Positions 1-64,000 of a DNA stretch of 64,000 nucleotides are shown here, piece by piece; position 1 is the first letter of the stretch; each line of letters starts with the position of its first letter. Below the pieces are notes generated by a model that saw nothing but the letters and a program-made list of their open reading frames with translations, did not search any database and was not told the origin of the DNA. The translations under genes were made by a program, and so were the position numbers. The DNA comes from Ianthella basta (Eukaryota > Porifera > Demospongiae > Verongiida > Ianthellidae), in the NCBI GenBank assembly GCA_964019415.1, contig OZ025887.1, positions 2,268,806-2,332,805 on the forward strand. Reading direction: 5' to 3'.

Positions 1-2040
1 TGGAACTTGTCTAAGACGTTCGCTAAACAGCAACCTCTCTAAAACAGCCAGCCTCCCTGGCTCCAAATAGCACTAAAAGCATTGTAATCTACCTCTGTAG
101 AGCAACCACCTCTCTATAAAGGTCAGTTAGAACTGGCCCACAGGCGGATGTCTTAGACAGGTTCCTCTGTTGTACACATGAAGTGTCATGTGTTGTCATG
201 TCAATAGAAAGAAGATGTAGTATGACTGCTATTCACTAGCACATGCAGTAGTGTTACGTACATGTGTGCCACTAGCCTAGTTGGTGAACAGGCTGCATGT
301 TGGTGACATGGATGGGCAGCACAATTAGCAGTGTTGTGAGAGGTGTAAGCGATTCATGTACCAATGACATGCCACTCACTTACAGTGATTTCGCGATTTC
401 TAGTACCGATTGACATTTCCGCATTGCACTCGATCATGTGAGTAAAGTATTGGAATGATAGGGTCACATGTGCTTCAATCTTCATGTGAGCTTTTAATTC
501 CAATGCTTTACTCATGTGATTGAGTGCAACGCGCAAATGTCAATCAAGACTAGAATTCGTAAAACCACTGAAAATGTAAAATTAATGACACACTATATAG
601 ACGGCCAGAGTGCTGACACTTTATGAGTGTTGTGTTCATATACCCACCCACACTCCTGTTGACTCCTCATCAAGCAGGTTAGGAGTCCATAGTAACTGTA
701 GACTGTGTGCTGCACTATCCCATTTCAGACAATGTACTAGCACTGAATGTGTGTATGACTTGGCTGGCATCACACTGTACTTGATGTACTAGAGACACAA
801 CACACCATTTGATGTGTGATGTGAGGCAAGCATGAGACTATACGTATGCTAGCTACAGAACAGCCACAACAGTGACTGCACTGCAGAGGTGCTAACAGTT
901 ACACACAAAGCAGCTGTAAAGTGGTTGGCAAGGACATCAATCAACTCACAACACTCTTTGAAGATTTGATCTCACATCTGTGTGTATTGTAAACTTACAT
1001 GTCTGAGCCGCCATCAAAGTGAGGTCAAATGTTCAAAGCAATGAGAACTGTGTGAAGTTGTGAGGTGTGACAATCACTGTCTACAGTGGTCAGTACATTG
1101 TGTGCTGGAGTATACAATACAGTAACATACATGAGTGCTGCAATGCACAGTACTCATCAGCATGTCCATCTGTCAGATACTTGTGCAATACATACAGTAT
1201 ATGTAGGCATCAAGTCTGTGACATGTCTGCCAGACACCGTACCTGCACTATACAGAAGCCCTTGGCATCAGCCCAACAAAATCAGTGCTCAGTTGCTAAC
1301 ATAATGCAGCAATTCACAATGATATGGCAAAATGTTTGTTCATGAACACATAGCCATACTATCTGAGCGATACTAGAGCTATATGTTCCATGTCTTACTG
1401 TTGAAATTAATTCAGCTACTTACTTAACACTAGTTCACAGATGACTATATAATTGTATGCACAGTCCAAAGTAATACTTTAAATCCTATGTACATTTTAC
1501 ACACTTTCAACAATAGATAATTATGTATAAGCACCATAATTAAGTGATGCATGCAGTTACAGCCGATTTCAGAATGGTTGTCCAAAAGGCAAATGGCAAA
1601 TGGCGTGGTGTCATAGCAAATGGCAATACCGGACAATAGGAGTGACGTAATGGCAAGCAGTTAAACTAATAGTGACGTCATGCCATTTGGTCGTTCTGCC
1701 ATTTGCCATTTCGGCCAACCGTTCTGAAATCGACTGTACAGACAAGCAGCTGTAAAGTGGTTGGCAAGAACATCAATCAACTAACAACACTCTTTGAAGA
1801 TTTGATCTCATATCTGTGTGTATTGTAAACTTACATGTCTGAGCCATCATCAAAGTGAGGTCAAATGTTCAAAGCAATGTGAACTGTGTGAGGTTGTGAG
1901 CTGTGACAACCCTGACACTGTCTACAGTGGTCAGTACATTGTGTGCTGGAGTATACAGTACAGTAACATGCATGAGTGCTGCAATGCACAGTACTCATCA
2001 GCATGTCCATCGTGTCAGATATTGGCATGCACAAGACAAC
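1..2040. repeat. Array spacer upstream of Speedy copy 1
   Basis: No gene is recognised. The stretch is a mosaic of modules that recur in every spacer of the array. Positions 1-175 are a pogo/Tigger-like MITE cut by the window edge (ends related to CAGTGGAACTTGTCTAAGA). Positions 398-556 are a fold-back element whose arms read TTTCTAGT..GATTGACATTT and its complement. About 610-800 is a conserved module with a spurious short ORF. A roughly 290-bp module at 908-1200 recurs at 1745-2020, so it is locally duplicated around the MITE at 1558-1738. Positions 1200-1440 recur in reverse near 24.5-24.7 kb. Confidence 0.7.
1558..1738. mobile_element. 181-bp MITE, TA-flanked (empty-site copy)
   Basis: Imperfect terminal inverted repeats of about 40 bp start TACAGCCGATTTCAGAA and end TTCTGAAATCGACTGTA. 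The termini and apparent TA duplication suit a Tc1/mariner-type MITE. The same element, in opposite orientation, occurs at 51790-52278, where it carries a 298-bp retroelement insertion. This copy therefore shows the pre-insertion state. Confidence 0.75.
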
Positions 2041-2068
2041 ACTCTGCAGGCATCAAGTCTAGTCTGCA

Positions 2069-2152
2069 TAGTCTCGCGCGCCAGCCCCTATTTCCCCTAT
2101 TGCGCAAGGAACGGCGCCTCTGGTTCATGTAGACGGCTGGCGCGCGAGACTA
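2069..2152. mobile_element. 84-bp palindromic MITE (TAGTCTCGCGCGCCAG ends)
   Basis: Perfect inverted ends TAGTCTCGCGCGCCAGCC / GGCTGGCGCGCGAGACTA surround a short core, with TA at each border. Versions of about 91-92 bp lie at 42967-43058, 46695-46786 and 51367-51457, always upstream of a Speedy copy. Half-elements sit upstream of copies 3 and 5. The end sequence TAGTCTCG is shared with the palindrome at 8061-8131, so they are probably one superfamily. Confidence 0.75.
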
Positions 2153-2217
2153 TACGGCACCCTTCTCATGCTCACTAAACATCATTCCGCCGAGACAGAG
2201 GAGGCTGTCTTGTCGGG

Positions 2218-2225
2218 TATATAAA
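2218..2225 (+). promoter_or_regulatory. TATA box of Speedy copy 1
   Basis: TATATAAA lies 60 bp upstream of the chosen ATG at 2285. A TCAGTG initiator-like site lies about 30 bp further on. The same arrangement precedes copies 2 (8368-8375), 3 (13018-13025), 5 (28328-28335, -), 7 (42880-42887, -), 8 (46608-46615, -) and 9 (51280-51287, -), and copy 6 has it near 33840. The expected start site falls downstream of the first ATG at 2236, which supports the later ATG as the true start. Confidence 0.6.
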
Positions 2226-2284
2226 GCACAAGGAGATGGACAACATGGTTGCAGTCAGTGCTAGTGTGTGTTGGAGAAGTGGAC

Positions 2285-3732
2285 ATGATATCGTTGGTCA
2301 GCCGTTTCAATGTGTCCGAGCCTCTGTCGAAGCGCTCTCGGTGCGTGTCAGCGGACGAGGACGACGCCACCGCAGCGCTGCCGCTGTACTCCTGCAGGTA
2401 AGGCTGACAAAGCACGGAAGACACACGTTTGTTCTAAGGATATCTCTCGTGTTGCATGTTACACGGAGCATTCACCCGTGTGCTTTGTCAAAACGCGCGC
2501 CGTATGCCTTTATCTCCTCCAGACTTCAGCAGTCGTTGGTTCCTCAAACATGTGGAGCGAGAGGAGGTGAACCCAAGGAGAAGCATGTTGGTTCGTACTT
2601 GGCTGCGTTCTTCCGTTTGTTGGGTGAGTCTGCAATTCACGGATACAATCCTAACAGTGTGTCAATCTGCGCAGCAATCAACAATCTGCGCAAATTTTGA
2701 TTGCTATTATTTCATTACTGCAGGAGATGGCCTGGTCCAGAATTTCTTGTGGATTGACAGTTGTGCTAAAATTGCTGACAAAGTAAGTCCATGTGTTTGC
2801 ATGTCCTGACCTGTGAGTGCCCTGTGGTCATACATGGCAGCACAGCACCTCCTCCATGGGCTCATGTCTCTCTGTTTCTCCCTCCACAGTACCTGCTTGC
2901 TATGGTGTATGTGTACTTCAGAAGGGCCAACCTGACACTGGATCAGTACACCAGAGTCAACTTCTTTGCAGCACTGTAAGTGGAAATGGTGATGAATGTG
3001 ATGAAGAGCCCACAACACACATGTGCACACAGAGTACAGCACTGTTTGTCAATGTGTGTCACTATTTGATGCTATAATTATCAGATTGTACAAGCATGCA
3101 GCTATGTATGTGTACAAGCTGTGACCCACTTGGTCATGTTGTGTGTGTAGGTACCTTGCCAATGACATGGAAGAAGATGAAGAAGAAGAGAAGTACGAGA
3201 TCTTCCCATGGGCTCTCGGCCTTCATTGGAGGACATCGTTCCCCTCCTTCCTAGCTCTCCGTGACCAGCTCTGGAAGAAGATGGATTACAGGACAGTTGT
3301 CAGTCGCAGAACATGTGAAGAGGTTTGTGCAGAGAGGGATATCAGAGAGAGTAGTGTGGTGTTGCTATGTGTGTTGTGTGAGCAGCTATGCATGTAGAGA
3401 TGGCTTTTGTGTGAGTTAGTAACTGTTTCTATCCATCCTTGAGCTCCACATACATACAACTGTTACACCACCTCCTTATGTATCCCTCAACATAGGTATT
3501 TAGGTTACTCCCTACTCACCCTGCCTGGTCCCGTGAGCGTAACCCCCACCACGGAGGTGCCCACAGAAACTACACACAGACTATCCCTACCTACGGCCGT
3601 TTGTCTCCAACCAAGTGCAGTGACTGCGACAACCTGCAAGCAGAAGTGAACAAGACGACATGTGCAACTGTTGAAAGAGACCTACTTGCAGAGCCAAGTG
3701 TGAAAGAGGCCTACTTGTGGAGCCAAGTGTGA
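2285..3732 (+). pseudogene. SPDY: Speedy/RINGO copy 1, C-terminally truncated
   Basis: Speedy/RINGO proteins are cyclin-unrelated activators of CDK1/CDK2 acting at G1/S and in meiotic maturation. Exons: 2285-2397, 2523-2623, 2724-2782, 2890-2975, 3151-3322, 3496-3732, all with GT/AG borders and matching phases. The RINGO core is intact over exons 3-5 ([44 protein letters not shown]), followed by the family [14 protein letters not shown] motif in exon 6. A 29-bp tandem duplication (3674-3702 / 3703-3731) shifts the frame and gives TGA at 3730-3732. A second lesion turns a Trp codon into TGA at 3879-3881. The product would be 255 aa, without the SCEWFT tail. Exon 3 also starts GDGLVQN instead of EDDLVQD. 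It is a pseudogene or a core-only protein. Confidence 0.85.
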
Positions 3733-4190
3733 TGCCAGTTGACTGTGGACTGCTCCACAAAGCTGAGGACAGGAACATGGCAGCCACAATGGAAGAAGAC
3801 ATCCTGTGTCAGGAGGTGACAATCGATGTCATTCCTGATTTTGACTTGTTGGATGAGATTGATTGCCAAACAAGCAAGTGAACGCAATCATGTGAGTGGT
3901 TCACTGACACAGATATGTCTAAGCCAAGCAAATGTGTCCCTTCATCACTGAACCCCTTCATTCCATCTCTGCAGTTCCCATCTTTGCAAGTGCTTTGGAC
4001 TTGCCTGAAGAATGATGAACTGACATTCCATTTCGGTGTTTGAGCATTCCATTTAAGCACATCTGAATGGATTATTTATATTTTATTGTACATGTCATCT
4101 CTGCTTATATTGCCCTTTAACTTATTCTGAGAGATAATTGTCTTTTGTCACATGAAACATGCTATTATAGTCATAACCATGACATTTAGC

Positions 4191-4980
4191 ACAGGAGTGG
4201 CTGGAAAACGCTGTGGCTGAGTTGGACAGATATGTCATTGAGATCCCTGAGGACTTCAGTTTATTCTCCAGACTGGGTTCACTGATTGCCTCATTCATAG
4301 GCTCCATCATTGACTTGCAGGAAGTGGCCTGGAGTGTGGAGTCACGTCTCTTCAGTAGCTTGAAGTTTGAGGTATGTGTTACTGTGGGCTTCTTTGGCAA
4401 TGAACCAGAGACGTATGGACCAGTCGTTTTCGAACTACCCAGTCCACGTGGTCTAGCTAGAAAACTAGCTTGTGTGGCATTTGGGCTCTTCTGTGATGGG
4501 CCTAGTACCTTGGATGAGAACTGCCAGATCAGGAGAACCCGGTCACTACGCAGAAAGGACAAGTCACTAAAGTTTGACTACACTGAATACTTAATTCCTG
4601 CTAAGCATTGCATACACCAATTGCAGGTTTACTTAGTGTGTCTGAATGGGAAGTGATTATATGTGCATGCATGCATGTGTGTATGTGTGCATATGTGTAG
4701 TATGGCATTGCACTGCCGCTACCAGCCAACCAACACAAGCTCACTCCCTGCTTTCCTTTTTGGGCTGAAGCCAGATGGGTGACCATTAATGGCCATGACC
4801 AACCACAGCGTCCTGTCCATGTCCTTAACAGAAATAGACAAGTGTGTGTGTGTGTGTGTGTGTGTGCGTGCGTGCGTGTGTGCGTGCGTGCGTGCGTGTG
4901 TGTGTTCAGATGAAGCATGAACAGGTTGATGGGCATGCATGTCAGTGTATCATATGTACATTAGCTAAACTAACTTTGAC
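4191..4980 (+). pseudogene. 3' fragment of the large unidentified gene (left copy)
   Basis: From 4195 to 4656 this is nearly identical to 37126-37589 (-), starting mid-exon at EWLENAVAELDRYVIEIPED. The upstream exons found on the right at 37.6-39.9 kb are absent, and Speedy copy 1 downstream sequence abuts at about 4190. The breakpoint left an AG before the coding part. The exon may end at a CAG|GT donor near 4626 and continue at TAG|TATGGC near 4700 (open here, frameshifted by one T in the right copy) and at a last exon after the GT repeat near 4907. Those downstream exons are weak guesses. Confidence 0.6.
4838..4904. repeat. GT microsatellite with GC interruptions
   Basis: (GT)n/(GTGC)n tract within the truncated large-gene segment. 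The counterpart in the right arm is the uninterrupted (CA)n at 36838-36938. Confidence 0.9.
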
Positions 4981-5430
4981 CTCAACTTGACTACAACTCA
5001 CAGTACTAGTGTGATCCTGTGTAGCTCTGCTGCACAAGAACAGAAGTGTGCTTAGTTAGCTACGCACTCACAGCTTAGCATACAGTAGAATGTAGTATTC
5101 ACTGCAGTCAACGACACTGCACAGTTAGCTCATTTGCATTACTTGATAACCCTGTATACTTGTGTGTGCTCAACATTCCACTCTCAGACTTGCTCAGTAC
5201 TACAAGCGTACCGGGAACCCATTTGGAACAAGGATAAAGTAGTTTGCAGACACAAGGCATGCACCTGTAGCGTACACTGTATAACAGATGGAGCTATAGA
5301 GCGCTTTAGATACTGATCATAATATATAGCAGACAGCAATGTATATACGGTAGACTGTAGTACGTGCATACTGCACATGTACATGTAAATGATGTTTACG
5401 CTTGCGCTGCTGTTGCGCAATGATTATAAA

Positions 5431-5492
5431 ATGGCTGCGATAGGGTGGTTTCAGATGAGCAGTTGCAGTTGAATTTGTTGCGTCAGGTACGG
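5431..5492 (+). promoter_or_regulatory. PIGH promoter / 5' leader
   Basis: TGCGCAATGATTATAAAATGGCTGCG resembles the CWF19L2/GNPTG promoter: a TGCGCAA motif followed by AAAATGGC, a YY1-like site at the transcript start. The ATG at 5431 opens only a 13-codon frame ending at TGA, so it would be an upstream ORF. The PIGH frame starts at 5493. Confidence 0.4.
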
Positions 5493-7524
5493 ATGTCCTT
5501 CTCTGCAGTCGAAGGTTCCTGCTCCCCCTGGATACAAGTGTCTGCTTTTAACGTTATTGGGGCGCAGTACCGTGGACTGGAGATCAGAGCGCGGAACGGA
5601 CACAGATGCACTAAGCCATGTCTGGTCTGGGCGACTGTAGCACTGTGCAGTGCGGCAGCTGCAACAGTCAGCACTGTAAGCATTGCATCGTGTGTCTACC
5701 GTATAATAGTCTTATCAATCATTGCATTCATTGGTGTCTATGGTTACAACTTATAAATAAATAAAACAGTATTATGCTATTGACCTTAGCCAGGATCTTC
5801 ACAGTCGAAACGTCTTGCCAATTGAGTTGCTCTTAATGCTACATGATTGCTCAGTGAAGTGTTCAGTTCCTCTTCAAGTGCACTGTACCTTAGTCATAAG
5901 CTTAGACCACACCATCAAGTAATCAACTGAATTGACATTATAATCATCATCATCACTATGGTGATCATCATCTTCATCATTAATGTTCAATTACATCATT
6001 AATTTATTAATTAAAATTTTCTTATTAATCATTCATTAATTTAAATTCATGCACATGATATGCTATGACTGTAACAGATGCATCATCTCTTTCTCCATTA
6101 ACCCATTAGCTATCATTTTACTCCATTGCATGTGCACTTTTACTCCATGTGCATGCACTGTTTCTGTTGTTGATCATCATTATCATCATCATAATTTTAT
6201 CTAAATAATCTCCATGCAGGAGGGAAATAATGAGGTGCTCAGAAATCTCCATGCAGGAGGTTGTTCTTTCTGTAGCTATTCCATTTTCTTCATCGGTTAT
6301 CCTCTTCCTCTTCCTTCCATGTCAGCATCCTATTCTCTTCTGGTTAGTCCATCTCTGCCAAGCCTTCTCTCCAGCTCAGTTAATTCCTTTGCAGTTTCTC
6401 CAGCGCCTCCTCTTGCTTTAGCTCACCTCTTCTAAGCATTACATTTGTCACCCTGCCCCCCCCCCCCCCCCCCCCCCCTTCCATTTTCTTCTCTACTATC
6501 ACCTTGATGTATTCATACCATTACCTGTGCAGTAGACTCCTCTTGTTTGTTCAGTGCCCATGTTTCACTTCCATGCACTAGCGTAGGTACCATTTTGGTG
6601 TTGTATACGCTCAGCTTCATCCTCCTCAGCTCCGTCTGCTTCCAAACCAGTTCCATTAACATCATGCATACCTACATAGCTGTTTCTACCTCATATCTGT
6701 GGCTGTATGAGAGCAGACAATGTGTCCCCTTGTGTGGGCCTGCATGACCATTCCTGAAATGATCCTGTGGCCAATTTGCAGCAGAAGTAACTTCTGGTGG
6801 ATCCTCACTGTCACATTCGCTGGTACCCACCTCCTCAGTGGTGGTTCTAAGGGGGATCCAGGGGTGCAAAAGAACCCCCGTTTGCTAGTCATATGAAGGA
6901 TATAGGGCAGTTAATAGACCAGATATAGGCATGGTGGTCATGCTTCAGGGGCACTGTGTTCACCTAGCTACTTTTGAACCCCCTTTCAGAAGCCCTAGAT
7001 CCGCCACCGCTCCTCAACTGTGTGTGTGTTTGTTGCACTACAGGGGCTAATGGTACAAACTGCCTCACTCGTTCTCCTGCTTCTCAGTGGATTAGGTCTT
7101 CTTGTTGAGAGCAGATCTGTCTACCAAGGTGAGTACACACCCTAACAGACACCAGATAGGGCCTCAGTCTTGAGAGGCACCTGGCTGCTGCTGCTGCTGC
7201 TGCTGCTGATGCTAGTGCTTTCCACCCTTTCCTTTCCAGAGACTGTCTTGTTCCTGCAGTCAGTTGGCATTCAAGTTAGTAAAGAGAACAGATTTGGACT
7301 CAAGTCTTGTTATTTTGTTCCATTGTCCATTATCAAAGATGTTGTCATCAATGAAACCATAAGCAAGGTGAGTGTGCTGTGAACACACTGCTCCTGGAAT
7401 GATTATGTAACATGTCCCCTTTTACACATGTACACACATCTCTGCATGTATACATAACACATAATGTACTCCCTCACCAAACACACATTAACACACTAAC
7501 AAATGCACTCACATGGACTCATGT

Positions 7525-7615
<91 letters not shown>

Positions 7616-7813
7616 AGTACTCAGTTGTGCCATATCTAGCTTTGCTGCTAAGCAAGCCCAATGAGAGAGATGCAGAGACGGTTGCACGAGTTGTGCCATT
7701 GTTTGAGGTAAGTGCTGGTGTGGTGAGGATATGGTCGTGCCAGATCTCTGATGACCGTCTTTGCATATACATCCAAATGCATGCACACATACATGCACAC
7801 ACACACACACACG

Positions 7814-7859
<46 letters not shown>

Positions 7860-7954
7860 ACCACAGTTTGAAGTATGCTGAAATGATTTCACTTTATCAA
7901 GAAATTCAAGCACTTATTTCAACACGGCATATCCATGCAAGTAGTAACCTTTAG
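5493..7954 (+). CDS. PIGH: PIGH, GPI-GlcNAc transferase subunit H (left copy, intact)
   Basis: PIG-H is a small ER-membrane subunit of the GPI-N-acetylglucosaminyltransferase complex, which adds GlcNAc to phosphatidylinositol in the first step of GPI-anchor synthesis. Five exons with compatible phases: 5493-5675, 7044-7128, 7240-7367, 7618-7707, 7859-7954, giving 193 aa (human 188). Two hydrophobic segments lie near residues 43-60 (end of exon 1) and 62-80 (exon 2, ASLVLLLLSGLGLLV), followed by the family core ETVLFLQSVGIQV, IIKDVVINE and VVPLFE and a C-terminal helix. The acceptors of exons 4 and 5 are preceded by long (AC)n tracts instead of a normal pyrimidine tract. Intron 1 (5676-7043) holds a LINE-like remnant. 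The start is the first in-frame ATG. Very confident from the exons 2-5 match; the N-terminus is less conserved. Confidence 0.88.
6240..6760 (-). pseudogene. Degenerate non-LTR RT C-terminal remnant in PIGH intron 1
   Basis: Read on - (counterpart + at about 35290-35600 in the right arm), the sequence resembles the region after the RT domain of invertebrate LINEs, with a stretch like RMKLSGVDRVTNVMLRRGEL. It is short and without a complete ORF. A run of about 24 C (6455-6478) interrupts the left copy and is absent on the right. Confidence 0.35.
6455..6478. repeat. Poly-C homopolymer
   Basis: About 24 consecutive C residues within PIGH intron 1, missing from the duplicated right arm, so acquired or expanded after the duplication, or a sequencing artefact. 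Confidence 0.8.
7531..7614. repeat. AC microsatellite abutting PIGH exon 4
   Basis: (AC)n runs to within 3 bp of the exon 4 acceptor (ACACCAG|TACTC). A second tract at 7797-7857 abuts the exon 5 acceptor (ACACAG|GACC). In the right PIGH the two tracts are one tract and exon 4 is missing. Confidence 0.95.
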
Positions 7955-8060
7955 CCTTGAATAATTAATTTCCAATATTATGTTGCAATGCTGCTGATGT
8001 CCTGTTGGGGAGTGGATGTACACTATGGCTTTGTGTACGGGGCAAGTGCACTGGTACCAC

Positions 8061-8131
8061 TAGTCTCGTACCCAGACCCACTTCCGGCCGCCATTTTATG
8101 GCGGCCGGAAGTGGGTCTGGGTACGAGACTA
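8061..8131. mobile_element. Near-perfect palindromic MITE, 71 bp
   Basis: TAGTCTCGTACCCAGACCCA... reads back as its complement around a TTTTA loop, with TA at both ends. The counterpart at 34084-34138 has lost 16 bp of the centre. Single ends of the same type occur at about 10645, 26030, 31610, 40580, 44330 and 49000 in the spacers. Confidence 0.75.
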
Positions 8132-8434
8132 TAGTACCACAGGCTGCTCTCCTGGCGTAAGGCTTCTCGAGTCTTGTGTGTAACGATTACAATCGGGACC
8201 AGGGCGGACAGTCTGGAGCCACATTGCGCCGGCCCACAAACAACGTATAAATTAAGTGTAGCGCATGTTTGTGCAATCAACTATTATTAAAAACGTTGCC
8301 TCTCTGTCTACGACAGTCTTCTCAGTAAACATCATCCCGTCGAGACAGGGGAGACCGTCTTGTCGGGTATATAAAGCACAGGGAGATGGATGACATGGTT
8401 GCAGTCAGTGCTAGCGTGTGTTGGAGAAGTGGAC

Positions 8435-10104
8435 ATGATGTTGATCAGCAGTTTCAATGTGTCCGAGCCTCTTTCGAAGCGCTCTCGGTGCGTGTCGGCG
8501 GACGAGGACGACGCCACCGCAGCGCTGCCGCTGTACTCCTGCAGGTAAGGCTGACGGAGCACGGAAGACACACACGTTTGTTCTAAGGATATCTCTCGTG
8601 TTGTATGTTACACGGAGCACTCAACAGTGTGCTTTGTCAAAACGCGCGCCCTATGCCTTTATCTCCTCCAGACTTCAGCAGTCGTTGGTTCCTCAAACAT
8701 GTGGGGCGAGAGAAGGTGAACCCAAGGAGAAGCATGTTGGATCGTACTTGGCTGCGTTCTTCCGTTTGTTGGGTAAGTCTGTGTGCGGTGGTAACAGCGT
8801 GTGCTCGCGAGGAATCATCTCATCATTAATGGCTAATCTTCCATTACCGCAGAAGATGACCTAGTCCAGGATTTCTTGTGGATTGACAGTTGTGCTAAAA
8901 TTGCTGACAAAGTAAGTCCATGTGTTTGCATGGCCTGACGTGTGAGCACCCTGTGGTCATACATGGCAGCATAGCACCTCCATGGGCTCATGTCTCTCTG
9001 TTTCTCCCTCCACAGTACCTGCTTGCTATGGTGTATGTGTACTTCAGAAGGGCCAACCTGACACTGGATCAGTACACCAGAGTCAACTTCTTTGCAGCAC
9101 TGTAAGTGGAAATGGTGATGAATGTGATGAAGAGCCCACAACACACATGTGCACACAGAGTACAGCACTGTTTGTCAATGTGTGTCACTATTTGATGCTA
9201 TAATTATCAGATTGTACGAGCATGCAGCTATGTATGTGTACAAGCTGTGACCCACTTGGTCATGTTGTGTGTGTAGGTACCTTGCCAATGACATGGAGGA
9301 AGATGAAGAAGAAGAGAAGTATGAGATCTTCCCGTGGGCTCTCGGCCTTCATTGGAGGACATTGTTCCCCTCCTTCCTAGCTCTCCGTGACCAGCTCTGG
9401 AAGAAGATGGATTACAGGGCAGTCGTCAGTCGCAGAACATGTGAAGAGGTTTGTGCAGAGAGGGATATCAGAGAGAGTAGTGTGGTGTTGCTATGTGTGT
9501 TGTGTGAGCAGCTATGCATGTAGAGATGGCTTTTGTGTGAGTTAGTAACTGTTTCCATTCATCCTTGAGCTTCACATACATACAACTGTTACTTCACCTC
9601 CTCATGTATCCCTCAACATAGGTATTTAGGTTACTCCCTACTCACCCTGCCTGGTCCCGTGAGCGTAACCCCCACCACGGAGGTGCCCACAGAAACTACA
9701 CACAGACTATCCCTACCTACGGCCGTTTGTCTCCAACCAAGTGCAGTGACTGCGACAATCTGCAAGCAGAAGGGAACAAGATGGCATGTGCAACTGTTGA
9801 AAGAGACCTACTTGCGGAGCCAAGTGTGATGCCAGTTGACTGTGGACTGCTCCACAAAGCTGAGGACAGGAACATGGCAGCCACAATGGAAGAAGACATC
9901 CTGTGTCAGGAGGTGACAATCGATGTCATTCCTGATTTTGACTTGTTGGATGAGATTGACTGCCAAACAAGCAAGTGGACGCAATCATGTGAGTGGTTCA
10001 CTGACACAGATATGTCTAAGCCAAGCAAATGTGTCCCTTCATCACTGAACCCTTCATTCCATCTCTGCAGTTCCCATCTTTGCAAGTGCTTTGGACTTGC
10101 CTGA
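8435..10104 (+). CDS. SPDY: Speedy/RINGO copy 2
   Basis: Exons 8435-8544, 8672-8772, 8853-8911, 9016-9101, 9277-9448, 9622-10104 give 336 aa with no stop. Start MMLISSFN; residues 1-37 are exon 1 with an acidic ADEDDAT patch. The RINGO core covers about 58-176: [54 protein letters not shown]. Exon 6 carries [14 protein letters not shown], a CxxC pair (CSDCDN) and the conserved SCEWFT tail, all of which have equivalents in vertebrate Speedy A. An extra Glu codon (MEEDIL) is present compared with most copies. Intron 2 is the GTGCGGTGGTAACAGCG type also found in copies 7-9. It follows PIGH in the same orientation. Confidence 0.9.
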
Positions 10105-13017
10105 AGAATGATGAACTGACATTCCATTTCTGTGTTTGAGCATTCTGTTTAAGCACATCTGAATGGATTATTTATGTTTTATTGTACATGTCACCTCTGT
10201 TTATATTGCCCTTTAACTTATTGAGACATATTTTCCTTTGTCACGTGAAACAGTGCCCACTGCATGTGTGTGTTCCCTTCGCCCCCTGTACATATTTTCA
10301 TTCTCTTTGTTGAATTTGATGAATTGTGGCATTTGTTGTGCTGACCTTGCATGATGGCAAACATGTTCTCATTAATGTTAATGGAGAATTAATGCATCAA
10401 TTGAGGTTCAGGTCATGTGCAATTCTCCAGTCTGTATCCAGTAGTACATCATGGGGGAATGTATGTTATGCAGCACTGAACTGTTATATGCACACATTGC
10501 CCTATTATACAGTGTGTGTATGTATGTCAGTGTATAACTGGATGGTGTTGGGCATCGTCCACATGCATAATGCATGCATGTACATAATTATACATAACAT
10601 TGCATGCCAAATGGTGTGCATGCAACACAACTGGATCATCATGTAGTCTCGTACCCAGACTCCATGCAACTGTCTGCTGGCCGTTTAATTGTGACATCAT
10701 GTGCAGATGGGAGGGACAATGAAAGTGGTCTGAGCTAGTATGTTCACTCTGACTGCTGCTGATGAATGTAAGCATGATTTAGTGTGAACAAACAGTATTA
10801 CATGCCTGTACAGAAAAGCCATATCTTGAAAATGTATGAACATGCTGGATGGGGAATTGAGGTATGCCTGTACAGTGGAACTTGTCTAAGATGGTCACTG
10901 GGCTAAACAGCTACCTCTCTAAAACAGCCAGCCTCCCTGGCCCCAAATAGCACTAAGAGCATTGTAATCTACCTCTGTAGAGCAACCACCTCTCTATAAA
11001 GGTCAGTTAGAACTGGCCCACAGGCGGTTGTCTTAGACAGGTTCCTCTGTTGTACACATGAAGTGTCATGTGTTGTCATGTCAATAGAAAGAAGATGCAG
11101 TATGACTGCCATTCACTAGCACATGCAGTAGTGTTACGTACATGTGTGTCACTAGCCTAGTTGGTGAACAGACTGCATGTTGGCGACATGGATGGGCAGC
11201 ACAATTAGCAGTGTTGTGAGAGGTGTAAGTGATTCATGTACCAATGACATGCCACTCACTTGTTGTGTAGCTACAGCGATTTCGTGATTTCTAGTCCCCA
11301 TTGACATTTGCACATTGCACTCAATCATGTGAGTAAAGTATTGGAACGATAGGGTCACACATGCTCAATCTACGTGCGAGCTTTTAATTCCAATGCTTTA
11401 CTCATGTGATCGAGTGCAACGCGCAAATGTCAATCAAGACTAGAATTCGTGAAACCACTGAAAATGTAAAATTACTGATATGCCACTCTTGTGTACACTA
11501 ATAGACGGCCAGAGTGCTGATACTTTATGAGTGTTGTGTTCATATACCCACCCACACTCCTGTTGACTCCTCATCAAGCAGGTTAGGAGTCCATAGTAAC
11601 TGTAGACTGTGTGCTACATTATCCCATTTCAGACAATGCACTGGCACTGAATGTGTGTATGACTTGGCTGGCATCACACTGTACTTGATGTACTAGAGAC
11701 ACAACACACCATTTGATGTGTGATGTGAGGCAAGCATGAGACTATACGTATGATAGATCCCGTTACCATGGTAATGAGCGTTCTATGCGATGTTTCTAAA
11801 TCTCGTAGACTTTCTCTTGTATTTCGCGCGGGATCTAAATCATTTAGATACCGGGTGTCTAAATCCCGTAGATCCCTGCAGCTGAAGAGAACTGCAGCTG
11901 TAATAACAATTGTGGCGCCATAACATACGATACGATGCACAGGTCGCCCGGCTTACTTGTTTCATCGATAAATAGGGTACAGCAACAATCCGGCTACAAA
12001 CCAGAGCCAAGAAATTGGAACTGCAGCTGGTTACAAGCTACGTGGGGAAACAGGCTTTGGTAGCTAATGTCTGAGCCGCCATCAGAGTGAGGTCAAATGT
12101 TCAAAGCAATGTGAACTGTGTGAGATTGTGAGGTGTGGCAATCCTGACACTGTCTTCAGTGTGTGCTGGAGTATACAATACAGTAACATACATGAGTGCG
12201 ATGTATGGAACGTAATTACGTTCAATAGCAATGCACATATTATCTATGTATATACCTCATTTGCAGTGTTATTACATGCACATTCATAGTATATATACTA
12301 CGTATGCATACTAATTGTTCTATGTATTTCCCAGACACAATAGTTATACCTGAGGGAGTGACAAAGCTACATGCTGTTGTCCTAAAGCCACTACTTTAAC
12401 TAAAGTCCACCAAATGAATGTACATGCATTATACAACTATGCATGCAAGCTACATTCACCTGTTTCTACACGCACTCGTGTATACATGCATGCACACACA
12501 TAATGTTGCAACTGCACATACACAAATCATGAAGTTACTCTGCTACTAAAATCTGCACTATTTAATACATGTATGATGCACTGTTGCATTTCAACACTGC
12601 ATTTCACCCAGATGAATGCTGCAAAGATGGTGTATCCTGTTGGGGGCTACTATATAGCTAGCTACCTATCAGCAGTGGTACATTGTGGCCTTAAGTATGC
12701 GGAGAAGCAGATGGTGTGTGTATGGGATGAGTGCAGTACCACAGACTGTAGTCCTTGCATGAATGCACTCTGTAGTGGATAGGGGACGGACAGTCTGGAG
12801 CCCACTGGACAGGCAGTACCGTAGTACTGTCCATGTAGGGGTGGTGCTACACGTGGATGTTAGTACACATGTTGAAGAACAATTGTGAAAAGCACATGTG
12901 ACATGTTTGTGCTTGCGTTGCCATTTTGTCTACGGCACTCTTCTGGCGCGCGAGACTATACGGCGCCCTTCTCAGTAAACATCATCCCGCCGAGACAGAG
13001 GAGGCCGTCTAGTCGGG
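10105..13017. repeat. Array spacer between Speedy copies 2 and 3
   Basis: No gene recognised. Modules in order: Speedy 3' flank; a conserved roughly 600-bp stretch (10230-10860) with a single TAGTCTCGTACCCAGAC end at 10645; pogo-like MITE about 10871-11054; fold-back element about 11289-11455; the 11510-11750 module; a unique block 11750-12055 (short TCTAAATCYCGTAGA repeats) replacing the module seen elsewhere; then 12190-12960, which mirrors 28870-30240 of the right arm. In that mirror the right arm carries a 640-bp insertion and this side is empty. It ends with half of the TAGTCTCGCGCG MITE at about 12945. Confidence 0.65.
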
Positions 13018-13084
13018 TATATAAAGCACAGGGAGATGGACGACATGGTTGCAGTCAGTGCTAGTGTGTGTTGGAGAAGTGGAC

Positions 13085-14755
13085 ATGATATCGTTGGTTA
13101 GTAGTTTCAATGTGTCCGAGCCTCTTTCGAAGCGCTCTCGGTGCGTGTCAGTGGACGAGGACAACGGCACCGCAGCGCTGCCGCTGTATTCCTGCAGGTA
13201 AGGCTGACGGAGGACGGAAGACACACACGGTTATTGTAAGGATAGCGCAGTTGTTGCATGTTACACGGAGCACTCACCCGTGTGCTTTGTCAAAACGCGC
13301 GCCGTATGTCTTTATCTCCTCCAGACTTCAGCAGTCGTTGATTCCTCAAACATGTGGGGCGAGAGAAGGTGAACCCAAGGAGAAGCATGTTGGTTCGCAC
13401 TTGGCTGCGTTCTTCCGTTTGTTGGGTGAGTCTGCAATTCACGGATACAATCCTAACAGTGTGTGCTTGCGAGACCAATCTGCGCAATTTTGATGGCTAT
13501 CTTTCCATTACTGCAGAAGATGACCTAGTCCAGGATTTCTTGTGGATTGACAGTTGTGCTAAAATTGCTGACAAAGTAAGTTCATGTGTTTGCATGGCCT
13601 GACGTGTGAGTGCCCTGTGGTCATACATGGCAGCATAGCACCTCCTCCATGGGCTCATGTCTCTCTGTTTCTCCCTCCACAGTACCTGCTTGCTATGGTG
13701 TATGTGTACTTCAGAAGGGCCAACCTGACACTGGATCAGTACACCAGAGTCAACTTCTTTGCAGCACTGTAAGTGGAAATGGTGATGAATGTGATGAAGA
13801 GCCCACAACACACATGTGCACACAGAGTACAGCACTGTTTGTCAATGTGTGTTACTATTTGATGCTATAATTATCAGATTGTACGAGCATGCAGCTATGT
13901 ATGTGTACAAGCTGTGACCCACTTGGTCATGTTGTGTGTGTAGGTACCTTGCCAATGACATGGAAGAAGATGAAGAAGAAGAGAAGTATGAGATCTTCCC
14001 ATGGGCTCTCGGCCTTCATTGGAGGACATCGTTCCCCTCCTTCCTAGCTCTCCGTGACCAGCTCTGGAAGAAGATGGATTACAGGGCAGTCGTCAGTCGC
14101 AGAACATGTGAAGAGGTTTGTGCAGAGAGGGATATCAATGAGTGTAGCAGTGCTTCTAAGTGTACACAGAGTGTGAACAGAGTCTTGTGGAGCTTGGCCA
14201 TTAGTGGTCGAGGTTTGTAGATACAGCTGTACTCTACCCCTTCACATACACCTCCTTATGTATCCCTCAACATAGGTATTTAGGTTACTCCCTACTCACC
14301 CTGCCTGGTCCCGTGAGCGTAACCCCCACCACGGAGGTGCCCACAGAAACTACACACCGACTATCCCTACCTACGGCCGTTTGTCTCCAACCGAGTGCAG
14401 TGACTGCGACAACCTGCGAGCAGAAGTGAACAAGACGGCATGTGCAACTGTTGAAAGAGACCTACTTGCAGAGCCAAGTGTGATGCCAGTTGACTGTGGA
14501 CTGCTCCACAAAGCTGAGGACAGGAACATGGCAGCCACAATGGAAGACATCCTGTGTCAAGAGGTGACAATCGATGTCATTCCTGATTTTGACTTGTTGG
14601 ATGAGATTGACTGCCAAACAAGCAAGTGGACGCAATCATGTGAGTGGTTCACTGACACAGATACGTCTAAGCCAAGCAAATGTGTCCCTTCATCACTGAA
14701 CCCTTCATTCCATCTCTGCAGTTCCCATCTTTGCAAGTGCTTTGGACTTGCCTGA
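13085..14755 (+). CDS. SPDY: Speedy/RINGO copy 3
   Basis: Exons 13085-13197, 13325-13425, 13517-13575, 13683-13768, 13944-14115, 14276-14755; 336 aa, frame intact. It uses the MISLVSSFN start and carries DEDNGT in exon 1 where other copies have DEDDAT. The RINGO core and the SCEWFT tail are unchanged. Introns 1 and 2 are the GGTTATTGTAAGGATAGCGC and TACAATCCTAACAGTG types. The sequence after the stop differs from most copies (ATTTATTCTGTGTACATATG) and resembles copy 4. TATA box at 13018-13025. Confidence 0.9.
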
Positions 14756-15079
14756 AGAATGATGAACTGACATTTCATTTCTGTGTTTCAGACCAATGGA
14801 GTGAATCTACTTTATTTATTCTGTGTACATATGCGTTATTTATTCTGTGTACATATGAGTAATTTATTCTAAATATCTGTTTTTATTGAACTTTAACTTA
14901 TTCAGAAACATTGGATGTACTGTTTTCAAATGGAACATGTCATTTTTTACACATTCCAATATTTATTTCGTAAAGTGTATGCATAGCCCTTTTCAAATTG
15001 GAAGTTGTGCATTGCAAGTTGTTGCAATTTGCAAGAAAATGTGCAGAATGCTGTTATGGCCGAATCTTTTGACGTAGCT
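14756..15079. other. Intergenic, 3' flank of copy 3
   Basis: AT-rich, with GATGTACTGTTTTCA shared only with copy 4 downstream (about 24235). No gene or structured element seen. It ends where the Helitron-derived block begins. Confidence 0.5.
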
Positions 15080-15345
15080 TTAGTACTGTGAATTGTGCAC
15101 TACGCTATGCACAGGAACAATGATGTAGATTGGATAGATAATTGCATTTGATATGTCAATTAGTAGCTGAAACAAATTATGAATGGTAACACCAACATTG
15201 AAAGCAGCTAACCCTGTGGGTGCTGCCACAGCACAAGTAAGCAAGTCCTTTGCACTTGCTTTCCATATTTCTGCCACTTGCTCCTTGATGGCCTGAATAA
15301 GGAAAGATTTGCCTGTTCCTCCCCCCCCTCTGTTCTGCCGTCCTA
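15080..15345 (-). pseudogene. Inverted PIF1-helicase fragment of the Helitron
   Basis: On - this encodes AEIWKASAKDLLTCAVAAP followed by TGLAAFNVG, the same part of the PIF1 helicase seen on + at about 16360-16490. It is thus an inverted partial duplication next to the main Helitron remnant. It contains no complete domain. Confidence 0.7.
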
Positions 15346-15599
15346 GCCTTATATCGCAGCTAACTTGGCAACATGATAGCCTATCTAAACAGGAGTATTA
15401 CATCTTGCACCCACCAACAACAACTTACCCTAGGTTGCCCAGCCACATCCGACAATGTGCTACACACCCTAGGCCTGCCATGCATTTGGGGCACATTGAT
15501 TCCTTTGTTGCCACTGTTGTTTGAAAGCCTTTCAAGTAGACCAGCTATTGCCCATCTGAAATTTGCATTCCATAATACGTCAAGAAACAAGGGTGTATA

Positions 15600-17740
15600 A
15601 TGTTTCCTCCAAAAACAAGGGCAGATGTAGGGATGGTGCAGTGTGTCACTGAGAGGCATGGCAAACCACCTAGCAGAAAAACTGTTGGAACAAGGAGGAG
15701 GGCCGATCCATGCAAAGAGGAGGGCCAGCCTGTCCATGCAAAACCCAGATCATTAACATTTGCTGACTTTGATATTGCATGACTTTGTCAAAGATTACAC
15801 ACGTGATCCTCAACAAGGCAAATGTGGGTATCGCCAGCTTACTAAGAGCCAAAAGGAGGATTACTATTACTCCTTGCTTTTGCTGTTTGTACCTTTCAGA
15901 AATGAAAGTGATTTGCTGAAACCAAATGAAACTGCTGAGCAATCCTTTGCACGGCATTACAAAAATGGTTCAAGCATGCTCAAGCACCATGAAAGATTGC
16001 AACAGATGCTGCAGGCACAGATAAAGGTACAAGAAATCAATGAAGCTAGGCAAGCTAACAGTGATGACTCTGTGCAGACAGAGAACATAGATGAACCAAA
16101 TGTTGTAAGAGAGGCCAAAGCAGCAATGAATGATGTGCAGGAAATGCAGGCAATCTGTGTTGATGGCCTCAAGCTGGTCAGGCGCATTGCAATGCTGAAT
16201 AATGACCAAGAGCGCATCTTCAAAAGAGTGTCAGACCACCTTGAGCATCAACACAGACACGAGAATGGTTTGTGTTAATGTACACAGTTCCAGCCATTGC
16301 TCATGTTCCTTAGTGGTGTTGGAGTCCACAGGCAAATCCTTCCTTATTCAGGCCATCAAGGAGCAAGTGGCAGAAATATGGAAAACAAGTGCAAAGGACT
16401 TGCTTACTTGTGCTGTGGCAGCACCCACAGGGTTAGCTGCTTTCAATGTTGGTGGTGTTACCATTCATCGTTTGTTTCAGCTACCGATTAAACATGAAGG
16501 CCAAGCAGCTGGATACTACTGGTCACTGCCAAAAGCTTCTCAAAAGATCATGAGGACAACATTCCAGTGTGTGAAACTGTTCATTTTCGATGAAGTGTCC
16601 AGCCTCAATCTAGCGTATTTGCGTTTGTGATTAGAAGAGGTCTTTGGAACAGACAATTGGTTCGGCTCAGTAAATATCCTTTTTGTTGGCGACCTTCTAC
16701 AGCTGCCACCAGTTAATGGTGCTCCTGTGTTTGCTGGCCTCACCAACAAAGCTGTTGTAGCATGCCTTGGATGTATGACATCAGTGAATATATGGAAGGA
16801 AACAATAGTGTATGATGAACTCACAATCAATGAGCGGCAGAAGACAGACATGCAGTTCTGCCAAATGTTACAGGAAGTTCGACAAGGCTGTCTCTCAGCA
16901 GAAACAATAGACACTTTGACAAGCAGAGTCATCAGTACTACAGTGTCTGCCAAGTGCCAAGAGCTGCAAGAAGCTGCACAGTCTCCTGTGTGTCTGTTTC
17001 CAACTAAACAAGCATGTGCTGATTTCAACAATGACATGCTGAGCAAATTGCCAACTGAGCCCTCCGAACTTCCCTGCACAGATGTAGTTGATGAAACTGT
17101 TGGCAAGTACAAATTGACGAAAAAGGCTGCCAGTGCACTAGACAGATTAAACAAGGACTACAACATAACAGTTGGCTTGGAAGCTATTCTCCGCATTGCT
17201 GTTGGAGCACGTGTCATGTTGAGGAGGAACATTGACACTGCTAGTGGGCTAGTCAATGGAGCAATTGGTACGGTCGTTGAAATCAAGGTCCATACCATCG
17301 AAGTCAAGTTTGATCACATGAAAGATGCAGTCAGTGTGAAGAAAGTTAAGAGCAGGTTCCTTGTGATGAAGCGACTCTATGTGTCTAGGGAGCAGTTCCC
17401 CCTCATTCTTGCATATGCCATCACCATTCACAAATGTCAGGGAATTTCATTGTATTGTGCAATGGTCAGATGAGATCTTCAGCCCTGGTATGGTTTATGT
17501 TGCTCTCTCCCGAGTGAAAACACTTGAAGGACTGCATCTAACTGCCTTTGATCCAAAGTATATTATGGTGTCAACACAATCACTGCAGGAGATCAATCAT
17601 CTGCGCAAGTTGTATAGACCTGATTTGCCACTCTATGCTGTACCCAATCAACAAAGCATGCATCCAAGCGAAAGCGCATGCTCACTGGCAAGGGCAATCA
17701 GAGGAATAGTCAGACTGGTCTGTTGCCATTAACAAGCAAC
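15600..17740 (+). pseudogene. Decayed Helitron PIF1-type helicase
   Basis: Helitron transposases pair a HUH replication initiator with a PIF1 helicase; only the region from the Rep-helicase linker on is present. Pieces: about 15600-16278 (linker, EDYYYSLLLLFVPFRNE, HHERLQQMLQAQ); 16202-16630 (Walker A as STGKSFLIQA with a frameshift just before it, then APTGLAAFNVGGVTIHRLFQ and FIFDEVS, the DE box); 16640-17473 (GARVMLRRNIDTASGLVNG, ITIHKCQG); 17460-17730 (VYVALSRVKTLEGLHLTAFD). At least three frameshifts or stops break the frame, so it is non-functional. The HUH Rep domain is not found in the window. Confidence 0.85.
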
Positions 17741-18373
17741 AGCACCTCAGCCCCAGTGCCCCAAAGTGTGCCACATACTGTTGTACAGCGGAGAAGAAGA
17801 CATGTACAACCATTTACACAAAATGACTTTCGTTTCAATTCAATTGATGCTGAGTGGCATCGTCAGACATGTCACAAGTTAGGGCTTGAATACCAGCAAC
17901 CGAATCATTTTGCTCATGGTGGCCCTAATACTGCTTTGACATGGCCGAACTTTCAGACAGTGCGGCGTATCATGGGTGATTGTAACTGCCTATTCCGATC
18001 CTTTGCAATGATCATTACTGGGTCTCAAGATCATCATTTGGCTGTCCGGGTTGCTATTCTGAAGCACATGCAAGCCATTGGCCACTTACTGCTTGGTAAA
18101 CATGTCACTCAGACCAGCATTGACAGTTACTGTCACGACACATCAATGCATATGGATGGTGCATGGTGGTCAGAAATTAAAATCCTTTCTTTGGCACACT
18201 TGCTGCAGACCAACATCTATTCATTTGACACCAGCTCAGATTGCTGGTTGTTGTTTGCCCCAAACCAATTGGAGCCAACTTTGCAGCTTGATTGCTCTGC
18301 CAAGTCACTGTACATAATGCACCATCCAAGCCACTTTGAGGTAGTGTCATCTGTAGTAAAGAGTGTCAATTAG
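17678..18373 (+). CDS. Helitron-associated OTU-like cysteine protease ORF
   Basis: Open frame of 231 codons immediately 3' of the PIF1 part. Residues 99-220 resemble an OTU deubiquitinase-like domain: MGDCNCLFRSFAMIITG holds the catalytic Cys (the family usually has GDGNCLFR), WWSEIKILSLAHLLQTNIY is the middle block, and HHPSHFEVV contains the C-terminal His. OTU domains are known from some Helitron/Helentron transposons of animals and plants. Unlike the helicase it is uninterrupted. In the element it was probably part of the same polyprotein, so the start is arbitrary. Confidence 0.65.
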   Translation: MLTGKGNQRNSQTGLLPLTSNSTSAPVPQSVPHTVVQRRRRHVQPFTQNDFRFNSIDAEWHRQTCHKLGLEYQQPNHFAHGGPNTALTWPNFQTVRRIMGDCNCLFRSFAMIITGSQDHHLAVRVAILKHMQAIGHLLLGKHVTQTSIDSYCHDTSMHMDGAWWSEIKILSLAHLLQTNIYSFDTSSDCWLLFAPNQLEPTLQLDCSAKSLYIMHHPSHFEVVSSVVKSVN

Positions 18374-18564
18374 CCACTTCCCTGTGGAGTAGCAGAAGGA
18401 AGCACACTGCATGTAACTGCCCTGAACCTGAGGCTGGGACGCTTGGCTCGCTCAGACATGTGAGACTTTGGTGTAGATCTGCATGCTTGCACTTTATCAG
18501 TACATTTCCAAAATTTGTATTTCTGACTTTGTACATTTTCTATGATCTAATATTTTTAGCTGAA

Positions 18565-18630
18565 TCCATTTTCAGCAGAAACAATAGACACTTCGACAAG
18601 CAGAGTCATCAGTACTACAGTGTTCAGTTT
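18565..18630 (+). repeat. Short duplicate of the PIF1 coding region
   Basis: CAGCAGAAACAATAGACACT.. to ACTACAGTGT repeats 16897-16947 with few differences, another sign of internal rearrangement of the Helitron block. Confidence 0.6.
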
Positions 18631-18843
18631 CTGCTGAATCCATCCATTTTAACTTATTCTTTATGCTATCAGAGGCACTAGAGGAGGGAGGAGGGTGGCT
18701 GGAACCTGCTACCTCTGTGGGCCCTTACTTTCAGTGCAAGGCTGCCTTGCAACACTGGCTTGTTTTGCATTTGCCAGATGTCCAAGCCTTCGAACTCAAT
18801 TTGCTACAGTGCAGCTTGCACTCCATAAAAAGCGAAGAAACAA

Positions 18844-19056
18844 GGGAAGTAAATAGGGTTTCCACAAAAACAAGGAGAGATGTAGGAATGGTGTCAAGCG
18901 CCTCTGAAGACCACACATCCCTGCATGAAAAACTGGCTAGTGGAAAAACTGCAGGAACAAGGAGGAAAACCATCCAGTGCCCAACCCATGGTACCATTCG
19001 AAGGAGGGGTACCATCCCATGCTTGTTTTTGTGGAAAACCTTTTTACTTCCCTTTT
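18844..19056. mobile_element. MITE-like element with about 33-bp inverted ends
   Basis: GGGAAGTAAATAGGGTTTCC..AAAAACAAGG at the left is matched in reverse by CTTGTTTTTGTGGAAAACC..TTTACTTCCC at the right. Related words (AAAACAAGG, GAACAAGGAGG) recur at 15590-15720, so the Helitron block is bracketed by related sequence. Confidence 0.5.
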
Positions 19057-19780
19057 AAAGATATTGAGACCACTTAGTTGGGGGGGGAAGAACCATAATC
19101 CACCAAACTATTAATCTTGCTACAATTTAGTGTCGAGAGGGCTCTAGCTATCCCACCTGACCCCCACCTTCTCACTCCTCTGCCACTACCCTGCTTAGAG
19201 TTCATTGCATGCACTCTAAATACCTCTTTGGCTCCTTGCACTACATTATATCAGCATCAATAGTCACTCAATCCTCTTACACAATAACGACAATGGGACG
19301 CTGGTCCTCTTGAGCTTGGATGGTGCTGATCCAAGTATGTACAATGTCATTTGTTTTGCAGTACTCGTTGTATGGGTAAGGTTTCCCAAGCATCCATTCT
19401 GTGAAGACAATGCTCCATTTGTATTTAGGAGGATCAATTTCCACAGTACTCCTCAGCATGCCTGTCATTGGGCATTTGACATGTTCCCCCACAGAGAGAC
19501 TGGCACCTTCACCTCAGGCCCACCAGCAACTCAACTACAATTCAATTTAATTCAATTATTATTAACGTGCACCATGCCACATGGTGGCACTAGGACTCAC
19601 TGTGGTCCAATGTAGCACACACAAACATAAGAAACATCATGTAGATAGTTAGTTGATGAGTACCTAAGGATATCTGTGCCATAGCTAACAGGAAAAAGCA
19701 CTGTGCCATTGTGACCATACACTACAGTAGGGGGAGAGATGAGAACAACACATAGAGTCTTAATTAAAACTTGCCAAAAC
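19057..19780. other. Intergenic between Helitron block and LINE
   Basis: No gene recognised. Short ORFs on both strands show no known motif. It may include the LINE 3' untranslated region, since the LINE reads on - towards this side. Confidence 0.4.
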
Positions 19781-22080
19781 TGAGAATACCAGATTGACAT
19801 AATAGTGGACAAAATGTTGTAGTTCCTACAAGCAAGGGACAGTAGGTGAGCTGTGCCTTCTGTGTATTCTGTGTGTGGAGTTCAGGCAACAATGACTGTC
19901 GATAGCTGTTCCATGCTGGACATCTCAGAAGCCAATGCGTCACATCTTCCACTTCATTCCTGGTACACTCCTTGCACAGCCTATCCTCTCTCTTCACTCC
20001 CTGCCAACTACCTGTCTCCACCTGAAAAGCCACTGTGCCTCCCCTTAGCTTCAGCAAAACCCTCCTCTCCCTCTTTGCCTTCACATCTGCACAAGAAGAC
20101 TCCTCACCACACTCGACAATCCTCCTCAACATCGACAACTTCGGTTTCATCTCCAAATCCTTGCTCCATTCTGCCCTCACTCTTCACCATGCAACACTCT
20201 CCAGCATTCCTTTCAACTCCGCCTCTGACATGTTCTGTACCTGCTCAGCACCCACCTCCTGCCAACCAAACCCTACAACAACTCAGCATCTTCTGCATCC
20301 AACTGCCCTTGCCATATGTTACTGCCTTCACTGCCACTCTCCTCAGTATTCTCCCCTCATACACTTTGCTTGCCAGCACTTTGAACCAAAAAAGGATGCA
20401 TCGCACTCTTGCCAACCAAATCATTGGCAGATCCCCCATTTCTAATAACAGTGACACTCTAGGGTGCAGGGTTCCAACACCAAAGAACATCTGACATGCC
20501 CTCAGTTGTACCTTGTCCACAGCTTCTAGATTCCGAGAGCACCCCCGAATCTCAACTCCATACAGCATGGAGGACTCCACAAGTGAACTCGTCAGCTTCT
20601 TGAAGCCCCAATGCCTATATCTCCAACTTCTACTCCGTACCACTGAAACCAAGCCCCCAAGGCCTTCTTCCCTGCCACTACTTTGTCTTGTACTATCTCC
20701 TTAAGGTCCAAGTGCTCATCTACCACACAGCCCAGGTACTTGTAGCAGCTCACCATTGGAATCTCCTCACCATCAATCATGTATCTTATCTCATTTCTCA
20801 TCACTTTCTTCTTTCTGATACCACACTTGGCAACATTGATCCTGATCCCCCAATCCTCACACCACTGCACAAGTACATCTAGGCTCTCTCTTAATCCCTC
20901 TTCGTCTGAAGCCAACAAGGTGGTGTCATCTGCAAAGAGGAGACCTGGTATGGTGTCGCCACCACACTCCACACCACAGCTATCTTCCCTCAGTCTGGAC
21001 ACTACTCCATTTATGTAAAGGGAGAGAGAGGACACAGCCCTGACGAAGACCAGCATTGACCTGAAACTCCTCACTCTGTTCATCTCCCACTTTGAAATGC
21101 ACGGCAGGTGGTTCCCTCATAAAGGGCATTCTAGAAATGCAAGAACTTGCCATTTATCCCCAACCCCTCGAGGCAACTCCACAATTCCTCCTGTCCACTT
21201 TGTCATATGCCTTAGAGAAATCAATGAATGCAACCATCATCCCATTTGCCTTCTTCACAATTTCCATCTGTCCCAACAGCACCAACATCAACACCTGGTC
21301 CCTGCACCCCCTCTGCTTCCTGAAACCTCCTTGCTCATCTGCAATCAGATCTTCCTCTTCGGCTACACTTGACAGACGGTTGTTTAAAACCATACATAGG
21401 ACCTTACTCACAGTAGAAGTTAGTGAGACTCCACAAAAGCTGTCCACGTCTTCATTCCACCTTATCTTCCCTTCTGGATCAAGAACATCCATCAAATTAC
21501 ACTTTTTCTTAGTCTGGCTAATGTTCAGCTGATTTATGGACCTCCCAAACGTCTTTGGGCTTCCCAACTCCACTTTAAGTTGACAGCACTTCTGTGTTTG
21601 GAATAATCTCTTTGCCCGCTTCACTGCCTTTGAGTAGGACTGTCTTGACTGGATATACTCTCTTCTGAAGGTCCTACGCGTACAGTCTTCGTCACTAACA
21701 CTTCTCAACCACTTTTTCTCACATCGATGCATGACCTTCCTCAACACTGCAAGTTCTCTAGTAAACCATGGTTGACCTTTCTCCCGTGGTGTTGTTCACC
21801 TCTTTCAACCTCGTCTTCATTCCTTTGACTAGCTCGCTATACACTGCATCAAGCTTTCTCTGATCACCTGTGACAGCCTTCAGACCATCAATAATGCTCT
21901 GAATGAAATCAGTGTCATTGGTCATGTACCCTTCCAGGACTACATACTTGGTTGACCTCCTCGGGCTATCACTCCCTTTGCTAGCACCTTGGCATGAATC
22001 ACTGACACACTTCCCTATCACCAAGTCCCAAGCAAAAACAGAGTGGTCAGGCATATGGTATCCTTCTTCGTACTACATAC
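19780..22080 (-). pseudogene. 5'-truncated non-LTR retrotransposon (LINE) ORF2
   Basis: Read from 22054 down to 19764. Endonuclease tail (PDHSVFAWDLVIG); linker; RT with GVSLTSTVSKVL, EQGGFRKQRGCRDQ, MVAFIDFSKAYDKVDR (palm Asp); FADDTTLLA, the catalytic F/YADD box; IRINVAKCG; a thumb-like region (VSCYKYLGCVVDE); then a C-terminal zinc knuckle-like CKECTRNEVEDVTHWLLRCP. Several frameshifts or stops separate the pieces (22054-21758, 21747-21154, 21083-20592, 20652-20245, 20180-19764). RT blocks before GVSLTS appear deleted, since WNEDVDSFC runs directly into it. The N-terminal endonuclease is missing, as expected of 5' truncation. Confidence 0.85.
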
Positions 22081-22329
22081 TACATTCGCTACATTGGTAG
22101 GCATTATCAACAGGCTTGGTTAGTCACTTAATCTTACATTATGTTAGGTGCAACACAAGGAAGAAATATCCTCCTTTGCTGCCTCCCTCCAACCAGGTAT
22201 GTACCTAATTGGCTAATTATTATGACAATCAACACCATCCCATCGCTGCACCGGCTGCGCTGCCGGGCATGCCCTATAAAACCCGAGCAAAACGGAGGAC
22301 GGACAAATTTATTTCTTGTGGTAGTGGAT

Positions 22330-23905
22330 ATGATGTTGGTCAGCAGTTTCAATGTGTCCGAGCCCCTTTCGAAGCGCTCTCGGTGGGTGTCAGTGGACGA
22401 GGACGACGCCACCGCAGCGCTGCCGCTGTACTCCTGCAGGTAAGGCTGACGGAGGACGGAAGACACACACGGCCGTAGCAGACAGCGCTGGTTGTGCATG
22501 CTACACGAAACACTCACCCTTGTGCCTTCGTCTTTTTAGACTACAGCAGTCGTTGGTTCCCCAAACATGTGAGACCACCGGAGGAGGTGAACCCAAGGAG
22601 AAGCATGTTGGTTCGCACTTGGCTGCGTTCTTCCGTTTGTTGGGTAAGTCTGCCATTTACGGATACAATCCTAACAGTGTGTGCTTGCGAGACCAATCTG
22701 CGCAAATTTGATGGCTATCATTCCATTACTGCAGAAGATGACCTGGTCCAGGATTTCTTGTGGATTGACAGTTGTGCTAAAATTGCTGACAAAGTAAGTC
22801 CATGTGTTTGCATGGCCTAACCTGTGAGCACCCTGTGGTCATACATGGCAGCATAGCACCTCCTCCATGGGCTCATGTCTCTCTGTTTCTCCCTCCACAG
22901 TACCTGCTTGCTATGGTGTATGTGTACTTCAGAAGGGCCAACCTGACACTGGATCAGTACACCAGAGTCAACTTCTTTGCAGCACTGTAAGTGGAAATGG
23001 TGCTGAATGTGATGAAGAGCCCACAACACACATGTGCACACAGAGTACAGCACTGTTTGTCAATGTGTGTCACTATTTGATGCTATAATTATCAGATTGT
23101 GCAAGCATGCAGCTATGTATGTGTACAAGCTGTGACCCACTTGGTCATGTTGTGTGTGTAGGTACCTTGCCAATGACATGGAGGAAGATGAAGAAGAAGA
23201 GAAATACGAGATCTTCCCGTGGGCTCTCGGCCTTCATTGGAGGACATCGTTCCCCTCCTTCCTAGCTCTCCGTTACCAGCTCTGGAAGAAGATGGATTAC
23301 AGGGCAGTCGTCAGTCGCAGAACATGTGAAGAGGTTTGTGTAGAGAGGGATATCAATGAGTGTAGCAGTGCTTCTAAGTGTACACAGAGTGTGAACAGAG
23401 TCTTGTGGAGTTTGGCCATTAGTGTTTGAGCTTCACATACATACAACTGTTACTCCACCTCCTTATGTATCCCTCAACATAGGTATTTAGGTTACTTCCT
23501 ACTCACCCTGCCTGGTCCCGTGAGCGTAACTCTCACCACGGAGGTGCCCACAGAAACTACACACAGACTATCCCTACCTACGGCCGTTTGTCTCCAACCA
23601 AGTGCAGTGACTGCGACAACCTGCGAGCAGAAGTGAACAAGACGTCATGTGCAACTGTTGAAAGAGACCTACTTGCAGAGCCAAGTGTGATGCCAGTTGA
23701 CTGTGGACTGCTCCACAAAGCTGAGGACAGGAACATGGCAGCCACAATGGAAGACATCCTGTGTCAAGAGGTGACAATCGATGTCATTCCTGATTTTGAC
23801 TTGTTGGATGAGATTGACTGCCAAACAAGCAAGTGGACACAATCATGTGAGTGGTTCACTGACACAGATATGTCTGAGCCACTGACTGTGCATGTGGTGC
23901 TGTGA
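22330..23905 (+). CDS. SPDY: Speedy/RINGO copy 4, altered promoter and C-terminus
   Basis: Exons 22330-22439, 22540-22643, 22735-22793, 22901-22986, 23162-23333, 23483-23905; 317 aa. The core is present but exon 5 reads LRYQLW, changing the otherwise invariant Asp of LRDQLW to Tyr. Exon 2 has CETTGGGEP and one extra codon. The usual TATATAAA leader is absent; CCCTATAAAA at about 22270 could serve. Homology to other copies starts only at about 22322. After [13 protein letters not shown] an insertion of about 165 bp (about 23877-24045, ending TAGTCTCGCATGCGC) replaces the tail with LTVHVVL and a stop. It is the most divergent copy, either an older paralog or a decaying gene. Confidence 0.8.
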
Positions 23906-24164
23906 ACATTCCCACGATGTTGTGTACATGGACAATGATTGGAGATATATAGTGTCTGGGAACATTCAGGCTTGCAGCTGCAGCCCACTGCACAGTGTGG
24001 GCCACTACATGTACACTGAGTGACAGCTAGTCTCGCATGCGCAAGCAAATGTGTCACTTCATCACTGAACCCTTCATTCCATCTCTGCAGTTCCCATCTT
24101 TGCAAGTGCTTTGGACTTGCCTGAAGAATGATCAACTGACATTCCATTACTCTGTTGGAATGCA

Positions 24165-26560
24165 TTATTTATTCTGTGTACATATGTGTAATATATTCCA
24201 TGTACATTTTGCCTCATTTTTATTGCCCTTTAATTGATGTACTGTTTTCAATGGAACATGTCATCTTCTACACATTCAACTATATATTAATGTATGGACA
24301 AGTGTGGATGTCCCCATTTCATGTTCATCTCATTCCCCTGTACACTCTGCTTTGAATTCCAGTTGAAAGTGTCTGATCTACTGAATGTCTGCATTTGATG
24401 CAATGCATTGTAACGTGGCTTTGATAGAAACAGCATCATCAAATCTGATAGTTACGGTTTTGTACATGAAAGTGTGTAAGGAGGTAGAATTTTAAGGACA
24501 ATGCATGTAAGTATGGGTAGTCATCTGTCAACTAGTGCTAAATACGTAAGTAGCTGATTTGATAATCCACAGCAAGACATCCAACATATAGCTCTAGTAT
24601 TGTTATGTGTTCACGGCCAAACATTTTGCCATGTCATTGTGAATTGCTGCATTATGTTAGCAACTGAGCACTGAATTTGTTGGGTTGCTGCCAAAGGGCT
24701 TAGGTGGTGAGACAGGTGTCTGTGTTAAGGTGGCGGGTGCACCTTTTGTGTGAGAAACATGGAGACTTTGTTACCCGCATAACGTTTGCAGTGTATCTAC
24801 TCCATACTTCCTGCTGCGCTATGAATACAATTATGACATCATGAATAAATAGTGAGATAATTAGGCGCACCCGCCACCTTAATTGTTGCCTCAATCAATG
24901 TAATTGAATTGTCACACTGTCTTCAGTGGCCAAACTGACCACTGAAGACAGTGTCAGGATTGTCACACCTCACAACCTCACACAGTTCACATAGCTTTGA
25001 ACATTTGACCTCACTTTGATGATGGCTCAGACATGTAAGTTACAATACACACAGATGTGAGGTCAAATCTTCAAAGAGTGTTGTGAGTTGATTGGTGTCC
25101 TTGCCAACCGCTACCGCTTTACAGCTGCTTTGTGTGTAACTGTTAGCACCTCTGCAGTGCAGTCACTGTTGTGGCTGTTCTGTAGCTAGCATACGTATAG
25201 TCTCATGCTTGCCTCACATCACACATCAAATGGTGTGTTGTGTCTCTAGTACATCAAGTACAGTGTGATGCCAGCCAAGTCATACACACATTCAGTGCCA
25301 GTACATTGTCTGAAATGGGACAGTGCAGCACACAGTCTACAGTTACTATGGACTCCTAACCTGCTTGATGAGGAGTCAACAGGAGTGTGGGTGGGTATAT
25401 GAACACAACACTCATAAAGTGTCAGCACTCTGGCCGTCTATATAGTGAACACAAGAGTGGCATGTCATTAATTTTACATTTTCAGTGGTTTCACAAATTC
25501 TAGTCTTGATTGACATTTGCACATTGCACTCAATCACATGAGTAAAGCATTGGAATTAAAAGCTCGCACGTAGATTGAGCACGTGTGACCCTATCATTCC
25601 AATACTTCACTCACGTGATCGAGTGCAATGCACAAATGTCAATCGGGACTAGAAATCATGAAATCGCTGTAGCTACACAACAAGTGAGTGGCATGTCATT
25701 GGTACACGAATCACTTACACCTCTCACAACACTGCTAATTGTGCTGCCCATCCATGTCACCAACATGCAGCCTGTTCACCAACTAGGCTAGTGGCACACA
25801 TGTACGTAACACTACTGCATGTGCTAGTGAATGGCAGTCATACTACATCTTCTTTCTATTGACATGACAACACATGACACTTCATGTGTACAACAGAGGA
25901 ACCTGTTCACACAAAATCATGCTTACATTCATCAGCAGCAGTCAGAGTGAACATACTGGCTCAGACCACTTTCATTGTCCCTCCCATCTGCAATTGATGT
26001 CACAATTAAACGGCCAGCAGACAGTTGCATGGAGTCTGGGTACGAGACTACATGATGATCCAGTTGTGTTGCATGCACACCATTTGGCATGCAATGTTAT
26101 GTATAATTATGTACATGCATGCATTATGCATGTGGACAATGCCCAACACCATCCAGTTATACACTGACATACATACACACATTGTATAATAGGGCAACGT
26201 GTGCATATAACAGTTCAGTGCTGCATAACATACATTTTCATGATGTACTACTGGATACAGACTGGAGAATCACACATGACCTGAACCTCAATTGATGCAT
26301 TCTCTAATTATACAAATGAGAACATTTTTGCCATCATGCAAGGTCAGCACAACAAATGCCACAATTGATCAAATTCAACAAAGACAATGAAAATATGTAC
26401 AGGGGGCGAAGGGAACACACACATGCAGTGGGCACTGTTTCATGTGACAAAAGACAATATGTCTCAATAAGTTAAAGGGCAATATAAACAGAGGTGACAT
26501 GTACAATAAAATATAAATAATCCATTCAGATGTGCTTAAACGGAATGCTCAAACACAGAA
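24165..26560. repeat. Central spacer where array orientation flips
   Basis: Left of about 24.25 kb modules are in + orientation; from about 24.5 kb on they are reversed (24515-24690 is the complement of 1200-1420). The zone contains the TTAA-flanked MITE (24725-24882), a 40-bp hairpin (24914-24953), then the usual spacer modules in - orientation: 25000-25440, fold-back about 25495-25655 and the 25900-26560 stretch. The pogo-like MITE common elsewhere appears deleted at about 25905. No gene recognised. Confidence 0.65.
24725..24882. mobile_element. TTAA-flanked MITE (piggyBac-like), 158 bp
   Basis: TTAA|GGTGGCGGGTGCACC at the left and GGCGCACCCGCCACC|TTAA at the right: 15-bp inverted ends with TTAA on both sides, the target duplication typical of piggyBac. 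There is no coding capacity. Confidence 0.7.
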
Positions 26561-26583
26561 ATGGAATGTCAGTTCATCATTCT

Positions 26584-28268
26584 TCAGGCAAGTCCAAAGC
26601 ACTTGCAAAGATGGGAACTGCAGAGATGGAATGAAGGGTTAAGTGATGAAGGGACACATTTGCTTGGCTTAGACATATCTGTGTCAGTGAACCACTCACA
26701 TGATTGCGTCCACTTGCTTGTTTGGCAGTCAATCTCATCCAACAAGTCAAAATCAGGAATGACATCGATTGTCACCTCTTGACACAGGATGTCTTCCATT
26801 GTGGCTGCCATGTTCCTGTCCTCAGCTTTGTGGAGCAGTCCACAGTCAACTGGCATCACACTTCGCTCCGCAAGTAGGTCTCTTTCAACAGTTGCACATG
26901 CCGTCTTGTTCACTTCTGCTCGCAGGTTGTCGCAGTCACTGCACTCGGTTGGAGACAAACGGCCGTAGGTAGGGATAGTCGGTGTGTAGTTTCTGTGGGC
27001 ACCTCCGTGGTGGGGGTTACGCTCACGGGACCAGGCAGGGTGAGTAGGGAGTAACCTAAATACCTATGTTGAGGGATACATAAGGAGGTGAAGTAACAGT
27101 TGTATGTATGTGAAGCTCAAGGATGAATGGAAACAGTTACTAACTCACACAAAAGCCATCTCTACATGCATAGCTGCTCACACAACACACATAGCAACAC
27201 CACACTACTCTATCTGATATCCCTCTCTGTACAAACCTCTTCACATGTTCTGCGACTGACAACTGCCCTGTAATCCATCTTCTTCCAGAGCTGGTCACGG
27301 AGAGCTAGGAAGGAGGGGAACGATGTCCTCCAATGAAGGCCGAGAGCCCACGGGAAGATCTCGTACTTCTCTTCTTCTTCATCTTCTTCCATGTCATTGG
27401 CAAGGTACCTACACAGACACAACATGACCAAGTGGGTCACAGCTTGTACACATACATAGCTGCATGCTTGTACAATCTGATAATTATAGCATCAAATAGT
27501 GACACACATTGACAAACAGTGCTGTACTCTGTGTGCACATGTGTGTTGTGGGCTCTTCATCACATTCATCACCATTTCCACTTACAGTGCTGCAAAGAAG
27601 TTGACTCTGGTGTACTGATCCAGTGTCAGGTTGGCCCTTCTGAAGTACACATACACCATAGCAAGCAGGTACTGTGGAGGGAGAAACAGAGAGACATGAG
27701 CCCATGGAGGAGGTGCTATGCTGCCATGTATGACCACAGGGTGCTCACACGTCAGGACATGCAAACACATGGACTTACTTTGTCAGCAATTTTAGCACAA
27801 CTGTCAATCCACAAGAAATTCTGGACTAGGTCATCTTCTGCAGTAATGGAATGATAGCCATCAGAATTTGTGTAGATTGGTCTCGCAAGCACACACTGTT
27901 AGGATTGTATCCGTAAATGGCAGACTCACCCAACAAACGGAAGAACGCAGCCAAGTACGATCCAACATGCTTCTCCTTGGGTTCACCTTCTCTCGCCCCG
28001 CATGATTGAGGAACCAACGACTGCTGAAGTCTGGAGGAGATAAAGGCATAGGGCGCGCGTTTTGACAAAGCACACGGGTGAGTGCTCCGTGTAACATGCA
28101 ACACGAGAGATATCCTTAGAACAAACGTGTGTCTTCCGTGCTCCGTCAGCCTTACCTGCAGGAGTACAGCGGCAGCGCTGCGGTGGCGTCGTCCTCGTCC
28201 GCTGACACGCACCGAGAGCGCTTCGAAAGGGGCTCGGACACATTGAAACTGCTGACCAACGATATCAT
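26584..28268 (-). CDS. SPDY: Speedy/RINGO copy 5
   Basis: Exons in transcription order: 28268-28156, 28030-27930, 27837-27779, 27671-27586, 27408-27237, 27063-26584; 336 aa, frame intact. It starts MISLV as copies 1 and 3. Core motifs are unchanged; exon 6 has LLAERSV where others have LLAEPSV, and exon 2 has [14 protein letters not shown] box at 28328-28335. Upstream, a 140-bp unit containing the promoter-proximal sequence is tandemly repeated four times (28331-28890). It is the mirror partner of copy 3 in the inverted duplication, although intron 1 is of the copy 1/2 type. Confidence 0.9.
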
Positions 28269-28330
28269 GTCCACTTCTCCAACACACACTAGCACTGACT
28301 GCAACCATGTCATCCATCTCCCTGTGCTTT

Positions 28331-28890
28331 ATATACCCGACTAGACGGCCTCCTCTGTCTCGACGGGATGATGTTTACTGAGAAGGGTGCCGTATAGTCT
28401 CGCGCGCCAGAAGAGTGCCGTAGACAAAATGGCAACGCAAGCACAAACATGTCACATGTGCTTTGCACAATTATACCCGACTAGACGGCCTCCTCTGTCT
28501 CGACGGGATGATGTTTACTGAGAAGGGTGCCGTATAGTCTTGCGCGCCAGAAGAGTGCCGTAGACAAAATGGCAACGCAAGCACAAACATGTCACATGTG
28601 CTTTGCACAATTATACCCGACTAGACGGCCTCCTCTGTCTCGACGGGATGATGTTTACTGAGAAGGGTGCCGTATAGTCTTGCGCGCCAGAAGAGTGCCG
28701 TAGACAAAATGGCAACGCAAGCACAAACGTGTCACATGTGCTTTGCACAATTATACCCGACTAGACGGCCTCCTCTGTCTCGACGGGATGATGTTTACTG
28801 AGAAGGGTGCCGTATAGTCTCGCGCGCCAGAAGAGTGCCGTAGACAAAATGGCAACGCAAGCACAAACATGTCACATGTGCTTTTCACAA
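28331..28890. repeat. Four tandem 140-bp promoter-proximal repeats
   Basis: Units begin at about 28331, 28471, 28611 and 28751 and are nearly identical. Each contains TTATACCCGACTAGACGG, the GTCTCGACGGGATGATG block, half of the TAGTCTCGCGCG MITE and GCCGTAGACAAAATGGCAAC. Other Speedy copies have one such unit upstream. The array lies directly 5' of the copy 5 TATA box. Confidence 0.9.
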
Positions 28891-29349
28891 TTGTTCTTCA
28901 ACATGTGTACTAACATCCACGTGTAGCACCACCCCTACATGGACAGTGCTACGGTACTGCCTGTCCAGTGGGCTCCAGACTGTCCGTCCCCTATCCACTA
29001 CAGAGTGCATTCATGCAAGGACTACAGTCTGTGGTACTGCACTCATCCCATACACACACCATCTGCTTCTCCGCATACGTAAGGCCACAATGTACCACTG
29101 CTGATAGGTAGCTAGCTATATAGTAGCCCCCAACAGGATACACCATCTTTGCAGCATTCATCTGGGTGAAATGCAGTGTTGAAATGCAACAGTGCATCAT
29201 ACATGTATTAAATAGTGCAGATTTTAGTAACAGAGTAACTTCATGATTTGTGTATGTGCAGTTGCAACATTATGTGTGTGCATGCATGTATACATGAGTG
29301 CGTGTAGAAACAGGTGAATGTAGCTTGCATGCATAGTTGTATAATGCAT

Positions 29350-29989
29350 TCTAATATATAAAGCCGAAATTGTCTGTGTATGTGTGTGTGTGTGTGTTCG
29401 CGATAACCGCGCGCGTTTCTTGCTCCGTCGCCCTCAAACTGGCTGTGGTTGCTGGGGGCACCGGGGGTCAGGTTATAACGGGGTTGACGGCGCCCGTCTT
29501 GCGGTTGACAGAGAGTTATCCGTCCATTTCCGCTTTTTCCTTCGCGGACGACCGCCATTTTCTAATTATTGTTTATTTGACTTCCGGTTTTACCGGATCT
29601 GATTGGCTGTCGTTCGAATTTAAACTAATAATCACCAATTTGAACTGTAGCAGTAACAGGGGCGTAGGAACCATTGTAACCAGGGTGGGCTTGAGCCCCC
29701 TTGGAATGAAATGATGGGGGCTCAGCCCCCCTTAGAAAATTAGCTGTACAGCCTATATTTGACTCAATTATTGCAGAGCCTAGGCTACCCACTTAGCAGA
29801 TGCATTTTAGTATCAATGGGTAATAAGATTGATTGAACCGGGCTACCCACAGCTTGATTGTCGGACCTTGAAGATTCAGCCTCTGTAACTGGAACCATCT
29901 CCCTACACTACTGAGTAACATGGTTGCTGAGGGCATCGGGGGACAGGCATCGGGTGCCGTAGCTCACCGAAGGAAGGCCACTCTGCTAG
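29350..29989. mobile_element. 640-bp Helitron-like insertion flanked by 16-bp direct repeats
   Basis: The insertion begins TCTAATATATAAAGCC and ends CTGCTAG, ends like those of non-autonomous Helitrons (5' TC, 3' CTRR). TAGTTGTATAATGCAT flanks it on both sides (29334-29349 and 29990-30005). The mirror locus at about 12420-12440 has the site once and no insert. Internal sequence (CGCCATTTTCTAATTATTG, TCGTTCGAATTTAAAC) is related to the element at 47185-47757. It contains a short GT run and GGGGGCTCAGCCCCCC. Confidence 0.65.
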
Positions 29990-30005
29990 TAGTTGTATAA
30001 TGCAT

Positions 30006-32100
30006 GTACATTCATTTGGTGGACTTTAGTTAAAGTAGTGGCTTTAGGACAACAGCATGTAGCTATGTCACTCCCTCAGGTATAACTATCGTGTCTGGGA
30101 AATACATAGAACAATTAGTATGCATACGTAGTATATATACTATGAATGTGCATGTAATAACACTGCAAATGAGGTATGTACATAGATAATATGTGCATTG
30201 CTATTGAACGTAATTACGTTCCATACATCGCACTCATGTATGTTACTGTATTGTATACTCCAGCACACAATGTACTGACCACTGTAGACAGTGATTGTCA
30301 CACCTCACAACCTCACACAGTTCACATTGCTTTGAACATTTGACCTCACTTTGATGATGGCTCAGACATGTAAGTTTACAATACACACAGATGTGAGATC
30401 AAATCTTCAAAGAGTGTTGTGAGTTGATTGGTGTCCTTGCCAACCACTTTACAGCTGCTTTGTGTGTAACTGTTAGCACCTCTGCAGTGCAGTCACTGTT
30501 GTGGCTGTTCTGTAGCTAGCATACGTATAGTCTCATGCTTGCCTCACATCACACATCAAATGGTGTTGTGTCTCTAGTACATCAAGTACAGTGTGATGCC
30601 AGCCAAGTCATACACACATTCAGTGCCAGTGCATTGTCTGAAATGGGATAGTGCAGCACACAGTCTACAGTTACTATGGACTCATAACCTGCTTGATGAG
30701 GAGTCAACAGGAATGTGGGTGGGTATATGAACACAACACTCATAAAGTGTCAGCACTCTGGCCGTCTATATAGTGAACACAAGAGTGGCATATCATTAAT
30801 TTTACATTTTCAGTGGTTTCATGAAATCTAGTCTTGATTGACATTTGCACATTGCACTCAATCAAATGAGTAAAGCATTGGAATTAAATACTCACACGTA
30901 GATTGAGCATGTGTGACCCTATCATTCCAATACTTTACTCACATGATCGAGTGCAATGCACAAATGTCAATCGGGACTAGAAATCACGAAATCGCTGTAG
31001 CTACACAACAAGTGAGTGGCATGTCATTGGTACATGAATCACTTACACCTCTCACAACACTGCTAATTGTGCTCCCCATCCATGTCACCAACATGCAGCC
31101 TGTTCACCAACTAGGCTAGTGGCACACATGTACGTAACACTATTGCATGTGCTAGTGAATGGCAGTCATACTACATCTTCTTTCTATTGACATGACAACA
31201 CATGACACTTCATGTGTACAACAGAGGAGCCTGTCTAAGACAACCGCCTGTGGGCCAGTTCTAACTGACCTTTATAGAGAGGCGGCTGCTCTACAGAGGT
31301 AGATTACAATGCTTTTAGTGCTATTTGGAGCCAAGGAGGCTGGCTGTTTTAGAGAGGTAGCTGTTTAGCACAGTGAACGTCTTAGACAAGTTCCACTGTG
31401 TACAGGCATACCTCAATTCCCCATCCAGCATGTTCATACATTTTCAAGATATGGCTTTTCTGTACAGGCATGTAATACTGTTTGTTCACACTAAATCATG
31501 CTTACATTCATCAGCAGCAGTCAGAGTGAACATACTAGCTCAGACCACTTTCATTGTCCCTCCCATCTGCAATTGATGTCACAATTAAACAGCCAGCAGA
31601 CAGTTGCATGGAGTCTGGGTACGAGACTACATGATGATCCAGTTGTGTTGCATGCACACCATTTGCCATGCAATGTTATGTATAATTATGTACATGCATG
31701 CATTATGCATGTGGATGATGCCCAACACCATTCAGTTATACACTGACATACATACATACACACATTGTATACAATACTACTGGATACAGACTGGAGAATC
31801 GCACATGACCTGAACCTCAATTGATGCATTAATTCTCTATTAAATGAGAACATTTTTGCCATCATGCAAGGTCAGCACAACAAATGCCACAATTGATCAA
31901 ATTCAACAAAGACAATGAAAATATGTACAGGGGGCGAAGGGAACACACACATGCAGTGGGCACTGTTTCACGTGACAAAAGACAATATGTCTCAATAAGT
32001 TAAAGGGCAATACAAACAGAGGTGACATGTACAATAAAATATAAATAATCCATTCAGATGTGCTTAAACAGAATGCTCAAACACAGAAATGGAATGTCAG
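30006..32100. repeat. Array spacer between Speedy copies 5 and 6
   Basis: No gene recognised. Modules in - orientation: 30240-30480, 30530-30780, fold-back about 30820-30985, pogo-like MITE about 31217-31400, conserved stretch 31490-32090 with one TAGTCTCGTACC end at about 31610. The order and content mirror 10.1-12.2 kb. Confidence 0.6.
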
Positions 32101-32111
32101 TTCATCATTCT

Positions 32112-33780
32112 TCAGGCAAGTCCAAAGCACTTGCAAAGATGGGAACTGCAGAGATGGAATGAAGGGTTAAGTGATGAAGGGACACATTTGCTTGGCTTAG
32201 ACATATCTGTGTCAGTGAACCACTCACATGATTGCGTCCACTTGCTTGTTTGGCAGTCAATCTCATCCAACAAGTCAAAATCAGGAATGACATCGATTGT
32301 CACCTCCTGACACAGGATGTCTTCCATTGTGGCTGCCATGTTCCTGTCCTCAGCTTTGTGGAGCAGTCCACAGTCAACTGGCATCACACTTGGCTCCGCA
32401 AGTAGGTCTCTTTCAACAGTTGCACATGCCGTCTTGTTCCCTTCTGCTTGCAGGTTGTCGCAGTCACTGCACTTGGTTGGAGACAAACAGCCGTAGGTAG
32501 GGATAGTCTGTGTGTAGTTTCTGTGGGCACCTCCGTGGTGGGGGTTACGCTCACGGGACCAGGCAGGGTGAGTAGGGAGTAACCTAAATACCTATGTTGA
32601 GGGATACATAAGGAGGTGGAGTAGCAGTTGTATGTATGTGGAGCTCAAGGATGAATGGAAACAGTTACTAACTCACACAAAAGCCATCTCTACATGCATA
32701 GCTGCTCACACAACACACATAGCAACACCATACTACTCTCTCTGATATCCATCTCTGCACAAACCTCTTCACATGTTCTGCGACTGACGACTGCCCTGTA
32801 ATCCATCTTCTTCCAGAGCTGGTCACGGAGAGCTAGGAAGGAGGGGAACGATGTCCTCCAATGAAGGCCGAGAGCCCATGGGAAGATCTCGTACTTCTCT
32901 TCTTCTTCATCTTCCTCCATGTCATTGGCAAGGTACCTACACACACAACATGACCAAGTGGGTCACAGCTTGTACACATACATAGCTGCATGCTCGTACA
33001 ATCTGATAATTATAGCATCAAATAGTGACACACATTGACAAACAGTGCTGTACTCTGTGTGCACATGTGTGTTGTGGGCTCTTCATCACATTCATCACCA
33101 TTTCCACTTACAGTGCTGCAAAGAAGTTGACTCTGGTGTACTGATCCAGTGTCAGGTTGGCCCTTCTGAAGTACACATACACCATAGCAAGCAGGTACTG
33201 TGGAGGGAGAAACAGAGAGACATGAGCCCATGGAGGAGGTGCTATGCTGCCATGTATGACCACAGGGCACTCACACGTCAGGCCATGCAAACACATGAAC
33301 TTACTTTGTCAGCAATTTTAGCACAACTGTCAATCCACAAGAAATTCTGGACTAAGTCATCTTCTGCAGTAATGGAAGAATTTGCGCAGATTGGTCTCGC
33401 AAGCACACACTGTTAGGATTGTATCCGTAAATGGCAGACTCACCCAACAAACGGAAGAACGCAGCCAAGTGCGATTCAACATGCATCTCCTTGGGTTCAC
33501 CTTCTCTCGCCCCGCATGTTTGAGGAACCAACGACTGCTGAAGTCTGGAGGAGATAAAGGCATACGGCGCGCGTTTTGACAAAGCACACTGTTGAGTGCT
33601 CCGTGCAGCATGCACAACTGCGCTATCCTTACAATAACCGTGTGTGTCTTCCGTGCTCCGTCAGCCTTACCTGCAGGAATACAGCGGCAGCGCTGCGGTG
33701 CCGTCGTCCTCGTCCGCTGACACGCACCGAGAGCGCTTCGAAAGGGGCTCGGACACATTGAAACTGCTGATCAACATCAT
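32112..33780 (-). CDS. SPDY: Speedy/RINGO copy 6
   Basis: Exons 33780-33671, 33544-33444, 33363-33305, 33197-33112, 32936-32765, 32591-32112; 335 aa, frame intact. Start MMLISSFN. Exon 2 reads [13 protein letters not shown], with two replacements relative to [13 protein letters not shown]. Core and SCEWFT tail are intact. It is the positional mirror of copy 2, yet introns 1 and 2 are the types found in copy 3, a mismatch that suggests conversion. It lies just downstream of the right PIGH copy. Confidence 0.9.
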
Positions 33781-34083
33781 GTCCACTTCTCCAACACACG
33801 CTAGCACTGACTGCAACCATGTCATCCATCTCCCTGTGCTTTATATACCCGACAAGACGGTCTCCTCTGTCTCGACGGGATGATGTTTACTGAGAAGACT
33901 GTCGTAGACAGAAAGGCAACGTTTTTAATAATAGTTGATTACACAAACATGCGCTACACTTAATTTATACGTTGTTTGTGGGCCGGCGCAATGTGGCTCC
34001 AGACTGTCCGCCCTGGTCCCGATTGTAATCGTTACACACAAGACTCGAGAAGCCTTACGCCAGGAGAGCAGCCTGTGGTACTA

Positions 34084-34138
34084 TAGTCTCGTACCCAGAC
34101 CCACTTCCGGCCGCCAAGTGGGTCTGGGTACGAGACTA
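34084..34138. mobile_element. Palindromic MITE, 55 bp (shortened)
   Basis: Same termini as 8061-8131 with 16 bp of the centre missing, consistent with deletion at a hairpin. A roughly 40-bp flanking duplication follows (GCCAGGAGAGCAGCCTGTGG occurs at about 34058 and 34155). Confidence 0.7.
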
Positions 34139-34286
34139 GTGGTACCAGTGCACTTGCACCTTATGCCAGGAGAGCAGCCTGTGGTACTAGTGCACTTGCC
34201 CCGTACACAAAGCCATAGTGTACATCTACTCCCCAACAGGACATCAGCAGCATTGCAACATAATATTGGAAATTAATTATTCAAGG

Positions 34287-36244
<1,958 letters not shown>

Positions 36245-36837
36245 CCGTACCTGACGCAACAAATTCAACTGCAACTGCTCATCTGAAACCACCCTATCGC
36301 AGCCATTTTATAGTCATTGCGCAACTACAGCATAAACATCTTTACACAATTATGCAGCATGCACCATAGCCCCTACAACACGTACTGTAAACATAACCGT
36401 ATATACATTGCTGTCTGCTACGTTATGATCAGTATCTAAAGCGCTCTATAGCTCCATCTGTTATACAGTGTACGCTACAGGTGCATGCCTTGTGTCTGCA
36501 AACTACTTTATCCTTGTTCCAAATGGGTTCCCGGTACGCTTGTAGTACTGAGCAAGTCTGAGAATGGAATGTTGAGCACACACAAGTATACAGGGTTATG
36601 AAGTAATGCAAATGAGCTAACTGTGCAGTGTCGTTGACTGCAGTGAATACTACATTCTACTGTATGCTAAGCTGTGAGTGCGTAGCTAACTAAGCACACT
36701 TCTGTTCTTGTGCAGCAGAGCTACACAGGATCACACTAGTACTGTGAGTTGTAGTCAAGTTGAGGTCAAGTTTATGTTAGCTAACGTACATATGATACAC
36801 TGACAAGCATGCCCATCAACCTGTTCATGCTTCATCT

Positions 36838-36942
<105 letters not shown>

Positions 36943-37125
36943 TGTCTACTTCTGTTAAGGACATGGACAGGGCGCTGTGGTTGGTCATGGCCATTAATGG
37001 TCACCCATCTGGCTTCAGCCCAAAAGGAAAGCAGGGAGTGAGCATGTGTTGGTTGGCTGGTAGCGGCAGTGCAATGCCATACTACACATATGCACACATA
37101 CACACATGCATGCATGCACATATAA

Positions 37126-39948
37126 TCACTTCCCATTCAGACACACTAAGTAAACCTGCAATTGGTGTATGCAATGCTTAGCAGGAATTAAGTATTCAGT
37201 GTAGTCAAACTTTAGTGACTTGTCCTTTCTGCGTAGTGACCGGGTTCTCCTGATCTGGCAGTTCTCATCCAAGGTACTAGGCCCATCACAGAAGAGCCCA
37301 AATGCCGCACAAGCTAGTTTTCTAGCTAGACCACGTGGACTGGGTAGTTCGAAAACGACTGGTCCATACGTCTCTGGTTCATTGCCAAAGAAGCCCACAG
37401 TAACACATACCTCAAACTTCAAGCTACTGAAGAGACGTGACTCCACACTCCAGGCCACTTCCTGCAAGTCAATGATGGAGCCTATGAATGAGGCAATCAC
37501 TGAACCCAGTCTGGAGAATAAACTGAAGTCCTCAGGGATCTCAATGACGTATCTGTCTAACTCAGCCACAGCATTTTCCAGCCACTCCTGTGTCTCGCCT
37601 TCAAACACCTCAGCCTCAACAAGGATTACTAGGAGATCCTTCACAAACTCTACCGCTTTATTCCATAGAATAGCTGCCTGTTCTAAAAGCCACTTGGCAC
37701 CCTCTTGAATGAAATAGCATGCTACATTGGACAGATAGCATGTGACTGATGGATATTTAAAACAGCAGTCATGGCTGTGAAATCCTAAACCTTCTCTGTC
37801 ATCAACAAACAGACAAACATCACTGCTGGCACATACTGAGGAAAGAAGAAACAGTACAGCATCTAATATATGCAACATCTCATAGCAATTAAAAGCCTTA
37901 GAGTAGTGTGAAAAGCAACTCAGACACTCATTGCAGTCTTACATCTACATTGGAACAGTTACTGCAGTCTCTCGATTTGCTCAATCCTCTCTATTATGCA
38001 ATGAAACATGGTAGTAAGTAGATTGAATTGATGGTGTATGCAGTGGTGGGGTTAGCTAATGCAGCCATCCCATTTTCTGCCAGTGTGGATGGTGAATGCA
38101 CAAGCCACAAAATGTATGTCAAATGTCCAGCTTCCATTTGCCAGTTAGATCAAACTAACACTCCAAGCAGGCCCTTGCATGCCTCATCCATGTTGTTGTT
38201 ACTGGTAAGCACATGGCAATGTTTGAATTCACAGACAATAAGGAGCAACGTACCAGCAACAGCAACAAAGAAGAGGTGACAGGCACTCTATATTGTCAGG
38301 ATTGTTCTAGAGCAAGAAAGGTGCAGCCACATGGGTGGAAAATGAGATGGCTATGCTTATACCGTAATACTGTGCATGGGGAGGGGGTGGGGGTGGTATG
38401 CACATCCTTTCAAACAGATTGGAATTTTGCAGAACAAACAATATGCAGCCTCACCTGAACAATCTTTATCAGCAGGGCACCATTCATTTAGACTGTCTGC
38501 AGCAGCTTGCAGATCGAAGTAACTAGAACGTTCTTCTGCCTTCCCCTTCTCCACATCCATATCTGCAGCATTTACTGCATCTACTGCACCTTGGTGTTGC
38601 TGCTTCTTTAGCTCTACATAATCTATTTGTTCTCCTGCCACTTCTTCTACATACTCCACTCTACCTCGGAAAAAACTGTTCCCAGCTTCTTCAATCGTTT
38701 TTTTCAAAGTAGGTCTGACGTAGCCAGACACCCTGTAGCCAAGGTTGGCAAAGTCACCTACATCGTAGTTGGCTTCAAATTCCAAATGAACCTCCAATAT
38801 TCCCCACAGCCGGCCATCCAGAGACAAAAAGAAATGGGAATTGTCAACTACCATTGTTCCCTGCAGACCAAGACCAAGGACTTCCACGTAACCAGAAATG
38901 TTGACTGTTGCCACTGGAGGGAATGTTGAAATATCATAGAAAGCATAAAAGTATGGACCCATTCTGGTATCATACCGTGAGGCAGACATTTGCACAAGGC
39001 CATACGCAAGCTCAACAGGTTCCAAGACTGCAGCAATGCTCATTGATTCCAGACAGTTGTCATGAATTTCACCATAAATTTCATAGCCCATGATGCTGAC
39101 TGTTCCCCTGAAGTACCAGCCTGGTGGGATTTCAATGTTATAGTAACTGATGTACACTTCATCCTCAGCCCAGGACAGAGTGAAGCCATTTGGAAAACCA
39201 CTTACAAGTATCACATCTGGCCAGTTCTGGGTATCAATGCAGTAATAGCCCATGATCCCTCCAAAGGTAAAATTACCAGCAACATCAAGGTACATGAAGC
39301 TAGGCTGTATGCCAAAGGCCGCTGTGATTTTAAGCCTATCTTCAGGACCTGTGCAGACTCTGTCTCCTGGGTAAAAGGTCACCGAGAGTGCAAAACCGGA
39401 CATCTTTGGCTCCTTTATGTCAATACTGACAAACAGGTAGAAGTCACATATGGAGAATGTGTCCGTGACATCCACACAAATTTCAGCTGCAGCGGTCAGT
39501 TCCAAGACACGGTCTGGAAGTATGAGTGCTATTTCTCCAAACAGGGTTAGCTCAGGGTCAACAAAAACTACAGTCATACTCAGTGCAATGGTAACTTCAA
39601 TTGCTGGTGGTTCTTCAGAGAAGTCAACTCCAACTTCAGTTTGGAACTGTAGGCCAGTGAAACTGTACGTTCCAAAGTCAAAGTCTGATAGGCTAAATGT
39701 GATGGTTACAGCCAACGCAGCACTGACACCTTCAAAGTCAGCAAATGACAACTTCTGCTTCGTTCTGTTCGTTCAGATGGCAAAACTGTTGCATCACTAC
39801 GATGCAGGCTTCGATCGGGCTCTAGATTTAGTGCGTTTTGACGACATAGTGGAGGGCAAGTAGGTTCGGGAAGCAGGGCAGATGGGTCCACATTAAGTGC
39901 AAACTGAACATTGACTTCCAGTGTAAAGTAGAATGCATCGCCAAACAA
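37126..39948 (-). pseudogene. Large unidentified secreted-type protein gene, 5'-truncated
   Basis: Two large exons join in phase: about 39758-38455 (ends WCPADKDCS) and 37835 to about 37126 (continues VCASSDVCLFVDD), together about 670 codons. The first is rich in alternating hydrophobic residues (FALSVTFYPGDRVC, VILVSGFPNGFTLSW, YNIEIPPGWYFRGTVSIMGY), as in an extracellular beta-sandwich protein. The second has a Cys-rich start (DCCFKYPSVTCY) and a helical stretch. I recognise no family. An in-frame stop lies just upstream of 39758. About 39770-39948 holds another open stretch (FYFTLEVNVQFALNV) in a different frame, perhaps a separate exon. At 39950 spacer repeat sequence cuts the gene, so the N-terminus and signal peptide are missing. 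Downstream exons near 36.95 kb are uncertain. Confidence 0.6.
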
Positions 39949-39951
39949 ATC

Positions 39952-41128
39952 ACGAAATCGCTGTAGCTACACAACAAGTGAGTGGCATGTCATTGGTACA
40001 TGAATCACTTACACCTCTCACAACACTGCTAATTGTGCTGCCCATCCATGTCGCCAACATGCAGCCTGTTCACCAACTAGGCTAGTGACACACATGTACG
40101 TAACACTACTGCATGTGCTAGTGAATGGCAGTCATACTGCATCTTCTTTCTATTGACATGACAACACATGACACTTCATGTGTACAACAGAGGAACCTGT
40201 CTAAGACAACCGCCTGTGGGCCAGTTCTAACTGACCTTTATAGAGAGGCGGTTGCTCTACAGAAGTAGATTACAATGCTTTTAGTGCTATTTGGAGCCAG
40301 AGAGGCTGGCTGTCTTAGAGAGGTAGCTGTTTAGCACAGTGAACGTCTTAGACAAGTTCCACTGTGTACAGGCATACCTCAATTCCCCATCCAGCATGTT
40401 CATACATTTTCAAGATATGGCTTTTCTGTACAGGCATGTAATACTGTTTGTTCACACTTAATCATGCTTACATTCATCAGCAGCAGTCAGAGTGAACATA
40501 CTAGCTCAGACCATTTTCATGGTCCCTCCCATCTGCAATTGATGTCACAATTAAACAGCCAGCAGACAGTTGCATGGAGTCTGGGTACGAGACTACATGA
40601 TGATCCAGTTGTGTTGCATGCACACCATTTGGCATGCAATGTTATGTATAATTATGTACATGCATGCATTATGCATGTGGACGATGCCCAACACCATTCA
40701 GTTATACACTGACATACATACACACACTGTATAATAGGGCAATGTGTGCATATAACAGTTCAGTGCTGCATAACATACATTCCCATGATGTACTACTGGA
40801 TACAGACTGGAGAATCGCACATGACCTGAACCTCAATTGATGCATTAATTCTCTATTAAATGAGAACATTTTTGCCATCATGCAAGGTCAGCACAACAAA
40901 TGCCACAATTCATCAAATTCAACAAAGACAATGAAAATATGTACAGGGGGCGAAGGGAACACACACATGCAGTGGGCACTGTTTCATGTGACAAAAGACA
41001 ATATGTCTCAGAATAAGTTAAAGGGCAATATAAACAGAGGTGACATGTACAATAAAATATAAATAATCCATTCAGATGTGCTTAAACAGAATGCTCAAAC
41101 ACAGAAATGGAATGTCAGTTCATCATTC
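39952..41128. repeat. Array spacer between the large gene and Speedy copy 7
   Basis: Starts abruptly at TCACGAAATCGCTGTAGC, a spacer module internal elsewhere. Contains a pogo-like MITE (about 40183-40368) and the conserved 40460-41110 stretch. No gene recognised. Confidence 0.6.
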
Positions 41129-41129
41129 T

Positions 41130-42820
41130 TCAGGCAAGTCCAAAGCACTTGCAAAGATGGGAACTGCAGAGATGGAATGAAGGGTTCAGTGATGAAGGGA
41201 CACATTTGCTTGGCTTAGACGTATCTGTGTCAGTGAACCACTCACATGATTGCGTCCACTTGCTTGTTTGGCAGTCAATCTCATCCAACAAGTCAAAATC
41301 AGGAATGACATTGATTGTCACCTCCTGACACAGGATGCCTTCCATTGTGGCTGCCATGTTCCTGTCCTCAGCTTTGTGGAGCAGTCCACAGTCAACTGGC
41401 ATCACACTTGGCTCCGCAAGTAGGTCTCTTTCAACAGTTGCACATGCCTTCTTGTTCCCTTCTGCTCGCAGGTTGTTGCAGTCACTGCACTCGGTTGGAG
41501 ACAAACGGCCGTAGGTAGGGATAGTCGGTGTGTAGTTTCTGTGGGCACCTCCGTGGTGGGGGTTACGCTCACGGGACCAGGCAGGGTGAGTAGGGAGTAA
41601 CCTAAATACCTATGTTGAGGGATACATAAGGAGGTGGAGTAACAGTTGTATGTATGTGAAGCTCAAGGATGAATGGAAACAGTTACTACGTAACTCACAC
41701 AAAAGCCATCTCTACATGCATAGCTGCTCACACAACACACATAGCAACACCACACTACTCTCTCTGATATCCCTCTCTACACAAACCTCTTCACATGTTC
41801 TGTGACTGACAACTGCCCTGTAATCCATCTTCTTCCAGAGCTGGTCACGGAGAGCTAGGAAGGAGGGGAACGATGTCCTCCAATGAAGGCCGAGAGCCCA
41901 CGGGAAGATCTCGTACTTCTCTTCTTCTTCATCTTCCTCCATGTCATTGGCAAGGTACCTACACACACACAACATGACCAAGTGGGTCACAGCTTGTACA
42001 CATACATAGCTGCATGCTCGTACAATCTGATAATTATAGCATCAAAATTAATAGTGACACACATTGACAAACAGTGCTGTATTCTGTGTGCACATGTGTG
42101 TTGTGTGCTCTTTATCACATTCATCACCATTTCCACTTACAGTGCTGCAAAGAAGTTGACTCTGGTGTACTGATCCAGTGTCAGGTTGGCCCTTCTGAAG
42201 TACACATACACCATAGCAAGCAGGTACTGTGGAGGGAGAAACAGAGAGACATGAGCCCATGGAGGAGGTGCTATGCTGCCATGTATGACCACAGGGCACT
42301 CACAGGTCAGGCCATGCAAATACATGGACTTACTTTGTCAGCAATTTTAGCACAACTGTCAATCCACAAGAAATTCTGGACTAGGTCATCTTCTGCGGTA
42401 ATGGAATAATAGCTATTAATGAGATGATTCCTCGCGAGCGGACATGATGTTGGCTCGCTGTTACCACCGCACACAGACTCACCCAACAAACGGAAGAACG
42501 CAGCCAAGTACGATCCAACATGCTTCTCCTTGGGTTCACCTTCTCTCGCCCCGCATGATTGAGGAACCAACGACTGCTGAAGTCTGGAGGAGATAAAGGC
42601 ATACGGCGCGTGTTTTGACAAAGCACACGGGTGAGTGCTCCGTGCAACATGCAACACGAGAGATATCCTTACAATAACCGTATGTGTCTTCCGTGCTCCG
42701 TCAGCCTTACCTGCAGGAATACAGCGGCAGCGCTGCGGTGGCGTCGTCCTCGTCCGCTGACACGCACCGAGAGCGCTTCGAAAGAGGCTCGGACACATTG
42801 AAACTGCTGACCAACATCAT
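41130..42820 (-). CDS. SPDY: Speedy/RINGO copy 7
   Basis: Exons 42820-42711, 42583-42483, 42392-42334, 42226-42141, 41958-41787, 41609-41130; 335 aa, frame intact. Exon 6 differs slightly ([28 protein letters not shown]). Intron 2 is the copy 2/8/9 type with extra GGACATGATGTTGGCTCGC. Intron 1 is a hybrid of the two common types. An 84-92-bp class palindromic MITE (42967-43058) lies upstream. TATA box at 42880-42887. Confidence 0.9.
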
Positions 42821-42966
42821 GTCCACTTTTCCAACACACACTAGCACTGACTGCAACCAAGTCGTCCATCTCCCTGTGTTTTATATACCCGACAAGACGG
42901 CCTTCTCGGATCCGACTCCTCTGTCTCGGCGATATGATGTTTAGATAGCATGAGAAGGGTGCCGTA

Positions 42967-43058
42967 TAGTCTCGCGCGCCAGCCGTCTACATGAACCAGA
43001 GGCGCCGTTCCTTGCGCAATTGCGCAATAGGGGAAATAGGGGCTGGCGCGCGAGACTA
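42967..43058. mobile_element. Palindromic MITE, 92 bp
   Basis: Ends TAGTCTCGCGCGCCAGCC / GGCTGGCGCGCGAGACTA; inverse orientation of the 2069-2152 element with an extra GCAATTGC in the core. Confidence 0.75.
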
Positions 43059-44878
43059 TGCAGACTAGACTTGATGCCTGCAGAGTGTTGTCTTGTGCAT
43101 GCCAGTATCTGACACGATGGACATGCTGATGAGTACTGTGATTACAGCACTCATGTATGTTACTGTACTGTTTGTGTGTAACTGTTAGCACCTCTGCAGT
43201 GCAGTCACTGTTGTGGCTGTTCTGTAGCTAGCATACGTATAGTCTCATGCTTGCCTCACATCGCACATCAAATGGTGTGTTGTGTCTCTAGTACATCAAG
43301 TACAGTGTGATGCCAGCCAAGTCATACACACATTCAGTGCCAGTACATTGTCTGAAATGGGACAGTGCAGCACACAGTCTACAGTTACTATGGACTCCTA
43401 ACCTGCTTGATGAGGAGTCAACAAGAGTGTGGGTGGTTATATGAACACAACACTCATAAAGTGTCAGCACTCTGGCCGTCTATATAGTGTACACAAGAGT
43501 GGCATATCAGTAATTTTACATTAATTTTCAGTGGTTTCACAAATTCTAGTCTTGGTTGACATTTGCGCATTGCACTCAATCACATGAGTAAAGCATTGGA
43601 ATTAAAAGCTCACGTAAAGATTGAGCACGTCTGACCCTATCGTTCCGATACTTCACTCACATGATCGAGTGCAATGCACAAATGTCAATCAGACTAGAAA
43701 TCACGAAATCGCTGTAGCTACACAACAAGTGAGTGGCATGTCATTGGTACATGAATCACTTACACCTCTCACAACACTGCTAATTGTGCTGCCCACCCAT
43801 GTCACCAACATGCAGCCTGTTCACCAACTAGGCTAGTGACACACATGTACGTAACACTACTGCATGTGCTAGTGAATGGTAGTCATACTACATCTTCTTT
43901 CTATTGACATGACAGCACATGACACTTCATGTGTACAACAGAGGAACCTGTCTAAGACAACTGCCTGTGGGCCAGTTCTAACTGACCTTTATAGAGAGGC
44001 AGCTGCTCTACAGAGGTAGATTACAATGCTTTTAGTGCTATTTGGAGCCAGAGAGGCTGGCTGTTTTAGAGAGGTAGCTGTTTAGCACAGTGACCATCTT
44101 AGACAAGTTCTACTGTGTACAGGCATACCTCAATTCCCCATCCAGCATGTTCATACATTTTCAAGATATGGCACTTCTATACAGGCATGTAATACTGTTT
44201 GTTCACACTTAATCATGCTTACATTCATCAGCAGCAGTCAGAGTGAACATACTGGCTCAGACCACTTTCATTGTCCCTCCCATCTGCACATGATGTCATG
44301 ATTAAACAGCCAACAGACAGTTGCATGGAGTCTGGGTACGAGACTACATGATGATCCAGTTGTGTTGCATGCACACCATTTGGCATGCAATGTTATGTAT
44401 AATTATGTACATGCATGCATTGTGCATGTGGACGATTCCCAACACCATTCAGTTATACACTGACATACATACACACACTGTATAATAGGGCAATGTGTGC
44501 TATAACAGTTCAGTGCTGCATAACATACATTCCCCCATGATGTACTACTGGATACAGACTGGAGAATCGCACATGACCTGAACCTCAATTGATGCATTAA
44601 TTCTCTATTAAATGAGAACATGTTTGCCATCATGCAAGGTCAGCACAACAAATGCCACAATTGATCAAATTCAACAAAGACAATGAAAATATGTACAGGG
44701 GGCGAAGGGAACACACACATGCAGTGGGCACTGTTTCATGTGACAAAAGACAATATGTCTCAATAAGTTAAAGGGCAATATAAACAGAGGTGACATGTAC
44801 AATAAAATATAAATAATCCATTCAGATGTGCTTAAACAGAATGCTCAAACACAGAAATGGAATGTCAGTTCATCATTC
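43059..44878. repeat. Array spacer between Speedy copies 7 and 8
   Basis: Same modules in - orientation: 43160-43490, fold-back about 43546-43705, pogo-like MITE about 43932-44118, conserved stretch 44200-44860. No gene recognised. Confidence 0.6.
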
Positions 44879-44879
44879 T

Positions 44880-46548
44880 TCAGGCAAGTCCAAAGCACTT
44901 GCAAAGATGGGAACTGCAGAGATGGAATGAAGGGTTAAGTGATGAAGGGACACATTTGCTTGGCTTAGACATATCTGTGTCAGTGAACCACTCACATGAT
45001 TGCGTCCACTTGCTTGTTTGGCAGTCAATCTCATCCAACAAGTCAAAATCAGGAATGACATCGATTGTCACCTCCTGACACAGGATGTCTTCCATTGTGG
45101 CTGCCATGTTCCTGTCCTCAGCTTTGTGGAGCAGTCCACAGTCAACTGGCATCACACTTGGCTCCGCAAGTAGGTCTCTTTCAACAGTTGCACATGCCTT
45201 CTTGTTCCCTTCTGCTCGCAGGTTGTTGCAGTCACTGCACTCGGTTGGAGACAAACGGCCGTAGGTAGGGATAGTCTGTGTGTAGTTTCTGTGGGCACCT
45301 CCGTGGTGAGGGTTACGCTCACGGGACCAGGCAGGGTGAGTAGGGAGTAACCTAAATACCTATGTTGAGGGATACATAAGGAGGTGGAGTAGCAGTTGTA
45401 TGTATGTGAAGCTCAAGGATGAATGGAAACAGTTACTAACTCACACAAAAGCCATCTCTACATGCATAGCTGCTCACACAACACACATAGCAACACCACA
45501 CTACTCTCTCTGATATCCCTCTCTGTACAAACCTCTTCACATGTTCTGCGACTGACGACTGCCCTGTAATCCATCTTCTTCCAGAGCTGGTCACGGAGAG
45601 CTAGGAAGGAGGGGAACGATGTCCTCCAATGAAGGCCGAGAGCCCACGGGAAGATCTCGTACTTCTCTTCTTCTTCATCTTCCTCCATGTCATTGGCAAG
45701 GTACCTACACACACACAACATGACCAAGTGGGTCACAGCTTGTACACATACATAGCTGCATGCTTGCACAATCTGATAATTATAGCATCAAATAGTGACA
45801 CACATTGACAAACAGTGCTGTACTCTGTGTGCACATGTGTGTTGTGGGCTCTTCATCACATTCATCACCATTTCCACTTACAGTGCTGCAAAGAAGTTGA
45901 CTCTGGTGTACTGATCCAGTGTCAGGTTGGCCCTTCTGAAGTACACATACACCATAGCAAGCAGGTACTGTGGAGGGAGAAACAGAGAGACATGAGCCCA
46001 TGGAGGAGGTGCTATGCTGCCATGTATGACCACAGGGCACTCACACGTCAGGCCATGCAAACACATGGACTTACTTTGTCAGCAATTTTAGCACAACTGT
46101 CAATCCACAAGAAATTCTGGACCAGGTCATCTTCTGCGGTAATGGAATAATAGCTATTAATGAGATGATTCCTCGCGAGCACACGCTGTTACCACCGCAC
46201 ACAGACTCACCCAACAAACGGAAGAACGCAGCCAAGTACGATCCAACATGCTTCTCCTTGGGTTCACCTTCTCTCGCCCCGCATGTTTGAGGAACCAACG
46301 ACTGCTGAAGTCTGGAGGAGATAAAGGCAGACGGCGCGCGTTTTGACAAAGCACACGGGTGAGTGCTCCGTGCAACATGCAACACGAGAGATATCCTTAC
46401 AATAACCGTATGTGTCTTCCGTGCTCCGTCAGCCTTACCTGCAGGAATACAGCGGCAGCGCTGCGGTGGCGTCGTCCTCGTCCGCTGACACGCACCGAGA
46501 GCGCTTCGAAAGAGGCTCGGACACATTGAAACTGCTGATCAACATCAT
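44880..46548 (-). CDS. SPDY: Speedy/RINGO copy 8
   Basis: Exons 46548-46439, 46311-46211, 46133-46075, 45967-45882, 45704-45533, 45359-44880; 335 aa, frame intact, all RINGO motifs present. It is near-identical to copy 9, from which it is offset by exactly 4670 bp over exons 3-6, so these two are the youngest tandem pair. Exon 6 has CSDCNN and KKACATV as in copy 7. Intron 1 is the hybrid type shared with copy 7. Confidence 0.9.
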
Positions 46549-46694
46549 GTCCACTTTTCCAACACACGCTAGCACTGACTGCAACCAAGTCGTCCATCTC
46601 CCTGTGCTTTATATACCCGACAAGACGGCCTTCTCGGATCCGACTCCTCTGTCTCGGCGGGATGATGTTTAGATAGCATGAGAAGGGTGCCGTA

Positions 46695-46786
46695 TAGTCT
46701 CGCGCGCCAGCCGTCTACATGAACCAGAGGCGCCGTTCCTTGCGCAATTGCGCAATAGGGGAAATAGGGGCTGGCGCGCGAGACTA
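46695..46786. mobile_element. Palindromic MITE, 92 bp
   Basis: Near-identical to 42967-43058, upstream of Speedy copy 8. Confidence 0.75.
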
Positions 46787-47184
46787 TGCAGACTAGGCTT
46801 GATGCCTGCAGAGTGTTGTCTTGTGCATGCCAGTATCTGACAGATGGACATGCTGATGAGTACTGTGATTACAGCACTCATGTATGTTACTGTACTGTAC
46901 TGTTTGTGTGTAACTGTTAGCACCTCTGCAGTGCAGTCACTGTTGTGGCTGTTCTGTAGCTAGCATACGTATAGTCTCATGCTTGCCTCACATCACACAT
47001 CAAATGGTGTGTTGTGTCTCTAGTACATCAAGTACAGTGTGATGCCAGCCAAGCTGTATACTCCAGCACACAATGTACTGACCACTGTAGACAGTGATTG
47101 TCACACCTCACAAGTTCACACAGTTCACATTGCTTTGAACATTTGACCTCACTTTGATGATGGCTCAGACATGTAAGTTTACAA

Positions 47185-47757
47185 TCCTACTTACTATATA
47201 ATTCACGGGATCTAGAATTTGGATGTATGTTTGTTCAGCCATAAAATCGGTGCCTTCCCGGGAATCGGCCCGAGACGCTCCGTGCCAGTGGAGGGACTCG
47301 GGGGACATGTTCTTAGCGGGGTGCCGTTCGCCTAGCTGCCTTGCGGCCGTAAAGGGAGATGTCCTTCGTCAATTCTCCGCGGGCCGATACGCCATTTTTA
47401 ACATTATCGACCGGCCCTTCCACTACCGGTCATTGGCGTACTTGATACGAGCCATGCCAGTTAAGGGGGTGGGGAGACATGAGCTTAGAGGGGTGCCGTT
47501 CACCTAGCTGCCCTGCAGCCGAAGAAAGCGCTTCCTTTTTTCCCGCGGGCCGAGACGCCATTTTTAATTATTGGTTTCTGGGACTTTCGGTTACGGAAGA
47601 TCTTATTCGTTGTCGGCAAACGTTCGAATTAAACTCTACCGTCGTTATAGCAGCCAGCTTCCGTTGCTACCTGTGCAGATAGTTCAAAACTGGCAAGGTA
47701 CCGACTCACTGGCTTGCGATAAGCTGGAACCTGCCCGTAGGGCGGGCATTCAGCTCG
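47185..47757. mobile_element. 573-bp non-autonomous Helitron-like element
   Basis: It is inserted into the spacer motif TTTACAA|TACACACAG (uninterrupted at about 30372-30390 and 51690-51710), exactly between A and T and without target duplication, as Helitrons do. The 5' end is TCCTACTTACTATAT. The 3' end has a hairpin CCTGCCC-GTA-GGGCGGG about 7 bp before the terminal CTCG (consensus CTRR, so one base off). Internally, GGGGTGCCGTTCRCCTAGCTGCC and GCGGGCCGAKACGCCATTTTT each occur twice. No transposase. Confidence 0.75.
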
Positions 47758-49548
47758 TACACACAGATGTGAGATCAAATCTTCAAAGAGTGTTGTGAGT
47801 TGATTGATGTTCTTGCCAACCGCTTTACAGCTGCTTTGTGTGTAACTGTTAGCACCTCTGCAGTGCAGTCACTGTTGTGGCTGTTCTGTAGCTAGCATAC
47901 GTATAGTCTCATGCTTGCCTCACATCACACATCAAATGGTGTGTTGTGTCTCTAGTACATCAAGTACAGTGTGATGCCAGCCAAGTCATACACACATTCA
48001 GTGCTAGTGCATTGTCTGAAATGGGATAGTGCAGCACACAGTCTACAGTTACTATGGGCTCCTAAACTGCTTGATGAGGAGTCAACAGGAGTGTGGGTGG
48101 GTATATGAACACAACACTCATAAAGTGTCAGCACTCTGGCCGTCTATATAGTGTACACAAGAGTGGCATATCATTAATTTTACATTAATTTTCAGTGGTT
48201 TCACAAATTCTAGTCTTGATTGACATTTGCGCGTTGCACTCAATCACATGAGTAAAGCATTAGAATTAAAAGCTCGCACGTAGATTGAGCATGTGTGACC
48301 CTATCATTCCAATACTTCACTCACATGATTGAGTGCAATGCACAAATATGTCAATCGAGACTAGAAATCATGAAATCACTGTAGCTACACAACAAGTGAG
48401 TGGCATGTCATTGGTACATGAATCACTTACACCTCTCACAACACTGCTAATTGTGCTGCCCATCCATGTCGCCAACATGCAGCCTGTTCACCAACTAGGC
48501 TAGTGACACACATGTACGTAACACTACTGCATGTGCTAGTGAATAGCAGTCGTACTACATCTTCTTTCTATTGACATGACAACACATGACACTTCATGTG
48601 TACAACAGAGGAACCTGTCTAAGACAACCGCCTGTGGGCCAGTTCTAACTGACCTTTATAGAGAGGCGGCTGCTCTACAGAGGTAGATTACAATGCTTTT
48701 AGTGCTATTTGGAGCCAGAGAGGCTGGCTGTCTTAGAGAGGTAGCTGTTTAGCACAGTGACCATCTTAGACAAGTTCTACTGTGTACAGGCATACCTCAA
48801 TTCCCCATCCAGCATGTTCATACATTTTCAAGATATGGCACTTCTATACAGGCATGTAATACTGTTTGTTCACACTTAATCATGCTTACATTCATCAGCA
48901 GCAGTCAGAGTGAACATACTGGCTCAGACCACTTTCATTGTCCCTCCCATCTGCACATGATGTCATGATTAAACAGCCAACAGACAGTTGCATGGAGTCT
49001 GGGTACGAGACTACATGATGATCCAGTTGTGTTGCATGCACACCATTTGGCATGCAATGTTATGTATAATTATGTACATGCATGCATTGTGCATGTGGAC
49101 GATGCCCAACACCATCCAGTTATACACTGACATACATACACACATTGTATAATATATAGGGCAATGTGTGCTATAACAGTTCGGTGCTGCATAACATACA
49201 TTCCCATGATGTACTACTGGATACAGACTGGAGAATCACACATGACCTGAACCTCAATTGATGCATTCTCTAATTATACAAATGAGAACATTTTTGCCAT
49301 CATGCAAGGTCAGCACAACAAATGCCACAATTGATCAAATTCAACAAAGACAATGAAAATATGTACAGGGGGCGAAGGGAACACACACATGCAGTGGGCA
49401 CTGTTTCATGTGACAAAAGACAATATGTCTCAATAAGTTAAAGGGCAATATAAACAGAGGTGACATGTACAATAAAATATAAATAATCCATTCAGATGTG
49501 CTTAAACGGAATGCTCAAACACAGAAATGGAATGTCAGTTCATCATTC
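47758..49548. repeat. Array spacer between Speedy copies 8 and 9
   Basis: Standard - orientation modules: 47765-48150, fold-back about 48200-48370, pogo-like MITE about 48600-48790, conserved stretch 48880-49530. No gene recognised. Confidence 0.6.
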
Positions 49549-49549
49549 T

Positions 49550-51220
49550 TCAGGCAAGTCCAAAGCACTTGCAAAGATGGGAACTGCAGAGATGGAATGA
49601 AGGGTTAAGTGATGAAGGGACACATTTGCTTGGCTTAGACATATCTGTGTCAGTGAACCACTCACATGATTGCGTCCACTTGCTTGTTTGGCAGTCAATC
49701 TCATCCAACAAGTCAAAATCAGGAATGACATCGATTGTCACCTCCTGACACAGGATGTCTTCCATTGTGGCTGCCATGTTCCTGTCCTCAGCTTTGTGGA
49801 GCAGTCCACAGTCAACTGGCATCACACTTGGCTCCGCAAGTAGGTCTCTTTCAACAGTTGCACATGCCGTCTTGTTCCCTTCTGCTCGCAGGTTGTTGCA
49901 GTCACTGCACTCGGTTGGAGACAAACGGCCGTAGGTAGGGATAGTCTGTGTGTAGTTTCTGTGGGCACCTCCGTGGTGGGGGTTACGCTCACGGGACCAG
50001 GCAGGGTGAGTAGGGAGTAACCTAAATACCTATGTTGAGGGATACATAAGGAGGTGGAGTAACAGTTGTATGTATGTGAAGCTCAAGGATGAATGGAAAC
50101 AGTTACTAACTCACACAAAAGCCATCTCTACATGCATAGCTGCTCACACAACACACATAGCAACACCACACTACTCTCTCTGATATCCCTCTCTGTACAA
50201 ACCTCTTCACATGTTCTGCGACTGACGACTGCCCTGTAATCCATCTTCTTCCAGAGCTGGTCACGGAGAGCTAGGAAGGAGGGGAACGATGTCCTCCAAT
50301 GAAGGCCGAGAGCCCACGGGAAGATCTCGTACTTCTCTTCTTCTTCATCTTCCTCCATGTCATTGGCAAGGTACCTACACACACACAACATGACCAAGTG
50401 GGTCACAGCTTGTACACATACATAGCTGCATGCTTGCACAATCTGATAATTATAGCATCAAATAGTGACACACATTGACAAACAGTGCTGTACTCTGTGT
50501 GCACATGTGTGTTGTGGGCTCTTCATCACATTCATCACCATTTCCACTTACAGTGCTGCAAAGAAGTTGACTCTGGTGTACTGATCCAGTGTCAGGTTGG
50601 CCCTTCTGAAGTACACATACACCATAGCAAGCAGGTACTGTGGAGGGAGAAACAGAGAGACATGAGCCCATGGAGGAGGTGCTATGCTGCCATGTATGAC
50701 CACAGGGCACTCACACGTCAGGCCATGCAAACACATGGACTTACTTTGTCAGCAATTTTAGCACAACTGTCAATCCACAAGAAATTCTGGACCAGGTCAT
50801 CTTCTGCAGTAATGGAATAATAGCTATTAATGATGAGATGATTCCTCGCGAGCACACGCTGTTACCACCGCACACAGACTCACCCAACAAACGGAAGAAC
50901 GCAGCCAAGTACGATCCAACATGCTTCTCCTTGGGTTCACCTTCTCTCGCCCCGCATGTTTGAGGATCCAACGACTGCTGAAGTCTGGAGGAGATAAAGG
51001 CAGACGGCGCGCGTTTTGACAAAGCACACGGGTGAGTGCTCCGTGCAACATGCACAACTGCGCTATCCTTACAATAACCGTGTGTGTCTTTCGTGCGCCG
51101 TCAGCCTTACCTGCAGAAATACAGCGGCAGCGCTGCGGTGGCGTCGTCCTCGTCCGCTGACACGCACCGAGAGCGCTTCGAAAGGGGCTCGGACACATTG
51201 AAACTGCTGACCAACATCAT
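49550..51220 (-). CDS. SPDY: Speedy/RINGO copy 9
   Basis: Exons 51220-51111, 50984-50884, 50803-50745, 50637-50552, 50374-50203, 50029-49550; 335 aa, frame intact. Differences from copy 8 are few: YFC for YSC at the end of exon 1, SLDPQ for SLVPQ in exon 2. Intron 1 is the GGATAGCGCAGTTG type, unlike copy 8. TATA box at 51280-51287; a 91-bp palindromic MITE lies at 51367-51457. It is the right-most copy; unique sequence starts about 52.4 kb. Confidence 0.9.
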
Positions 51221-51789
51221 GTCCACTTTTCCAACACACACTAGCACTGACTGCAATCATGTCATCCATCTCCCTGTGCTTTATATACCCGACAAGACGG
51301 CCTTCTCGGATCCGACTCCTCTGTCTCGGCGGGATGATGTTTAGTGAGCATGAGAAGGGTGCCGTATAGTGTCGCGTGCCAGCCGTCTACATGAACCAGA
51401 GGCGCCGTTCCTTGCGCAATTGCGCAATAGGGAAAATAGGGCTGGCGCGCGAGACTATGCAGACTAGATGCCTGCAGAGTGTTGTCTTGTGCATGCCAAT
51501 ATCTGACACGATGGACATGCTGATGAGTACTGTGCATTGCAGCACTCATGTATGTTACTGTATTGTATACTCCAGCACACAATGTACTGACCACTGTAGA
51601 CAGTGTCAGGATTGTCACACCTCACAACCTCACACAGTTCACATTGCTTTGAACATTTGACCTCACTTTGATGGCGGCTCAGACATGTAAGTTTACAATA
51701 CACACAGATGTGAGATCAAATCTTCAAAGAGTGTTGTGAGTAACAGTTGATTGATGTTCTTGCCAACCACTTTACAGCTGCTTTGTCTG

Positions 51790-52278
51790 TACAGTCAATT
51801 TCAGAACGGTTGGCCAAAATGGCAAATGACAGAACGACCAAATGGCTTTGTCCCTGTTGCAGTGGAGATACTTGGGGTGATTGGACCTGAATCTGAGTCG
51901 TTCCTTAGAGACTTGGCTCGCAAGGTGATGGAGGCTACTGGTGAGCCGTCATCTCACCAGTACTTGCTCCAGCGACTCTCAGTGGCCATCCAGCGGGGCA
52001 ACTCAGTAGCCATCCAAGGAACCGCCCTGGGGAGCCCCACCATGGACTTCCCTTGCATGTGACAGTTTAGCTGCTATATATGATGCTTTCTGCGTGCTTA
52101 CTTATCAGCATCTCCATGTAAAGTTAGAATGTGCATATATTTTGACCAAATGGCGTGACGTCACTATTAGTTTAACTGGTTGCCATTATGTCACTCCTAT
52201 TGTCCGGTATTGCTATTTGCTATGACATCATGCCATTTGGCATTTACCTTTTGGACAACCATTCTGAAATCGGCTGTA
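51790..52278. mobile_element. MITE interrupted by a LINE 3' fragment
   Basis: Outer element: the same TA-flanked MITE as 1558-1738, reversed (TACAGTCAATTTCAGAA .. TTCTGAAATCGGCTGTA). Inner insertion: 51847-52144 (298 bp) flanked by the 10-bp duplication ACCAAATGGC (51837-51846 and 52145-52154); the copy at 1558-1738 has this site once. The insertion encodes on + a C-terminal retroelement fragment (PVAVEILGVIGPESESFLRD .. HQYLLQRLSVAIQRGN) ending at a stop near 52062, followed by about 80 bp of 3' sequence. Confidence 0.8.
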
Positions 52279-52533
52279 ACTGTTAGCACCTCTGCAGTGC
52301 AGTCACAGTTGTGGCTGTTCTGTAGCTAGCATACGTATAGTCTCATGCTTGCCTCACATCACACATCAAATGGTGTGTTGTGTCTCTAGTACGTACATCA
52401 AGTACAGTCCAGTGGCAGCCAAATATTCGTACACACATTCAGTGCCAGTTCATTATAGCCTGTCTGAAATGGGATAGTGCTCAAACTGACACACAAACAC
52501 TAATTGCAATAATGTGAACTGTACACAAGCATG
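52279..52533. other. Right edge of the duplicated array
   Basis: The last recognisable spacer module (TGTTAGCACCTCTGCAGTG.., 52277-52480) fades out here; beyond about 52480 the sequence is single-copy in the window. Confidence 0.5.
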
Positions 52534-55500
52534 TCACATTGTAGTATTCACTGGATACATATTTAAGAGGTCCCTAATATCTTGCAGTGTTGAGTTGTCT
52601 CTTTGCAGCATTTCCCTGACTTGAGAGAGTACCCTCCTTGTTGTCTGTAGCTCCTCCTGTGCACTGTCCCTCTCCTGTGCACGTGTATGTACATGATGTG
52701 GGACAGTCAGGAGTAAGTAGAAACAAATAACCACACACAACATACAGTGGATCCCGTTGTGCCCTGCTGAGGCATCAGGAGTGTAGGTGGGTGCATAAAC
52801 ACAATATACACTCATACTGCATACCATATAATTCTCTTCTACTACTGTACAGGTGCTGTACAAGCATACTGCACATCACCACAGTGAGGTACAAATGTAC
52901 ACAACTCATAACACTATAACTCATCCTCTTGACCACCACATCATCCCCTGCCCCCACCTCCCCCCCCCCCATACTGTATACTGTTGGGAAACTTACAACA
53001 CAGCCTGATAGACAAGAGGTGCATCGTGTGAAATGCACAGACGGCTGATTCTGTGCCTCCTCTCTCCACCACACCCCATACACAATACAGAGCCTCCTCT
53101 CTCCACCACACTCCACACACAATACAGAGCCTCCTCTCTCCACCACACTCCACACACAATACAGAGCCACTTCTCTCCACCACACTCCATACACAATACA
53201 GAGCCTCCTCTCTCCACCACACTCCACACACAATACAGAGCCTCTTCTCTCCACCACACTCCATACACAATACAGAGCCTCCTCTCTCCACCACACCCCA
53301 TATACAACACAGAGCCTCCTCTTTCCACCACCCCCCACACACAATACAGAGCCTCCTCTCTCCACCACACCCCATACACAATACAGAGCCTCCTCTCTCC
53401 ACCACACCCCATACACAATACAAAGCCTCTTCTCTCCACCACACTCCACACACAATACAAAGCCTCCTCACTCCACCACACTCCATGCACAACACAGAGC
53501 CTCCTCTCTCCACCACACTCCATGCACAATACAGAGCCTCCTCTCTCCACCACACTCCATACACACAACACAGAGCCTCCTCTCTCCACCACACTCCATG
53601 CACAACACAGAGCCTCCTCTCTCCACCACACTCCACACACAACACAGAGCCTCCTCTCTCCACCACACTCCATACACAATACAGAGCCTCCTCTCTCCAC
53701 CACACTCCATACACACAACACAGAGCCTCCTCTCTCCACCACACTCCATGCACAACACAGAGCCTCCTCTCTCCACCACACTCCATGCACAATACACAGC
53801 CTCCTCACTCCACCACACTCCATACACAATAAGCCATTACACCTTTTCTACCACACCCATCACAACCCCACCCCCATGTAACACACACACACCTGCTCAC
53901 ATGACACCTCAGGTTGAACCGTGTTCTTTTCCTCTTCTTTTACTTCTTCCTCTGCCACAATAAAAGACCACCTCACATGACATTACATGACATCACATGA
54001 CATCACAGCACCAAACACTCTTTCATGTGCTACACACTTTTGTCATCTTCCACTTTCTTTGCAGAAGGAGGAGGAGGAGAGTACAACAGGCCAGCACGTT
54101 GAAACACACGTCTTTTGCGCACGTCCACACCCTACAACAACAAAGGCCAACAAATAAGTCTTAGCAAACCAGAAGCATTGTACATCTGTCAGAGATGTTT
54201 CTTCACTAACAGCACCTTGTACCTTCTGTGTCAGCAAGCCATCATGGAACATTTGATCTATGTCGTCCAACTGCTCAAGGGCGTCCTCTGGTAACAGATG
54301 GTGCACTGGAGGAAGAATAGCTCACAGCAATGACATCTGTAGCCTCAACACAGCCACAATCTCCCGGTAGACCTCACCTTTCATTGCTCCCTTAAAGCAT
54401 GCCAGTGGAGTGTGCAGGAGGATTGTGTAATGGCAGCGTTCTGGCTCTGACACATTGCTGAGCTTGGTCCACTGACTGCATACAAACAGCACCTGCATAG
54501 GTCAAAGATCAAACAGCACCTACAAAAGTTCACTGGAGAGGAGATGGGGGAACACGCTTCTCTCTGAGACACACACACACCTTTGCTTCCCGATCAATGG
54601 CTCCACAAGACTCCCCCATTGTGAAGTGCATGCCAATAAAAGTGTCATTCTCAATGATCCACTCTCGAAAGACACTACATGGGTGTCGGCAACAAGCTCC
54701 TTATAAGAAGTTTCTTATAAGGGACTTTGCAGCTTAAGCAACAATTGTCACAGCAATGCCCCGTCACACATACCCAAGCACGCCATGAAAGCGATCCCAT
54801 CGGTTGCTCTCCTCCTTCTGCGTCACATTGTGTAAGGGACACACTTGGTAGTGGTACCTGGTGGGGGGAAGATCCTCACATTAAGGGTAGGAGGAGTCAA
54901 ATAGAAACCTACTCTCAATTGCACCCACTCCTTTATTTTTAGTCCAATACAAGTTCCATTGAATGGCATCAAATGTGGAGGCCCTGCACAGGCAACACAA
55001 GGAAGAATGAAGTGAGGGCTTCTCAGCTGGCTCAGGCATCAGAAAGGGTTGGTTCTCTAATACCAGCTTCACAACAGGGTTGAAAACCTTGCCGATGTTT
55101 CGACCAGATGCTCTGGTCTTCTTCAGGGCGAAGAAGACCAGAGCATCTGGTCGAAACGTCGGCAAGGTTTTCAACCCTGTTGTGAAGCTGGTATTAGAGA
55201 ACCAACCCTTTCTAACACAAGGAAGCACGTGAAACGTTGTATAGTAATTCAGAGGTTTACAAATACACAACAACAACATCGTCAGTTTACTACGTGGTAT
55301 TGCCTTCATTCTACCTAATCATAAAATTCATCCACCTCATCAGATTGCTACAATTCATGAACAGTATATTGGGAAAACAGTTCCTGAATGCACTCATGGT
55401 ACACTTTCAGCCATGGTCCTCCGTGGTCCATATGTGCACTTGTAACTTCATGAAGGCAAAAGGTGTGCAATTTCCAACTGCTAGTAGTATGCACACCTTC

Positions 55501-55875
55501 CAGCACCTCCACTGGTCACAGTCTACACACAACACACCTGCTAACTGAGTTGGGGGAGCCCTCAGCGTTAGTGGCTCGTTTCGACCGCTGAATAGACAAA
55601 GACATACAGCATGAGTGCCAACAACTCGTGGACACGCATTAACTTTACCAGCACACGGTATGCATAAATTAACACTTATGTACTCACTAGAAGCCATATC
55701 TTTGAATCATGGAACCATCCACAATCTTAACGTCGACCATTTCCGACCATATCACAGTGAAACTACACATCACAGTAACTGCAGTAAAAAGTCAATTGCA
55801 TTAATCAAGTACTAACTGCAGAGTGGTGAATTTGCCTGAGCAAATCTCACCCAAAAGCAACAAATGAGCGGCCAT
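52534..55875 (-). CDS. GNPTG: GNPTG, GlcNAc-1-phosphotransferase gamma subunit
   Basis: This is the gamma subunit of the Golgi phosphotransferase that starts mannose-6-phosphate tagging of lysosomal enzymes; its MRH domain binds high-mannose glycans. Eleven phase-compatible exons: 55875-55851, 55778-55688, 55587-55538, 54983-54929, 54857-54774, 54674-54581, 54492-54378, 54305-54223, 54131-54038, 53951-53893, 52674-52534; 296 aa (human 305). Signal peptide MAAHLLLLVTVMCSFTVIWS; MRH region about 55-175 with GPPHLMPFNGTC, YHYQVCPLHNVTQ, FREWIIENDTFIGM and NVSEPERCHYTILLHTPL; then LLPEDALEQLDDID and a C-terminal coiled coil (AQEELQTTRRVLSQV). The exon 4 donor (AAGGA|GTGGGT) is weak. A 208-bp fold-back insertion sits in intron 3 close to the exon 4 acceptor, and a 37-bp minisatellite fills intron 10. 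Confidence 0.9.
53055..53832. repeat. 37-bp minisatellite, about 21 copies
   Basis: The unit is close to AGCCTCCTCTCTCCACCACA plus CTCCATACACAATACAG, with few variants (ACACAACACAG, TTCTCTCC). It lies in GNPTG intron 10. As the period is not a multiple of three and no frame holds a stop, long ORFs (250-283 codons) run through it on both strands; they are artefacts of the repeat. The - strand is G-rich (GGAGAGAGGAGG). Confidence 0.95.
55006..55213. mobile_element. Fold-back insertion with 173-bp palindrome
   Basis: 55041-55213 is an almost perfect inverted repeat centred near 55127 (AGAAAGGGTTGGTTCTCTAA .. reverse complement). AACACAAGGAAG flanks the block at 54994-55005 and 55214-55225, so the insertion appears to have a 12-bp target duplication. 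It sits within the pyrimidine-rich acceptor region of GNPTG intron 3. No coding capacity. Confidence 0.75.
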
Positions 55876-55918
55876 TTTAATAGTCATTGTCATTGCGCAA
55901 TTCCGTCAAGTGGGTAAA
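55876..55918. promoter_or_regulatory. Bidirectional GNPTG/CWF19L2 promoter
   Basis: Only 43 bp separate the GNPTG ATG (- at 55875) from the CWF19L2 ATG (+ at 55919). Both starts lie in an AAAATGGC(C/G)GC context, which resembles the YY1 motif that often spans the start of TATA-less housekeeping genes. TTGCGCAATT lies between them. No TATA box is seen. Confidence 0.65.
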
Positions 55919-59160
<3,242 letters not shown>

Positions 59161-61013
59161 CCTACCCCTCTTCATTATTAACCTCGTGCACTTTGTTTAC
59201 ACTGTCATGCCTCTTCAGAACCACACAGCAGTCGATGCATTGCAGTGTATATTGTGTTACATGCTGTACGCGCTGCATGTAAAGCTATGTACATACATAC
59301 ATATGATATACATGCATACATGCAGGCTACAATGTACAACAATACTATTACAGCTGAATTATAATATTATAGATCCAGTTGCATGGTGTTCTCTACCTCC
59401 TGATCTATCTGAATCTATAGTACTAGTACACTGGAAGTTCCAGATCCATGGTAGACATGTACAGACGTTTTCGGGTTGGTTGTCCACACGGGCACCGGGT
59501 ACTGGATGAAATCATGGTATTATATACATAAACATAAGCAGTATTGCTGTATAAAATCTCTAGCTTGCAATCTATGTCAACACTAGATTTTGCAATTGTA
59601 CTGTAAGTATGTGTATGAATCCGTATAATATCGTGCGAGCGTTTCCCAGATACCGGTGCACGGTGTGGACAAGCGATTCAAAAAGGTCTGTATAGCTGCA
59701 AACAGAATACTCATGATCTATGCATAATTATGGAGACAAATGTGTGCGCGCAGCAAACTAGCCATCCAAATGTGCACATGCATGCATGTGTAACTAGTGG
59801 AGTTGTGTACATGCAACTCTATACCTCCGGATTAGGGGTGCATTCTCTATGAAATATAGACATACGTATCAATCCAGCTATGTGAATGGTCACATGCACT
59901 ACTATAATTACAGGAAGCAACTAATGTAGTAACTATGTACACCCATCTACTCACTTGTCAAATCAGCAAATGGGTTTTGTAAATTCTTAAGTGACCAGTA
60001 AACCATGGCTGAGCTGCCTCTGACCTCATGCTGCAGTCACTCTAATAATCATTAATATCTGAACTCAGTGAACTCTGTACCAATTGCATCACATCTGCAG
60101 TATGCAGGTCATTATGAACAACAGCATTGAATCCATAGCACATATGTAATGCCATGAATAAAAGGGATTCCTAGCGTACACGTTGCTTTATATGGTCATT
60201 CACTTATAGTGGGGAAATGCTTACAATTTTAGATGTGCGTATTCAGTCAATTGCAAACTGCAATAAAACCATCTAACAGAAACACTTTTAATTTGTCTGC
60301 AGTTCACATACACGTGAAAAGGTGTTTGATTACTAAGTCTTCCTTAAGGTATCCCCTACTGCACACACGCGCATACACACATGCACGCACACACACAAGT
60401 ATGTACATAAGACCACTGCATAAAGGAAAATAATCGACAGTTATGTAACCACTGCACTGAAAAATACAAATTTGATGTCCATTATAGAGTGATTGTTAAT
60501 GCAGTGAACTCAGTTTCGTGACATTGTGAATGGGATGTTTGCAGTGATATGAGGGGTGCAGACAGTGGATAGGACCTAGCTGGAGCCTACCTGTCTGGGT
60601 TCACACGTCAGCACCAAAGCAAGCCATTTATGGTCTGTCAGGCAGTCCTAGTGTCTGATTCACCTTCCTCAGCTTGGCAAGAAAGGCTGCACAATGACAA
60701 GGGGCACATACACTCTCTACACATGACTAGTGTGAAGCCGTATCTCACAGTATAGTAACAATGTTTGGTGGCTTCTTTGTAGTAGTGCAGTTGCTCCAAC
60801 TATTGAGGAAGAAGGTGTGTAGTCAGCAGTGTCATGTCAGGGAGGGGCTGAGCAAGCAATGGAGTGGGGCACGCAGCAGACAGTGAATGGAGGGATATAT
60901 GAATACCACAGTCATCAAGAATGGCATTCATATGGTTGTGCCTATGTCGTAGCTACATATTTCGTACACACCAGCACACACACCGGCACACACACACACA
61001 CACACACACACTG

Positions 61014-61105
<92 letters not shown>

Positions 61106-61284
61106 CAGTGTATATTTACATACTAGTTGCCGGGGAGGAAGGGTGGGGTGTATGGTGAGTGAATGGATACCATGCCTACATGCACCCACATGCACCGGCA
61201 GTGCTAGCACACAATCACAGACATGTTCACCCACACACCATGCACGCCCACCTGTGTGAGGCTGCTGTCTGTGACAGGGCCGGG
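59161..61284. other. Intergenic region after CWF19L2
   Basis: About 2.1 kb without a convincing gene. It is AT-rich with ATGTACATACATA-type runs and a long (AC)n at 60979-61102. Two possible small + strand exons with AG/GT borders (60784-60814 and about 61106-61151) join in phase but match nothing I know. Confidence 0.4.
60979..61102. repeat. AC microsatellite
   Basis: About 120 bp of (AC)n with one CTGG interruption near 61011. Confidence 0.95.
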
Positions 61285-61678
61285 CTATGCATACAGAGGG
61301 TGTGGCAATTTCCACAGAAGAACCAACCCATCTCCCACTGTTCGCACTCTGCCCTTCTTCACCCCCTTCTCCCTCCTCCTCCTTCCCCTCCCCTCCACTT
61401 TGCAGCTGCTGGTAGTGCACAGAGTGATCTACAATGTGTATTATATGGTTGCATAGTTGCCATGGTTACACTGATTCATGCTTTCCCCTGCAAACCACAG
61501 CACACATCAGAGAGGCCCCAGACTGTACACATGAGACTGCGCACCTTTTGGAGTCTCTGATGAGAGAGGTCGAACAGACACTTCCCAGGAACGATGCACC
61601 ACTTCAACAACACGCTCCACAGACAGAGGGATCTTCTCCCTGTGAATAACTTGGACTAGTTCTGCCATCTGCGTAATG
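61285..61678 (-). CDS. Candidate C-terminal exons of an unidentified gene
   Basis: Two exons on - join in phase: 61678-61545 (AG|CATTACG start, AAAAG|GTGCGC end) and 61337-61285 (AACAG|TGGGAG start to a stop). They encode TQMAELVQVIHREKIPLSVE, RVVEVVHRSWEVSVRPLSSE and, across the junction, TPKVGDGLVLLWKLPHPLYA. Helical, charged coding-like sequence with acceptable splice sites, but I do not recognise it and found no upstream exon. It may be a chance chain. Confidence 0.35.
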
Positions 61679-63410
61679 CTGCAAGCCAGTGGCAACAGGG
61701 AACACACAAGAGGAACAAGTGATTGACAAGCCACATCAGGTTTGTACCCACTCTCATCAGTGCATAAGGTCGATGATATAAGACGGCAAGGACTGGGATG
61801 TGGATGCAAGTAGCAGTGGATTTATGTACAAATAACACACATACATGAACCATATGTATTGTACAAACATAAGCTCTATGATTGCAAGCTGCCACTGACT
61901 GTGAGTGTGTGTGGGGAGGGAAGCAATGAACCTGTGAACAAAACACACATGTACCATGGACAGGGTCACGGGCTACAGAGACCTCAAGAAATACATGTAG
62001 AGAGAGCCCGAGTTGGGTTCACTGATCCCAGCTACAAACAGTAGGAGCAGTGAAGCAGACTAGAACAGAAAGAGCACATCTAAGAAGCCCACAGTATGGC
62101 AAGGACACGCCCACACCCACACCCATGACATCACACTGGGTAGCGATCCCAGTTCCCATTTCATTACACATTTCCCTTCCTGTCAATTCCCCCCCCCCCC
62201 TCTCCACGCACACAGTCTGTGGAGACAGATATTCGTCTGCATGAGCAACTGAGGCACCAAATGAGAATATTATTTTATGCATATACCAGAAATAAGTTAA
62301 TTAAGGATGATGTGGTAGTCAAGGCTCTGACTCTGCTGTGTGCAGACTGGAATGGAATACTTCACGTGCGCTAACCGTAACTGCATCAAATTACAGCAGC
62401 CAGTACCATTTCAATTGTTTCCACAGCTACGTACATACGTAAGTGATTACCGGCAATATGCCCCTTTCAATAGAGCTGAGCTATGCACTAGGGATAGACC
62501 ACAAGAAGAGGTGTGTGTGGGGGCCTGCCTCGTACTGTTTCCTTGCCAGCATCACTGTAAGGCACACACCAGGTGTCCGTTGGAAGCACATCACGTACTA
62601 CTGATAGGCTCGGGTGTCAAGATAACAGCCACCTATCAAGCACTGGGTATGCACCACAATCCAACACAACACATGATAAAGCTCCTCCTCTCTCTGAGAC
62701 AAACCCAGTGGAATTGGAGCAGTGCTATGGTTACCAATGACACTGACAGTTTTACATAGGCCACAGATCACATTCGGCTTGCCTACAAACACTCATACAG
62801 TTGTATGGCCAATTAGCCTCTGCCCTTGTATGATACATAACAGGTGTCAGGCCCTCGAGGTGAGGTGTCTGTATACATGGCCTCACTCCCTGGTACTTAG
62901 CCACCTCCCTCAAAGGGCACATATCGAGCCAGTATACAAACCCAGTATACAAACCCAGTATACAAACCCAGTATACAAAGTTATGCACCACAACACGTAC
63001 AAACTACGTACGTATGTAGCTAGCAATAGAGAGTCCAGCTGGGACACAGTATAGCTTCACAACCACCCTCCAGCCCAATGTGCATTACAATGCAGTCCAT
63101 TCTGGGGCATGTATCAATGCATGCAAGGTGCATGTGAAGATTCTAACAACACACAGCACATTGCAGCATTGTATGATGGGACCATACAGTTGCATGGGGC
63201 AAGAAGTCACAAAACATCTGTACTAATGTAATGTACACAGTATGGTTGACTGCAGTTCCCTGCCTTGGTTCACTGCCCGCTGTGAATCAGGAAGGGGGCC
63301 TCACGAGCTAGGAAGATGCACAATCACATCGCCCCCTTACTGCCCACTGTAGCATGACTTACTCCACCACAACTAATAACTACCCCTGTCTCCCTTTCCT
63401 GTGTCAACAG
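61679..63410. other. Region with no assigned gene
   Basis: No clear gene. A + strand open stretch after an AG at about 62213 (SVETDIRLHEQLRHQMRILF..) looks coding-like but no donor could be placed. A 13-bp unit (CCCAGTATACAAA) is tandemly repeated four times at about 62930-62980. A poly-C run lies at about 62191-62200. Confidence 0.35.
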
Positions 63411-63985
<575 letters not shown>

Positions 63986-64000
63986 GGCTGTTGGACATCC

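Follow-up and report, generated by a model that had tools for sequence, protein, structure and literature searches.

The window analysed here is a 64,000-bp stretch of the Ianthella basta genome (C20:2268806-2332805), and the genome that was searched is the 209-Mb assembly of 96 contigs. Nucleotide searches with the six exons of the first copy, c1, located nine full six-exon sets of a Speedy/RINGO gene between 2285 and 51220, four on the plus strand and five on the minus strand (Table 1). Exon by exon, these searches recovered the nine copies in two opposing blocks that a preliminary description of this DNA had reported, as well as the seven complete frames of 335-336 codons it had counted among them. 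The splice sites of the nine copies were canonical throughout (90/90; GT donors 45/45, AG acceptors 45/45). Processed retrocopies were ruled out, as the copies retain their introns.

In addition to the array already described, three related loci were found beyond the window. A Pfam Spy1 search of the genome gave 24 exon matches that grouped into 12 loci, namely the nine copies of the window, a broken copy just upstream (c0), a copy on contig C8, and a divergent paralog on the same contig as the array. An exon-4 DNA search of the genome led to the same 12 places; further diverged Speedy copies could be missed, because both searches score best candidates only. The homology of the C8 copy with the array was restricted to ~2.28 kb, ending on both sides close to the Speedy gene itself. 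When the C8 copy is counted, the full-length frames total eight.

Table 1 Features of the array and related loci. Positions are those of the window unless a contig is named; for c1-c9 the ATG lies at the first base of plus-strand copies and at the last base of minus-strand copies.
Feature	Position	Strand	Remarks
c1, Speedy copy, six exons	2285..3732	+	Frame of 255 aa, ended by a 29-bp insertion in exon 6; G at 72 and 74
c2, Speedy copy	8435..10104	+	Complete frame, 336 aa
c3, Speedy copy	13085..14755	+	Complete frame, 336 aa; 5' half with c5, 3' half with c4
c4, Speedy copy	22330..23905	+	Altered C-terminus (317 aa); D158Y; 5' flank unlike others
c5, Speedy copy	26584..28268	-	Complete frame, 336 aa; clusters by 5' flank with c3
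c6, Speedy copy	32112..33780	-	Complete frame, 335 aa; clusters by 5' flank with c2 and c0
c7, Speedy copy	41130..42820	-	Complete frame, 335 aa
c8, Speedy copy	44880..46548	-	Complete frame, 335 aa
c9, Speedy copy	49550..51220	-	Complete frame, 335 aa
Four 140-bp direct repeats	28332..28892		98% match; start at c5 promoter
Left-arm segment	4190..4905	+	97.6% identity with 37592-36878; read as what remains of the 3' part of gene X or of an adjoining gene
Arm segment with c2	8042..10446		95.5% identical to 34157-31775 (c6), inverted
Arm segment with c3	12424..14791		Inverted matches 29349-28752 (99.0%) and 28472-26548 (94.3%, c5)
PIG-H domain match in duplicon	7242..7379 (C20:2276047-2276184)	+	Between c1 and c2
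PIG-H domain match in inverted block	34620..34757 (C20:2303425-2303562)	-	Beside c6
Partial gene X copy	38360..39772	-	Matches residues 787-1257 of the 1257-aa frame at 97% identity
Gene X, complete	C20:2256099-2259869		1257-aa open frame, left end
CWF19L2-like gene	56381-59160		CwfJ domains; right flank; single-copy in genome by C-terminal exon
c0, broken Speedy copy	C20:2267 kb		Just upstream of window; lacks last 37 bases of exon 4 and following donor
C8 Speedy copy	C8:4882106-4884385		Intron-bearing; complete frame, 335 aa
Divergent Speedy paralog	C20:2219218-2220893		281 aa; ~50 kb upstream

Four motifs had been given as common to all copies, which proved slightly too strong. A 17-residue motif was found in nine of nine window copies, whereas each of the other three was found in eight: a 12-residue motif, where c4 reads LRYQLW; RERNPHHGG, where c4 reads RERNSHHGG; and SCEWFT, which lies outside the frame of c1. 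Because c1 and c4 show changes at conserved sites and altered frames, the functional copies in the window are likely seven rather than nine.

A TATATAA element begins 67 bases 5' of the ATG in 10 of 11 copies, and c4 has another, TATAAA. The segment upstream of c5 has itself been multiplied, since the 140-bp repeats begin at the c5 promoter. By eye, upstream ATGs in another frame precede the start in exon 1 in most copies (2200-2310 of the window and equivalent positions); their membership of the transcript depends on the start site.

The c5 protein had a single Pfam match, Spy1 (E 7.4e-57; 191.8 bits against a cut-off of 25; residues 65-192). Against solved sequences it had two matches, the Speedy protein A chains of 5uq1 and 7e34 (~225 bits, E ~1e-65, residues 64-204). 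On these matches membership in the Speedy/RINGO family is secure, and the resemblance to vertebrate Speedy A that had been noticed in the motifs is far beyond chance. In Spy1, D97 and E135 are described as anchoring the CDK2 activation loop and D136 as mimicking the T160 phosphate (PMC6170502). Numbered via the 7e34 chain, which starts at residue 61 (PMC8155084), these residues correspond to D90, E128 and D129 of the array copies. All three were invariant in 10 of 10 aligned proteins, and their codons lie outside the 67 variable codons at which the copies differ.

The same residues were compared with the 170 best listed homologs from two protein searches that had 418 and 881 matches: D90 was D in 170/170, E128 was E in 170/170, and D129 was D in 169/170. 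Position 158, which is Y in c4 and c0, was D in 169 of the 170, and positions 72 and 74, both G in c1, were acidic in 167 and 166 of them, respectively. A pair of cysteines (C218 and C221) follows the Speedy box, WF beyond residue 200 occurred in 32 of 120 homologs, and the stretch N-terminal to the box was poorly conserved in the alignment. The queries of the protein-database searches were c5, a five-sequence alignment, and CWF19L2.

Palindromic arrangement of the duplicon

The copies form an imperfect palindrome of a duplicon with the order X-PIGH-Speedy-Speedy, which is newly recognised here. Among inverted blocks longer than 500 bp, c2 matched c6 at 95.5%, c3 matched c5 at 94-99%, and the c1 side matched c7-c9 at 92-93%. 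Pieces of gene X and PIGH lie in matching order across the inverted blocks, and on the left side the order X piece-PIGH-Speedy occurs again. The PIG-H domain had three matches genome-wide, every one beside a Speedy copy. The frame of gene X had no Pfam match. Relatives of gene X with 20-39% identity were seen on C17 (several, clustered), C18, C20, C21, C23, and C3, many of them in frames of ~1090-1200 aa.

It should be noted that copies were paired across the palindrome by block order and by their 5' flanks (groups c0/c2/c6, c3/c5, and c7/c8/c9); opposite copies are not mutually closest by overall identity. By that measure c2 is slightly closer to c7-c9 (96.1-96.3%) and to c5 (95.9%) than to c6 (95.5%), and c1 is closest to c5 (95.7%), compared with 92-93% for c7-c9. 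Later conversion could have caused this mismatch between palindrome partners. Many nodes of the copy trees had support below 50.

Between the left and right flanks of the array, the only shared sequence was one match of 129 bp and another of 84 bp. For the CWF19L2-like gene of the right flank, two database proteins were 90% identical, and a minisatellite with a 37-bp unit in ~21 copies lies at 53055-53831. The interval between c3 and c4 (15757-18373 and 19764-21795) contains frames with Pif1 2B and OTU domains, with the PIF1 model itself below its cut-off; we read these frames as Helitron-like. Two reverse-transcriptase frames on the minus strand were also seen in this interval.

Selection, proposed gene conversion and probable origin of the copies

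Among 11 copies, mean pairwise dN/dS was 0.37 over the whole frame; by region it was 0.16 for the Speedy box, 0.41 for the N-terminal part, and 0.66 for the C-terminal part. A random-mutation neutrality test was applied to the eight complete copies, leaving out c0, c1, and c4, with P values uncorrected for multiple tests. The result was not significant for the whole frame (N=32, S=21, expected N 37.5, P=0.072) or for the N-terminal part (P=0.25), and the C-terminal third looked neutral (N=14, S=5, expected N 13.7, P=0.64). The Speedy box gave N=4 and S=7 with an expected N of 7.5 (P=0.030, uncorrected), and P=0.087 when c1 and c4 were added. The signal of purifying selection is modest, being weak and seen in the Speedy box only, and selection on the activator domain is plausible.

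A rival account is a non-adaptive amplicon, in which segmental duplicates drift and become homogenised and one or a few of them would be enough for the organism; it overlaps on structure with the account that we prefer and differs on benefit. The near-neutral counts of the C-terminal part agree with it, as do the breaks or conserved-site changes in c0, c1, and c4 and the Pif1-type helicase, OTU-domain, and reverse-transcriptase fragments between c3 and c4. Furthermore, nothing marks Speedy as the target of the amplification, because the amplified segments also took in PIGH and pieces of gene X. However, the eight full-length frames (C8 copy included), the splice sites kept at all 90 places in the window copies, and the Speedy-box dN/dS of 0.16 speak against this account. 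We regard the non-adaptive account as a credible possibility that falls short of probable.

Pairwise differences among the copies were 1.0-8.4%, with 1.0-3.8% in the right block and 4.6-7.9% in the left block. Exon 4 had no variable column out of 86 among the 11 array-type copies; it was identical in 10 of them, and c0 retains 49 of the 86 bases. Variable columns elsewhere numbered 17/113 in exon 1, 16/101 in exon 2, 5/59 in exon 3, 10/172 in exon 5, and 30/436 in exon 6 (first 436 of 480 bases), 78/881 in total. With columns taken as independent, the chance of an invariant exon 4 was 3e-4 at the pooled rate and 3e-3 at the rate of exons 5-6. Introns 3 and 4 vary little (11/177 columns in intron 4), and introns 1, 2, and 5 far more.

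Exon 4 of the divergent paralog was identical to that of the array at 83 of 86 bases (97%). Over the compared codons, the paralog and c5 were 96.4% identical in exon 4 with a pS of 0.10, compared with 58-68% identity and a pS of 0.60-1.02 in three other coding segments. At exon 4 the blastn match was 130 bp long in 8 of 11 copies, and thus reaches 44 bases into the introns; it was 128 bp in c7, 110 bp in the C8 copy, and 64 bp in c0. Since exon 4 is near-identical in the array and in a paralog whose other segments are so far diverged, the sequences suggest exon-sized interlocus gene conversion as the simplest reading of the exon-4 pattern. Within the array, the partner of c3 changed from c5 in the 5' half (support 76) to c4 in the 3' half (support 100). 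A run-length conversion test was discarded, as clustered intron differences break its assumption.

Selection at the nucleotide level, through a splicing or regulatory code, would be another way to keep exon 4 identical. The low variation of intron 4 and the good conservation in homologs of part of the protein encoded by exon 4 are in line with such a constraint. However, it fits poorly with an identity to the paralog that is far higher in exon 4 than in the three other segments compared, with synonymous change that is so much lower there, and with matches that extend into the introns in most copies, and we consider it doubtful as a replacement for conversion.

An assembly artefact, in which two diverged haplotypes of a shorter array were joined inverted, is very unlikely from these data. 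In its favour, sponges can be highly heterozygous, the opposite blocks are collinear, inverted, and ~92-99% identical, and the right-block copies are mutually closer than the left-block copies, but the copies differ by up to 8.4%, the left-block copies are as diverged from each other as across blocks, another copy lies on a separate contig (C8), and the unduplicated flanks, the single-copy CWF19L2 gene, and gene X, of which there is one full-length copy and a fragment in the right block, also led us to reject whole-block haplotype duplication as the main reading.

The array is a real feature, in which the inverted architecture and the pattern at exon 4 stand out. The account we hold to be probable is a lineage-specific amplification of a Speedy A-type gene through tandem and inverted duplication with interlocus conversion, yielding predicted CDK1/2 activators that probably act in germ cells. 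As to the order of events, we infer that a gene X-PIGH-Speedy-Speedy duplicon was first duplicated in tandem and that most of the product was then duplicated in inverted orientation, giving the imperfect palindrome around 15-26 kb, with c2 opposite c6, c3 opposite c5, and the c1 side opposite c7-c9. The copies c7, c8, and c9 would have arisen as an additional series in tandem, and a single copy of gene size would have reached another contig. Interlocus gene conversion would have moved sequence between copies, with the clearest case in exon 4; this exon would also have passed between the array and the old divergent paralog.

Predicted activity and relatives of the array genes

Human Speedy A2 is reported to bind and activate CDK1/2 without T-loop phosphorylation (PMC1262692). 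By analogy, the complete copies are most likely CDK1/2 activators of the Speedy A type; like human Speedy A, their proteins would bind CDK1/2 and activate it with no need for a phosphorylated activation loop. A meiotic role of Speedy A is described in mammals (PMC4820962; PMC8155084), including a role in tethering to meiotic telomeres and SUN1 (PMC8155084), and with mammals as the model the complete copies would probably be used in germ cells, in meiosis. Expression, germline use, and any dosage benefit of the copies are putative.

A bolder proposal is a sponge germline amplicon, a palindrome that gene conversion maintains and in which many copies of a meiotic CDK activator are retained, perhaps through an advantage of dose in germ cells or gametes (selfish or dosage selection). 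Palindromic testis-gene amplicons exist as a comparison, and the array would be convergent with them and with primate SPDYE duplicons; we rate this proposal as rather unlikely. Should the copies prove to be expressed, an early-branching animal and primates would have amplified a meiotic CDK activator independently of each other, and the repeated multiplication of Speedy genes would become a question testable by comparison. The exon-sized near-identity with a far-diverged paralog would illustrate interlocus gene conversion clearly in a natural setting.

Amplification of the Speedy family is known in primates, where the SPDYE5 family is named among the focal points of recurrent duplication (PMC3790853). 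SPDYE4 is reported as duplicated in macaques (PMC7241854), and Speedy gene number as varying across mammals (PMC5090057). Among the titles listed in our literature searches on Speedy in sponges, none concerned a sponge Speedy gene, although a published description may still exist. The primate SPDYE family resembles the array in that Speedy genes were multiplied in segmental duplications with interlocus conversion. In contrast to SPDYE, the array belongs to a different lineage, is Speedy A-like, and is mostly local and arranged in inverted blocks.

Among the matches listed in the c5 search, the top two were P0001, then P0002 (Em0019g299a), and P0028 ranked 28. The profile search was also led by P0001, P0002, and P0028, which were part of its query. 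The name Em0019g299a follows the gene numbering of Ephydatia muelleri (PMC7385117). These three proteins were among the best matches listed, with 47-59% identity and a coverage of 57-72% of the query. In an unrooted tree of 20 sequences, which included a mammalian Speedy A and no SPDYE protein, the array, the paralog, P0001, P0002, and P0028 fell outside the eumetazoan clade (support 98, and 93 without exon 4). Taken with the homologs, this placement points to a sponge. Within that sampling, the position of the array speaks against descent from the same duplication as primate SPDYE. The earlier proposal of an independent expansion in this lineage holds as far as the placement outside the eumetazoan clade goes; its independence from SPDYE was judged in a tree without SPDYE proteins.

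The Speedy box of vertebrate Speedy A (SPDYA/Spy1/RINGO A) is ~60% identical to that of the array, and the three CDK2-contact residues and the paired cysteines after the box are common to both. The C-terminal SCEWFT of the array is similar to the SM(D/E)WFT string that several vertebrate proteins of the Speedy A type carry. Unlike vertebrate Speedy A, the array has many near-identical copies and a longer C-terminal tail with an L-L-D-E-I-D motif. By eye, this tail motif resembles LLDEID in P0001, LLDQID in P0002, and ILDEID in P0028.
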